Positions 1-64,000 of a stretch of DNA of 64,000 nucleotides are shown piece after piece. The stretch lies in contig JALMQS010000889.1 of assembly GCA_024734495.1 (NCBI GenBank), positions 205,378-269,377 on the forward strand, written 5' to 3'. The stretch is from Forficula auricularia. Taxonomy: Eukaryota; Arthropoda; Insecta; Dermaptera; Forficulidae. Both the position numbers and the translations under genes were made by a program. The first letter of the stretch is position 1. Every line of letters begins with the position of its first letter. The notes under the pieces are model-generated. The model did no database searches, was not told the origin of the DNA, and saw only the letters and a program-made list of their open reading frames with translations.

Positions 1-1
1 C

Positions 2-2434
2 ACCAAGAAGGATAGCTACCCTCTGCCACGTATCGATGACACCTTAGATACTCTTACTGGTTCAAAGTGGTTTTCTACCCTTGACTTAAAAAGCGGCTAC
101 TGGCAAGTAGGACTTAACCATGAAGACCGTGAGAAAACTGCGTTTACCATCGGCTCTGGCCTGTGGCAGTTCACCGTAATGCCTTTTGGCCTATGCAACG
201 CTCCTGCTACCTTTGAACGTTTGATGGAAACCATTTTGCAAGGGCTATCTTGGAAGACCTGTTTGGTGTACCTGGATGATGTAATTGTCCTCGGTCGCTC
301 TTTCGGGGAACACCTCAGAAATCTTGAAGAAATATTCCAAAGACTACGGGTGGCAAACCTGAAATTAAATCCAAAGAAGTGTCAATTGTTCCAAGAAAAA
401 GTGAAATTCCTCGGACACATAGTTTCAAGAGATGGAGTAGCAACCGATCCGGAAAAAGTGGAAGCTGTTAAGAATTGGCCAACTCCAAAGGACAAACATG
501 AGCTTCGAAGTTTTTTAGGATTGTGCACTTACTATCGTCGCTTTGTACTTGGTTTCGCAAAAATAGCCACGCCCTTGACCAATTTAACAGAAGAAAAACG
601 TCCGTTTGTCTGGAGTAATGAATGTGAAGAATCGTTTATCAAACTTAAAGCAGCCCTAACTTCTACGCCTGTTTTGGGCTATCCTCGAATAGAAGGACAG
701 TTCATATTAGACACCGATGCCAGCAATACTGCTATAGGCGGAGTACTTTCTCAGAAGCAAGATGGTCAAGAGAAGGTCATCGGATATTTTAGCAAAGTTC
801 TTTCAAAACCAGAACGCAATTATTGTGTCACCAGGAGAGAATTGTTAGCGATTGTGAAGTCTGTGGAACATTTCTACAAGTATTTATATGGACGAAATTT
901 TCTTTTGAGAACTGATCACGCGGCCTTAAAATGGTTACAGAGTTTCAAAAATCCTGAAGGGCAGGTGGCCAGATGGATAGAGCGCCTGCAGGAATACAAT
1001 TTTGAGACCGAGCACCGGGCAGGAAATATTCATCGAAACGCTGATGCACTATCACGAAGACCGTGTAATGAAGACTGCAAACATTGCTTACGGTTAGAAG
1101 ATAAATGGTGCTCTCTGAAACGAACAACCGTTATTGATGACCGATGGCAGCCAGAAAAACTACGGGAAGCTCAAGAGTCAGATCCAGACTTGGGGATTAT
1201 TCTCAGATGGAAGAGACAGGAACGCCGCCCAGCTTGGCAAGAAATAAGCGCACTAAGCAGGAAAGTTAAAATTTATTGGGCGCAATGGAAATCGCTTATT
1301 GTAGAAGATGGAATTTTAAAGCGTTGTTTGGAAGCTGAAAATGGCGGCGGAACCAGGCTTCAAATGGTAGTTCCAAAGGATCGAGTTTCCGAGGTGCTGG
1401 AAAATTTGCACGATATATCGGGAGGTCATTTAGGAATAACGAAAACACTCCAAAAAGTACGAGAAAGATTCTATTGGGCAGAATACAAAGACGACGTCAA
1501 ACAATGGTGTCGAAAATGTGCATTGTGTGCCACAGGCAACGGCCCTCTCAACAGAAAGAAAGCTCCAATGAGACAGTACAACGTGGGAAGTCCCTTCGAG
1601 AGAATAGCTATCGACATCGCGGGCCCCTTCACCCCGACCGAAGCTGGCAATAAATACATCTTGGTTGCAATGGACTACTTCTCGAAATGGACTGAAGCAT
1701 ACGCCCTACCTAACCAGGAATCGTCAACTGTTGCTGAGGTACTAGTAAAAGAGTTGTTCAGCCGTTTTGGAGTGCCGCTTGAGCTCCACGCCGATCAAGG
1801 CCGAAACTTCGAATCTTCCATCTTCCAACAAGTGTGCAGCCTCCTAGGAATACATAAAACCAGAACGACTCCGGCTCACCCGCAATCCGACGGCATGGTT
1901 GAACGAATGAATAGAACAATGGCTAAATATCTCAGCAAAGTAGTATCCGAGCATCAGAGAGATTGGGATCGGTATCTACACCTTTTCTTAATGGCCTACC
2001 GATCTTCTATCCACGAAACAACAGGGCAAACGCCATCTTGTATCCTGTTTGGCCGAGAAATTAGGTTACCATGTGATTTGAAGTTTGGGTGTCGTCCTGG
2101 AGAACGCGAAATGGCCGGGGAGGACTATGTAGGAGATCTTAGAAAGCGATTAGATGCAATTCACGAACTCGCCAGGAAACATATCGAGTTGGCCAGCGAT
2201 CGGATGAAAGACAACTACGACATCAAGGCGGAAGAAGGCGGATTCCATCCAGGCGATATGGTGTGGTTCTATAACCCGCGAAGGCGGCGTGGACTATCAC
2301 CTAAGTTGCAGAGGAATTGGGAAGGCCCGTATGAAGTGCTGCAACGAATCAACGATGTAATCTACCGAATTCAACTACCACCCAAAGGCAAGGTCAAGGT
2401 AGTCCACAGAAACCGTTTGGCCCCTGTGCTGTAA
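2..2434 (+). CDS. pol: Ty3/gypsy retrotransposon Pol polyprotein, 5'-truncated by the window edge
   Basis: Open without interruption from base 2 to the stop at 2432-2434, so it enters from upstream and the first methionine (179) is internal. It encodes the reverse transcriptase, RNase H and integrase of an LTR retrotransposon. Counting from that methionine: RT palm with MPFGLCNAPATF at residue 1 and the catalytic YLDD box near residue 31; RNase H with a TDAS motif near 178, a TDHAALKWL strand near 247 and NADALSRRP near 287; integrase with an N-terminal HHCC zinc finger (two His near 414-418, CRKCALC near 445), first catalytic Asp in AIDIAGPF near 474, second in HADQGRNF, and the Glu in DGMVERMNR; then a GPY/F-type module (NWEGPYEVL) near the C-terminus. 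No internal stop or frameshift is seen, so this copy looks young. Gag and protease lie outside the window. Assignment to gypsy rests on the RT-RNaseH-IN order and the motifs; the clade is not resolved. Confidence 0.95.
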   Translation, partial: TKKDSYPLPRIDDTLDTLTGSKWFSTLDLKSGYWQVGLNHEDREKTAFTIGSGLWQFTVMPFGLCNAPATFERLMETILQGLSWKTCLVYLDDVIVLGRSFGEHLRNLEEIFQRLRVANLKLNPKKCQLFQEKVKFLGHIVSRDGVATDPEKVEAVKNWPTPKDKHELRSFLGLCTYYRRFVLGFAKIATPLTNLTEEKRPFVWSNECEESFIKLKAALTSTPVLGYPRIEGQFILDTDASNTAIGGVLSQKQDGQEKVIGYFSKVLSKPERNYCVTRRELLAIVKSVEHFYKYLYGRNFLLRTDHAALKWLQSFKNPEGQVARWIERLQEYNFETEHRAGNIHRNADALSRRPCNEDCKHCLRLEDKWCSLKRTTVIDDRWQPEKLREAQESDPDLGIILRWKRQERRPAWQEISALSRKVKIYWAQWKSLIVEDGILKRCLEAENGGGTRLQMVVPKDRVSEVLENLHDISGGHLGITKTLQKVRERFYWAEYKDDVKQWCRKCALCATGNGPLNRKKAPMRQYNVGSPFERIAIDIAGPFTPTEAGNKYILVAMDYFSKWTEAYALPNQESSTVAEVLVKELFSRFGVPLELHADQGRNFESSIFQQVCSLLGIHKTRTTPAHPQSDGMVERMNRTMAKYLSKVVSEHQRDWDRYLHLFLMAYRSSIHETTGQTPSCILFGREIRLPCDLKFGCRPGEREMAGEDYVGDLRKRLDAIHELARKHIELASDRMKDNYDIKAEEGGFHPGDMVWFYNPRRRRGLSPKLQRNWEGPYEVLQRINDVIYRIQLPPKGKVKVVHRNRLAPVL

Positions 2435-2462
2435 ACATCTCGTTCGAGGACGAACGAATTTT

Positions 2463-2474
2463 AATAGGGGGGCA
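2463..2474 (+). other. Polypurine tract of the gypsy element
   Basis: A TTAATAGGGGGG run lies 29-40 bases after the pol stop and just before the inferred LTR start. This is the usual place for the plus-strand primer. Confidence 0.7.
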
Positions 2475-2477
2475 TTG

Positions 2478-2651
2478 TAACGGACTTTGCAAGAGATGAA
2501 ATGAAATGCTGATTTGCGAGGTCTCTGACTGAGGAGATAAACAAGAGAGTTTGAATGGATTGTGGCTGAGTTGTTGTCATATTTGTTTGATAAATAAAGT
2601 CTTATTTATAATTGAATTGATTTAAATTATTTTACCCTTTAAAACGTTACA
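2478..2651 (+). mobile_element. 3' LTR of the gypsy element (about 174 bp)
   Basis: Begins TGTAACG and ends CGTTACA, a perfect 7-bp terminal inverted repeat with the canonical TG...CA ends, directly after the polypurine tract. An AATAAA signal sits at 2593-2598. It is short for a gypsy LTR. The 5' LTR is outside the window, so identity between the two and the target duplication cannot be checked. Confidence 0.8.
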
Positions 2652-2957
2652 GTATTAATTGTTATAATTAAAGTTAATTTTTTTTCCAGATAAAACCTGC
2701 TTGCTTTTTGCGTTAATTTAATCCTGAATTTGGTTCTTCGTGGGGGACTCTCGCCTCTAAAGTGGTAAGTTATATATTTATAACATTAATTTTATAAAAC
2801 AGTAGAATAATAATAATTTAAGAGAAGAAAAATTCAAGAAGTTACTTGTAGACAGAGGCAGGAATTTAAATTAAAAAAAATCAAATTTCTTAATTTAATT
2901 ACAGGATACGTTTTATTAAGGTAGTAACTTAATGAATTTTTCTTATCTTAAATATAT
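2652..2957. other. AT-rich stretch, no gene seen
   Basis: No ORF or recognised repeat. A splice-like block (2689-2764) is discussed under rejected items. Confidence 0.6.
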
Positions 2958-3886
2958 AGTACCTGGAGCCACCGAGCGATGCTCGGAAACTTTTTGTTTC
3001 AAATAAAAGCTTTATATTAATATTATTTTTAATTTAAAATTCTGATAAAAATACAAATATATATAGTACACGTCCCCCTCCCCCACGCACTTCGACCCCC
3101 CCCCACCGCACCACATACATCCACCGCAACCCCCTACTTATACTCCCACCCCCGCACCCAGTTTTTGCATTTCTAGCCTTCTAGGGGCCCACAGATTATG
3201 TGTATATAGGTATATAATTAAATTGGGTATAATTATTTTTTTAATTAAATAACAATTTAACGATTTTTATAATTAATTAAACCAATTATTTTACATGAAT
3301 TAATGTATACATTGTATTTTAGCTTCGACTCCGGAGATTACTTCTCCACCATCGAGTGTCCTTGATCATCTTTTTAGTCGTTGTTTTAATAAGAGGAAAA
3401 AACTAATTAAATAAAAAAACCTCTTTTCCGATAATTATTCCAATTCCATTATTGTCAATCTATTTTTATAATTAATTCATTCCATCCCCTCTCATTTTCT
3501 CCCTCCCTTCAACTAATATTTATAATTAATTAAAACGTCAAATTCTAATATATAATATTTATTATGAACTGTTTGTGGCATTTAAAACTCGCTTTATAAT
3601 AAATTAAATTGCTTACTTTTAATATATAATTTATTTGGTATAAAATCTTTGTGGGATTTAAAATTGAAAAACCAATTATTTATTAAAAGGGCATTGAATA
3701 AAAATGTAATTATACATTTTTATCAAAACAACCACCTGTGAATAATTATTTCAATCAACAAAAAAACCATCAAAAATAATTTAGCCGAAGACGAGATCGT
3801 GACAGATTGAAGTGTCAAACCAAAAACCCCCAACCCGTGAATTTCATCAAAATCGGTAGATCCGTTTTCAAAATACAATATATATA
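2958..3886 (-). mobile_element. Helitron-like non-autonomous element (about 0.93 kb)
   Basis: On the minus strand the copy would start near 3886 with an AT-rich end followed by a line related to 'CTGCTCTACCGATTT', and end near 2958 with a short GC-rich hairpin (CCGAGC loop GCTCGG, 2972-2986) before CCAGGTACT. That architecture is known from Helitron/Helentron-type non-autonomous elements of insects. Further copies or parts lie at 12671-13275, 16386-16620, 51500-51645, 59155-59605 and 60828-61367. A C-rich, G-poor stretch (3067-3160) is internal. No Rep/helicase is encoded. The superfamily is inferred from end structure only. Confidence 0.6.
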
Positions 3887-3947
3887 TATATTGAAGGAGA
3901 CAATAAAAGAGTGTGTCTTCTGCTGGAATTACAAATTTCATTTATTT

Positions 3948-4003
3948 ATAACGAGACTATAGTTTCGAGGGCCTTGCCCTCTTCATCAGTCCATTACAAT
4001 GGA
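3948..4003 (-). ncRNA. Hammerhead ribozyme-like motif, family 1
   Basis: Read on the minus strand: CUGAUGA (3983-3989), one unpaired A, helix II GAGGGC/GCCCUC with a 3-nt loop, GAAA (3963-3966), self-complementary ACUAUAGU helix III, then the C of the expected cleavage site. Helix I can pair with one bulge. The core is as in type I hammerheads apart from the extra A before helix II. Confidence 0.65.
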
Positions 4004-4103
4004 TTCACAGGAATTAATTTATGAATGAAAGTTTAAAATCTTTCATGTGGTTAGGTTAAGAAAAGATTTTAAACTTTCATTCATAAATTAATTCCTGTGA
4101 ATA

Positions 4104-4160
4104 CATTGTAATAGACTGATGAAGAGGGCAAGGCCCTCGAAACTATAGTCTCGTTATAAA
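4104..4160 (+). ncRNA. Hammerhead ribozyme-like motif, family 1
   Basis: CUGAUGA at 4116-4122, extra A, helix II GAGGGC-AAG-GCCCUC, GAAA at 4139-4142, palindromic ACUAUAGU, predicted cleavage after C4150. Helix I: AG/UC, one bulged A, then seven further pairs including two G-U pairs. Paired in inverted orientation with the motif at 3948-4003. Confidence 0.65.
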
Positions 4161-4252
4161 TAAATAAAATTTATAATTCCAGCAGAAGACACACTCTTTT
4201 ATTGTCTCCTTCAATATATAAAAATTCTGCTACTCTCGGCAAAAACTTTCAA

Positions 4253-4873
4253 TATTTATATATATATAAATATAAACAAACAATTTTTGCTCGTTTAATA
4301 AGAGTAGATAGATAGATTTATATATATATGCTATTTTTAATTTGTCTGTGTGTGTGCGAGAGTGTGTGAAATTATAATAATTAAAATGATATACAAATGG
4401 TTTATAACCTTTCTCTGTCCCATTTTGTAAAAAAATAGAGGGTATTGCATTTTGCATTTGAAAAATTTCTTTTTTAAAATAACTTACTTAAATTTGTCAT
4501 GTTTGATTGTTTTTTTGTTTTGTTTAAACCAAAGACAATACTGGTCTTAAAATTTGTTTCTAATTCGCCTATACATTTTTTTAAACTCCATACATAGCTC
4601 CTATAAAAACAAAATTGAAACCCTATATAGGTATTGCGAAAATTGATAATTAATTATAATTCCATTGATTGTTGCATAAATATCAACAAACGGTTTATTT
4701 TCGAAAATTGTATTTATTTAGTCAGTAATTTTTTTACCAAGTGTGAAATTAAAAACAAACAAGCTCAGAAGTGAATTAATTATTTAAAAAAAAAATTTAT
4801 TTTTCGACTTTTATATTACGCAAATGATCTACTATCAAATACAATATATAAGTTTGAATTATTTTTCCTTTTT
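4253..4873. other. AT-rich stretch, no gene seen
   Basis: Homopolymer runs and short TA repeats only. Open frames here are short and have no recognisable motif. Confidence 0.6.
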
Positions 4874-4881
4874 ACATAGAC

Positions 4882-5810
4882 AAGGGGTGGCCACTAACCT
4901 TAACTTTGGGAGCCGCAAATTTATAAAACTTTTTCAAAGCGAGCCACATTTTGTTTGAAGTTTAATGTTTTACTATATTAAAAAAAGACATTATTTTATT
5001 TTATAAAATATAAATGAAGTAACATAGGTTTTGCTCTACTTACTTACAAATTAATTTAATTTTTGTATTATTATTTTTTTAATTTAATTATTATACAGGA
5101 TGGGGAATAAAGATCTACCACATTTTGAAGAGATATAAAAAATGAAAAAATTTAACTAGAAAAAAGTAAATATATTTTTGAAAATAAAATAAATGAAATC
5201 GCTAATGGCCCTGGCAGTCGATGCGCCCTTAAAATAAAAATAAAAAAATAAATGTAATTTTTTTAAATGTATTTTAAACATTATCAGACAAAAAAGGGGG
5301 TAAAAAAAATTCTAGCCCTATTGACCAAACTCAACCAAATTTTGTATACATATTCTGTGGATCCCCAGAAGGCTAGAAATGCAAAAACTAAACAAATTTT
5401 GTATACATAGTTTGTTCGAAAGGGCTAGAATTTTCATTTTTGACCTTCCCCCATTTTGGGTGGTTAGTTTTTGCATTTCTAGCCCTCTGGGGGTCCACAG
5501 AATATGCATACAAAATTTGGTTGAGTTTGGTCGAAAGGGCTAGAATTTTCATTTTTGCCCCCCCCCCCCTTTTTTTGTCTGATAATGTTTAAAATACATT
5601 TAAAAAAATTTATTTTATGTTCTTTTCAAAAATATATTCAGTTTTTTCCAGTTAAATTTTTTCATTTTTTATACTTCTTCAAAATGTGGTAGATCTTTAA
5701 TCCACAGCCTGTACTTTTTAAAGTCAGTATTATTCAAGAGGGTTCAAGAGCCGCACGAGATTGACTGAAGAGCTGCATGCGGTTCGCGAGCCACGTTGTG
5801 GCCACCTCTG
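4882..5810. mobile_element. hAT-type non-autonomous element with nested foldback
   Basis: Ends AAGGGGTGGCCAC and GTGGCCACCTCTG are inverted repeats, flanked by ACATAGAC (4874-4881) and ACGTAGAC (5811-5818), an 8-bp duplication with one mismatch, as hAT elements make. No transposase is encoded. A second element occupies 5096-5711. Confidence 0.75.
5096..5711. mobile_element. TA-flanked foldback element with internal copies of the 115-bp repeat
   Basis: Begins CAGGATG and ends CAGCCTG between TA dinucleotides, with long inverted arms (AAAGATCTACCACATTTTG at both ends). The centre (5290-5580) holds the 'wTTTTCATTTTTGACC' minisatellite in both orientations. It is the same family as 57583-58487 and is inserted inside the hAT element. 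Confidence 0.7.
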
Positions 5811-5818
5811 ACGTAGAC

Positions 5819-6301
5819 AAAGCGTTTAATTCATATTCATCTTCATTACTTCTTCCATGAATTAATTCATTTTTCAAAATACTTTAATTAAATCACTCTA
5901 AAGTAAAATTTCATTTCACTTAATATAATTATTTTTCATTACAACTCGGGTTAAAATGTGTTCAGATTTGATTAATATTTTTTCCAGATATCATTTTAGG
6001 TGTAAAATAAAAGTCTCTGTTCATATATAAATGATAATTTTACTTTTAATGTAAATTTCTTAAGAATTGTTTTTCATAATTTTTATCTCTAACGAAAAAA
6101 ATATATATTCCGATTATAAATTTATTCTAGATGTGATTTTTACTTTAAATATAAAATAATTTATTTCACTGAAACTTAACTTAAGCGATTTCTGATGAAT
6201 TATTTTTCCCACAAATACACACACACACACTTTCTTCATTTCCTAAAACTTTTCAAATTATTATTATTATTATTCTTTTCGCTCCTTTGGAAGGATGTTT
6301 G
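5819..6301. other. AT-rich stretch, no gene seen
   Basis: A short (CA)n run at 6217-6230; nothing else recognised. Confidence 0.6.
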
Positions 6302-6309
6302 TTCTATAC

Positions 6310-7137
6310 CGGTGTTTTTCAACCTTTTTCATGACGCGACCCCCTTAGTATGGAAATATTTTACGCAACCCCCTACCCCCCTCTGTTTGTAACCTGAATT
6401 TTATTATGTTACAAATATCAAATCCTTACCACGTTTTTATGAATTTTTATAATTATTAGGTATTGGCTAAATACACAATTAAGTATGTACCTATAACAGA
6501 CATATTTTTCCTCGATTCGTTTTCGTTGACTCAGTCGTTTATTGGAGAAGTGGGGTCTGAGAAATTTTCTTAATAAAAATGGGGCATTCCACGCAAAATC
6601 GGATTGTTTGAAAAATTTTATTTTTTGAATTCCTTCATTTTTTGACATTTTTTAGAAAGCCCATCAAAAAACTCTTCCAGGTAAATTTTGAAATTTTTTT
6701 GATAACCGGTTTAAAAGATATCGAATTTCGGTTTTTTGTCCATAACTTCTTCATAATTAGTCCAAATTCTAATTTTTTTTTAATTTTTTGTTTTTTTACA
6801 TAATTTTTAGAAAAAAATGCAAAAAAATCGAAAAGTACAATTTAAAAATAAGATTAAAATTTTCAAACTAAAAATCGCATATAAAAACACTTTAAATAAT
6901 TTTTTTCTAAAAAGTATGTAAAAAAAAACAAAGATTTCAGAAAAATAAATTTGAATTTGGACAATTTTTAAAGAAATTATGAGTTAAAAACGAAGTTTGA
7001 TATCTTTTAAACAGGTGATAAAAAAATTTAAATGTCAAAAAATTAAGGAAATCAAAAAGTAAAATTTTTCAAACCATCAGATTTGGCGTGGGATGCCTCA
7101 TGCCAGGGGGTCGCGACCCACAGGTTGAATAACACTG
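6310..7137. mobile_element. hAT-type non-autonomous element, perfect 8-bp target duplication
   Basis: TTCTATAC is present at 6302-6309 and 7138-7145. The ends (CGGTGTTTTTCAACC and GGTTGAATAACACTG) are inverted repeats of the hAT type, followed inward by a 'GCGACCCCC' block and its reverse complement. No transposase. A separate foldback (6582-7101) sits inside. Confidence 0.85.
6582..7101. repeat. Foldback element, GGCATTCCACGC family
   Basis: Outer arms GGGGCATTCCACGC and GCGTGGGATGCCTC, with imperfect inverted arms of about 250 bp on each side of about 6835. The same family frames 19327-21077. Confidence 0.65.
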
Positions 7138-7385
7138 TTCTATACTATACATCGGCTGTAAACAGCAGAGAGGATAGCTTCTGTTTTATTATTGAATTGT
7201 TAAGCAAGGTTCAGGAACCTCCCCTATTATTAATATTATTTTATTTTAATTATTGTCCCTGGGAACATAACCCATTTAGACAGCACATAAGTATTTTTTT
7301 TTTATTTAATTTAACATGATTATTCTAATTTTGTATTTCATGATATTTTAATTACTTAATCTTATGATTTTATCTGTAGTTTAAA

Positions 7386-8190
7386 GTCCAGTGAAATGGT
7401 GTTTTTATCAGAAAAGTTTTGGGGTAGTTCTGATTTTTTGCATATATATGTGTTTTGGGATGCTGAATTCAAATCTTAGGTTTCACACCAAAATTTCGTG
7501 AAGCAACATTGTAGAAAATACAAAAAAAAGGTGAAATTTCCATTTTTGGCGGTTTTTCGATTATAACTCGAAAACTATCAAATTTTCTTAAATAACATTC
7601 CTATTCAAAATGAAAGTTCATAAAATTTATTACAAATTTTATCATTTAGGTTTTTTTCTCCGACCAACCGTCGGGCTCAAGCGCAAAATCTAAGTTTTCG
7701 ACTTCGGCAGCCCCCCGGATCACCCAAAAACTCGCACTTTTTTTCGATATTTTCCCATTTTGACCATGGAGGGGCACGTTTTCTACAAAGACATTTTTAA
7801 GCTAGATTAAATTTGCTACAATTTAAACAAAGTTTCATCTTAATTGAATAAATAGTAATCCGTGCAGCAATGAGGTTGTGGTTTTGAAAAACTGCAATTT
7901 TTTGCAAAAAATCGCAATTTTTCCTTATTAAAATGAAAAACACTCATCCTAGAAACTTGATTCCTATTTCATTTTTTGGAAATTTTGTTGACTTGAACGT
8001 TTACTTGAACAACTTTTTGAAAAACTCTTAGATTTATAGATAACCAGCATTTTCCATGACACTTCTGAGGATTCGGATCATATACTGTCATGGAAAATGC
8101 TGGATATCTATAAATCTAAGACTTTTATCAAAAAGTGATCCAAATAAACGTTCAAGTCAATAAAATTTATGTGACATTACAATTTTTAAT
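7386..8190. repeat. Foldback-derived repeat, TAGTCCAG family, partial copy
   Basis: Starts AGTCCAGTGAAATGG and includes the characteristic 'TTTTGGGGTAGTTCTGATTTT' block and an internal hairpin (8035-8115) around CAGCATTTTCCATGACA. Related copies: 13990-15037, 28655-29610, 31738-32690, 37475-38609 and 55510-55995. Non-coding. Confidence 0.6.
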
Positions 8191-9329
8191 CCCCGGGCCC
8201 CCCTATCACATTTTGTCACAAAGCCCCCTTACTGTGTGACATAATATATAGACGGCCCCTTAGCTACATCTATAATTATTCGTTTATTGATTTTGCTAGT
8301 ATTATTGTTTATGTAGCTATATAAAGAAGGAACGTTTGTATGTATGTGTAGGGACTAATCTCAGAAATTAGTCAACCGGAAATAAAAATTCTTACACCAA
8401 ATGAAAACTTACATCTTCTACTCTTTATAGGCTATATTTTATTAGGGTACTTTCTAAGGAAGAGATCCGAAGTAATGATTTAGTGAATAAAATTTAATTT
8501 ATTTTTCTTTATTTATTACAGGTGGTTGAATAAAAACAAAACAAGTGGTTGCATCGGGAGTTTATTTCTAATAAAGTGTTAACCTCATTGGATTAATTTT
8601 TTCTATCGTAATCCCCTGCGAGGAGGCAACTTAATTCGACCTACGAGGTATGTATCTATTCATAACTTAAATAAAAATTGTATCTTTTTTACATTATTTT
8701 ATTTAGGTATTTATTTTTTTCAATCCATTAATTACTTATTTAAAATCATTTTAAATTTATTAAATACTGTTATTTCTTGAATATTATATGATAATTTCCG
8801 ATTTTTAATATAATTTTTTTCTTTTCTGTTTCATTTTCCATGGTGTTTCGTCTATCTCTTCTTCTTCTTCTCTTGTTGGCTTCATTCTTCTCGTTCCTTC
8901 AATCTGGACATCGCAGCTTCGCATTCAATTTAAGTACAAAATCTTTTTTTACAAGCATGGCGTTTAATTTTATATCGAGGGATCAATTAGACTAAAAGAA
9001 GTAGGGATTTTTGTAATAGGGTGTTTTTTTCTCTTTCAGCATTCCGCACAAATTGAAATTTTAGTTTAGAGATTTCATTAAAAATTTCTAAAATTAAATT
9101 TAACTTTTTAATGTAAAATTGCAATTTAAAATTTTTGTTAAATAATTTTCTTTTGATAAATTCATAATAGTATGGTAAATGTCATTTGATTTATAAGTAA
9201 ATACTTAAATATTATTATTTTTTTTTTAATTTTAATAAAATTATCTAAATATTCGCAGATAATTCATTTAACTTTTAATATTTTTCAAATTTATATATTT
9301 ATTTGAAATTGAAAATAAATTGAATTCAG
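8191..9329. other. AT-rich stretch, no gene seen
   Basis: A splice-framed block at 8522-8651 has stops in all frames, so it is not annotated as coding. The rest would be intron if the exon candidates at 9330-9742 belong to a longer gene. Confidence 0.5.
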
Positions 9330-9407
9330 CTAGAATAACACTTGAGGAATGTTCAGCATTTCTTTCAAAGTGGATGGATCTTCAGAGGGCAGATATATCT
9401 TCACAAA
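9330..9407 (+). CDS. Candidate host coding exon, unidentified gene (first of two)
   Basis: Preceded by an acceptor (TTGAATTCAG) and followed by a donor (GTAAGA at 9408). One frame is open and protein-like, with ECSAFLSKWMDLQ. I do not recognise the family. That frame ends in phase 1, whereas the open frame of the next exon begins in phase 0; the exon may therefore be used in another frame, with a different boundary, or be decayed. Base composition is less AT-biased than the surroundings. Confidence 0.35.
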
Positions 9408-9491
9408 GTAAGAAACCCTTTAGGATTGATAGTCTTTGGGTCTCAGATTGTCGAATGTTGTTTTATATGTCGTTAGGGCCTTTTCTTTCAG

Positions 9492-9742
9492 GTTCATCGC
9501 CTCGCCCTCCGTGGGATCCGCTTTAAAACCACTACATTTAAATTGCATGAATTAATTGTTAAGACATATTACGAACTTCTACGTTGGCTAGAATTAGCAT
9601 TAGATTTAGAAGGGTGGGGGGGATACGCCATGCCAGCGTCGGGGATGCTAATCCATTTTCTAGATGTTTATAGAGACATCCGTCTACGAGAGCAGGTGGA
9701 TGACTTCCAGGTCTTCTGCAAGAACCGCTGTAATGATTTAAG
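9492..9742 (+). CDS. Candidate host coding exon, unidentified gene (second of two)
   Basis: A pyrimidine tract and AG (TTTTCTTTCAG) precede 9492, and a donor GTGAAT follows 9742. The frame starting at 9492 is open for the whole 251 bases (83 codons plus two bases) and looks like a real helical protein segment: YYELLRWLELALDLEGW, MPASGMLIHFLDVYRDIRLRE, VFCKNRC. It is the most protein-like non-transposon sequence in the window. I cannot name the family. It ends in phase 2, which matches the start phase of the candidate exons at 42146 and 56727. A decayed copy of its 3' half plus downstream intron lies at 11930-12080, so this region was duplicated locally. Confidence 0.5.
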
Positions 9743-9828
9743 GTGAATATTCTGTTACAATTGAAAACTTTTAAATTTTATAAATAGATTGTCAATATGC
9801 TAATTATAAGCATGTAAGTGATTTAGAC

Positions 9829-10763
9829 CAGAGGTGTCCAACCTTTTGACTTACTCGGGTCACATTTGAAGAAAAAAATTTCTCGGGCCGCAGTTAAAAT
9901 ATACTAATACTAGTATTAATATTTGTTAATCTAAAAATATAGTTAATACCGTAGAATAATGACATCCACCACAACAAAAAGAATATATTATGGAGAAATA
10001 AGGTGTTTTTTTATTTTTGAAATGATTAAAATATCCAAAAGATTTAAAAATTTGTAATCAATTTCTTATTTATAAATACCAATTTTCATCTGGTATTTAA
10101 AAATAAGAACTTGATTATTTTTTTACCTATTAGTGAGTTTCTAATTTTACATTTCGGAAATTTTATTTTTGAAAATGGCTTCTCTTATATGTAAATACAT
10201 AGAGTATTTGCTTATAAAAAGTTATATCATTAATATTATGAAGCCTGTAATATTTTTTTTATGATAATGATGAGAGAAGAAGTTACACTAAAAAAGGTGC
10301 AACCCCTAAAGGCCTGGGTTGGCCCCTCCATCGTGATAAAGAAGAAGAAATGAATTTTCTTTACTTCTGGTTAGATAATTATTATCAAAATTCTAATAAA
10401 GAGACATTAAATTTTTCTTCAGGTCACTATCTAATTGTATTTCTATACATTCAATCCGAAATTGTGCAGGAAAAAACTTTTTATCTAATGAAAATGGAGT
10501 CGAAATAGACCAAAATGATGATTATTCTTCCAAAAATCTCGGAAATCTAGTTCCAGATTCAAAATTTAAAATTATCACTTTTAATTTTCGAAAACTTTTC
10601 AGTTGATTTTCAGATTACTTACCAGTATTTTAGAAAAAAAATCATCAGGTAAAATTGTATCAGATACAATTTTTAGTAAGTACATACAATATATTAAATA
10701 AGTTTATGATTTTATGTCGGGCCGCAATCATTGCAGTGCTGGGCCGCGGGTTGGACAGCCCTG
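9829..10763. mobile_element. hAT-type non-autonomous element, perfect 8-bp target duplication
   Basis: ATTTAGAC flanks both ends (9821-9828 and 10764-10771). Ends CAGAGGTGTCCAACC and GGTTGGACAGCCCTG are inverted repeats, with 'CGGGCCGCAG' and 'GGGCCGCGG' just inside, as is common in hAT copies. No transposase frame remains. Confidence 0.85.
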
Positions 10764-10845
10764 ATTTAGACAGATAGTGAATTATTCTGAATAAATGTTT
10801 AAGAGACGTGGTCGTTAGGAAAAAAATCTGGAAGAGTGTCCAAAT

Positions 10846-10887
10846 TTATATACAGGGATTTTAAGTGAGTTTACTTGCCAAAGTAAG

Positions 10888-10947
<60 letters not shown>

Positions 10948-11447
10948 CGATTTTTTTTACGGATGACTCCGCATATCGCATCCCGCTTTCCACCTCTCTC
11001 TATCATTCCAATCTCCCTCGTGTAGTCCCCGGGCATTCATCCCCCCCAGCACGTCCTGATGCCAGGTCCTTGGGGTCGTCCGCGTTTTCTCTTCTCGACA
11101 GGAACCCATTGCCACACTCGCTTCGGCCATCGACTATCATCCATCCTCATCAGGTGACCGTACCACCGCAATCGCTTGGTTTCAATTTTGTTTATTTTAT
11201 TATATTAGGCTTTTAATAAATAAAGAAGATTCAATTCTATCTTGATGCGGAAATATTTATTGTTGGCCGATCACCATGGCTGTTTGGTTTCGGTCTACTA
11301 GGAGACCATTGTCAAGGCCTCCATTCCAATTATTTCCAATCCAATAAATATTTCTGCATAAAGATATAATTGAATCTTCTTTATTTATAAAAAGCCTAAT
11401 ATCCGTTTAACTTGGCAAGTAAACTCTCTTAAAATCCCTGTATATTA
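10846..11447. repeat. Foldback arms enclosing a TA array, LINE fragment and hairpin
   Basis: The arm at 10846-10900 (ACAGGGATTTTAAGTGAGTT) is the reverse complement of 11399-11447. Between them lie (TA)n at about 10892-10944, a LINE fragment and an inverted pair at 11205-11400 built on GAAGATTCAATT. The centre of the latter has a GGTCT/AGACC stem followed by GAAAC on the minus strand that may be a decayed hammerhead. Confidence 0.55.
10957..11190 (-). pseudogene. LINE retrotransposon 3' fragment (C-terminal end of RT polyprotein)
   Basis: On the minus strand the translation gives RLRWYGHLMRMDDSRWPKR then VPVEKRKRGRP and, after a one-base frame change near 11040, DWNDRERWKAGCDMRSHP and a stop. 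This series is the familiar C-terminal tail of non-LTR retrotransposon ORF2 proteins. Only the last about 75 codons remain, consistent with 5' truncation. The related fragment at 44000-44405 is in the other orientation. Non-functional. Confidence 0.75.
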
Positions 11448-11929
11448 AATCAATCATATAACTGTCTAAATTTATAGTCGAATATTTAACTATTCAAAAT
11501 ACCGAAACGAACTTTTTATAGATGTAATATTTGTAAAATTTTACATTCATCTCTGATATAAAATAATAAAATATAATACACTTTTACTCAAGGAAAGAGG
11601 ATGATATTTTTCCTACACTTATTTTCCTTTAAAGATGCGCGAAAAATTGTCCCAAATGTCGGAAACATTATAAATTTGAAAAAATCTCGAAATTTATAAT
11701 TCATATTTTCAAGCTCCAATAAGTTAGAAAGAATTAATAGCAGTTTTTTTTTTTTCAAAAATATTAGATTATTTCTAGATCAATGTTGAATTAATATTTA
11801 GAAATTATTTGACTTAGTCGGTTCATTTATTTAAAAATAAAAAATAAAAAAATTAAAAGTTTAAAGTAAATTTATTTAATTAGAAGTAGATTTAGAGAGT
11901 GGATTGGATTTTATATGAAAATATTCTAA
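11448..11929. other. AT-rich stretch, no gene seen
   Basis: Nothing recognised. Confidence 0.6.
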
Positions 11930-12080
11930 AATGCTGATGCGTTTTCTAGATACTTCTAGAGACAACCGTCTACGAGACCAGGGAATTGGCTTCTAGATCT
12001 TCTGCATGGGGCGATTATTCAAGGTGAATATTCTGTTACAACTTTTAATTTTATAAAATGATTGAAAACCTGTTAATTAT
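11930..12080 (+). pseudogene. Decayed duplicate of the 3' half of the exon at 9492-9742
   Basis: Shares 'TTTTCTAGAT', 'CCGTCTACGAGA', 'GATCTTCTGCA' and the donor-spanning 'AAGGTGAATATTCTGTTACAA' with 9650-9765, followed by similar intron sequence. Indels break the reading frame. Confidence 0.65.
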
Positions 12081-12670
12081 ATAATTTGCCCCTTCTTTCG
12101 ACCGCACTCGCTTATTTTAGATAGTTGATTTTTGCAGCAATGTTACGTTTTTCTAAAGAATAAGTGTACGAAATTTGCTCCAGATCCAACAATGCGTTTA
12201 CAATTTTAATATTTTGCCCCCTCTTTCGTCCCCACAATGGAAAATAATAAATATTATATTTTGGTCATCTCGTTTTTGTGCCAATGAATGTATGTACTGA
12301 ATTTCAGCCTTCTAGGTATTGGCGAAGTACTCAAAAAACCCTTTTTTGACCAGGCGGGTTTTATATATTATATAGATAGCTAGTGGCAGAACATATTTAT
12401 TTTGTATGACACTTTAATTTGAGAATGTGCTATTTTTAGGCAAAAAATTTAGGAGTCATATTATTAGTATTTTTTTACCAACTTTTTGTCTATTTGTATA
12501 ATCTGTCCATTGGTAAACAGCGCTGACTGCTGGTCAAAATAAAAACTAACACATTCGGGTTATATTTGTTTTTATTGTATAAGAAAACTATTTAAAAAAA
12601 CAACAAAAAACAAGATAGATTATTAGTTTGTTGTTTACTATGTTATGTAATATTGAGAGCTTTATTTAAA
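12081..12670. other. AT-rich stretch, no gene seen
   Basis: Two similar 'TTTGCCCC(C)TCTTTCG' blocks near 12088 and 12214 suggest a short degenerate duplication. No coding potential. Confidence 0.5.
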
Positions 12671-13275
12671 GTACCTGGAACACCGAGCGATGCACGGTAA
12701 TGCATGTGTTTGTTTTTCATGTAATCAAACATTTGTTTTATTTTGATTCAACCACCTGTTAAATCTATTCTTCCATGTCTTCAGCAAATGTTACCTATAA
12801 TAATCGGAATGACAAAAATTCAATACCAATTCAATTCAATGTAATCGGAATTAGTAGTTTTCTTTATCTTTGGGCAGCCTTTCCATCAATTCAGCATTAA
12901 ATTCTACCACTTCATCTTCAATACCTCTAATTAATTTCTTTTTTATTTAAATGACAATTTTTTGAACCAACTATCTAATTAATTAAATTGTCTAATTTTA
13001 ATATATAATAATATTTGTAATGAACTAATAGTGGCATATAGAATTAAAAAACCAATTAATTATTAAAAGGAAATTGATTAAAAATGTAATTATAAATTCT
13101 TATCGAAGCAACCACCTGTGAATAATTATTTGAATTAACAAAAACCCATCAAAAACAACTTAGCCGAAGATGAGACCGTGTCAGATCGAATTGTCAACCC
13201 AAAAACCCCCTAACCCGTGAATTTCATCCAACTCGTTAGAGTAGTTTTCGAGAACCCGATTCTATATATATATGA
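12671..13275 (-). mobile_element. Helitron-like non-autonomous element
   Basis: Shares both ends with 2958-3886: GTACCTGG plus hairpin at 12671-12697 and CGTGAATTTCATCCAACTCG through TCGAGAACCCGATTCTATATA at 13217-13275. The hairpin here has one stem mismatch. The interior includes one unit of the 'TCCATGTCTTCAGCAA' repeat found at 25 and 46.5 kb. Confidence 0.6.
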
Positions 13276-13985
13276 GAATTGCTCGTTAATATAATTCGAT
13301 AAGATAAGATATTCTTCGGCATGATTGATAGTTGTACAGCTGACCCGAGTAGTTTAGTTATATTTTTGGCCACGAGAGTGCGTAGTGCCAAGAACCACTT
13401 ACCAATACTGGCAACTTCTTCAATGGAGTATATAACTTTCTCCTGAATTTAGATGGTTTCAACTCCCAGTTTCCCTTTTATCATTATAAATCAATTTCGA
13501 TGAGAAACAGACTTTTATTCGATTATATATGGTTAATTAAATTGTAAGAATGTTCATGGATTGAATTTAAGTCCCCTTTTTAGAGAGTTCGAATGCTTCA
13601 CTCTCGGTCAACCCGGGCTCCCTTCTTTATTTAATAAGGTTGAAAATTAAGAAATGAAATATAATTATATATAGCGATAACTTTTCACTCTCTAGAAGCT
13701 TTCAGGGGTAAAGAAATTGACAAATTAGATGATTCGATTTGTTGCCAAATCCAATACCACGAAGTGGAGAATCAAATATGTTTTTGTGAATCTCGTATTA
13801 CGTGCCAAAAGTTGTTTTTGGTTTTTTTACGATTTTGTTTTATCAGACCACAATTTATATAAAACTATCTCTCCAAGTTTAAGGGGAATTAAATGAAAAG
13901 TAAAAAAACTTAACGTTGCTTATATATTTCTAAACGTCCCATATTAATCGATTAATAAATAAAAAAAGACATCGTGTTTAGTGGC
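13276..13985. other. AT-rich stretch, no gene seen
   Basis: Nothing recognised. Confidence 0.6.
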
Positions 13986-14535
13986 CATTTATTTTATTTA
14001 AATTTTTGCATAAAAAAGGAAGTTAGCAGTTTTCCTTCATAAAATGAAAACCACTAATCCTAGAAACTTTTTTCTTTCTTATTCTCTAGGAAGTTTTATT
14101 TGCTTGATCGTTTACTTGGACCACTTTTTTGATAAAATTCTTAGATTTTTAGATATCCTACATTTTCCGGACAGGATATGATCCGAATCCTCAAAAGCGT
14201 AATGGAAAATACTGGATATCTAATAAATATAAAAGTTTTATCAAAAAAGTGGTCCAAGTAAACGTTGAAGTCAACAAAATTTACTAGAGAATGAGACAAA
14301 AATCAAATTTCTAGGATGAGTGGTTTTCATTTTATAATGAAAAAACTGCTATTTTTTGCAAAAAACTGCAAACTTCAACCTGATTGCGGCACTCGTTACC
14401 ATTATCCAATTAAGATGAAACTTTGTTTAAATTGTAGTAAATTTAATCTAGTTTAAATATGTATAGAGTGGTCTTTGTCGAAAACGTGCTCGTTCATTGT
14501 CAAAATGGGGAATAATCGAAAAAAGTACAAGGGAT

Positions 14536-14693
14536 TGAAGGAGACAATAAAAGAGTGTGTCTTCTGCTGGAATTATAAATTTTATTTATTTATAACGAGA
14601 CTATAGTTTCGAGGGCTTTGCCCTCTTCATCAGTCTATTACAATGTATTCACAGGAATTGATTTATATAAAAAACGGCAAAAACTTTCAATTT
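14536..14693 (-). mobile_element. Retrozyme family 1, single copy with 12-bp target duplication
   Basis: AGTACAAGGGAT is present at 14524-14535 and again at 14694-14705, and the uninterrupted host sequence is visible in the sister repeat near 29233. The 158-bp insert begins TGAAGGAGACAAT and ends ACTTTCAATTT, which defines the unit. It has no ORF and no poly(A). It contains the hammerhead motif at 14588-14642. Confidence 0.75.
14588..14642 (-). ncRNA. Hammerhead ribozyme-like motif, family 1
   Basis: Minus strand: CUGAUGA, extra A, helix II GAGGGC-AAA-GCCCUC, GAAA, ACUAUAGU, C. All core positions are intact apart from the extra A. Confidence 0.65.
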
Positions 14694-15037
14694 AGTACAA
14701 GGGATATTTAAAAGTGATCCCGGGGGCTGTTTTTTGACAGGCGCTAGTATCGGTTCTACTGAACTTAAATAGATGAACCTATTATCATTTTGTGAGTAAT
14801 TTAAAGAGCTTTAATTTATATAAAATTTATCTTCATGATTTGATAAGCCCTTTTAGAGTTATTCAAGAAAAACTGAAAAAACTCCGAAATTTTCTCATTT
14901 TGAGGCGCGTAGAAAAATTTCCACTACACAGATTTGTGGGAAAACTTAGGGTAGTAATATTGAAGTACCAATAAAGGTATTCCAGCAATAAAATCTTTAC
15001 CGGGAATTATTCCCTCGTAATTTGCCTGGACTATATA

Positions 15038-16385
15038 CATTTTCCAAATTCTCTGGGAGAGATTTCTAGATTTTAGATAACCCAAGTTGAAAATGGTATT
15101 TAGTAATGCAATTATTATTATACCTTTTGAAATGTTGTCGTTGCAACTTATATTCTAATAATATATAAACTTTAAATTAGGTTCATAGGCTATTTTCTGT
15201 CTCGAACACTCGTATTTATCTTCTCTGATGAATATCTTGGCTTTTCCAGCCTGGAGACAATTTAGTAGATTAGATAGCAAACTTGAAACCTTTTTAAAAT
15301 TTCATCTCAACTTTATAAATAAATAAAGAAGAATATTGTGATTACATACATCTTTTATCATTATTTCATGCATTATATTTATAAAACTGGTTATTTTTCT
15401 TACCCATGTATATAGAATAGAATGAAATGTATTATTCAAACATTTGTTTATTTAATGAACTTTCGTTTCGAAATTCAATATTACTTGGTTTCCTTATTTT
15501 TTTTTTTTGTTTTTTCTTATTGGAAATCCAAAGATATACAATTACGCCCCGGATTTGTAAACTCTTTAGTTACAAAATTTTCACTTGGACAATGGGAAAA
15601 ATGACTTTTTTTTGAATGAGTTTATTGATATTTTAACACAAAGAGAAAAATCAACTGGTGTGGTCACCATACGACTTTCACATTCTCACTTATTTGAAAT
15701 CATCGCGACACCCCTAATTTACACCCCCTTCCTTTATTTCAATCGGATTAAAATTTAAACACGACTAATAAATGAAGACACTTGATAAGTACACCAATTT
15801 AAAATAAAAAAACGTTTTTGAGAAAATCAAAAAAAAACCCTAAAATCTTTCATGTAAATATCCACTTCCGGTGTTTGGATTTAACCCAAAAGCTTGCTGT
15901 ACTCCTTCTAGCCTATATTGAGCTTAAATTTCGAATTTCGTAGCTCTGAGACCTATGGTTGCGAAACACAGGGGGGTACATACCCACATACGCATTGACC
16001 AAAGGATTTTTGGCCCCTTTTTGTGCCTCTGGGGACCACATTATCCGGTTTTATGTGCTAAATGCAGTTTCCAACTATTAAGGGTATAGATTCCTTCCAC
16101 CTATAAGTTATAAAATGAAATTAACTTTTTTCATCTCTGAGATAGAAGCTCTCAAAGTGTCAGGACCCAGACAGGCGATCGCAATACTTCACATTATATT
16201 CTATAAAATATAAATGTGAAAATAAAAATTTTGAGTGATTTCACTACTAAGTCTTCACGGGTAATTTTTTCTAAATGTGGTAAAATTATGGAAAAAACAC
16301 AACATATAATTTAAATATAGGAATATAAATAATAATATTTATATATCTTATACTATTAAATTATCAATTCTTGTATATTTTTATA
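15038..16385. other. AT-rich stretch, no gene seen
   Basis: Nothing recognised. The open frames near 15422 are low-complexity F/Y-rich translations of T-rich DNA. Confidence 0.6.
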
Positions 16386-16620
16386 TTTATATAGAATCGG
16401 TTTCTCGAAAATGGCTCTAACAATTTAGATGAAAATCACGGATTTAGGAGATTTAGGGTAGACAAATTGATCTATTAGGTGCTCATCTTACGAAAACTTT
16501 AATTTGATTGTTTCTTTTTCTTATTTAAACTAATTATTCCTAGGTGGGTGGGTGAATAAAAATATTCAATGAAAAAATAATAATGAGCTGATCTATTAAA
16601 CTACGGAATTCGCAGACTAA
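16386..16620 (+). mobile_element. Helitron-like 5' end fragment
   Basis: Begins TTTATATAGAATCGGTTTCTC then GAAAATGGCTCTAACAATTT, the reverse complement of the end seen at 13275 and 51640. The 3' hairpin end is not found nearby. Confidence 0.45.
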
Positions 16621-17017
16621 GTTATAGAAATTATTTAAACTTAGGCGGTCCAATTATTTAAAATTAATCGCAAAAAGGAACTAAGTTCGATAAAAATCAA
16701 TTTTTTTAATTGCAATTAAGTTCAAAATTTTGCGCAAAAATAAATTAAATTTAATTTAATTCTGGCTGCAAATAAAAATCAACATTTTTAACTGAATGTA
16801 CAATTAAAAATAATATTAGTACCTACATCGTTTTTAACCCAAGCAAAAAATTACCCAGTAACGTTTCCATTCCATCTCGGATCAAGTGGATGACATCTCT
16901 CGTGATTTCCTTATCAGTAAAATTGTATGATAATATTGAAGATTTTAAAAGTCTTCTGTTGCCTTGAAGGAGCTTCGCAACCGAATGTTTCTATTACAAA
17001 AATAGTCAAAATTTATA

Positions 17018-18635
17018 CAGGGTGATTCACGGTCGATGTCACGTTAGACGTTTATGGAAAACGGAAGGCAGGATTTTTCTGATAATTTAGCACCTTACAT
17101 TTTCTTACCTGTTCTATCGAACTAAAATATTTTCAGCATTGCGACGTTTCGGCTTCCACCGAAAAGTCGTAGCAATTTTATTTTTTTAAATGGAACACCC
17201 CGTACGTTTTTAAATTGAACACCGTACGTTTTAGAACCGACCTTTTATTAAAATACTTTTTTGTTTATATTTTCCTATACCTATCTCTATCGGTTTTCGA
17301 GATAAAAGTAATTTGTGTTAAATATCGTCCAAAACATCGCCCTAATTAAACTTAAATAAATTAGTCCTCTCAATTCATGAAAAGTTGATATTTTGGTGGT
17401 AGTTTAGACACACTCGAAGTATTTAATATACGCCGAAAAATCGAGTCCATATTATACAGGGCGTGCTAAGATTACTATTATTTCCGGTATTCGTAAAAGG
17501 GGTCAAAATTCGTTTTCTCAAATGAGACCCCGTATATTAATCAATAAATTGAAAGACGAAGAAAAATGCTTTAAGACGATATATCATGTCCCTATGCCTA
17601 AAACATCAAGTTTTCTTAATAAAACCGCTTTTTCGTGAAAAATTATATTTTAATGAATTTAATTTTAGCTAATCATGGAAATATCAAGCTTATGATCGTT
17701 TGTTGACTATTTATAAGAAACTTATAAACAGTTTATTGACGATGTTCAAAAAAATCTCCCAAAATTATACCAAATATTGATTATTCAAACGAATATAGTA
17801 CAAACGAATATAGTACAAAATAAATAATTTCAAACTAAGTTCTACAAAATAAATAATTTCATAAGAACTTCGTTTAAATAATCAATATTTGCGGTCAATT
17901 TGGGAGATTTTTTGAACATCGTCAATAAACTGTTTATAAGTTTAATAGTCAACAAACGATCATAATAAGCTTGTTATTTCCATGATTAGTTAAAATTAAA
18001 TTCATTAAAATATAATTTTTCACGAAAAAGCGGCTTTATTAAGAAAACTTGATGTTCTAGGTATAGGGACATGATATTTCCTCTTAAAGCATTTTTCTTC
18101 GTCTTTTAATTTATTGAGTAATATACGGGGGGGGGGGTCTTATTTGAGAAAACGAACTTTTGACCCCTTTACGAATACCGGAAATAATAGTAATCTTAGC
18201 ACGCCCTGTATAATATGGAGTCGATTTTTCGGCGTAAATTAAATACTTCGGGTGTGTCTAAACTACCACCAAAATATCAACCCTTCATGAATTGAGAGGA
18301 CCAATCTATTTAAATTTAATCAGGGCCATGTTTTGGACCATATTTAACACAAATTATTTTTTATCTCGAAAACCGATAGAGATAGGTATAGGACAATATT
18401 AACAAAAAAGTATTTTAATAAAAGGGTGGTTCTAAAAACGTGTCAATATACGGGGTGTTCCATTAAAAAAAATAAAATTGCTACGACTTTTCGGTGGAAG
18501 CCGAAACGTCGCAATGCTGAAAATATTTTAGATCGATAGAACAGGTAAGAAAATGTAAGGAACTAAATTTTCCGAAAAATCCTGCGTTCCGTTTCTCATA
18601 AACGTCTAACGTGCCATCGACCGTGAATCACCCTG
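17018..18635. mobile_element. 1.6-kb TA-flanked foldback element
   Basis: Starts CAGGGTGATTCACGGTCGAT and ends with its reverse complement, each next to TA (17016-17017, 18636-18637). Inverted arms extend nearly to the centre (about 17825), over about 750 bp each with scattered differences. No ORF. Related terminal CAGGGTG sequences occur at 5096, 50643, 58487 and 59618, so several TA-targeting families share this end. Confidence 0.75.
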
Positions 18636-18637
18636 TA

Positions 18638-19024
18638 TATAGCATTCCGAGACTTTTTGAAAATCATTCCTCCAATTAAAAAGTTAGTCAATATCTAAAT
18701 TGACTTCACTTTTGAGAAATCGAGTCTCTCTCATGTACCCATATAATAAACATGGTATTTTTTCTTTTTTTATTCCCTCCAGGATGAATGGAATGGCCTT
18801 GGCTGGCAGGGCACCTCTACAATCTCGAGTTTAATCATATTAAAAGTTAACAAGACGTATATTTTCTTCTAACTCTCCTATTTTGTTGGGCAAACACATA
18901 TATTTGTCGTTGTTAAAGTTACAGTAGCTGAAAAGCAGAAAGCATATTCATTATTTTTCTGCTTTTAATCATAAAGAATTAAAAAGTTTGGAGTCGGACT
19001 GGTAAATTTAATATTGTAGGATTT
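18638..19024. other. AT-rich stretch, no gene seen
   Basis: Nothing recognised. Confidence 0.6.
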
Positions 19025-19320
19025 GGATGAGGCAGTCCAGATTCAAAACAAGAGAAATCAATATCCAACGAGATGTCATTTAATTAGACAAAGCTTTTTT
19101 CACTCTTTATTTTTTTCAAAAGCCGACGTTTCGGAGGTTTTTTCCCTCCTTCTTCAGGGTTTTGAAAAGGTCATTGAAGAAAGTACTATTGGAAAGTTTT
19201 TATTTTGCTGAGAGTAGTAGAGTTATTAAATCATAAAGAGAAACAAAGAGGTTTTCCTCTGCTTGATGCAAATAAACATACTCACATACTATATATATCA
19301 AAATTATATATCTGTATAGA
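19025..19320 (-). mobile_element. Retrozyme family 2, left arm
   Basis: Starts CAGTCCAGATTC and runs through a hammerhead motif and the tail 'GAGAGTAGTAGAGTT' to 'AGAGGTTTTCCTCTGCTTGAT' and CAAATAAACATA. The reverse complement of all of this lies at 21078-21320; the two arms enclose a different foldback element. Confidence 0.6.
19111..19170 (-). ncRNA. Hammerhead ribozyme-like motif, family 2
   Basis: Minus strand: CUGAAGA (position 7 is the variable one), extra A, helix II GGAGG/CCUCC, GAAA, palindromic ACGU as helix III, cleavage-site C. Helix I is strong: CC/GG, one bulged C, then nine A-U and G-C pairs (TTTTCAAAA with TTTTGAAAA). Confidence 0.7.
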
Positions 19321-19326
19321 TATGGA

Positions 19327-21077
19327 TGGGGAATTCCACGCCAAATCGGACAATTTGAAAAATTTTAATTTTTTGACATTTTTTAGTACCCATCAAAAAA
19401 TCTTCCTGGTTGTCTAAAATTCAAATTTTAGTATTTTTTATTTTATAAAAAAGCGAAGCTCATGCGTCTGGCGGGCCTATTTCGAGTTAGAGAATGAAAA
19501 CAGAGCAAGCCAGTTCAGTTTGAAAATTTTACTCTTACCTTGCACACTTGCTTGCAAATTGGATAGGAAACAGTATATTGAGTATTAGTTTTACTATAAA
19601 GAAGTTCGTTCAGTATCAGCCATTTTAGTGTTCAAGTTACCAGGATATGAGATCTCTATTGCGGCTTCTCCTATAATAATTAAACCTTGAAACCAGATTT
19701 CGAATCTGTTATAACTGGAATGAGGATTGAAAAGGATTGTCTACAGAAGCAGTTTGCATTTGAACGACCGCCCACCTTATTGAAAATCAGCATACTACAT
19801 TCAACATATGTAAATATTTCCTCAATGATCATCTCATTAAATTATAAATATAACTAATTTATGGCTTTACAATTTATTAAAATAAAAATAAAATAAACCT
19901 TCCTTTTAATACATAAGTATCGAGAACAATTAGCATCCATACAGTCCACTCAGTTACATCAGTTTTTTAATAAAGGTTCCAGTGACATCCAGAAAGAATC
20001 TACAATTTATACATCGGCACTTCGGAGCTAGATGAGATTTCTTTAATTTTATACACTGGTAAATTTTGAAATTTTTTTGATCATCAGTTAAAAGATATCG
20101 AATTTCGGTTTTTCCTTTATAACTGTATTAAAAATGTTTCAAATTCAAAATTTTTTATACAAAATACAAAAAATTATTTAAAATGTTTTTATATGGAATA
20201 GATAATCTTGTTTTTGAAACTGTATGTACTCTTCGATATTTTTAGGAAATTTTTTATTTAAAACTTCTATTCATTCTACAAATTTTAAGACCAGCTGGAT
20301 AGTGGGCCTAAGATAATTACTATTTTTTTCGATTTTTGAAAATTTCGAAAATATTTTATTCGCTATTAACCATTATTAAAACCACTTTTTGGCATTGAGT
20401 TCTCTTTTTTTAGTTATTTTCAATTGATTTTTATCGTTAACGGGTGTTTAAAATAAGTAATTAGTATTTTAGTTTGTTGAAAGAAAAATCAAATTCAAAA
20501 ATCGAAAAAAAAATAGTACCTAATTATCATAGGACCACTATCAACCCGGTCTTAATATTTATAGAATGAATAGAAATTTAAAATAAAAAATTATCAAAAA
20601 AATCGAATAGTACATACAGTTTCAAAAACAAGATTAAAATTTTCAAACTCAAAAATCCCATATAAAAACATTTTAAATAATTTCAAAAACAAAAACAAAA
20701 TTGAATTTGGACCATTTTTGAAGAAGTTATGAGCGAAAAACTGAAATTCGAAATCTTTAAACCGGTAATAAAAAAAAAAAAAACATTTCCTGGTAAATTT
20801 TGGAAATTTTTTGATCACCGGTTTAAAAAGATAACGAATTTCGGTTTTTCGCTCATAACTTCTTCAAAAATGGTCGAAATTCATTTTTTTTTTTGAATTT
20901 ATTTAAAATGTTTTTATATGCGATTTTTTAGTTTGAAAATTTTAATCTTGTTTTTGAAACTGTATGTACTTTTTATTTTATTTCTGTAAATCATTGATTT
21001 TACAAATGTCAAAAAATGAAGGAAATCAAAAATTAAAATTTTTTTAAAACCGTTGATTTGGCGTGGAATGCCTCACA
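19327..21077. repeat. Foldback element, GGCATTCCACGC family, carrying a solo LTR
   Basis: Outer ends GGAATTCCACGCCAAATC and GATTTGGCGTGGAATGCC match the foldback at 6582-7101. The block 'AAGATATCGAATTTCGGTTTTT' recurs in both arms. The left arm is interrupted by the LTR at 19411-20055. Confidence 0.6.
19411..20055. mobile_element. Solo LTR (645 bp) with 5-bp target duplication
   Basis: Starts TGTCTAAAATT and ends AATTTTATACA, an 11-bp inverted repeat with one mismatch and TG...CA ends, flanked by CTGGT at 19406-19410 and 20056-20060. The family's uninterrupted sequence (CCAGGTAAATTTTG at 6678, CCTGGTAAATTTTG at 20785) shows the empty site. No internal region is present, so this is the recombination product of an LTR element. 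Gypsy, Bel-Pao or Copia cannot be told apart without internal genes. Confidence 0.75.
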
Positions 21078-21320
21078 CATATTTATATTTTATATATATG
21101 TATTTGTGATGTTTATTTTCATCAAGCAGAGGACAACCTCTTTGTTTCTCTTTATGATTCAACAACTCTACTACTCTCAATAAAATAAAAACATTCCATG
21201 AGTACTTTCTTCATTGACCTTTTCAAAACCCTGAAGAAGGAGGGAAAAACCTCCCTAATTAAATAACATCTTGTTAGATATTATTTCTCTTGTTTTGAAT
21301 CTGGACTGTCGCAATTAAAT
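21078..21320 (+). mobile_element. Retrozyme family 2, right arm (hammerhead broken)
   Basis: Reverse complement of 19025-19320. CUGAAGA and the helix II arms persist at 21231-21254, but GAAA and helix III are missing (CTCCCTAATT), so this arm could not cleave. Confidence 0.55.
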
Positions 21321-22067
21321 TCTACTTACAATACAAAAAGAATGAATTCAATTAATTCTTTCTAAAATACGAGAAATTGTTGTGCGAAAATTCTATTTTA
21401 AAAAAAGTATCAATGAACAGAATAATAAATATTTGTTGTTGAGGTGTTGAGATATGGGGGTGTGAAGAATATGTTCTTTTTTCTTTCCAATAAATCTTTT
21501 CTCTCTTTTAACAAGAAAAAAAATTCCAGAAACATTTTAAATCAAGGCCGAATCTTTTGATAAAAATAAAATATTGAATTAAAATCAAATTTAAACATTA
21601 AAAAAAAAAAAAAATGTCAGAAAATGACGAAGAGACGAAAATAAATGTATTCAATTGAGTTTGATATTGATTCAATTTTTTTTTAATGGTTGGTGATAAT
21701 TTAAAAATAGATTTAGTCAGAGTTACATAAAAATGTTAACACAAATGCAATTGGAAATGACACTGGCATGTGGTGGTTAGTACTTGCCTGGGTCTCTTTT
21801 ACTTCGCCTTTAATCGATACTAATACTGAATTCACTTATTTTTTTTGTTCATAGTGAATAAAAATGTCATTTTTCATTCATTCACTTACAAAAAATATGC
21901 ATTCTATATAAATTTTGGTTTTATCGAACTGAATTCGTATGTATTTGATTTTAAATAATTGAACCTCGGTAAGTTTAAATAACATCAATGATTCAGCCTG
22001 CAAAGTCCGCAGTCCGATAAATCATTTCACTATTATAGTATTTATTATTTTTTATTGAAAAGGAAAA
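21321..22067. other. AT-rich stretch, no gene seen
   Basis: Nothing recognised. Confidence 0.6.
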
Positions 22068-22075
22068 ATGAAATT

Positions 22076-22145
22076 TAGCATCCGGCAGGATTCGAACCCG
22101 CCCCCCCCCTCCCCCACTCCTATAGATGAGCATTCCGTAATGGAA
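22076..22145 (-). other. tRNA-like relic (B-box region)
   Basis: On the minus strand a B-box-like GGGTTCGAATCC is followed by TGCCGGATGC, and upstream 'GGAATGCTCATCTATAGGAGT' could be a damaged anticodon region. A run of nine G/C disrupts the middle. This is either a tRNA pseudogene or the head of a tRNA-derived SINE; no intact cloverleaf is visible. Confidence 0.35.
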
Positions 22146-22294
22146 ATTGGTCCCTTGTTAAGAATCACATTCTTAAATTTACTTTTTATTTTTATTTGCT
22201 TTACCTTCCGGAGCAGAGAGGCGAAACTAGGATTTTGTCTCTGGGGGAGGGGGGAGGCTAATACACACATTTCCATATATATATATATATATAT

Positions 22295-23975
22295 TAGGGT
22301 GGCCCTTATTTCGAGTATTTTCGAATTTTTACGCTCGCAGGGGCTCATATGTTTCGAAATAAAAAAAAAAAATCCCCCAAGTTTCAACCCCCTATCTCAA
22401 TTTTAACCTGTGCCTCAGAGCGATCTAAGTTTTCCATTTAAATAACATGGGGTTTTTGCCATGAACGATCAATTTTTTATTCGGGCCAAAGCAATGGTTT
22501 AAAAAATTTGAAACTCTGTAGACTTTATATAAAAGTAGCTACCCATCAGAAATTTTACAGATTTGTAGCTATTATAATTTTGGAGTCTTCTGAAGTTTCA
22601 AATAAAAGTTTATTTATATCGAGGGGGAAAGTAAACTACGCTATTGTTTGTTTACCATGAACAAGCTTTCAAGGATATTTCAAGGTCAAGTACTATTTTT
22701 TAAATAGAAACCTATATGTTTCTGTACATATTCTGAATCTACAAAAAAAACTGAACAACTTTCATTAGAACTATTTTTTATTCGATATCAAATAAACAAA
22801 ATATTAAATCAATTAGATCTCAGAAAAAACCCTAATAATTATTTTTAACAATTATTCAACTTAATTTTTAAATAATAATGATTAAATAATTAATTATTAA
22901 ATAAATAATTTAATAATAATCAATAATTTAATAATTTTCCGACACTGTTCTGTGATATTCCAGAGTGTTATCGCAAGTTTTTTGGATGAATTCCAGTTCC
23001 AATTTCGATATTTTAGCCTTTTAAGTTTCTTCGTAGCATTTACATTTCCTGATTTTTTTAATTAGATTTACAACACAATAAAATGAAGCTCTTGAGGGAT
23101 TATCCTTGTCAGGAAAATGCTTGGCATCCATTTCAGCCCCACAACGCTTCTTCCACATTCATCATAAATTCAGACCATTTTAATTCTGCCTTCAACAAAA
23201 AATGATCCATTTTTATTCTGATAATACATTATAACTATCTACTGGATTGACACGAGAAATAAACTTTTTTAACTCAAGAATTTTAAGTATTTCAATTAAG
23301 TAGAAAATAACCTCTTATATCTGTGTATAATGAAGTTTTAAGATCATTATAAACACTTATTTTCATTGTTTTGACTTTTCGATTTAATAATTAATTATTT
23401 GATCATTTTTATTTAAAAATTGGGGGGTCAGATAGGCTAGGCGGTAGGGTGACAGCGAGCTAACCAGGGGACCCGGGTTCGAATCCGACTCGAGGCATCC
23501 AGCTAAAATCTGACCCCCGGGGGTAGAGACAAATTTTAAAAAATATATAACTAGTATCGTAATTAGGCTTATGGCTAGAAAGGCCAATAGGCAAAAAAAA
23601 AAAAAAAAAAAATTATTTAAAAATTAAGTTGAATAATTGTTAAAAATAATTATTAGGGTTTTTTTCTGAGATTTAATTGATTTAATATTTTCTTTATTTG
23701 ATATCGAATAAAAAAATAGTTCTAATAAAAGTTGTTCAGTTTTTTTTGTAGATTCAAAATATGTACAGAAATATATAGGGTTTTATTTAAAAAACGGAAC
23801 TTGACCTTGAAATACCCTTGAAAGCTTGTTCATGGTAAACAAACAATAGTGTAGTTTAGTTTCCCCCTCGATATAAATAAACTTTTATTTGAAACTTTTT
23901 TTCATATAATGCACTGTTTTTAAGTTATAAGACTGTCGACTGTCAAGATAAAAAACTCACCCGGTATATATATGG
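22295..23975. repeat. Foldback region with about 300-bp inverted arms, interrupted by a SINE
   Basis: 22572-22905 is the reverse complement of about 23613-23905 (blocks 'CAAGCTTTCAAGG', 'TATCGAGGGGGAAA', 'TTCGATATCAAATAAA'). The central loop contains a tRNA-derived SINE. No ORF. Ends are not resolved. Confidence 0.6.
23422..23612 (+). mobile_element. tRNA-derived SINE with 13-bp target duplication
   Basis: Flanked by TTATTTAAAAATT at 23409-23421 and 23613-23625 and ending in a 20-base A run. The 5' part holds an A-box-like TAGGCTAGGCGGTAGGG and a clear B box GGGTTCGAATCC (23475-23486), i.e. an internal RNA polymerase III promoter. About 190 bp long. No LINE-like 3' tail was recognised beyond the A run. 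Confidence 0.85.
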
Positions 23976-24959
23976 AAATAGAATCTTGTTTTTGACTTAA
24001 TTTATATTTAAAGTATTGATTGAAATTTATAAAATATTTTTTATTTTCATTTGTTAATTTTGACATTTTTGCTTTTACTTTAATTTTTTTCCTTGTTGTG
24101 GAGGAGATTTCTCTTTATGAACCAACAACTCTGCTACTCTCGGCAAAACAAAATCTTTTCAATTTAATTTATTAACTACGGGCAAAAATTCAGCGCCGCC
24201 TGGTTAGTAGCAGGGTATGCATTCGTATGGAACGCTTTGTGATACGGGTTGCATTCTCAGGCGCTTTAACTAATTTATGGAAAATATTAAATATTTAAAA
24301 TATTTATCTACTATTATCATCTTAATAATCATCGAGTTTATAATCCTAATACTGTTTAGACGCCACAACCCGGTTATAGCTTATAGCGCACAAATGGTGC
24401 TTCAAAATATAAATTGTTACATAATTATCAGTTTTCCTCATTGTGAGGCTGATATATACATGAAAGATTTTTTGTGATTTTCTCAAAAACGGCTCAAACA
24501 ATTTTTTTTTTCAAAATTGGTATAGGTACTTATCTAGTGTCATACGTTGTTAATCGTGTATAAATTTTAATCCGATCGAAATATAGGAAGAGGTAAACAG
24601 AGGTTAGAAGAAGTACCTCAAGATTTTGGCCAAAATCTATGGTAAGTACCCCAAGTACATGTTTACTTGAAAATTTTTGTCAATTGCATCTTTATTTCGG
24701 TTTTCTCAAAAAGGCTTGGGGAAATCCAAATTGAAGTAATTTGAATGAAGAAAATTAGTATGATGATTTCAAATAAGGGAGAAACTAATGTGAAATTCGT
24801 GTGGTGCCCACACCAGTTGAATAATTTTGAACCACACAAAAAATTCAACCCTTCTCAAAATAAATATCTATTAAAATTTTATTTTAATTTTTCATTTCAG
24901 AAAACATGTATACATAAAAATTGAAATTATATCAAGCTTGAGTTGTTTGTCATAAAGGA
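23976..24959. other. AT-rich stretch with a retrozyme tail fragment (about 24105-24165)
   Basis: The sequence 'CAACTCTGCTACTCTCGGCA' at 24125-24146 is the minus-strand retrozyme tail also seen at 49738-49758. The rest shows no gene. Confidence 0.5.
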
Positions 24960-25325
24960 ATTTAGTCTTTTTGATTTTAAGTCGATTCTTCCACGTTTTC
25001 CGTAGAGGTTGCCATTAATAGTCAAAACATCAAAAATGGAATGCAATAAGGTTATTCCTCTAGTATTAGATAAGAATCGATCGTTATTTTTTATTTTAAG
25101 TCAATTCCTCCATGTCTTCAGCAATGGTTACCAATAATAATCGAAGCGTCAAAAATCTAATGTAGAATGGTCATTTCTCGACTGTTAAATGAAAATTGAT
25201 AATTATTTTTGAATTAAAGTTAACATGAACTGCAAATAGCAAGCGATATCTGATTAATAATAAAAGAATAAACATATTAATATTTCAAATGAATTTGGAT
25301 AAAGTTTAGCAACGATCCGTTTTCG
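24960..25325. repeat. Degenerate tandem repeat (units about 110-120 bp)
   Basis: Units share 'TTAAGTCGATTC', 'CCATGTCTTCAGCAATGG', 'TTACCAATAATAATCG' and 'GTCAAAAATCTAATGTAGAA'. The same array, with nearly identical downstream sequence, is at 46440-46860, and one unit is inside 12671-13275. Confidence 0.6.
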
Positions 25326-25850
25326 AGATAATAATTGTTTTGTCAAAATGTCTGTTAGTCTGGTTGTCGAGTTAGTTAGTTAGTCTGTGCGTTACCAAAT
25401 TTTTGTGGACGAGCTAGCTCAAAAACCAGTGTGAATATCGAAACCAAATTTCACAGGTAGTTTTGGTCCATTGAGATTAAGAGCTGACTAGATTTTGGTG
25501 CATATAGACCCACAATTGGGGGGTGGCGGGGGGGGGTTAAAAATTAAAAATCTAGGCCATTTGACCAAACTCCACCAAATTTTGTATACATAATCAGTGG
25601 ACCCCCAGAAGTCTAAAAATGCAAAAATAACCGCCCAAAATGGGGGAGGGGGTGGGATGGGGGGTCAAAAAATGTAAATTTTGGCCATTTACCAAACTCT
25701 ACCAAATTTTGTATAGATAGATACAGTGGGACACCAGAAGTCTAAAAATGCAAAAACTAACCACCCCTCACATGATTATAAATAATTTTAGGGGCCAGAT
25801 TGTATGATAAAGTCAAGTGGATGGCCACATCAGAACACGTCAGCTTATTT
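25326..25850 (+). repeat. Composite dispersed repeat, copy 1
   Basis: Runs from 'TCGAGATAATAATTGTTTTG' through 'GACGAGCTAGCTCAAAAACC' and two units of the 'CAAATTTTGTATACATA' minisatellite to 'CTGATGTGGCC'-type sequence. The whole block is repeated in reverse at 33118-33660, and part of it at 28370-28560. Non-coding. Confidence 0.65.
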
Positions 25851-25854
25851 TCAT

Positions 25855-25974
25855 AATGTGGGTCGCGAAAAATTTTAAGACCTCGTACCGGGCCGTGGCC
25901 AAATAAGTTTGGGAAACGCTCAACTATCCTATCCCTTGTCCACGGTTTATCGTTCTGATACGAGACACCCTGTA
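25855..25974 (-). repeat. Remnants of hAT and CAGGGTG element ends
   Basis: Plus-strand 25890-25921 (CGGGCCGTGGCCAAATAAG, TTTGGGAAACGCT) resembles a hAT terminus. It abuts a minus-strand CAGGGTGTCTCGTATCAG end next to TA at 25975. Confidence 0.45.
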
Positions 25975-26142
25975 TAGATATAGATTCTCCACTTCCGACT
26001 ACCCTTGTTACGATGATAATATCCGTCATAGTTTGACTTTGAATAAATTTGCAAAGTTCTCCCTTCTTGGATCAATTTAAATTTGCTCTCTCTTTAAAAT
26101 GGGGTTCTTTTTGTAGCAATATCCACCTCAATCCAATTTATT

Positions 26143-27020
26143 AGGTCATTCAATAAGTTCGTAGGATGACACATAGATGGCGTTACTAGAATGTTTCCAT
26201 ATGATTTTTATTTAGTACTAACCTTCAAACGATACGTGTATAAATTTCACAGCAATCTGACTATTGATTCGTGAGTTATAGCATTTTGTGTGTAGCAACT
26301 TTTGTTATTGAAAAAGTGAATTTCATTTTTAATAAAGCATTGCTTTTTGATGAAAAAAAATACAGTGGAAACCAAACAATGGCTTGATAAACATTATCCG
26401 AACTCTGCTCCCTCGAGACAAATGGTAGAGAAGTGGATTGCTGAATTTAAACGTGGTCGTACCAGCACAAATGATGCAGAGCGCAGTGAACGCCCAAAAG
26501 AGGCTGTTATTCCAGAAAACATAAAAAAAATCCAAAAATTGGTTATGAACGATCCCAAATTGAAGATGGACGAGCTAGCTGACATTGTAAAGATATCAGA
26601 TGCTAGTGTTTTTACCAGTTTACAAGAACATTTGGGTATGCGAAAGCTCTGTACAAAGTGGGTGCCGCGTGAGCTCACAGTCGACCAAAAACAACAACAA
26701 ATCGATGCTTCAGAGGAGTGTTTGGCGCTGTTAAACCGAAATAAAATGGAATTCTATCGTCGATATGTGACAATGGATGAGACATGGCTTCACTATTACA
26801 CACCAGAATACAAAAGAAGTCCAATGATGAAGTAATCGCTGAAACTGAGGCCTATTTTGACGAGAAAGAGAACTCGTACTATAAAAGTGGTATCGAAAAG
26901 TTGGAAAATCGCTATACTCGTTGTATCGCCCTCGAAGGCAACTATGTTGAATAATATAATCGAGTTTTGTCAAAATTTTCTTTTTTTCTTACTTATCCTA
27001 CGGACTTATTGAATGACCTG
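26143..27020 (+). mobile_element. Internally deleted mariner element
   Basis: Terminal inverted repeats GGTCATTCAATAAGTTCGTA (left) and the reverse complement of the right end differ at one position over the first 20 bases, next to TA-containing flanks. It carries the transposase remnant at 26350-26954. At about 0.88 kb it is shorter than the 1.3 kb of complete mariners. Confidence 0.85.
26350..26954 (+). pseudogene. mariner transposase, large internal deletion and frameshift
   Basis: 26350-26820 encodes the N-terminal part: a helix-turn-helix segment (SAPSRQMVEKWIAEFKRG), an acidic linker with RSERPKE, a second helix-turn-helix ending EHLGMRKLCTKWVPRELT, and the first catalytic Asp in VTMDETWLHYYTPE. 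After 26822 the sequence jumps to the C-terminal tail (VIAETEAYF, YKSGIEKLE, CIALEGNYVE, stop 26952-26954), one frame off. The catalytic region with the second and third Asp of the D,D34D triad is deleted, so it cannot transpose by itself; its intact ends could still be used in trans. It resembles mariners of the mauritiana/irritans type. Confidence 0.9.
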
Positions 27021-28219
27021 TTAGCTTTCTATTCCGATCTAGACCTTATTTTACGCCCACTTTACTTCTCTTTTATTTTGCACTTCTACAAAGAGACCTG
27101 CAAACATTTTCTTGTCACCGAGCAATTAAATTAATTGAAAATTCGACTCTAATAAGCTCCTTGATTCCCTGACCTACCGCCTAAAACCTTTTTCTTTTTT
27201 ATGGGGATTATAAATAATCCTATATTCCGAAGCATCGTTGCCTGATAATACGCGATAAGAAACACCCCTTCCCAATGAAATAAAGAAAAAAAATCTAACC
27301 GATTAATCAACAATTTGTTTAACCAATTTATCTTCTAAAACCGGCAAATTCCTTTACTTTAAGCCCTTATAATCTGAAAAAAATAATTATAATTGAAATT
27401 ATTTTTCAAGGTGATTGAAAAAAATTATAATAATATTTTTTTTTCTCTAAGTATCTACCCTACTTTTCTTATTATATATTTTCAACCTCATTTAATTTAT
27501 TTAAAAATTCTTTCATCAATCTTTTAAAAATTTATTTTCTTCCATTAATGTTTCGAGTATCATTTACTCATCTTCAGTGAATTGCAATACCCAGATATCA
27601 AAGAAGGTATGGTCAATTTTTAAAGAGTTAGGTGTCGTTTCAAGGTAAAACATTTTTTAAGGTAGGTCTTTCGCTACAATCCACACAAAAAGTTTTAGCT
27701 TCGTAACCACTCTATACATACCATATGAACGATGTTAAAATTTTAGGTTATGTTATTTTAACGTGACTGTACTTCTCACACTAATATATCCTGTTTATGA
27801 ATGGATTGTTTCCAAACCATTGATCTTATATCCCCTCCACTAAAAATAATCGCCAAATATATTTTTTTTTTTTATTTTTTATCAAAACTACGAGTTAAAT
27901 AATTTCAATTTTTTTTAAGATAATCCTAATATATTATTCTAACAAATAATAGTTTTTCATCAAGATGGTGAAAGTCCTTCAATGAAAATAAAATAAAATA
28001 ATGATCATTTTCCCATCCTTTCCTGTGCTATCCATTTGCACAAAATTTCATTTTTTATTTCAATTATTTCATGTTTGGTGTGGTAAATCATCTTCAAATT
28101 TTAACACTGTGTTTATTATGCTTTTAATGACTTTTATTCCAAGTTTAGAAGACTTCTTGATTTTTGCATTTGTGAAAGAACTACCTTAAATAATCACTTA
28201 GTAAAATTTTAGGGTAGGT
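27021..28219. other. AT-rich stretch, no gene; one weak hammerhead-like site
   Basis: 27541-27592 is listed separately. The start (TTAGCTTTCTATTCC...TTTTACGCCCAC) resembles 58722-58815, suggesting a shared older repeat into which the mariner inserted. Confidence 0.5.
27541..27592 (-). ncRNA. Degenerate hammerhead-like motif
   Basis: Minus strand: CUGAAGA, extra U, helix II GAGUA-AAUGA-UACUC, GAAAC. The core and helix II are good, but no convincing helix III or helix I partner follows. The surrounding tail sequence of the retrozymes is not evident. Confidence 0.35.
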
Positions 28220-28654
28220 TTTACAACGGGCTTTTTTTGCTTCGTTTTATCGAAATATCTAAAAAACGGCTAAAACTATTTTGATAAAAAAATTTTTAGC
28301 GAAACGTTGGCGTTTCGGTCTACAAGAAAGCCTTATAGAGTGATCATCGAAAAAAATGTATTTTACTAGATATTAATTATTTTGCCAAAATGTCAGTTAG
28401 ATCGTTTGTAATAGGTGGGTTACCAAATTTTTGTACGCTCTAGCTCCAAAACTAATGTGAATATCAAAATGAAATTTCACTTATATTTTTCTATATTACG
28501 ATTAAGAACTGCTTATTTTTTGGTTAAAATCGAACCTAAAATTAAGAAGAGGAGGAGCGTCCTTAAAAAATTAAAATTTTAAAACTAAAAAATCCAAGAT
28601 GAAATTTACTATAAAAGGACCCAATAGTAAAAAATGAGTCGTTTTTTCTTTTGG
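28220..28654 (+). repeat. Diverged piece of the 25326-25850 repeat
   Basis: 'GTTACCAAATTTTTGTACG', 'AGCTCCAAAACTAATGTGAA' and 'GATTAAGAACTG' match the block at 25390-25490. Confidence 0.5.
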
Positions 28655-29610
28655 GACCAAAATGAAGCCCCTTCTCTATTTGTTTTTGTTGATTTAAACG
28701 TTTACTTGAACCATTTTTTTGTAAAAATTCTTAGATTTATAAATATCCAACATTTTCAATTACAGAAAATGATCAATTGATTCAAAAATAGAGATTTTTC
28801 CTTCATAAAATGAAAACCACTCATCCAAGAAACTTGAGTTCTATCTCATTGTCTAGGAAATTTTGTTGACCAACGTTTACTTGGACCACTATTTTGATCA
28901 AACTCTTTGATTTATAGATATTCTACATTTTCTGGACAGGATATGATCCGAATCCTCAAAACTTAATGGAAAATGCTGGATATCTATAAAGTTTATCAAA
29001 AAAGTACTCGCAAGTAAACGTTCAAGTCAACAAAATTTACTAGAGAATGAGATAGGAATCAAGTTTCTAGAATGATTGCAATAGGATATTTTCAAAACTT
29101 CAACCTCATGTTACCATTATCCAATTAGAATGAAACTTTATTTAAATTGTAGCAAATTTATTCTAGTTTAAAAATGTATAGAGTCGTCTTTGTCGAAAAC
29201 GTGCTCCTTCATGGTCAAAATGGGGAAAAATCGAAAAAAGTACGAGTTTTAGGGATATTCAAAAGTGATCCTGGGGGCTGTTTTTTGACAGGCGCTAGTA
29301 CCGGTTCTACTGAACCTAAATAGATGAAATTTTTATCATTTTACGCATAATTTAAAGAGCTTTAATTTATCTAATAAATATCTTTTTGATTTGATAAGCC
29401 GTTTTAGAGTTATTCAAGAAAAACTGAAAAAACTCCGAAATTTTCTCATTTTGAGGCGCGTAGAAAAATTTCCACAACACAGATTTGGGGGAAAACTTAG
29501 GGTAGTAATATTGGAGTACCAATAAAGGTATTCCAGCAATAAAATCTTTACCGGGAATTATTTCCTGTTTATGCCATTTTTTCACGTAATTTGCCTGGAC
29601 TAGATTCCTA
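28655..29610. repeat. Foldback-derived repeat, TAGTCCAG family
   Basis: Parallel to 13990-15037 but without the retrozyme insertion. Includes the hairpin at about 28905-28990 and ends AATTTGCCTGGACTA. The minus-strand open frame at 29367 is a fortuitous translation of the repeat. Confidence 0.6.
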
Positions 29611-30553
29611 AGATCTAATAAAGTAAAAAAATAATAATTTTTGAATAATTTATTTGATTTATAATTAATTATAATATCTACAGAGAGCGTACCAAGACTT
29701 AAAACTAATTCTCTTCTAATTGTAAGAAATCCACCTGAGAAAACCGCGTTTCGATATCTCTAATACTTTTCGAATTATTCAATTTATAAAAAATCATTTT
29801 TTTTTCCCATTCATAAAACCAATTTCTTTTCTTTTTATCAATGAACGATTTACTATGAAATGTTTTTGTTCCTATTTTTTATGTGTTAGTGCGTGCGTGT
29901 GTGTGTCTGTGTGTTTATAGTTTTATTGGCGTCATAAAAATTCCTTTAGGCATTTAAATTTAAATCCTGCATAAATTAAAGGCAATAAATCATCAATTAG
30001 CCCAGTGACCTAAAGAAAAGAGGTATTTAACCTCTATTTATCAATATTTACCAAGAAATTAACGTAAACAATAACAATATCAAATAGGTCATTCATTTTT
30101 TTATAGACAAAATTCATTCAAACTCAATTATTTCCGAAACGGTTGCTCCTATCAAAAAATACAATGAAACATTTTTGTAGAGAATTTAATACTCTACATA
30201 TTTGAATTTAACTATTTTCATCTATGATCAATAGAAAATGAGATATTATGAAAAAAATATATAATTCGTGATATTATATTAAAAATTAAAAATCTGAATT
30301 ATTTCCGAAACAGTTTCTCTCTAGCTCTCTAGAGGCCTCACAGATTATTTATAAAAAATATATGCTTGAACTTGTAGAAAAAGGCTAGAATTTTCATATT
30401 AATCCTCCCCCCCCCCACACACATTTTGCGTGGTTAGTTTAAAAATTTATTTTTTAAAAAAATGTCAAAATATGGCATATCTTCTAAAACTTACTTTCTA
30501 ATGGAATTTGTCTTTGAGTAAACAGTTTAGGAATTATTTGATTGATTGTTTTT
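29611..30553. other. AT-rich stretch with a GT microsatellite, no gene
   Basis: GT-rich run at about 29888-29914. A partial 115-bp-type repeat unit lies at about 30325-30435. Confidence 0.6.
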
Positions 30554-30617
30554 CTAAGGACAGTGGCGGATTTACGATTTTGCCGTCGGTAGGCTGAAAT
30601 ATTTGGCCGCCTATTCT

Positions 30618-31384
30618 CAGGGGCGGATTTAAGCTCTTTGGGCCCTAGGCAACATCTTTATTTCTGGCTCCTTACGTAAAAACATAATATTTATTTTATA
30701 CTATTTATATGTAGTAATTAGAACCTGTTTTTTAGTAAGAACGGGTTCTTACTAGTTAAAACGGGTTTCACTCGAATACCTTTGTGGTAACTAGAATTTA
30801 CTGATGTTGGTTGAGTTTGGTCCAAAGGTCTAGAATTCTAGGCTAGACCGAAGCTAGGATACCAGGCTAGGGGGAGGCCAGAATGGCAGGCTAGCTGGGT
30901 GGAATACCAGGCTAGGGTGAGGCCAGAAGGCATGCCTGGAGCATAGTAATCATTCGAGCTCTGCTTCAAGCTAGGATCGGTTGTTAGTCCTAGCCTGGTC
31001 CAAGGCTTGGGCAGGCTTGAAGCGGGCTGGGGCAAGCCTATCTTCAGTGGTCACTGCCTACCTGGGAATCTTCATTTTTGACCTCTCTGTTTTCAAAAAT
31101 TTTAAACGGAAATGTCAAAAATGAGAAGTGAAAGTTGTGAGAGGATGCAAATTTTTTACAATTTACAACCAAAATGAGGGAGGAAGTAAAAAATGAAGAT
31201 TCTAGACCTTTGGACCAAACTCAACCAACGTCAGTAAAATTCTAGTTACCACAAAGATATTCAGTGAAACGCGTTTTAACTAGTAAGAATCCGTTCTTAC
31301 GAAAAACGGGTTTTTAGTGCAACATATATATAAATAGTTCGAATCAATCGCCTTCTTTAGCCTAGGTCAAAGTCCGTCCCTCAG
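30618..31384. mobile_element. Nested hAT-type element with its own foldback
   Basis: CAGGGGCGGATTTAAGC at the left mirrors a diverged CAAAGTCCGTCCCT at the right. Flanks CCTATTCT (30610-30617) and CTTATTCT (31385-31392) match at 7 of 8. Inside, 30735-31335 is a foldback built on the 'AGTAAGAACGGGTTCTTACT' sequence, and its centre (30837-31040) holds two imperfect copies of a 'CCAGGCTAGGG'-containing unit. Confidence 0.65.
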
Positions 31385-31575
31385 CTTATTCTTGTCAGAA
31401 GGGTAAGATTTTGGCACATTTTTTGAGCCTCTTTTACTAAGGTAAAGCATCTGAAATAAATCTAAAATTGGATAGAAAACACAGCAAATAGAAAGTAAAA
31501 AATTAAACTTTTATTAAATGATAAAAGACAATAACAACATATGAAAACATAAATATAGGATTTATATGTATGATG

Positions 31576-32821
31576 CAGAGGCATAAGCCACGGGGGGCCA
31601 GAACCCCCCTAAGGGCAAGGCTCATAAGATGAGCGGACGGCAACGACGCAAACCGTTTCTTATGGCAACTAACCGTAATTAAATATATTTCTTATATGTA
31701 TTTAATCAAGCACTCTGTTCTTTTAATTTCTTTTGAAGTACCTTTTTAGTCCAATCAAATTGTTCTCTAAAGAGCCCCTCGCGAGAAAGTTTTATAGTAG
31801 TTTTGATTTCTTGGTCCCATATGTTTTTTAGTGTGTTGAATCCGAATCTGAGGTTTGGTAACAAAATTTCTTGGCGGATACAATTGTCAAAATGATAAAA
31901 ATTCTCATTTTTTTGGCTGTTTTTTACTTATAACTCGAAAACTATCAACTTTTTTATAAATAACCTTCCTATTCAAAATGAAAGTTCATAAAATTTCCTA
32001 AAAATATCATCATTTAGGTAGGTTTTTTCTCCGACCAATCGTTTGGACTGAATCGGAAAATTTTGGTATTTTTCTCGTTACCACAAATCTCAAAAACTAG
32101 CACATTTTTCGATTATTCCCTATTTTGGACCATGAAAGAGCATCGTTTTTCGACAAAGACTACTCTATCCATTTTTAAAACTAGATTAAATTTGATACAA
32201 TTAAAACAAAGTTTCATCTTAATTGAATAATGGAAATCCGTGCCACAACGAGGTTGAATCTTTTGAAAAACTGCACTTCTTTTGCAAAGAATCGCAGTTT
32301 TTTCCTTGACAAAATGAAATACCACTCATCCTAGAAACTTGGTTTTCCGTCTCATTCTCTAGAAATTTTGTTGTCAATACAATTTACTATAGAATGAAAT
32401 AGAAATCAAGTTTCTAGGATGGGTGGTTTTCATTTTTGTGTTGAAAAAAATGCGATTTTTTTGGAAAAATTGATCATTTCCTGCCATTGAAAAGGCTGAA
32501 TATCTATAAATCTAAGACTTTTTTAACAAAAAAGTGGTTCAAGTCAAGAAAATTTCTAGAGAATTAGCTAGGAATTATGTTCCTAAGATGAGTGATTTTC
32601 ATTTTATGAAGGGAAAAAATGCGATTTTTTGCAAAAAATTGTAGTTTTACAAAACTTCAACTAAAAACAGAAAGGGTCGAAGAAATTACAACTACACTAA
32701 AACTTTACGGGTAAACACAATTTAACTGGACTATTTGTTTTAATAAAAAAAAATCCCACTAAATATTTTGCTTTGTGGATTGACCCTTCCCCTCATGAAA
32801 ATTTTCTGGCTCTGCTACTTT
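31576..32821. mobile_element. Nested hAT-type element carrying a TAGTCCAG-family repeat
   Basis: Left end CAGAGGCATAAGCCACGGGG and a diverged right end CTGGCTCTGCTACTT, with flanks matching 7 of 8 (GTATGATG / GTATGAGG). The TAGTCC(A)ATCAAATTG repeat fills 31738-32690. Confidence 0.55.
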
Positions 32822-33117
32822 GTATGAGGGTATATTAATGAACCTAATTTAATCAGAGCTAGCAATAAAAATAATAATAAAGTAAAAAATAAAAATAACA
32901 TATTTTAAGTAAATAACAAAATTTCTCATACCTCGTACAGGTACTTAAAAATATTCTACATTTTTTCTTGCTCGAAAATTTGCCGCCGTAGGCTTCAGCC
33001 TACTTAGCCAACGAGGAAATCCGCCACTGTGTAAGGACGAACATACACAGGCACAAATGCCATTTAGTACTATCTGATTACGATTATAAAATTTAATGAA
33101 AACAAAAAGAAAGAAAA

Positions 33118-33660
33118 TAAGCTGACGTGTTCTGATGTGGCCATCCACTTGACTTTACCATACAACCTGGCCCCTCACTTACATTAATATTTAATAAAAT
33201 TATTATAATCATGTAGGGGAGGGGGTTAGTTTTTGCATTTTTAGACTCCTAGGGGCACACTGATTATGTATACAAAATTTGGTTGAGTTTGGTAAATGGC
33301 CAAGATTTTCATTTTTTGACCCTCCACCCCCCACCCCCTATTCGGGCGGTTAGATTTTGCATTTTTAGACTTCTGGGGGTCCACTGATTATGTATACAAA
33401 ATTTGGTTGTAGTTTGCTCAAACGACCTAGATTTTTAATTTTTAACCCCCCCTCTCCACCCCCCTTAATTTTGGGTCGATATGCACCAAAATCTAATCAG
33501 CTCTTAATCTCAAAGAACCAAAACTACGTGTGAAATTTGGTTTCGATATTCACACTAGTTTTTGAGCTAGCTCGTCCACAAAAATTTGGTAACGCACAGA
33601 CTAACTAACAACCAGGCAGACTAGCAGACATTTTGACAAAACAATTATTATCTCGAAAAA
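33118..33660 (-). repeat. Composite dispersed repeat, copy 2 (inverted)
   Basis: Reverse complement of 25326-25850, including two minisatellite units and the terminal 'TATCTCGAAAA' sequence. The two copies are about 7.3 kb apart in opposite orientation. Confidence 0.65.
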
Positions 33661-34537
33661 TATAATTTTTTCGATGTTCACTTATAAAAGCTTCTTTGTA
33701 GAGCAAAATTCCATGGTTTTGCTCAATTTTTTTAATCGAAATAGTTTCAGCCGTTTTTTTGGTATTTTGAAAAAAAGAATGAAAAAACCCAATTTTTTCA
33801 TGCACGATTACAATACTTGACCATACCCTGTATGGTAAAGTAAAAACATCTTTTATTAAATAAATACGACAAGCAAATAACAATATAATGGTCCACTTGG
33901 TTCTATATTATTAATTTCTCTAATATAATGCCTATTTAATGAGTTGTGTTTATAAACAAGAATCTTGTCCTCTCGCCCTTTGAGCCCATCTGTATTTATT
34001 AGAGTGCAACGGCCCTAAGGACGTGCTCTCCTTGCCACGTGGAGATCGACAGACCAGCCAGGCTCGAAGGACTTTTAATTAACGAAATATATATTCGAAA
34101 TAACGAATGAGAAAAGGAAATATATCCTCAAAAGGGTGAGTGGGTGGACAACTGGGGAGATTAGTAATTTAATTTTATCCGCCACTTAGATTTCAAAGTG
34201 TTCATTTATTTCATCTGCTCATCCACGAAAAGGTTTCATTTTATTAATACCTAATTAAGGAAGAAGTCCGGTGATTATAATAATCTATAAATGGAAATTC
34301 GATAAATCTCATATAATGGATGTATCGGTAATACGTGGAGATAATTTAAGAGTCGTTATATGGGTCAAAATCAAAGCTGGGCACCACATAGTTAATCCGT
34401 TAATTAACGAAGTTAACAAATTGCTTAACGATTTAACTTTTAAGCTAAACTAAAAAAACACTAACGCCATTCTTAAATTCCGTTCAATTGAACTTCCGTT
34501 AACTTTAGTCCGTTACATTGGTTGTTGCCGTGATTTT
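33661..34537. other. AT-rich stretch, no gene seen
   Basis: 'CACGATTACAATACTTGACC' near 33804 next to ACCCTGTAT recurs at 50694, marking another CAGGGTG-type end. 'CAACGGCCCTAAGGACGTG' (about 34006) is unusually GC-rich but unrecognised. Confidence 0.5.
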
Positions 34538-34910
34538 TAACCGACTTCAAAAAAGGAGGAGGTTCTCAATTCGACTGAATTTTTTTTTGTGTCTTTATTA
34601 GCTGATTCCTTCGCCAATTGTGAACCGATTTTAATGATTTATTTGTATTGGGTTCAGTATAATTTCCGATTGGTCCCCTATAAATTTCATTGGACCTTTT
34701 TTGTTATGTTTTTTCACTTCTTTGTTTATGAACCGATTTCGATAATTCTTTCTGCGTTTGGATCAGTATAGCTCCAAGGTAGTCAAGATTTATTTATTTA
34801 TTTTATGTATGTTCAACGAGAACTTTTTGCCAAGTGAACCGATTTTGATGATTCTTTTTTATTAGGAAGGGGTACCTTAGGGGTGGTCCCATATTAATTT
34901 GGTCAAATTC
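34538..34910 (+). repeat. Dispersed repeat beginning ACCGACTTCAAAAAAGG
   Basis: Starts AACCGACTTCAAAAAAGGAG and repeats 'GAACCGATTTtgATGATT' several times. Copies: 40333-40640 and 48808-48950. Similar sequences are common in insect genomes as non-autonomous element ends. Non-coding. Confidence 0.6.
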
Positions 34911-35039
34911 TGATGATATGACGAAATAACGTAAACAAATTATATGGTTCTTTGTAAAAATTTTAAAAATAATTTGATATTTAATAAAATTTTATTGGTG
35001 GCTCAGTTTTTTTTGCACCGTAGTGTAGATAAATACATA

Positions 35040-35530
35040 TATATGACCTTCTCCGAGAAAAGGGACCTAGTGTGTGAAAATGAAGTTTTGAGAAAAACGC
35101 ATTTAAAGTTTCATAACGCATTATCACTTTGAACACACCTTCAGTTGGGAGATGCGATTTGGTATGGTTAGTTATGATTGGGTGCCGACTTTGGTGACGT
35201 CATGCCTATGTGGTGACGTATTTTTTGTAAAAATAACTATAAGAAAGGAAAAGAATAAAGTGACGCTTCAGTCTTGTGCCAACTGTATAACGAGTGTTAT
35301 CAATATCTCAAAAGAATCCACTCTTAAGTCCAAACCCGTTTTTTGACACACTAGGTCCCTTGTCTCGGAGAAGGTCACAAGTTCGTTTTGTACGTTTTTA
35401 TGGGGTAAATAAATTTTTATCAGAAATCTAACTCATTTCATCTTATTCTACACTCTTTTAGGTACCAGAATCCACTCTTAAGTCCAAACCCGTTTTTTGA
35501 CACACTAGGTCCCTTTTCTCAGAGTAGTTC
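35040..35530. repeat. Short inverted-repeat element with a duplicated end
   Basis: 'GACCTTCTCCGAGAAAAGGG' at 35044 is inverted at 35355-35376, with ACCTAGTGTGT inside. The right part 'AGAATCCACTCTTAAGTCC...CACACTAGGTCCCTT' is duplicated at 35311-35362 and 35468-35516. Confidence 0.55.
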
Positions 35531-36421
35531 AGATATTCATACATACTGGTGAAGCTAATATAAAGCGACTAAAAATATGGACGCCATTGAGTTCAATTAT
35601 TTTCTATTTTTACTTTATCTTACAGGGTAAACTATAACTAGCATATTTATCTATTCCATTGCGATATAATACACCAGAAAAATCAAGAGTTCAATCATAC
35701 TTCATTTTGGTTAATTTTCAAAATATAAAAGATTTAATCCTTTCATCTGACCAAATTCGTTCATATCACTACAAAATAAATGTCTTTTCTTCTTTTGAAT
35801 TCGAAATTCCAATTTTTCTTTTCTTCAAAGTATGATCGATTCCATTTTCTATGGTAAATATTGTATCGTCGAATTGAAAATCATAGAGCATAGAGATTTT
35901 TCATTTTTATAGTGTGTAAGTAAATAACTTAGTAAAAAAAAGGATAAAGTGATTGAAAATATGAGAATAATGTTAACAAGATTTAAAAGGCTATCACTAT
36001 ATGGATTTTAACAAAAAAAATATACATAGGGAAAACCCTTTAGAAAATAATAATAATGTAAATTATCTGGCAAGAGTTATTTTTATTATGCTATTTATTT
36101 TGTTTTGGATTAAAGCACACATGATGTAAAGTAGATAGAAAATTATTCCGCCTCCTTTCAGTAGTAGAGATGGAGAGAAATATAAAATAAACTGCTGGCT
36201 CTGAGAGCTCGAGATTTAAAGCAAGATGAATCAAATGGGAGAACGAAATGTGCTATAAAGTGCGAGATAGAGTTTAAATTGTCAGATCTCCTTTAATAAA
36301 CTACTTGGAGTGGGGATTGATTTTGAGAGATTTTTTGATAAAAATTTATTAAATAAAATATATTTTTCATTAGAATTTTGCTGGCTTGGTGTGTACTGGA
36401 TGGATATATTAATTTTTAATT
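35531..36421. other. AT-rich stretch, no gene seen
   Basis: Nothing recognised. Confidence 0.6.
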
Positions 36422-36479
36422 GTTAAAGGATAAATAAATTGAATTGCTTCTTTCCAGTAATTTATTTTATTATTCAAAT

Positions 36480-36542
36480 GGTTAATCCAAATATTTCGAG
36501 AGCGCTTGCGGCATCTCTTCCTCACTGGAAACCACTTCCCCA
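36480..36542 (-). ncRNA. Hammerhead-like motif, family 3, core mutated
   Basis: Mirror of the plus-strand motif, but the first core base is G instead of C (GUGAGGA). C3 pairs with G8 in active hammerheads, so this copy is predicted dead. Confidence 0.5.
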
Positions 36543-36730
36543 CCAATGTGCCGACCCCATCATTAAATTTCATTCGGACTTCATTGTGAATAGATGTAAA
36601 TAGTTGTATATAGTCGTATGTTATCTCAGTTTCTGAATTTGTGTATGTATATATGTATATGTATATGTATATGGTGTTTAATCAAGCTTTTATCAATGTT
36701 CTGTACAAACTGATGGAGTCGGCACATTGG

Positions 36731-36798
36731 TGGGGAAGTGGTTTCCACTGAGGAAGAGATGCCGCAAGCGCTCTCGAAATATTTGGATTAACCATTTG
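36731..36798 (+). ncRNA. Hammerhead ribozyme-like motif, family 3
   Basis: CUGAGGA (36748-36754), extra A, helix II closed by GAGA/UCUC, GAAA (36776-36779), AUAU helix III, U as the cleavage-site base. Helix I: UCCA/UGGA, a two-base bulge, then about eight pairs (GUGGUU with AACCAU). A C is usual at the cleavage site; U is tolerated. Confidence 0.6.
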
Positions 36799-36984
36799 AA
36801 TAATAAAATAAATTACTGGAAAGAAGCAATTCAATTTATTTATCCTTTAACAATAAAAAATATATTATATTTTAAAGTTCTGGAGTAAATTGATGAGAGT
36901 TCATTAATTCAATAAATTCTGCATATTCATTATTCATACTTTTACTTCCCGAAATGAAAGAAAATACGGAACGCTTTTCTAATT

Positions 36985-37075
36985 TGTTTTGCCGAGAGGA
37001 GAGAGTTGTTGATTCATAAAGAGAAATGAATGAGGTTGTCATCTGCTTGATCCAAATAAACCATATCTTTCGTTG
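36985..37075 (+). mobile_element. Retrozyme tail fragment
   Basis: 'GCCGAGAGGAGAGAGTTGTT' and 'ATGAGGTTGTCATCTGCTTG' followed by CAAATAAACC, the conserved tail of family 1/2 copies. No hammerhead core remains. Confidence 0.55.
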
Positions 37076-37474
37076 TGTATATGTATTCTCATTCTTACAA
37101 ATCAAAAATCGTTAAACTTTTAATCACATGATCATTTTGGGGTGGATCGAATTATGCGGGGTCAAGTATACGGTATCTCTGTTAAGATTTTTAAAGAAGG
37201 AATTAGATATAATTTATTTTTAAAAAATTACCATTGAGAAAAAGCTGTAAAATGACCATTTTTATGTGATTTTTGTACCAGCTCAATTACAATCAAATAC
37301 TTGAATTAAAATTATGAAAACATTCGACAAATTTACTCACCTATTCCTTATCAATGACAAATAAGAACGAATTTGTGTCTAGCTTGCTATAACAACAAAA
37401 CAAATTTTCTATAGGGTAATTCCTTTCAGAATTTCTAATTTATTATTATTATTATTCATTCTAATTTATGTTGT

Positions 37475-38609
37475 TAGTCCAGTCAAATTGTCTTTTAATC
37501 AGGAATGTTTTGGGGTAGTTCCGATTTTTTGCATATATATGTTTTTTGGGGCGCTGAATCCAAATCTGAGGTCTCCAACCAAAATTTCGTGACGAAACAT
37601 TGTAGCAAATGTAAACAAAGGTGAATTTTTTTGACGGGTTTTCGCTTGAACTCGAAAACTATCAACTTTTCGTAAATAACCTTCCTATTCAAAATGCAAG
37701 TTCATAAAATTTCCTATAAATTTATCACTTAGGTTTTTTTCTACGAGCTACAGTTCGACCAATAGTTTGGGCTCAAACGCAAAATGAAAACCACTCATCC
37801 TAGAAACTTGATTCCTACCTGATTCTCTAGAAATTTTATTGACTTGAATGTTTACTTGGACAACTTTTTTTATAAAAGTCTTAGATTTTTCAGATGTCCA
37901 GCATTTTCCATGACACTTCTGGAGGATTCGGATCACATCCTGTCATGGAAAATGCTGGATATCTAGAAAATCTAAAAGTTTTATAAAAAAAAAGTAGTCC
38001 AAGCAAGTAAACAATCAAATCAACAAAATTTCCTAAAGAATGAGATATGAATCAAGTTTCTAGGATGAGTGTTTTCACTTTATGAAGGAAATATTGCGTT
38101 TTTTTGCAAAAAATTGCAGTTTTTCAAAACTTCAACCTCATTATCATTTATCCATTTAAGATGAAACTTTGAATTGTAGAAAATTTAATCTAGTTTAAAA
38201 ATGTATAGAGTAGTCTTTGTCGAAAACGTGCTTTTTCATGGTCAAAATGGGAAATTATCGAAAAAAGTGTGTTTCCCTGCCAAGGTCGAAAACTTGGATT
38301 TTGCGTTTGAGCCCGAACGATTGGTCTGAGAAAAAACCTAAATAATAAAATTTGTAGGAAATTTTATGAACTTTCATTTTGCGTAGAAAGGTTATTTACG
38401 AAAAGTTGATAGTTTTCGAGTTATAAGCAAAAAATCGCCAAAAAATGGAAGTTTTCCCTTCTTTTTGCATTTTCTACAATGTTTCTTCAGAAAATATTGG
38501 TGGAAAACCTCAGATTTGGATTCAGCAAAAAATATATTTATGCAAAAAATCAGAACTACCCCAAAACTTTCTCAATAGGGGCCCATTTGAGCACAATTTG
38601 ACTGGACTA
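37475..38609. mobile_element. TAGTCCAG foldback, the most complete copy
   Basis: TAGTCCAGTCAAATTG at the left is exactly inverted at the right (38594-38609); TA may be the target duplication. Arms of several hundred bases pair ('TTTTGGGGTAGTTCCG', 'TCGAAAACTATCAACTTTT', 'CGTTTGAGCCC'), with a further hairpin inside (37895-37970). No ORF of interest. Confidence 0.7.
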
Positions 38610-38639
38610 TGTATATTTAATAACATTTTGAAAAAATAA

Positions 38640-39190
38640 TCATTAAATATTTAATCGAATGTTTTCTACATTTGATTCAATCGCGAATCAAATGTAGGGA
38701 ATTTTGTCAAATATTGAGTGAAAATAATATCTAAACTTATATATTTCTAACTTGAAATAATGATGTTAAATAAATTTTATAATTTTTCTAATTAATATAT
38801 CAAAGAATAATTGATATACTATATCAATGAGAATTGTTTTGACCGAACTTATTTGAAAAAGATATTTATCGTGAGACTACTGCGGATTACTCTATTGGAG
38901 TCTGCGGAGTCTTATATATAACATCTGAGATTTCAAATTCACTTGGTGATCCATCCGAATGTCTAGCGGTCTATACACGAAATGCCGTTGGATTGTAGCT
39001 AAGTGGATCACATCTTTTTCTCTCTTGGTCCAGACTTAAGACTCCGCAGACTCCAATAGCGTAATCCGCAGCAGTCTCACGATAAATATCTTTTTCAAAT
39101 AAGCGCGGTCAAAAACAATTCTCATTGATATAGTATATCAATTATTCTTTGATATATTAATTAGAAAAATTATAAAATTTATTTAATAAA
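38640..39190. repeat. Foldback family X, copy 1
   Basis: Inverted arms about 38740-38915 and 39020-39188 share AGACTCCGCAGACTCCAATAG, CACGATAAATATCTTTTTC and GATATATTAATTAGAAAAAT. A separate hairpin at 38668-38698 (ACATTTGATTC ... GAATCAAATGT) lies outside the left arm only. Copy 2 is at 41555-42080. Confidence 0.65.
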
Positions 39191-39334
39191 ATATTTGAAA
39201 TTTAAGCTAGGTACACTTTAATTCTAGTCCAAGAGCTGGTGACACATTTTGACTACGGATTTGACTCAACTAGAAATAATGCGTAATAGTACCGTCTATG
39301 ATAGTTGTACAAGGAATGGCCAGTCTGGCTGGCT

Positions 39335-39650
39335 GTAGATGGTGGACCAGGTACTGCGCATGGTGTGAGTGCGGTAAAAAATACATATGTGTTAAAAAAT
39401 ATTTTTGACCCACAATGAAATTATAAAAATTATAATTTATAGTCAATTATAAACATAATATATTCACCCCAGACCATTTGAGTGGTGGGGCATGGGTGGT
39501 CTGGTTCCACGTCCCACCACTCAAATGGTCTGGGGTGAATATATTATGTTTATAATTGACTATAAATTATAATTTTTATAATTTCATTGTGGATCCAAAA
39601 ATATTTTTTACCGCACTCACACCATGCGCAGTACCTGGTCCACCATCTAC
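39335..39650. repeat. About 315-bp near-perfect palindrome
   Basis: 'GATGGTGGACCAGGTACTGC' at the left is inverted at the right, and pairing continues to 'CCACTCAAATGGTCTGGGG' on either side of a loop of about 30 bases near 39505. Apart from a 15-20 base indel the arms are almost identical, so it is recent or maintained. Confidence 0.7.
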
Positions 39651-39659
39651 AGACTATTC

Positions 39660-40332
39660 TGTGATCCCCATATGTGATTATTTAAATAGTGCGTGCAGAA
39701 AAAGAAATAAAATCTTTAAATTTTATCTTTATTTTAACAAAATAAAATCAATTTGATTCAAGACATTTTTTTTATGGGTCATAAGAAAAATGTTCATTGC
39801 TTAGCCTTCCCTAAAGGGCAGCCAGGGCTCTGTCTATATATCAACCCCTATCTAAAATTTAAATGTAATTTATATTTCATTGGATACTTGATCTCTTACC
39901 CTTAAAATAGACGGTTTCCCTTATTCCGCCCTTCTTTTATATACATTTCTTCTGTTTGATTTTAACTTGAAGTTAGATATATATCTATATGAACTATGAA
40001 GTATAATTCCAGGAGACTTACAGTGAAACGAGTTTTTCTCTATATATAAAACATATTTTTTTTCATTATTTTTTTATCGCTTTACCCTTTTGCTTTCTCT
40101 CTTGAATATATAATGTTATTTTCTATAAGGAAAAAAAACGATTTTTTTTTATTTTAATTCTTAAACTTAAATTTTCATACATGAGAATATAGAAGAAAAT
40201 GGAATTTATTATAATGTTGATTCAACAAAGTTTTTTTTTAAAGGTTTCTTACTTTAATGCTAAAGTCATATAAAATAAGTCTAAGATAAACTAGAGGGCT
40301 AGGAATTGAACGATCTTATAGATATAAATAAT
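39660..40332. other. AT-rich stretch, no gene seen
   Basis: Nothing recognised. Confidence 0.6.
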
Positions 40333-40640
40333 TAACCGACTTCAAAAAAAGAGGAGGTTCTCTATTCGACTGATTTTTTTTGTCTATGTTACCTCATATC
40401 TCCGCCAATTGTGAACCGATTTTGATGATGTTTTTTCATTGGGTTCAGTCTAGCTTCCGATTGGTCCCGTTTTTTTTTCATTCGTATTGGACCATTTTTG
40501 CAATGTTTGTTCAGGCATAACTTCTTTGTTTATGAACCGATTTTAATGATTCTTTTTTTATTAGAAAGGGGTACCTTAGGCGTGGTCCCATATTAATTTG
40601 GTCAAGTTCTGATGATATGATCAACGACGAAATAACGTAA
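40333..40640 (+). repeat. Dispersed repeat beginning ACCGACTTCAAAAAAAG
   Basis: Second copy of the family at 34538-34910, sharing 'GGGGTACCTTAGG' and 'GTGGTCCCATATTAATTTGG' downstream. Confidence 0.6.
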
Positions 40641-40714
40641 ATCTCCAATTCTTATGACCAAATAATCGAAATTATAATAAATAAAATCTTTTATAAAAAA
40701 TCTCAAAACATTCA

Positions 40715-40790
40715 TTTAAAACCCGCAAACGTTTCGAGAGAATTTCTATATTTATGAATTGAATTTTATTATCATTTTCTGATTCATTCG
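40715..40790 (-). ncRNA. Decayed hammerhead-like motif
   Basis: Aligns to the motif at 48175-48245 (shared 'GAAATTCTC' and 'GAAACGTTTG') but the CUGANGA element is gone. Confidence 0.3.
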
Positions 40791-40894
40791 TCCGACGCTT
40801 TCTTTTACGAGATACATACAAGGTATTATATTAAGTCACTATTAATAACATCACTAAAAAGAGAAAAATAAAAATAATTTTATAAAAAAATAAA

Positions 40895-41455
40895 ACCGAT
40901 TTCAAAAAATTAAATGCAACAAATAAAATAACAATAACTTAAAAATAAAATAAAATCCACTAAAAGGTATAAAATAATTATCTAATTTAGTTACAACTAA
41001 ACGACGAAATATTAACATGAAATTACTTTATGAAGTCGGTGCCAAGCATATACATTCGACAGATCTTACTTAGTACGTTTGGCGGGTAAGCTCGCTTATA
41101 GGTATAGTTTGTTTGGCACCGACTTCAAAAAAGTAATTTCATGTTAATATTTCGTCGTTTAGTTGTAACTAAATTAGATAATTATTTTATACTTTTTAGT
41201 GTATTTTATTTTATTTTTAAGTTTTTTTTTTTATTGATTCATCCCTGGCCTTTTAGCCATCAGATACATATTTTTACAATTAAAATTGAATTGATAACAT
41301 AAAAAATGGAATACAAATATAGTACATAAACAATACAATACAAAATAAATTACAATACAAAATACAATACCATACAAAATTATTTTTAAGTTATTATTAT
41401 TTTATTTGTTGCATTTAATTTTTTTGAAGTCGGTTTTATTTTTTTTTATTGTTAT
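40895..41455. repeat. Foldback with GGTGCC tips and an insertion in one arm
   Basis: 'AAGTCGGTGCCAAGC' (41036) and 'TTTGGCACCGACTTCAAAAA' (41111) start arms that extend outward to 'TTGCATTTAATTTTTTTGAA'. The right arm is interrupted at about 41222-41395 by a T-run followed by 'ACAATACAAAATA' repeats. Confidence 0.6.
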
Positions 41456-41554
41456 CCTGAAATTAGTAGAAAAAATAGAAAATTTTAAGAGTTAAAACTA
41501 TCTTTTTTTTATGAAAACAAGATTATAGGGTAAAATATATATTAATCATAAGTT

Positions 41555-42080
41555 TCCTCCATTCGATTCACCTGCGAATCGAATGCAGGTATTTTTTGTC
41601 AATTATTAAATAATAATAATATCTGAATTTATATTTTTCTGTGTGAGAAATAATGAATTTTTAAATATTTTTCTAATCAATATATTAAGTGAATATATAT
41701 CGAGTTATTTTCGACTGGGCATTTTAAACAAGATATATATATCGCTAGACTACTGCTGGTTGAGGCTATTGGGGTCAGCTGAATCTTAAATCTGAACCAA
41801 GAGAATGAAAAAGATATGATCCATCTAGGTGTGATCCAGCATCATCTTATATCATTGGTAAAAAGCATCATGTGGGCTAATTGCGATATGATGCTGGATC
41901 ATATCTTTTTCATTCTCTTGGTTCAGATTGAAGATTCAGCTTACCCCAATAGCCTCAACCAGCACTGGTTTAGCGATATATATATCTTGTTTAGAAATGT
42001 CGCCGTCAAAAATAACTCTCTTTGATATATGTATATTCACTTAATATATTAATTAGAAAAATATTTTAAAATATATATTA
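41555..42080. repeat. Foldback family X, copy 2
   Basis: Same plan as 38640-39190: a hairpin outside the left arm (CATTCGATTC ... GAATCGAATG), then arms sharing 'GGATCATATCTTTTTC' and CTCTTGGTTCAGAT with copy 1 at moderate divergence. Arms about 41690-41830 and 41895-42055. Confidence 0.65.
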
Positions 42081-42145
42081 TAATATATTTGCTAAGATGA
42101 ATAGAAAATTGATTATAATTGTGATTTTGTTTTGTTTGTTTTCAG

Positions 42146-42189
42146 ATCGGACAATTGCAGGCGTGGAGTAACAGTATATCCTAAACGAG
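42146..42189 (+). CDS. Possible 44-bp microexon
   Basis: A good acceptor (TTTGTTTTCAG) and donor (GAG then GTAATA) frame 44 bases. Entered in phase 2, as after the exon ending at 9742, it is open and reads SDNCRRGVTVYPKR. It leaves in phase 1, which does not match the open frame of the exon at 56727. With so short a block chance cannot be excluded. Confidence 0.25.
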
Positions 42190-42393
42190 GTAATAAAAAC
42201 ACTACTAATAAACAATATACAATATAGTACATATATAGTACATTATAATTATCAATACTAAAATAGGGTTCCTTTTTACTTTTGATCGGAGCCTTAAAAA
42301 ACCAACACGATCTATTAGAAGTAAGGTAAACTACGATAATATTTAATAATATAAAAATATTTAAAGAAGATAGAGGCAGCTATTGATGACATG

Positions 42394-42552
42394 CATCTAA
42401 GAATGACACTCTACAAGAAAAAATGAAAAATAACTAATTTTATTAATTTTAGTCGATTTTCATTTAGTAAGTTAACTTTGCTAAAAGAAAATTGACTACA
42501 ATTTCAAAAATTATTTTTTTTCATTTTTTCTTGTAGATTGTCATTGTTAGAG
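42394..42552. repeat. Imperfect hairpin element
   Basis: 'GACACTCTACAAGAAAAAAT' is inverted at about 42525-42552, with A/T-rich arms. Confidence 0.45.
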
Positions 42553-42670
42553 TGCTTTATACTTAGACTAGGTAGAAAAATATTTAAGAATCTTGTGATT
42601 AATTAAAGAAAAAAATAATGATTAAGATTCTATGAGAATCTTCTTATTAAGAGTCTTGATATATATATGT

Positions 42671-42699
42671 TTCTAGGCTGCGAAGCAGCCTAGAAACAT
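42671..42699. repeat. Perfect 13-bp stem, 3-base loop
   Basis: GTTTCTAGGCTGC, loop GAA, then the exact complement. More GC-rich than its surroundings. Confidence 0.7.
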
Positions 42700-43606
42700 A
42701 TACTAACGTCCGTTCAATCACTGTGTAGCAAAACGGCTTGTTTCCTTATTGAGAGAGCCTCTCGGTTCCTCTCTAGACTTTCGTCTTAATAGTATAAATT
42801 TGGAACTTCTATATATATACCATTCATTCAAATTTCGAAATCGCCACTAGGGAATTGATTTTTCAAGCCCTTCATAAACATTTATTCAAGAATTATATTG
42901 GAATTCAATTAACTAATTCAAACAATAAAATTTTCTGCACATTTTGAATAAAACCAAATTCGATTTGATGCCCGAATAACGGAGAAAAAAATTTATAAAA
43001 AGATTCGAATCAAAATGTCAACCGATTAATTTATTAATTTTACATCAAAATGTTAATTATTTTACTCGAGATGGTCCTAATATCCTCTAGAATACGATTT
43101 TATTAATATTTCTTTCATTTTATATATGGAAATTTTAAATTTATTAATTATTTTCATTCCTATTTAACAGTATATCTATATATATCATTCCATTGCAATG
43201 CATTCCTAATCAGCCTATGCTTAACATACGGAGTGCCTGTCCAGACTTGTCAGCCGCATATGAAAGGACATTCATATAGGCTAATTTTCGGGCGCAGCCG
43301 GCGTCCCTTCCTTGGCTAATTGCATTAGGCCACTTCTAGATCAATCAAAAAAGTTAAGCAATCTTAATCAGTTCAGAGACCAACCCCTAATCGGTTACCG
43401 CGCTCTCTGGAAAGTTTCGAAAAATATATTTTTTTATTATTCATTTTTTTATAAATATTTAATTAATCATTAATCATCAATTAATAAATAAATAATCTTT
43501 GAAAATGTCAATGAATATTTATTTCCTTTATTTCTATGTGCATAGCGTTCTATATATTCTCATTTCAATGGTAGCCAAAAGTTTATTTATTTATTTATTT
43601 CCAATC
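42700..43606. other. No gene; GC-richer block at 43180-43400
   Basis: The block 43330-43410 contains AAGTTAAGCAATC, faintly like the 5S rRNA internal promoter region, but the remainder does not follow 5S rRNA. Confidence 0.4.
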
Positions 43607-43744
43607 GTCTATACCAGAGGTCGGAGAACCGGGGTAAATTACCCCAAATGGGGTAACAATGAAACTATCGGGGTAAACAAGGACATTTTTTTAAATGTTC
43701 TATTTTATAAACTATTATAGTATGTATTTTTATTTTGATAGTCT

Positions 43745-44420
43745 AGGGCAGGGTAAAAGAGCGATTCGTCAGTTAAACTCACTACTATGGAGCAAAAACA
43801 TCAATCGATCCACAAAGGCCAGACTCTACAAAAGAGCGAGGGGTGAACCGCGATTGGAATTAGGTGTACACAGTCTTTGGAATTACTTTGGAATTCATTA
43901 GATAATCTATTGTCATCTATTGTCTTCTACTTAGAAATGAAAGTGGAAGTGGAAGTAGGTGTACACAATTTTAGGTCGCGGTTCACTCCTCGGTTCAAAG
44001 CATCTCAACATATGGCTCTGAAACATGCTGACTAAGGAAAAAGGACCTGAGAAGACTACTATCCCTGGAAATGGATTTCTAGAGAAGACGTGCAAGAATC
44101 TCTAAACTGGACCGCATCAGAAACGAAATGATTCGGGAGATCATGAAGGTGGACCAAGGTATAATAATGACCAATTAAAAAAAGAGACTAGTATGGTATG
44201 GTCATGTCCAACGAATGGGAGAAGACAGGTGGCCAAAGAAGGTCCTGAATTGAGTCCCCCTTGAAGGTCTAAAAAGAGGGAGACCCCCAAAAAGCTGGAA
44301 GGCCGAAATCCTTCAGACGATGGAGGATAGAGGACTAAAGGATGAAGACTGGCAGGACAGAGAATATTGGCGGTTGAGATGCGAAAAGCGACAAACACCG
44401 TAGAACTTCGCATATTATAT
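43745..44420 (+). pseudogene. LINE 3' fragment interrupted by a MITE
   Basis: Before the MITE: GKRAIRQLNSLLWSKNI then STKARLYK. After it: an LRRLLSLEMDF-type segment, KRLVWYGHVQRMGEDRWPKK, GRPPKSWKAEI and DWQDREYWRLRCEKRQ to a stop, the C-terminal end of a non-LTR RT polyprotein. Several stops and frame changes make it non-functional. TTTGATAG precedes (43734-43741) and follows (about 44427) the insert, as a target duplication. Confidence 0.75.
43842..43997. mobile_element. MITE, GAGGNGTGAACCGCG family
   Basis: GCGAGGGGTGAACCGCGA and its reverse complement TCGCGGTTCACTCCTCG bound about 155 bp containing 'ATTAGGTGTACAC' and 'GGAAGTAGGTGTACAC'. A second copy is at 60651-60798, and the left half is at 61945. 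Confidence 0.7.
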
Positions 44421-44712
44421 ATACTTTGATAGCCGAGGACTGTATTCAAATTGGGCACACGTCAAAAAGTCTAAATTTTGAAGTCATTTTAGCGAAAATG
44501 AAACATCATCATTTTTCTAAAACGTAAAAGGGTTTGAATTATGTTAACGTTTACAATTTTTATTTACTTACATATAGTTTTCATGTAAATTTCAATTAAT
44601 TCAATAAATAATATATATTTATCTTGCTTTTCAGAATGTAGGGGTAACAGCGACATACGCAAAAAAATTTTGGGGTAATGGCTAAAAAAGTTCCCCGACC
44701 TCTGGTTTATAC

Positions 44713-45437
44713 GTCTGTTGGGTGTTAATTTATTTGATTTAAGAAATGAAATTTGCCATGTTTTTGGGGAAAACTCAAATTGTCTAAAATATCATTTAGA
44801 TATAGTAATTTTAAATTATATTATTGAATTTGTTCCTATAAGTATAACATACATATATAGGAAAAAAAATCGATGTGACCATCCACATGACTTTATCATA
44901 TTCCTAATCCTTCTCATATTTAATATTTAAGAAAATAATAATTTATAATCATTTAGGGGTGTAGGGTCAAAAAATAAAAATCTAGACCTTTGTACCAAAC
45001 TCAACCAAATTTAGTATACATACTCATTGGGCTCCCAGAAGACTAAAAATGCAAAAACTTAAGTTTTAAGTTTTATTTAATTTAATAAAATAAAATAATC
45101 AAGAATTTATTTTGATATTTTTTGACATAATATATTTTATTCAGCAGAGGCTACCCATTGCGAATCCTCTCCATTACTTAATTATAATATATTTAAATTA
45201 TTTTTAAATTGAAAGGTTTTTTTAGTCACAAACTAATACAAGACAATAATTTTATTTAATTATTATTAATTATTTTATTAATTCACTAAACAGTTTCGGT
45301 CACCATTGGTTGACTAACTTCAGTAGTACTAAAATTTGAAAAATGAAACATTTCGTCAATTTTTTTTAAAACAATTACATAATAGAACAATTACAGAAGT
45401 TGGAATTCATAAATACAATTTCGTTTTTGAATAAATC
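44713..45437. other. AT-rich stretch with one 115-bp-type repeat unit
   Basis: 44940-45062 carries the 'AAATCTAGACC...AAACTCAACCAAATTT' unit. No gene. Confidence 0.55.
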
Positions 45438-45708
45438 GTTTATATCAGCGGTCGGAGAACCGTAAATTCCCAAATAGGGTAACAATGAAATCTATTCGGG
45501 GGTAATAACGACATTTTTTTAAATTTTCCATTTTATAAACTATTATAGTATTTTTACTTTGATAGCCGAGGACTGTATTCAAATTGCGCTCACGTCAAAA
45601 AGTTCAATTTTGAAGTCATTTTAGCGAAAATGAAACAACGTCATTTTCTCAAAACGTAAAAGCGTTTGAATTATGTTAATGTTTACAATTTTTATTTACT
45701 TACAGATA

Positions 45709-45943
45709 TTGAAGGTGACAATAAAAGAGTGTGTCTTCTGCTGGAATTATAAATTTTATTTATTTATACTGAGACTATAGTTTCGAGGGCTTTATTGCCC
45801 TCTTCATCAGTCTATTACAATGGATTCACAGATTATCTCGTTATAAATAAATAAAATGTATAATTCCAGCAGAAGACACACTATTTTATTGTCTCCTTCA
45901 ATATATAAAAATTCTGCTACTCTCGGCAAAAAAACTTTCAATT
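45709..45943. mobile_element. Retrozyme family 1, foldback copy with 11-bp target duplication
   Basis: ACTTACAGATA occurs at 45698-45708 and 45944-45954. The left arm carries a minus-strand hammerhead; the right arm is shortened and lost it. The right end shows the CTGCTACTCTCGGC tail. Confidence 0.75.
45760..45822 (-). ncRNA. Hammerhead ribozyme-like motif, family 1
   Basis: Intact CUGAUGA, extra A, GAGGGC/GCCCUC with a 6-base loop (AAUAAA on the minus strand), GAAA, ACUAUAGU, C. The loop differs from the other copies while the stem is kept. Confidence 0.6.
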
Positions 45944-45956
45944 ACTTACAGATAGT

Positions 45957-46132
45957 TTGAAGGAGACAATAAAAGTGTGTCTTCTCCTGGAATTATAAAT
46001 TTTATTTATTTATAACGAGACTATAGTTTCGAGGGCTTTGCCCTCTTTATCAGTCTAATACAATGTATTCACAGGAATTAATTTCTGAATGAAAGGTTAA
46101 CATCTTTCATGTGGTTAGGTTTGCGGGTAGGT
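45957..46132 (-). mobile_element. Retrozyme family 1, second insertion at the same site, core mutated
   Basis: Begins TTGAAGGAGACAATAAAAG directly after the duplicated target of the neighbouring copy. On the minus strand its core reads CUGAUAA (G8 to A), predicted inactive. The tail is GGTTAGGTTTGCGGGTAGG instead of the CTCTCGGC tail. Confidence 0.65.
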
Positions 46133-46439
46133 TTAGTTTTCATGTAAATTCCAATTAATTCAATAAATAATAAATAATATACATTTACCTTGCTTTTTTT
46201 ACTTTATCCAATGAAAAGCATGGGTAAAGTATTGTAATCGCTCTCGCGCCAAGCGGGACTTCAAAGGGTCCTCAGGTAAAGACTACGGAACCCATGGACT
46301 CAATTAAGGTCACAAATTGTAGTATTCAATTAGGTTGAATTTTAGCACGTGACGGTTTTGCCAAAAATTACCAGGGATCTCGTCGAGAGGCCAAAATGTG
46401 CCATTTTTTTTGGAAGTGCGTGGGGATGGATGGATGGCT

Positions 46440-46860
46440 TGAGTTGTTTACCATAAATGAATTTAGTCTTTTGATTTTAAGTCGATTCTTTCCACGTTAT
46501 CAGTTTTATTCCGTTTCCTCCATGTCTTCAGCAATGGTTACCAATAATAATCGAAGCGTCAAAAACCTAATGTAGAATTGTTATTCCTCAAGAATTAGAT
46601 GAGAATCGATCACTACTTTTGATTGTAACTCGATTCCTCCATGTCTTCAGCAATGGTTACCAATAATAACCGAAACGTCAAAATTCAATGTAGAATGGTT
46701 ATTCTTCGACTATTAAATGAGAATCGATCATTATTTTTTACTTAAAGTCAACATGAACTGCAAATAGCAAGTCGATATCTGATTAATAATAAAGGAATAA
46801 ACATATTAATATTTCAAATGAATTTGGATAAAGTTTAGCAACGATCCGTTGCAGTTTATT
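46440..46860. repeat. Degenerate tandem repeat (units about 110-120 bp)
   Basis: Two to three units with 'CCATGTCTTCAGCAATGG' and then the unique downstream sequence 'ATGAACTGCAAATAGCAAG', all shared with 24960-25325. Confidence 0.6.
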
Positions 46861-46948
46861 TGCTTTTTAGAATGTAGGGTTAACAGCGACCTACGCAAAA
46901 ATATTTTGGGGTAATGGCTAAAAAAGTTCCCCGACCTCTGGTTTATAT

Positions 46949-47788
46949 GGTTTGGAAAGTAATTGTATTCTTTACATTTATTCAGATAATAAATTCTATT
47001 TGAGAAATTTGATAACTTCTTATTTAGTGAATTAATCAAATAAATAATAATAATTAAATAAAATTATTGTCTTTTATTAGTTTGTGTCTAAAAAATACCT
47101 TTCAATTTAAAAATTGAGTCACTTAAGTTCTGGAAGAATTTTATAATGAATATATTTAATATTAATGTACTCTAATTAAAATGTTCAGCGTAGATACTTG
47201 ATAGCTAAACTTAATATTGATAGATATTAATGTAATAAAATGAATCAATAATTCCATTGGCCCGGTCGAGAGTAACATTTATTTGCCAATGGGGAGCCAG
47301 ATTGAGCCTTGATTCTCGCATTCTGCACGGAATATTCAAGGGTGAAATTTCAAGACGAAGGTATTTACCGAGGGCGGGTTTTAAAGGATTGTAGGAATCG
47401 GTTAAGTGGGCGTCTGGGCTTGGGAATCCCCCCCCCCCGAGGGGGAGAGAGGCAGAGGGGGATGCTCAGCCAGGGATAACAAGATGCTCAGCCACGGGTA
47501 CAAACTACAGTTCAAAACTTTTTACTAGATGAAGAGACACTAAGCTTTGATTAGAAGAAAAAGTGAAAAATCATCCTCTTATCCGAAAAGATTAAATTTT
47601 TACATTTATTTATTTTAAGAAAAAAAAAAAAAAAAAAAAGGAAAAATAATGAAAATATTATTTCATAAGGAGAAATCAATGAGGTTGTCCTCTGCTTGAT
47701 GCAAATAAATTTTTATTTGTTTATTTAAAGCCTTTTTGATTGCAATTATTATTATTATTTTTTTACATTTAATTTGATGGAATCATGC
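46949..47788. other. No gene; GC-richer block and a retrozyme tail
   Basis: 47250-47510 is less AT-rich with C10 and G-rich runs and 'GATGCTCAGCCA' twice. 47665-47708 has the retrozyme tail 'ATGAGGTTGTCCTCTGCTTG'. Confidence 0.45.
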
Positions 47789-47796
47789 CCTTAGGG

Positions 47797-48005
47797 CAGT
47801 GATCTCCAAAGTGGGGTACGCAGAAAATTCTAGGGGAAAGATTTCTCTTCAAAATACTTTATGTCGTCTTGTAATTCATCAATTGCATTTAGATATATAC
47901 CATATATTGTTTCATTTAAAATAAATAAATAAAAAAAAACATGACTTGATATTTAGCATTTTTTCCGTTCATTTTCTGAAAAAAAAAGAATCATTTTTGT
48001 ACACA

Positions 48006-48036
<31 letters not shown>

Positions 48037-48105
48037 TGGGGGAAGTACAATTTATGATTATTTTCGTCATAAGGGTACGCGGTCAAAAAACTTTGGAGAC
48101 CACTG
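47797..48105. mobile_element. hAT-type MITE (309 bp), perfect 8-bp target duplication
   Basis: CCTTAGGG at 47789-47796 and 48106-48113. Ends CAGTGATCTCCAAAGTGGGG and CTTTGGAGACCACTG, with a (CA)n run at 48001-48036. Confidence 0.85.
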
Positions 48106-48174
48106 CCTTAGGGCATAGGCCTCTCCAAAAATATAAATAAATTCAAATCTTTTATAAAAAACGATCTTGAAACG

Positions 48175-48245
48175 TTTATTTAAAATCCAAACGTTTCTGG
48201 AGAATTTCTCCCTTTATCAATGGAATTTTAAGAACTTTGAAAAAT
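48175..48245 (-). ncRNA. Hammerhead-like motif with a compensatory core change
   Basis: Minus strand UUGAUAA, extra A, GGAGA-AAU-UCUCC, GAAA, ACGU, U. C3 and G8 are replaced by U and A, which could still pair. Helix I remains long: UCCA/UGGA, one bulge, AAAA/UUUU and more. Confidence 0.4.
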
Positions 48246-48395
48246 TGAGACGCAAAGTGAGTGCATTCATTGAAATTTCTGGGGGAGGGGGGGTTCAAAG
48301 TTGCAAAATTAGCATCATATGCTGAAAATAAAAACGGTAAAGTTAAATAAATTAAAACAACAAATTTACTTTCACGATTTGAAAATATAGGTATA

Positions 48396-48737
48396 CAGTG
48401 AAACCCCTCAAATCCGAACTAATTGGGACTGTAGCCTGTTTGGATTTCAATTTGTTCGGATTAGCCGAAAGCTGGTTGTTTGGATATCTTATTGAAGAAA
48501 ATGGTTCTCTTTCTTTCCTTGAGAAGCTGAAGAAAGTTACAAAAATGACATTATTTACTGTGTTGCACAATCGTGGCAAAATACAAGTGTGACCTTACTG
48601 CGGAGATCTTGGAAGAAGCTTTGGCCTAGCCTCGAGTTCGAGAAAACACCTACCCAAACTTAAATTTGTCCAAAAAAACTCGTTCGGATTTTCCGGGATT
48701 TCGGATTTCCGGGGTTCGGGTTTGAAAGGTTTTACTG
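48396..48737. mobile_element. Tc1/pogo-type MITE (342 bp)
   Basis: CAGTGAAACCCCTCAAATCC at the left and GGTTCGGGTTTGAAAGG...TTTTACTG at the right, next to TA on both sides. Inner repeats 'TTCGGATT' recur. The short open frame inside has no transposase motif. Confidence 0.7.
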
Positions 48738-48807
48738 TATATATAAATAATTATTTATTTGTTAGAGACGATAGTTTCGTAAGTTTGAACTTAATCATCA
48801 ATCTTTT

Positions 48808-48950
48808 TAACCGAGTTCAAAAAAAGAGGAGGTTATTAATTCATCGGAATCTTTTTTTAAGATGTTCGTCGATTTCTCTTTGCCATGCGGACCGATTTCG
48901 ATGACTTTTTTTATTGGAAAGGGGGTACCTTCAGATTGGTCCTATATTAT
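48808..48950 (+). repeat. Dispersed repeat beginning ACCGAGTTCAAAAAAAG
   Basis: Third, shorter copy of the family at 34538 and 40333. Confidence 0.55.
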
Positions 48951-49054
48951 TATTTAGAAATATTCTATCTGTTATTTCGCTTGGTTTGTAATACCCGATT
49001 GAATGTAGGTAAATTCATTTTGTTGTAATAGCAAGCTGATTACATAACAAATGA

Positions 49055-49774
49055 CATAGAGAAACAAAGAGGTTGTCCTCTGCTTGATGCAAATAAACAT
49101 ACACACATATATATCGAGATGATATATATGTATATATATTAATTATTTATTTGTTTGAGACTATAGTTTCGAAGACTTGGTCTTCATCATCAGTCTTTTT
49201 ACTTTATTTAATTATAAATGTTGTTTTTCATGTAGTCAATATCGTATGGATATTGAAAATGTGATGTTCTTTTGCTGGTTGGCAGCTTAGAATTAAAGAC
49301 ATTCTTTTGGTTCACATTTAAATATAACCATATGTTTCTCTTTCTCCTTGTTTTACAAAGAGATAGGCTGACAATGGAAGGGGGTTTGTTTTTCTTTTTT
49401 CTTTTATCTTTTGTTAGCAAACATCTTAAGCAAATTGCTATTTGATAATTCAATTTGGCTGTTCAAACAAAGTTTTGAATTTTTATTGAATGATTTCAAA
49501 ATTTCTAACGATTCAATTTGAAACGATTGAAAGGCTGCGTGTTTATGTGACATTGGTCGATATTGACTCCATGAAAAACAACATTTATAATTAAAAAAGA
49601 TGAAGACCAAGTCTTCGAAACTATAGTCTCAAACAAATAAATAATATATATATACAGATATATCATCTCGATATATATGTGTGTATGTTTATTTGCATCA
49701 AGCAGAGGACAACCTCTTTGTTTCTCTTTGTGAATCAACAACTCTGCTACTCTCGGCAACACAAAAACTTTTCA
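49055..49774. mobile_element. Retrozyme foldback of 720 bp with 16-bp target duplication
   Basis: ATTACATAACAAATGA flanks it at 49039-49054 and 49775-49790, so arms and spacer came in as one unit. Inverted arms 49060-49245 and 49555-49737 share AGAGGTTGTCCTCTGCTTG, TATATATCGAGATGATATA and the hammerhead region; a 300-bp spacer differs from other copies. The right arm lost CUGAUGA. It ends with the CTGCTACTCTCGGC tail and AAAACTTTTCAA. Confidence 0.75.
49148..49205 (-). ncRNA. Hammerhead ribozyme-like motif, covarying helix II
   Basis: Minus strand CUGAUGA, extra U, GAAGAC-CAA-GUCUUC, GAAA, ACUAUAGU, C. Compared with GAGGGC/GCCCUC of the other copies, paired positions in helix II changed on both sides. 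Helix I is the weakest of the set. Confidence 0.6.
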
Positions 49775-49790
49775 ATTACATAACAAATGA

Positions 49791-51499
49791 TTGAAAAGCC
49801 CTTGCTTATGCTATGAACCTTCCATTTATTCAAGTATAATCTATGATAATACATTTTTCTCAAACAATAAATAATGATTTACACAATATCCTGTCGATTG
49901 ATGAACTTATATATATTCAAAAAAGTTTTATCTTTTCCCCCGTAATTATTACCAATGATTATTTACATTCGATTTGTCCTGTGCACGTTTTCCATTCGTT
50001 TTGTTAAATACAAAAGCCCCTCTCTCTTTCTGCTTGGTATTTATGAATAAATAACCTCTGATGGAATATTTCTACCTTCGATTAGATTAAATTATTATTT
50101 TTACCCAGATTTCATTTATTAGTCAAATGAATAGGACCCAGCCGCTCAAGGCACTTAATCATACGCCGAAACATTTTTGTTATTTAATCGAAAATCAAAA
50201 ATCAATAGACAATGCTTGTCATTTTATTATATAAAACTGATGGGGAAAAAGAGAGAAAATTATATCATAAATAGCCATGCTCAAATTATTATTAGCCATT
50301 AGGACGGGGCAAATAAAAGAGATATTTGTTTAATCTCATTTTCAGGGTTTTGTTTAAAATTAATACGGTACCTAACTAGTATCGCTACACTGTCTAACAC
50401 AACATTATAATTCGAAAAATAAATAAAACACAAACTTGAAATTTATGTTTGTTCCCCCCCCCCCCCTGAAATTAAAGGTCGAAAGTACTAGTCATAGAGT
50501 AATATCGAGTGGAAGGATACCGTATATCGAAAAAGCGCTCTCTAGCGACTGCAGGGCGAAAACTCTTAGTTCTTAAGAGCTATCCAAAGACCATAGAACA
50601 TTCAAAGCCTTTGTCATAGATACGTACACTTTATGTTATATACAGGGTGGGGCAAAAGTAATGGCCCCGTTTTGAGGAGGAATAAAAAAAACTGCACGAT
50701 TACAATACTTGACCATACCCTGTATGATAATGTAAAAATGATGTTGGTATTCGAAAAGTTCACCTGACTGAAATTTTTTTCCCATGATTCAAAGACTTTA
50801 AAATTTTTAAGAAATTTCGAATAGAAGATAAAATTAATTACGTATGAAAAATAAAAATTGAATTTTTCGGTTATGTTTTCTCAGTATTTAAGTAAATAAA
50901 ATTTGAATACAAATTTTATCAACATCCTATAAGAATACATGTTAAAATTTGCGAACTTTAAACTGTCTTAATTATTAAAAGGTGTAGTGAATGGATTCCA
51001 AATTTTTATGGTAGCTTCAACATGGTAAAAATAATATTTTGTAAATTTCCAAAATCCTGTCTACAGTTTGATATACCTCCAGAACATCCTTAAGCACAAT
51101 GAGAAAAAAAATAGTTTATTTGAACAACCAATTGTTTTGTTTTGATTCAACTGCATGATTCACTTTTTCAACAACTTAATAATTAGTTTAATGATAAAAT
51201 TTATCAAAATATTTCACAAAATTGAGACCGGCTTATATAAAATATGTTTTTAAATAAATTCTTGATTATTTTTTATTCTATTAAATGAATAAGGGCTTTG
51301 ATAAAAACAATTATAAAACGTTTATTAATAATGCTAACGCTTAGGAAAAACAAAATATGTTAAAAATCAGCTCAAAATACCTCTTTGAAAAAATGACCTG
51401 ACCAACCCATTGTCTGTGTGAATACAAAAGTAAAAAGAAAACTTTTTCAAGTGCCTAAACTTAGCCCCACTTCTCAAGTTCCTTTGCCTGTAAATAATT
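49791..51499. other. AT-rich stretch, no gene; one half of a long-range inverted repeat
   Basis: 50490-50625 is the reverse complement of 55390-55515 ('AGCGCTCTCTAGCG', 'CTGCAGGGCGAAAA'). 50643-50728 has CAGGGTGGGGCAAAAG and GACCATACCCTG next to TA, probably a very short element. Confidence 0.5.
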
Positions 51500-51645
51500 A
51501 CTTTAAATACTAAAAAAAACAATCAAATTAAAATTACTCGAAGAGACCCTGTAAGATCGATTTATCGACCCAAAAAACGCCTAGTGCGTGATTTTCATCG
51601 AAATCGGTAGAGCAGTTTTCGAGAAACCGATTATATATTTAGGTA
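51500..51645 (-). mobile_element. Helitron-like 5' end fragment
   Basis: 'CATCGAAATCGGTAGAGCAG' and TTTTCGAGAAACCGATTATA match the ends at 13275 and 16390. Confidence 0.5.
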
Positions 51646-51654
51646 TATGTTGCA

Positions 51655-52475
51655 GTAAAAACGCGTTTTGCTGAATTCCTTTATAGCAATTAGAGTTTAC
51701 TGATGTTGGATGAGTTTGGTTCAAAGGTCTAGAATATTCATTTTTGACCTTCCGCCTCATTTCGTGTTTATTTTCAAAAATTTTTTAAACAAAATGTCAA
51801 AAATTACATCCTCTACAACTTTTATTCTAATTTTTGACATTTTTACTAAAAACCCGTTTTTTAGTAAGAACGCGTTCTTACTAGTTAAAACGCGTTTCGC
51901 TGAATACCTTTATAACAAGTAGAGTTTACTGATGTTGGTTGAGTTTGGTTCAAAGCTCTAGAATATTCATTTTCGACCTTCCTCCTCATTTCGTGTGTTT
52001 ATTTTCAAAATTTTTAAACAAAAATGTCAAAAATTATATCCTCTACAACTTTTCTTCTGATTTTTGACATTTTTACTAAAAACCCGTTTTTTAATAAGAA
52101 CGGGTTCTTACTAGTTAAAACCCGTTTCACCGAATACCTATGTGGCAACTAGAGTTTATTTATGTTGGTTCAGTTTGGTTCAAAGGTTTAGAATCTTCAT
52201 TTTTTGGGAGTTTATTTTCAAAATTTTTTCAACGAAAATGTCAAAAATTACATTCTTTAGAACTTTGCTTCTAATTTTTGATATTTTCGTATAAATTTTT
52301 TTGAAAATAAACACCCAAAATGAGGCGGAAGGTCAAAAATGAATATTCTAGACCTTTGAACCAAACTCAACCAACATCAGTAAACTCTAGTTGCCACAAA
52401 GGTATTCATTGAAACGCGTTTTAATTAGTGAGAACCCGTTCTTATAAAAAACGGGCTTTTACTGCAACATATATA
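51655..52475. repeat. 230-bp tandem repeat, three units plus an inverted unit
   Basis: 'AGAGTTTAcTgATGTTGG' recurs at 51692, 51921 and 52151; the last unit turns back on itself so that 'ACATCAGTAAACTCTAGTTG' appears inverted at 52374. Each unit includes 'AGTAAGAACGsGTTCTTACT', a GC-bearing palindrome. Same family as the foldback at 30735-31335. Confidence 0.7.
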
Positions 52476-53494
52476 TAAGAATAAGAATTTTTCATTTAAT
52501 AATATAAAATTTTAGATACTAATACCTTTTACTAATTATAAATATTCATCGAACTGCATATGAAATCCTTAAAAGAAAACAGGATCTTTATTCTAAGGCT
52601 GGTCTTATTACTTTTCCAATTTTATTACTTACTTATTTTACTTATTTAACCCGTAATTTCTACTTCTCCGTTTCCATTTTCATTTGGTGAGGTTGTTTCA
52701 CTTTTTTATGTGTTTCTGGAGTTTTTCCCACTTCAGTACTTTTTCCGGGTAACGGCCATCGTCTATTCTAGTTATGTAACCAAGCCATATGTGTTGTTTT
52801 TTGCACCTGGTCAAATATCTTTCTCTTTCTCTTTTCAACCCCATTATCTTTTTTACTTGTTTTACTCGACATTCTTGGAAAACTTGCCTTTCAGCATCCT
52901 GTATTTTTTTACTCGTTGCTTTTCTTTTTCAACAATTTGAAAATATGGTATAAATATCTTTGTTAAAACAAAATGATTTAATTTTAAATATTAAGGTAGT
53001 TGTATCGCGACAATAGTAGAAAAAAGTTAATGCTAGAGTATATAGTACAGACAATAAGGATTCATAATTTATAAGCCCAAAACTTTTTTGCTGTTTTTGT
53101 ACCGATTCTAGCCAATCCCGCTCTCGTTTGACAAATCTGGCAACACTGTCTGAGCTTGTATATATTTTATCATAGAAATGTCAGATAAAATACATTATAA
53201 AGGAAGATTTATATAACAAAAGTTTTTAATAAGCGATTGAAAACTGTTGCGACAATGGCTGAGGCGAAAAATGGTCAAAAAGTACTAAAGTTAACCCACT
53301 TTTTAGGTTAAATAAATGCGTTGTTGCCAGCTTGTTTTTAATGTAAATGTGTCATTATACATTTTTAATTATTTCTTCATTATTTTCTCAGAAACTGTGT
53401 TGTAACTATAAATCAAAATTGTCTTAAAATATGTATTAGTTATTGTTTAATGTTGGTTTAGTTTTTTATAACAATTGTAAAAAGGTTTCTTAAT
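52476..53494. other. AT-rich stretch, no gene seen
   Basis: The F/Y-rich open frame near 52710 is a translation of T-rich sequence. Confidence 0.6.
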
Positions 53495-53496
53495 TA

Positions 53497-54414
53497 CCAA
53501 GTGTACCGGAAAGTCATTACTGGTTTTTCCAACAGATGTCGCTAGGCTTAAGTATGCAATGTTATGATTTGACACATAAGCATTTTATTCTACTGACATC
53601 AAGCTTCAAAGCTATACATGTTATATTTTGCGAAAGTAACACCTTCATAGATTTATACCTCTTTGAAAATGTCAAGTTTCATGCCTGAAAACGTGCATTT
53701 GCGGCACGCATTACTTTTCTTATTTAATCAAAAGAAAAAAGCCGCTGAAAGTCATCGTTTGCTGGTAGAAACTTACGGTGAGCATGCTTTAACCTTAAAA
53801 ACATGTGAGGTGTGGTTTCGAAAATTCAAAAGTGGTGATTTCGATGTGCAAGATAAAGAACGTTCTGGTAGACCAAAAAAGTTTGAAGATGCGAAACTAC
53901 AGGAGTTATTGGATGAAGACCCAACCCAAACTCAAAAACAATTGAAAAAACAATACACCGACAACAAATGATCAGTTTGAACCATGCATTGATCGAAAAC
54001 GTCCAGAATAGGCCCGAAGACACGGTAAAGTGATTTTACAACACGATAACGCGCCGTCTCATAAAAGCAAAACCGGTCAAGGAAGCGTTGAAAGCACTTG
54101 GGTGGGACATATTATCGCACCCGCCGTACTCTCCAGACCTTGCCCCGTCCGACTATCAACTTTTCGCATCGATGGGACACGCGCTTGCAGAGCAGCACTT
54201 CGCCAATTTCGAAGAAGTTAGAAAATGGCTCGATGAATGGTTTTGCTCAAAGGACAAACAGTTTTTTTGGGATGGCATCCATAAATTGCCAGAAAGATGG
54301 GCAAGATGTATAGAATCAAATGGCCAATACTTTGAATAAATAAATTTTCCATTTTCTTAAAAATTGCGTAGTTTTTTTTCGAAAAAACCGGTAATGACTT
54401 TCCGGTACACCTAG
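53497..54414 (+). mobile_element. Internally deleted mariner element, second family
   Basis: Ends CCAAGTGTACCGGAAAGTC and the reverse complement of GACTTTCCGGTACACCTAG, next to TA on both sides (53495-53496, 54415-54416). About 0.92 kb, carrying a transposase remnant. Confidence 0.85.
53669..54339 (+). pseudogene. mariner transposase, internal deletion, frameshifts
   Basis: 53669-53950 encodes the N-terminal helix-turn-helix domain (HALLFLFNQKKKAAESH, CEVWFRKFKSGDFD, the SGRPKKF linker). After a deletion the sequence resumes in the catalytic domain: HDNAPSH (second catalytic Asp) near 54040, then HPPYSPDLAPSDYQLF with the third Asp, HFANFEEVRKWL and the C-terminal WARCIESNGQYFE before the stop at 54337-54339. 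The first Asp is missing, and one stop and frame changes lie between 53970 and 54090. It differs from the transposase at 26350 in sequence and ends; it resembles mariners of the mori type. Confidence 0.85.
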
Positions 54415-54416
54415 TA

Positions 54417-55509
54417 TAATTAAATATGTATGTAAACTTTCCGATATCTCGTATAGTGCAATGTATAATAGTCTGAAAAACTCTATCTTTGGAATTTAAT
54501 ATCTCGGTAACTATATTTTTCATAAATTTCATTTTGCCACCAATCGATACAGAAGTATTTAAATAATATTCGGTCTAAATTTCAAAAAAATTTCAAGAAA
54601 ACCCATAATATGGGAAACAACTACCTTAAACGAATATTGTTAGCTTAAAAACCAATTACTTTCCCGATTGAAGCTAAAAATAGCATTACCATTTGAAACT
54701 ACTTAGTGTATGTATATGTTAATGATCAGACAATTTATTTATTTATTCTCTTTCGTCTCTGTAGTGCAAATAATGTATCCATCCTTGGGTTATTTTCGCA
54801 TCAGCTAGCTTTAATTTGAACAAATTAAACTATTGTTTAAATTAAGGGTTTGTTTAGTTTTTGTGGACATAATTAAGTTAAACAATCAGAATATCTCCTC
54901 TAAGAGAATTTGTAAAAACACCATTAATAAATAGAGAGCGACTGCGATTTATGCAACTCGACAATGTTACTTTTTTGGACATTAAAGAGATTAATAAATA
55001 TATCTGTTATGTCATTCTCTTTCTGGATTTAGATACCCAAGATAACTCTAGGACAGAAAAGATCGTAGAAAAGTTCATTCTCGTGCTAAAGGGTTTGAAA
55101 TTTCACAAAACAGAATTGGACAGATTAGTTCAGTTAAATTGTGCTACAAAAGGGCCGCTAGTTGGAAAATTTTGGGGTAGTTTTGATCATAGAGTGGAAG
55201 GGTCCATAAGGAGCCAATGTATTTTAGCGTGTACGAGTTACAGAGCTCTCTGGTGAGACCAGGGCGAGAACATTGGGCGGGAACCTCTCTTCCGGGCAAA
55301 TTTTGGTGACGTCACAAACAGGTAATGGGTGATTCGAAATATTTTATCAAGAATAAAAAATGCGCTTATATATATTTATAACACAAATGGTATGTATCTT
55401 TTAACTATGACAAAGGCTTTGAAAGTTCTATAATCTTTAGATAGCTTTTAAGAATTTTCGCCCTGCAGACGCTAGAGAGCGCTTTTCGATCTATGGAAGC
55501 CTTACTCTA
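54417..55509. other. No confident gene; one 101-codon open frame
   Basis: 54951-55256 (+) is open with an ATG start and mixed composition (YVILFLDLDTQ, KIVEKFILVLKGLKF) but has no motif I recognise and no splice or promoter context. 55390-55515 is the partner of the inverted repeat at 50490. Confidence 0.35.
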
Positions 55510-55995
55510 TGGTTTTGATTTCTTTTATCCTATATGTTTTTTGGTGTGCTGAATCCGAATCTGAGGTTTGCTAACAAAATTTCGTGACGGAACATTGTAA
55601 AAAATTCAAAAAAAGGCAAACAATCTTTTTGCCTATAACTCGAAAACTATTAACTTTTCGTAAATAATCTTTCTACACAAAATGAAATTATACATAAAAT
55701 TTGCTACAAATTTTATCATTTAGGTTTTTTTCTCCGACCAACTGTTCGGGCTCAAGGGCTAGATGAAAATTGGCGTATTTTAATTATCTCCGCAAAAACT
55801 CACTTTTTTCACTCCAAAATTAAAATTTATTATTAAAGGCTGTCAATTAGTGAATTACTCCCAATGTTCCGTTAGGAAATTTTGTTAGCAAACCTCAGAT
55901 TCGGATTCAGCACACCAAAAAACATATAGAAAGGAAGAAATCAAAACTACCCCAAAACTTTCCCAGGTAAAAAGACAATTTTACTGGAGGATATT
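55510..55995. repeat. TAGTCCAG-family foldback, short derivative
   Basis: 'GTGTGCTGAATCCGAATCTGAGG' type sequence (about 55544) is inverted at 55897-55925, and 'ACCCCAAAACTTTCC' marks the right arm. Confidence 0.55.
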
Positions 55996-56726
55996 GTATT
56001 TTGGAGTTTCTAGCTTTTCAGATTGTTAAAAATTGAAAACAATCTAGTATGAGAAGCTCATGAATTGTTGTAATTGATTGATGAGTTGAAATTTGGCATC
56101 ACTTATTTTTGTTTTATCTTTATCCGGAATTTCTGACTCAAATAGTTTTCAGAAAATACCTGAATCCCTCAAATTTACACAGAGCATACTGAGTCTTAAA
56201 AAGTTCCCACCCCTTTTATATAAATTTATATATTAATATTAGTATAATATTAATACGAGTATTAGTGTTGTTATTCACAATGGCAAATTGGTCCAAACAT
56301 GTTTTCGAGTTCATTTAAAATATGTTTTAATTATATTATATAATATTACTATTTAGTAAATTCCTTGAATATTTTATTAATTATGAATGCTTGGGATTTT
56401 CATTAATTATTTATTCACAGAAATACTTCTGTTTAATAGAAATGAATATTCATTTGGTCTAAATGTAATTGCCTCTATTCTTATGTAAATTATGCAAAAA
56501 CTATGGGCATTACTCGATAAGCCCATGCCTAGAATTGAATTAAAGCCAAAATTTCCAATTACCTCCCTCATTATAGTGAAAAATGTCTGGAATGTGAAAT
56601 AAATAATTTTCAATCTTGTCGATATTCTAATACACACACTAATTAAGAATGAACTGTCAAAGAAACTTCAATCTTGTGCTAAAATACTTGTGTTATCAAT
56701 AAATTCAATTAAATTTTATTTTTCAG
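55996..56726. other. AT-rich stretch, no gene seen
   Basis: Possible intron upstream of the exon candidate at 56727. Confidence 0.5.
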
Positions 56727-56794
56727 GTCTACAAATCATCTGCTGGTTGAATCTATTAAGCCATCTCTACAACCGTTCATCTTAACCGAGAAAT
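56727..56794 (+). CDS. Candidate 68-bp coding exon, unidentified gene
   Basis: Acceptor TTTTATTTTTCAG and a strong donor GTAAGTAC. Entered in phase 2 it is open and reads STNHLLVESIKPSLQPF then ILTEK. That phase matches the end of the exon at 9742, so both could belong to one plus-strand gene with a very long intron. Another phase gives an early stop. No homology recognised. Confidence 0.35.
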
Positions 56795-57375
56795 GTAAGT
56801 ACACATTTAAAATTATACTCATTTAAATCCGCATTTTAGAGAGGCTTAAAAAAGTGATTTTTTTTCGAGATATTCCATCGAAATTATAATCATTTAAATC
56901 TATTTAAAATCTACTTTTAAAATGGGTTTAATTTTTTGAAAATTAATATATTTTTTTCTATAAATTCTCAATCAAGTTGATAAGTGTCCCCCCTTTGAAT
57001 CAATGTCAATTTTTAGAGAGGTTTAAAAAAGTGATTTTTTTGAGATATTCCATCGAAATTATACTCATTTAATCTATATAAACCTACTATTTAAAATACG
57101 TTTAATTTTTTTGAAAATTAATATATTTTATTTCTATAAATTCTCAAGCAAAGGGTCCCCCTTTGTAGCAATGTCTCTTTTTAAAGAGGCTTAAAAAGTG
57201 ATTTTTTAAGAATTAATATTTTTTCTAATTCATAAATGCAGAAAACATTTTTTGAATGATTGTTTTGAGATTTTAAGCCGATGTATTTATAATATATTAT
57301 ATTCATAATTGAAGAAGTTATATTATATTTAATTACATAATATTATTGGTGTTGTTATCGTCCAATGTGAATATT
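56795..57375. other. AT-rich stretch with a degenerate direct duplication
   Basis: 'AGAGAGGCTTAAAAAAGTGA' near 56838 recurs in modified form near 57014 and 57174, about 165-175 bp apart, indicating three diverged tandem units. Confidence 0.5.
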
Positions 57376-57572
57376 TTTCTTTGTAGCTGGTTATTGGGTA
57401 ACTTAACTTCCTCGTTAATAACTATACGTATTTTTATTTATTACGAGGAGGTTAAGTTTAAAAATTGCCTGACGAAGCAGAAAAATATACCGCGAAACGT
57501 AGCAACATTTTGAAAATTTAACTTCTAATTTATTTCAAGTCCAAATACCCAATAACCAGTCACAAAGTTAAA
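57376..57572. mobile_element. Retrozyme family 4, foldback copy
   Basis: 'GCTGGTTATTGGG' (57388) is inverted at 57547-57560, and 'CCTCGTTAATAA' is inverted at about 57440-57453. One hammerhead motif lies between. Confidence 0.55.
57453..57520 (+). ncRNA. Hammerhead ribozyme-like motif, family 4
   Basis: CUGACGA (57469-57475), extra A, a weak helix II (GC/GC with a 13-base loop), GAAA (57494-57497), ACGU, A at the cleavage site. Helix I is strong: UUGC/GCAA, CA bulge, AAAA/UUUU, then UUU/AAA. Confidence 0.55.
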
Positions 57573-57582
57573 TATTTAATTT

Positions 57583-58487
57583 GGTTGGGGCATAAAGATC
57601 TACCACATTTTGAAGAGGTATAAAAAATTTAACTAGAAAAAAACTGAATATATTTTTGAAAAGAACATAAAATATATTTTTTTAATGTGTTTTAAACATT
57701 ATCATACAAAAAAGGGGGAAGGTCAAAAATGAAAATTCTAGCCTTTTCGACCAAACTATGTATACAAAATTTGATTAGTTTTTATATTTCCAGCCTTCTG
57801 GGGGTTCAACGAATGTGTATACAAAATTTGGTTGAGTTTGGCCAAAAGGGCTAGAATTTTCATTTTTGACCCTCCCCACATTTTGGGTGGTTAGTTTTTA
57901 TATTTCTAGCCTTTTGGGGGGGTTTCACAGAATATGTATACAAAATTTGGTTGAGTTTGTTCGAAAGGGCTAGAATTTTCATTGTTGAACCTCCTCCCCA
58001 TTTTGGCAGGTTAGTTTTGCATTTCTAGCCTTTGGGGTCCCAGAATATATAAAATTTGGTTGAATTTGGTCAAAGAACTAGAATTTTCATTTTTGACCCT
58101 CCTCCCATTTTGGGTGGTTAGTTTTTGTATTTCTAGCTTTCTGGGGGCCCACAGCCACATAATATGTATACAAAATTTGCTAGAGTTTGTCAAATGGGCT
58201 TGAATTTTCATTTTTGACCCTCCCCATTTTGGGTGGTTAGTTTTTGTATTTCTAGCCTTCTGGGGGGTTTCACAGAATATGTATACAAAATTTGGTTGAG
58301 TTTGGTCAAAAGGGCTAGAATTTTTATTTTTGACCCCTCCCCCATTTTTTTGTCTGATAATGTTTAAAACACATTCAAAAAATATATATTTTATGTTCTT
58401 TTCGAAATATATTAAGTTTTTTTCTAGTTAATTTTTTTCATTTCTTATACCTCTTCAAAATGTGGTAGATCTTTATGGCCCACCCTG
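57583..58487. mobile_element. Foldback element filled with five 115-bp tandem repeats
   Basis: Inverted ends (AAAGATCTACCACATTTTG, then a 'TATATTTTTGAAAAGAACAT' stretch) bracket tandem units of 110-120 bp at about 57818, 57937, 58047, 58167 and 58282 ('TATACAAAATTTGGTTGAG', 'GGGTGGTTAGTTTTT', 'TTTCTAGCCTTCTGGGGG'). The right end CACCCTG abuts TA; the left tip is degraded. Same family as 5096-5711. Confidence 0.7.
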
Positions 58488-58489
58488 TA

Positions 58490-59154
58490 TAATACTACAC
58501 TAATACAGTTGTAATTTGTACATATTTACATTAAATATTTATTTAACAATGAAAACAATACATATAATAATTGAATTACTTGTCGTTAGGGTCGGGTAAT
58601 ATTATTTATAAATGAATTAGATAACAAACGAGTGGTTTAATTGAATGAGAGTATCCAAGAAATGATCTTCAAGTAAATTGGCAATTATAAGATTGAAAAA
58701 GTCAAACACGAAATAATTCAGCCTGTTAGCTTTCTTCTATTTAATTTATATACTGGAATCTACCTTAAAGAAATTTAACTTTTTACCCACGTACGGACAA
58801 TATTTTACGCCCACACTTTTCACACCTATACTACTACAATGGCGTTACTGGACAGGAAGTTCCAAAGCCGATCTCGTTAACTTCCGTCAGGCGTAGCTAA
58901 GCCCTCAAGTCTTCAATTAACGAGACCTTGGCTTTCGACATTCTTAATTATATTATCAGATCATCCGTTCCTGTTGATGATATTATTTTTGACGCCGGAG
59001 GATAACGATCTTCCACCCCTAACGATTAATCTGTTTTTGCAGACTCATTCAAGTAGCTACTCTTTAATCATATCAAGTCCTTGGTTAATTTTAATATATA
59101 ATAATATTTCTAATGAACTCTTATTGGGGTTTAAAATTAAAAAAAAAAAAACAC
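58490..59154. other. AT-rich stretch, no gene seen
   Basis: 58722-58815 resembles 27021-27080. Otherwise unremarkable. Confidence 0.55.
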
Positions 59155-59605
59155 TTAATTATTAAAAGAAAATTGAAAAAAGTTATTATAAATTTATCTT
59201 GATACACCCACTTGATAATTATAATTAAATTAGTTTGATTAAGAAAAAACCCATCAAATTCAAGTTAGCTGAAGATGAGTCGTTAACCAAATATTTTTAA
59301 TAAGTTTAAAAATTTATTTTGATTAATTCAAAACCTACTATTAAAGGTAAAATTATTAAAAACACGTGCTTTTTCATTAAATTTTCCTTGGATCGAAAAG
59401 TACCTTTAATTCTTATTTTCTAAGTTTTTTTATATGTGAGTTCAAAAAGGACATCATTGTAAAATGCAAAAATATTGTAGGTATGTATGATCTAAAAAAA
59501 TTGCCTTTTTTGGGGTCGCGACATGATATTTTTCAAATTTGGATCGCAATTAAAAAGGTTATTTTTATCAAAATCGTAGTAATCGTTTTTGAGAAACCAA
59601 TTCTA
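59155..59605 (-). mobile_element. Helitron-like fragment, interrupted
   Basis: 59160-59300 matches the interior of 2958-3886 ('CCCATCAAA', 'AGTTAGCTGAAGATGAG'), and 59569-59605 has the end sequence 'TTTTTGAGAAACCAATTCTA'. Confidence 0.45.
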
Positions 59606-59617
59606 TAGAAATATATA

Positions 59618-60354
59618 CAGGGTGCATAGGAAAAGTCTCTTTAACCTGAAAATACTTGCGAACGAAAGAGTGCTGCAGCCACGCATGTGAGGTAACGGTA
59701 TAGTAAGCGACTATGCCCGACCTAATGCAAACGACACCAGCGCCCCTAGTGACGAAATGTGGAAGTTAGCCATTGCAAATCGAAAACGAAAAGAGATAGA
59801 GCAAAATTTCCAATTAGAAAGTTTTAGAGCATCAATTAATTAGTACAAAACGATATTTGGTTTACATGGAAAGGATAAATTACTGCCTGTATCCAATGTT
59901 GTTTGTAATCAAACGAGCGCCAACACCCTTTAAACTAAAATTTTAAATGCATTGGAAATTAAAGTTTTCAGACATTACAGTACAGTACAAAGTCACAAAC
60001 TGCATTTGCACACTGCTACATTTCCGAAATGTAAATATGTAGAGTAGAACAGTCGCGCTTAGATTACGGACATTTTTGGATACAGGCAGTAATTTGTCCT
60101 TTCCGTCTAAACCACATATCGTTTCGTACTAATTGTTTGATGCTCTAAAACTTTCTAATTGGAAATTTTGCTCTATCTCTTTTCGTTTTCGATTTGCAAT
60201 GGTTAACTTCCACATTTCGCCACTAGGGGGCGCTGGTTTCGTTTGCATTAGGTCGGGCATAGTCGCTTTACCATACCGTTACCTCACTTGCTTGACTGTA
60301 GCACTCTCCGTTCGCAAGTATTTTCAGGTTAAAGGGACTTTCCTATGCACCCTG
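59618..60354. mobile_element. TA-flanked foldback element (737 bp)
   Basis: CAGGGTGCATAGGAAAAG...CAGGTT ends are inverted, next to TA on both sides. Arms of about 280 bp share 'GAAAACGAAAAGAGATAGAG' and 'TTAGAAAGTTTTAGAGCATC'. No transposase. Confidence 0.75.
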
Positions 60355-60355
60355 T

Positions 60356-60545
60356 ATACAGTTGACTCTCAATAATTCGAACTCTTCAGCTGTTAAAAAT
60401 CGAAAAAATGCTGTGTATTTTTAATACGCTCGATAATTAGAAATCCTTTTCGTAAAAAAAGAGGGGGAGAGTACGTTCTATAATTCGAACTAGACCACTT
60501 CGCTCTTTATAATTCGAATTTTTTCTAACAAAAAACTATTCTTAA
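60356..60545 (+). mobile_element. pogo/Tigger-like terminal relic
   Basis: 'ACAGTTGACTCTCAATAATT' followed by CGAAC, then repeated 'ATAATTCGAA' subterminal motifs. The other end is not found. Confidence 0.5.
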
Positions 60546-60650
60546 TTTTTTTAATTAGGTATGTTATTACCTATGGCAATTTTAATAGATATGCAATTTT
60601 TTTGTTCTTTTTTTGTTGTTTTCATTATTTTTACTTTTTTACTTGAGGCC

Positions 60651-60798
60651 GAGGTGTGAACCGCGATTGGAATTAGGTGTACACGTCTTTGGAATTATTT
60701 TGGAATTATGATAATGCCCCTTGATCTATTGTTTTCTACTTGGAAATGAAAGTGGAAATGGAAGTAGGTGTACAAGATATTAGGTAGCGGTTCACAAG
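60651..60798. mobile_element. MITE, GAGGNGTGAACCGCG family
   Basis: GAGGTGTGAACCGCG and CGGTTCACAAGAGG ends; inner sequence close to 43842-43997. Confidence 0.65.
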
Positions 60799-60827
60799 AG
60801 GTCTTTTATTTAATTCGTTTTTTTCCT

Positions 60828-61367
60828 CTTATTAAAAACAAGGACTAACAAGATGTTGGCAAGCTCAAGAAGATCAAGGACAGTTGATGGTGGGGAAGTA
60901 ATCTCCGAAGTCGAAGCTCAAATACAATATATACATTAATTCATGTAAAATAATTGGTTCAATAAAAATTCCAAAAAAAATAATTTAATTGATTAAAATT
61001 CAAGTTTTAAATCCCACACATATTTTAGAATTTGGCAATTTAATTGATAAACTCAAAAATTGTTATTTAATTAAAAACAAATTATATGGTATTTATTTAT
61101 ATACCTATATCTATATACACGCAATCTGTGGGCCACTGCAAGGCTAGAAATGCAAAAATTGGGTGAGGGGGCGGGGGCGGGTTGGAGATGACGAGGAGTA
61201 GATGTGGAGGATGTAGGAGTGAAGGGGTGTGGGGGGCGAGGGAAGTAGTTTGGGGGGGTGTAATGGTGGGGGTGAAGTGGTTTGGCCCGGGGGCGGGGAT
61301 TAATATATTGCTTTTAAATGAAGCAAAAAGTTACCGAGCATCGCTCGGTGGCCAGGTACTTTATTTA
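60828..61367 (+). mobile_element. Helitron-like element, 3' end with hairpin
   Basis: 61333-61349 forms ACCGAGC-ATC-GCTCGGT just before GGCCAGGTACT. The region is the reverse complement of 2958-3400, including the G-rich run (61160-61300), 'TAATTCATGTAAAATAATTGG' and the block around 'TAATCTCCGAAGTCGAAGCT'. Confidence 0.6.
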
Positions 61368-61944
61368 TTAAATGATTAAATCAAAATATGCATTTTTAAG
61401 AGTTTATTGTAATTCCAAATAATACTCAGACGTAAAAATCTCAAATTGTCAAAATTTGCATAGATCGTTTGTCACGTCTTAGAAAGATTTTCACTTTTAT
61501 CTCTAATTTGTAGATATTCAAAAAGTTCTTAAAAGTTAAAAAAAAATTATTTATAAAGGAAATTAGAAATCGCTTTAAAAGAGAGAAATTTTCACTTTAC
61601 TTATAAGATAAAATATTAAATAATTTTCCTCTTATTTACTTTTAACAACATGGCATTTTCAAGATTCACGTTTCAAGCTTCCGTAGGAGTTTCCTGATTG
61701 AACGCTGATGTTTCATTTCCGTTAAGGCTGATTAGAATTTCGTGTGCAAATTGAACAAAGCCTTCAATTTGCGAACACCCTCTTAACACAGTTAAATTAT
61801 ATATCAATCGGGTGATAATTAATTCATCACTTCATCATTTATTTCTAAGACTTCTCTTTTGATATTCACCGCTTTTAATAATTATACTACAATATATTCA
61901 ACAAACTGAGCAAATCGAATTACAAAAATCCGCTTGATTCAAAT
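61368..61944. other. AT-rich stretch, no gene seen
   Basis: Nothing recognised. Confidence 0.6.
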
Positions 61945-62210
61945 CGAGGGGTGAACCGCGACCTAATATGCTGTACACCTACTTCCACTTGTACTTCCAA
62001 ATATTTCCAAGTAATTCCAAATATTTCCAAGTACTTCCAAATATTTTCCAAATACTTCTAAATATTTCCACGTACTTCCAAATATTCCCAAGTACCCAAA
62101 TATTTCCAAGTACTTCCAACTATTTCCAAGTACTTACAAATATTTCCAAGCACTTACAAATATTTCCAAATACTTCCAAATATTTCCAAGTACTTCCAAA
62201 TATTTCCAAA
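61945..62210. repeat. 20-bp minisatellite grown from a MITE end
   Basis: Begins as the left end of the GAGGNGTGAACCGCG MITE (GAGGGGTGAACCGCGACCTA), then from about 61985 repeats TACTTCCAAATATTTCCAAG about eleven times with small variations. The MITE interior elsewhere contains GTGGAAGTGGAAGTAGGTG, a plausible seed. Confidence 0.7.
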
Positions 62211-62798
62211 TGATTAAAGCATTCGACGGTTGGCAGCCTGGAGACTGGCGCTGAGCGTTGCTCATCTCAGGTCCGCTGCCAGTCAGCCTCGAGGCGACAA
62301 TCTATTCATTCAGTAGCAGGAGTAGAGAAGGAGCTGAAGTCTTGAGCAGACCTACGGACCGCCTACGCAATACTCTCTACTTTCGCCATCTTTCGCTTGC
62401 TTTCTTTCACTCAACTTCATCCTTCTTTATAGCTTATCGAAGTGATTCATTTGTTTAATTTTCTTATATTTTTATATAACTTCAATATCGAACAGACAGG
62501 TCTTATCCCTGCCAATCATAATAACTTTTATCAATATTTTCTTAAATAGTATTGTATTTAAATATATCATTTTTTTATTTCATTTATATTTATTATATTA
62601 AACGTGCCTGGCAGGTTTAACCCTTGAACCGCTTGTTCTTTTATATTTATAATTTGAATTATTTTTTTCTATTAATAAATAGTTTTTTTCTAAATTTTGT
62701 TCTATTTTTATTTATTCAGAGTGCTAACATTATACACACCTGACCAATTTAGATTATAGGGCTCTCTTAAAGTCACATAAAGCCCTTAAATCCCAACA
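62211..62798 (+). mobile_element. 5' LTR of a second LTR retrotransposon (left edge uncertain)
   Basis: Ends ...CCCAACA directly before the primer site at 62799. The first about 200 bases are GC-richer ('GCCTGGAGACTGGCGCTGAG') and contrast with the AT-rich surroundings; AT-rich stretches near 62465-62480 may hold a core promoter. The left boundary is placed at TGATTAAAGC by composition only. Confidence 0.55.
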
Positions 62799-62823
62799 TG
62801 GAGGTCCCACACCGAGATTTGAA
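62799..62823 (+). other. Primer binding site, tRNA-Gln type
   Basis: TGGAGGTCCCAC is complementary to the 3' end (with CCA) of insect tRNA-Gln as I know it, and after a two-base insertion the match continues through CGAGATTTGAA. It starts immediately after the LTR's terminal CA. Confidence 0.65.
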
Positions 62824-62976
62824 AAGCCCTAAGGGAGGGTGAAGTGTGTAATTGAGTGAGGGAAAGTTTTTTTCGTTTAATTTTTTATTTTTTTAGTGAA
62901 TTTTTTTCATTAAATTTTCTTAAGAAAAGAAATTAATTCTTTTCATTTTTTTAGTAAACCATCGGCCTGTTTTGTG

Positions 62977-63990
62977 ATGCAAGGAATTACAGAACTGATA
63001 GAAGGCCAAGAACCATTGGCGCATTCCACCAGGATGGAACTGCAAGCCGAACCAATAAACCAGGCACGGATAGCAGCGGCCGCTGCTGAATTCCCGAGCC
63101 TTTCATCGGATAGCGGTCCGGAGTTGCGGTCGCAAGCACCGGTTAGTATGGCACCGGTTGACATTGCACAAGGGGAAATGGCACCAATTAATGGAATGAA
63201 TAGTGATATTAAGGGTGATATCGATAGTATAATGGATAAACATACTGCTAAGAATGGATGAATATGCTAGAGAAGGAAAGATATTATAAGGAGTGGTTTT
63301 ATGGAGATGGCGGGTATAATCTGGGGCCAGGAGGGTATACAAATGTTCCAGGATATGATTAGTAAAATGGAGGGAAGTAATGAGAAGATGGACGACCAGA
63401 GTATAAGGCTGGGTATAAGTATAAGGGAGCATGACGTCACGGAAATCGAAATAGGCACATCTGGGGAAATATGGGAAACCACAGATGAAATCAGTGTAGA
63501 CAGTCCAAGAATAGAGACGGCGGTTGCAGTCTGTGACCAGGATGGGTTACAAATGTTCCAGGATGAAGTAGAAGTATTCCACACCGAATTTCACCATCCT
63601 GAAGTCATCAAAAATCCCCCACCTGAAAAACTGGTTAAGTTCCCATTAGAGTTAGTAGAGGTAAAACCCTCTATCAAGCCTCAAAAACAAGGATTGAGGG
63701 AGATCCTTGAGGTGGTCCGGGGCGAAATAACCTTAGTTAGCAAAGTAACTAAGCCAGGAAAATCCAAAGAATCGTTTGAGGCACACGGTATTAAATCTAC
63801 CGTGCTGACAATTCTTGACAAATTATCGCGATCCCTAGGCCAAATCAGTCTAGGACTCTTGTCGCCATATCAAGGACAAAGCCAGTGTGAAAAAGTCCGA
63901 AATAGGATCCCTATTTCCCCGCCCAATTTTCAGTCAGGCTTAGACAAATATCGGCCACTGGAAGAATTAAACTCTAGCCCGGAGCAGTAG
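62977..63990 (+). pseudogene. gag: Gag-position reading frame of the second LTR element, interrupted
   Basis: The first ATG after the primer site opens a frame to a TGA at 63259-63261. The same frame has a second stop shortly after, then is open from 63301 to 63990 (stop 63988-63990). The first part is acidic and Ala-rich; the second contains two related segments (WGQEGIQMFQDMI and CDQDGLQMFQDEV), indicating an internal duplication. No zinc knuckle, capsid or protease motif is recognisable, so Gag is inferred from position. The break near 63250-63300 is in a short stretch where another frame is open, as after a small indel. The element continues beyond the window. Confidence 0.5.
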
Positions 63991-64000
63991 TTAAAAATAT

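Follow-up and report, generated by a model that had tools for sequence, protein, structure and literature searches.

Eight loci in a 64-kb window of DNA from the earwig Forficula auricularia carry a hammerhead-type motif (the window is the whole stretch that we analyzed, 64,000 nucleotides). At each of the eight, as an earlier note on this DNA had claimed, we found CUGANGA, a hairpin, GAAA, a short palindrome, and H17, with a pairable helix I; that note had also placed C17 correctly, at 4150. Judging from its sequence, the motif is probably self-cutting. Motifs of this kind are already known, and the additional core base is a curious feature of its shape here. The short retroelement copies that carry it are dead and look like Penelope retrotransposons. 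We think it likely that they are ORF-less copies of Penelope-type pseudo-LTRs (pLTRs) with small, helix III-deficient, dimeric hammerheads.

A generic hammerhead descriptor (helix I, helix II, and helix III of at least 2 pairs each, Watson-Crick only) matched exactly these eight loci in the window, against a chance expectation of 0.047 per window in 150 first-order Markov sequences. A stricter descriptor (helix II of at least 4 pairs, G-U allowed) found seven of the eight and missed 57469; its chance expectation was 0.01 per window per insertion class (100 sequences). Both descriptors, and hence these expectations, were devised after the loci were known. The core (CUGANGA ... GAA, A15.1-U16.1, and H17) is present at all eight loci, which the descriptor enforces by construction.

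The loci split into five families (A–E; Table 1), so the claim of multiple families held up. All eight loci are present, and they represent seven elements; families A and D, which are homologous, together account for 5/8. Position 7 varies as the earlier note had described: U in A and D, A in B, G in C, and C in E. The motif of family E is the weakest among the eight; inverted ends of 39 bp surround it (57362-57400 / 57546-57584, 82%). Further broken copies lie beyond the eight loci (those starting at 21226, 46013, 48184, 48761, and 49596 in Table 1, and the left arm of C). Because copies found by homology are often broken, there is no sign of selection after insertion. Two other candidates were set aside: a locus at 27577 on the minus strand (GAGUA/UACUC plus GAAACAUUAAUG), in which U16.1-H17 is out of register, and the palindrome at 17014-18639 (CCGAAACGTC, AUUGC/GCAAU), which lacks CUGANGA.

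Table 1. Hammerhead motifs, the elements that carry them, and related modules in the window.
Feature	Position	Strand	Details
Family A hammerhead, palindrome right arm	4116..4150	+	extra A; helix III ACUAUAGU; predicted cleavage after C4150
Family A hammerhead, left arm of the same palindrome	3955..3989	-	predicted cleavage after 3955
Element A1, inverted-repeat	3891..4256	+	3885-4220 self-complementary 93.5%; 3' tail to CTTTCAA
Family A hammerhead	14599..14633	-	predicted cleavage after 14599
Element A14, 158-bp insertion	14536..14693	-	12-bp TSD AGTACAAGGGAT (14524, 14694)
Family A hammerhead	45773..45810	-	predicted cleavage after 45773
Element A45, inverted-repeat	45709..45941	-	13-bp TSD TTACTTACAGATA (45696, 45942)
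Family A hammerhead, broken (G8 of the core changed to A)	46013..46058	-	same strand, ~240 nt upstream of the 45810 copy
Family D hammerhead	49159..49193	-	extra U; helix II GAAGAC/GUCUUC; predicted cleavage after 49159
Element D	49055..49774	+	arms 49054-49244 / 49558-49731; 0.3-kb centre; 3' tail; 16-bp TSD ATTACATAACAAATGA (49039, 49775)
Hammerhead D, right-arm copy	49596..49634	+	core CUGA stretch deleted
Decayed family D hammerhead, C3 to U	48761..48806	-	A+D model E=2.8e-7
Family B hammerhead	19125..19157	-	extra A; helix III ACGU; predicted cleavage after 19125
Family B repeat	19016..19373	-	tail-like module, then hammerhead
Broken hammerhead copy	21226-21261	+	model search
Family C hammerhead	36748..36783	+	extra A; helix III AUAU; H17=U; predicted cleavage after 36783
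Element C, palindrome	36404..36870	+	arms 80.7% identical; left-arm hammerhead with C3 to G
Family E hammerhead-like motif	57469..57501	+	extra A; helix III ACGU; 2-bp contiguous helix II
Possible decayed hammerhead, further family	48184..48225	-	core UUGAUAA; ACGU helix III; E=8.4e-4, rough calibration
Tail module without hammerhead	24098..24161	+	
Tail-like module without hammerhead	36983..37061	-	
pLTR 3'-part without tail or hammerhead	47651..47718	-	

Two features of the core set these motifs apart. First, a single extra base lies between A9 and helix II at all eight loci (A, or U in family D), so the earlier note was wrong to have CUGANGA directly abutting helix II. If type I membership is judged by whether helix II starts straight after A9, then all eight loci fail. 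Because one natural viroid hammerhead is reported to have an extra A (PMC3705267, in part), the extra base makes type I membership less likely without excluding it. Second, helix III is a fully self-complementary palindrome of 4 or 8 nt at every locus: ACUAUAGU in family A, ACGU in B and E, and AUAU in C. A diminished helix III, which is characteristic of the small Penelope-type hammerheads, was thus found at 8/8 loci, and palindromes of this length make the loci look like minimal, dimer-type hammerheads. The contiguous part of helix II is short at two loci, those at 57453 (2 bp) and 36731 (4 bp).

The earlier note would have given up the hammerhead claim if most of the sites lacked a covariance-model hit above threshold and no RNA was cleaved in vitro; for Rfam, the first of these holds to the letter, as none of the eight loci reached the gathering score of 34 for RF00163. 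A search of the whole window with Rfam, at the gathering cutoffs and at E ≤ 10, gave no hammerhead at threshold. When three short stretches were searched, 4113-4157 scored 12.4 bits against the cutoff of 34, and families B and C were not listed. The Rfam type I model assumes that helix II comes right after A9. Families A and D served to train a model that recovered the independent family B (E = 2.1e-5). This model's match to family C was marginal (E = 0.32; a further model search gave 0.038), and it missed family E in the window search; with model R2, family E was found at E = 0.025. The A+D model had zero matches across 36,762 bases from three stretches of viral contigs. An alternative core register, suggested by the Rfam alignment at 4113, was rejected, as C3 is lost in it and family B does not conform to it. 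The loci show that the Rfam type I model leaves such motifs unreported at its threshold. Many of the microRNA hits in the E ≤ 10 search lie on inverted repeats or on the AT array, and all of these hits are below their cutoffs.

The paired changes in helix II that the earlier note had pointed out are real by a covariation test. In an alignment of 10 rows, two of which are broken copies, 86.7% of 60 cells are paired, and there are double changes at 5 of the 6 pairs. Neither the covariation score nor the percentage paired was equaled in any of 500 shuffles, and both fell in every slid control; a second alignment used in this comparison was fitted to the structure. The number of further pair types in helix II is unexceptional, as 50 of 500 shuffles equaled it and a slide of -1 gave 10 instead of 8. 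In the fitted alignment, a single row out of nine has both bases altered in each of the two helix I pairs; the helix III pairs are invariant across the nine rows. Of 40 hammerhead positions, 7 distinguish family A from family D, namely the extra base, two positions in loop II, and two fully compensated pairs in helix II. The core and helices I and III are the same in both families. The probability that seven random differences would all land in the 18 "free" positions is 0.0017, with these positions being classed as free post hoc.

The elements that carry the motifs have the anatomy of retroelement insertions. We found TSDs of 12, 13, and 16 bp in 3 of the 7 elements (A14, A45, and D), and just 0.4% of random flank pairs share at least 12 bp. 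The TSD of A1 is ambiguous because its flanks are an AT-repeat, a search at B, C, and E gave no clear TSD, and none was found at the family B repeat (19016..19373). Inverted arms are present in four of the seven elements (A1, A45, C, and D). Three of the seven terminate, like published Penelope pLTRs, in a complete 3' tail module. Arms, 3' tail, and TSD all occur in D and A45; A1 has arms and tail; A14 has a TSD and the last 16 bp of the tail; and C has arms only, with neither tail nor clear TSD seen. The shared pLTR-end/tail module had 13 matches to a profile that was built from nine of its own copies, and several of these matches cover the pLTR part only. A45 adjoins another A copy and has the hammerhead in its left arm only. 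Family B has a relative at 21028-21325 that lacks the 3' half of the hammerhead. The repeat that A14 was inserted into has an insertion-free relative at 29095-29451; the letters differ at the target itself, so this is not a clean empty site.

This anatomy supports the mobile-element context that had been proposed for the motifs, and not the name retrozymes. Non-autonomous animal retrozymes are small circular-RNA retroelements with two tandem type I hammerheads. Like them, the elements here are short, AT-rich, and without ORFs, with TSDs and motifs that resemble type I, and in one pair (45810 and 46053) the motifs share a strand and are separated by about 240 nt. However, a TSD lies between these two, which were inserted separately, and the core of the upstream copy is broken. 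None of the eight motifs coincides with a tandem array (periods up to 500), and neither a tandem-repeat search nor the element anatomy turned up head-to-tail monomers of ~170–400 bp with stable type I hammerheads. Also, helix III is diminished, and the arrangement in 4/7 elements is inverted, not direct. We consider retrozymes very unlikely; the anatomy is like that of Penelope pLTRs.

Inverted repeats make up 25.6% of the window, so being inside one is weak evidence, and we did not accept this context by itself as proof. It does fit with the idea that these are MITE-like foldback DNA elements whose hairpin-rich arm mimics a hammerhead, with no function as RNA. Nearest-neighbor folding points the same way for some families: the monomer MFE of A, B, and D is a competing hairpin, a rod whose stem runs through the core, and in B helix I is slid one base off the hammerhead register. 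In contrast, helices I and II are in the hammerhead register in the monomer MFE structures of C and E, although neither is clearly more stable than its shuffles (z of -1.5 and -0.6). Furthermore, the core, the extra base, and the palindromic helix III recur across five families with compensatory changes, and TSDs of 12–16 bp and truncated left ends suit target-primed reverse transcription better than MITE transposition. MITE-like elements therefore seem quite unlikely to us. As for Penelope-type copies acting as dimers, the predicted dimer MFE of the copy at 45810 includes an 8-bp intermolecular helix III. In all six copies tested, the predicted energy of the hammerhead dimer exceeds the dimer MFE by 8 to 30 kcal/mol, and whole palindromic elements are predicted to form long hairpins that bury the motif.

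As the earlier note had stated, the elements at the eight loci have no recognizable ORF of their own. Among 10 chosen ORFs, Pfam gave only Ty3/gypsy and HTH/mariner-like matches, with none for the five ORFs near hammerheads. Among 120 listed relatives of the gypsy ORF, out of 7857, every one with an organism name is an arthropod or is named after an arthropod host. A six-frame motif scan of the window picked up the gypsy YLDD and, in the 17-18-kb palindrome, two isolated FIDD; GIY-YIG was absent. Thus, an ORF with PLE RT plus GIY-YIG was found neither among the chosen ORFs nor by the motif scan. Since no Penelope protein was found near the elements, we infer the affiliation with Penelope from their anatomy. 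A pattern scan for the tail 16-mer across viral and genome contigs had three matches, and the one in L001 had no further likeness around it; other pattern scans over these contigs had none. The lack of a protein with the elements in the window also fits a parent that is a Terminon, another PLE-related element, or an unknown retroelement, instead of a canonical Penelope. Similar minimal hammerheads are reported in Terminons, but Terminons, as described in part of PMC7761336, are giant and attached to telomeres, and nothing similar was seen in the window. We view such a parent as highly improbable.

If the elements are Penelope-type pLTR copies, then they would be insertions that arose by target-primed reverse transcription and are rearranged, either as pairs of pLTRs inverted head to head or as single truncated pLTRs, with a 3' tail in several. 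Each unit of the live parent would have the motif close to its 5' end. Motifs on separate RNAs or on tandem units may pair two by two through the palindromic helix III (ACUAUAGU, ACGU, or AUAU), with each completing the core of the other, and cut after H17, which would trim multimeric or read-through transcripts. We also speculate, as a rather unlikely extension, that this is a distinct core variant in which an A or U between A9 and helix II is obligatory and helix III is always a palindrome, so that a single motif would be unable to complete its core and would fire on two-copy RNA only. It would then serve to count element transcripts that are tandem or dimeric, and the foldback arm would switch it off in palindromic copies. 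Five divergent families within 64 kb, with the extra base and the palindromic helix III in common, are compact natural constructs on which to test whether dimerization and the extra base hold throughout the class.

Small hammerhead variants of Penelope-like elements (PLEs) have reportedly been described by Cervera and de la Pena in 2014 and by Lunse et al. in 2017. The earwig loci are like them in their minimal type I core, missing or tiny helix III, dispersed copies, expected action as dimers, and pLTR-like location. They differ in the added base that separates A9 from helix II at 8/8 loci, which the published ones may share, and in having no PLE ORF attached. PLE hammerheads are described in PMC7761336, in part, as minimal type I, mostly without helix III, and possibly self-cleaving as dimers; the role of minimal hammerheads in Penelope-type elements is still described there as unknown.

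The plus-strand hammerhead of chrysanthemum chlorotic mottle viroid is of type III, and its extra A lies between A9 and G10.1, where U is tolerated. De la Pena and Flores are said to have described this hammerhead in 2001. The extra A (PMC3705267, in part) is as in the earwig motifs; the viroid's is a different type of hammerhead and not a known relative. Animal retrozymes, in the account given by part of PMC7229834, are also ORF-less and AT-rich with type I-like hammerheads, but they are tandem repeats with canonical loops and type I hammerheads that yield circular RNAs of ~170–400 nt, whereas the elements in the window lack tandem monomers.

In anatomy, the elements are also similar to Penelope elements of Adineta vaga. 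As described in part of PMC3846280, these have ~200-bp pLTRs that can be head-to-head and inverted, with palindromic junctions, a short (31-bp) 3' tail on one arm, TSDs, and copies in which pLTR pairs lack the Penelope ORF. This comparison is by anatomy, not sequence, and the TSDs are 8–10 bp in Adineta vaga instead of 12–16 bp in the earwig.

Our descriptor for the hammerhead was CUGANGA, 0 or 1 base, helix II, GAA, a palindromic helix III running from A to U, the predicted cleavage base (H17), and helix I. In the window, it matches precisely the eight loci claimed in the earlier note. Chance matches come to 0.047 per window (150 Markov sequences), which is a guide, as the descriptor was composed with the loci already known. 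The descriptor equally permitted zero bases between core A9 and helix II, and all eight loci have one base there: A in seven of them and U in 49193. A natural viroid hammerhead with an extra A is reported in PMC3705267.

Blast and alignment delimit five families, A to E. Across the hammerhead, families A and D align as identical at 33 of 40 positions; the other 7 comprise the extra base, two bases of loop II, and two compensated pairs. Helix II covaries, as had been claimed: in ten rows it is 86.7% paired, with double changes in 5 of the 6 pairs. None of 500 shuffles reached either the covariation score or the percentage paired, and every slid control was lower in both. The count of further helix II pair types is unexceptional (50/500 shuffles equal it, and a slide of -1 gives 10 vs. 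8). In a nine-row model alignment, which was fitted to the structure, both helix I pairs show a two-sided change, in one row only, and the helix III pairs are invariant throughout.

We also built two covariance-type models from the window's own copies: R1 is based on four copies of A and a single D, and R2 on nine matches, B among them. By rough E-values (per the tool's own note), R1 recovers B (2.1e-5) and three broken copies, gives 0.32 for C, and does not match the family E motif up to E = 10. With R2, the similarly rough E-values are 0.025 for family E, 0.038 for family C, 8.4e-4 for a new minus-strand candidate, and 0.0014 for the copy at 21 kb. Because of these results, we consider families A, D, and B to be firm hammerhead motifs; C and E, with the descriptor and marginal model scores, are weaker candidates. 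Neither model has a match in 36,762 bases from three viral-contig stretches (chosen through a 16-mer match). The Rfam check proposed in the earlier note gave no hammerhead at threshold in the window and short stretches.

Features of the window
Feature	Positions	Remark
Family A hammerheads	3989, 4116, 14633, 45810	broken copy 46053
Family D hammerhead	49193	broken copies 49596, 48801
Family B hammerhead	19157	relative at 21231 lacks 3' half
Family C candidate hammerhead	36748	
Family E candidate hammerhead	57469	
Candidate copy added by R2	48184-48225(-)	
Relative of A14 host repeat	29095-29451	no insertion
Element A45	45696-45954	
Element D, right arm	49558-49775	tail/pseudo-LTR module
Tail/pseudo-LTR module in B19	19185-19300	
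Palindrome	17014-18639	1.6 kb
Mariner-like remnants	53651-54336, 26320-26832	
Satellite-like short tandem array	51654-52203	230-bp units
Satellite-like short tandem array	56834-57207	175-bp units
Satellite-like short tandem array	57775-58348	119-bp units
Satellite-like short tandem array	25519-25766	129-bp units

Three of the elements that hold these motifs have target-site duplications: A14, inserted within a repeat (12 bp), A45 (13 bp), and D (16 bp). The duplication of A1 is ambiguous, and none was found in the flanks of B, C, and E. In the uninterrupted relative of A14's host repeat, the target letters differ, so it is paralogous rather than a clean empty site. Inverted arms are present in A1, A45, C, and D. 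The right ends of A1, A45, and D share a 3' module, or tail (CTGCTACTCTCGGCAA ... CTTTCAA or a near variant), and A14 ends in its final 16 bp. There is a tail without a hammerhead at 24.1 kb and a similar one at 37.0 kb. A45 abuts another A copy, so that two motifs, of which one is broken, lie on the same strand at a spacing of ~240 nt. The right arm of D has a ~30-codon open reading from ATG (MFICIKQRTTSLFLF...), possibly the start of a parent ORF, or chance; the corresponding reading in B19 runs into a stop.

Helix III is ACUAUAGU in A and D, ACGU in B and E, and AUAU in C. With just 4 nt, a palindrome is too short to form a hairpin of its own and needs a second strand to pair with. The predicted dimer MFE of the copy at 45810 includes an 8-bp intermolecular helix III. 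Hammerhead dimers would cleave and trim multimeric transcripts. For A and D, the monomer MFE is rod-shaped, with a stem that passes through the core; for B, it slips into the core by a single base; and for C and E, it retains both helix I and helix II in hammerhead register. Stability exceeds that of shuffles in A, B, and D (z = -3.2 to -5.7) and not clearly in C and E (z = -1.5 and -0.6). Among six copies tested, hammerhead dimers are less stable than the dimer MFE by 8 to 30 kcal/mol. Because nearest-neighbour energies omit the hammerhead core, these unfavourable predictions are a caution and not a refutation. In predicted folds of the palindromic copies, the motif is buried by pairing with the opposite arm, so several copies are likely inert.

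The window averages 31% G+C (4-kb steps). A Ty3/gypsy pol ORF lies at the left edge; among the 120 matches listed, its relatives with a named organism are arthropods or have arthropod-host names, and on this basis we treat the window as DNA of an arthropod. The palindrome has arms that are 88% identical and ends ATACAGGGTGATTCACGGTC; in each arm, ATTGC lies upstream of CCGAAACGTCGCAAT, and together they resemble the 3' half of a hammerhead, with no CUGANGA. In one mariner-like remnant, Pfam matches HTH_48 at 53651-53968, and 54034-54336, without a Pfam match, is mariner-like by eye; helix-turn-helix matches at 26320 are below the cut-off.

Minimal hammerheads of Penelope-like elements (PLEs) are already known, from passages in PMC7761336 and PMC6155905. 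As PMC11167929 describes it in part, the Anolis Penelope hammerhead cleaves only with its protein present, and insertion in vitro still proceeds when it is mutated; the same text notes earlier work in which PLE hammerheads self-cleave at 3-25 mM Mg2+. No PLE protein was found among chosen window ORFs (against Pfam) or by a six-frame motif scan. The window is foldback-rich regardless: inverted repeats make up 25.6% of it (26 spans with arms of at least 60 bp, within 2 kb). We infer a PLE parent for the window elements. Their anatomy is closely alike to that of the Penelope copies in the relevant part of PMC3846280, which have pseudo-LTRs of about 200 bp, head-to-head inverted pseudo-LTRs with palindromes, an optional 31-bp tail, and target-site duplications of 8-10 bp (none in some copies), and which include pseudo-LTR pairs without Penelope ORFs.
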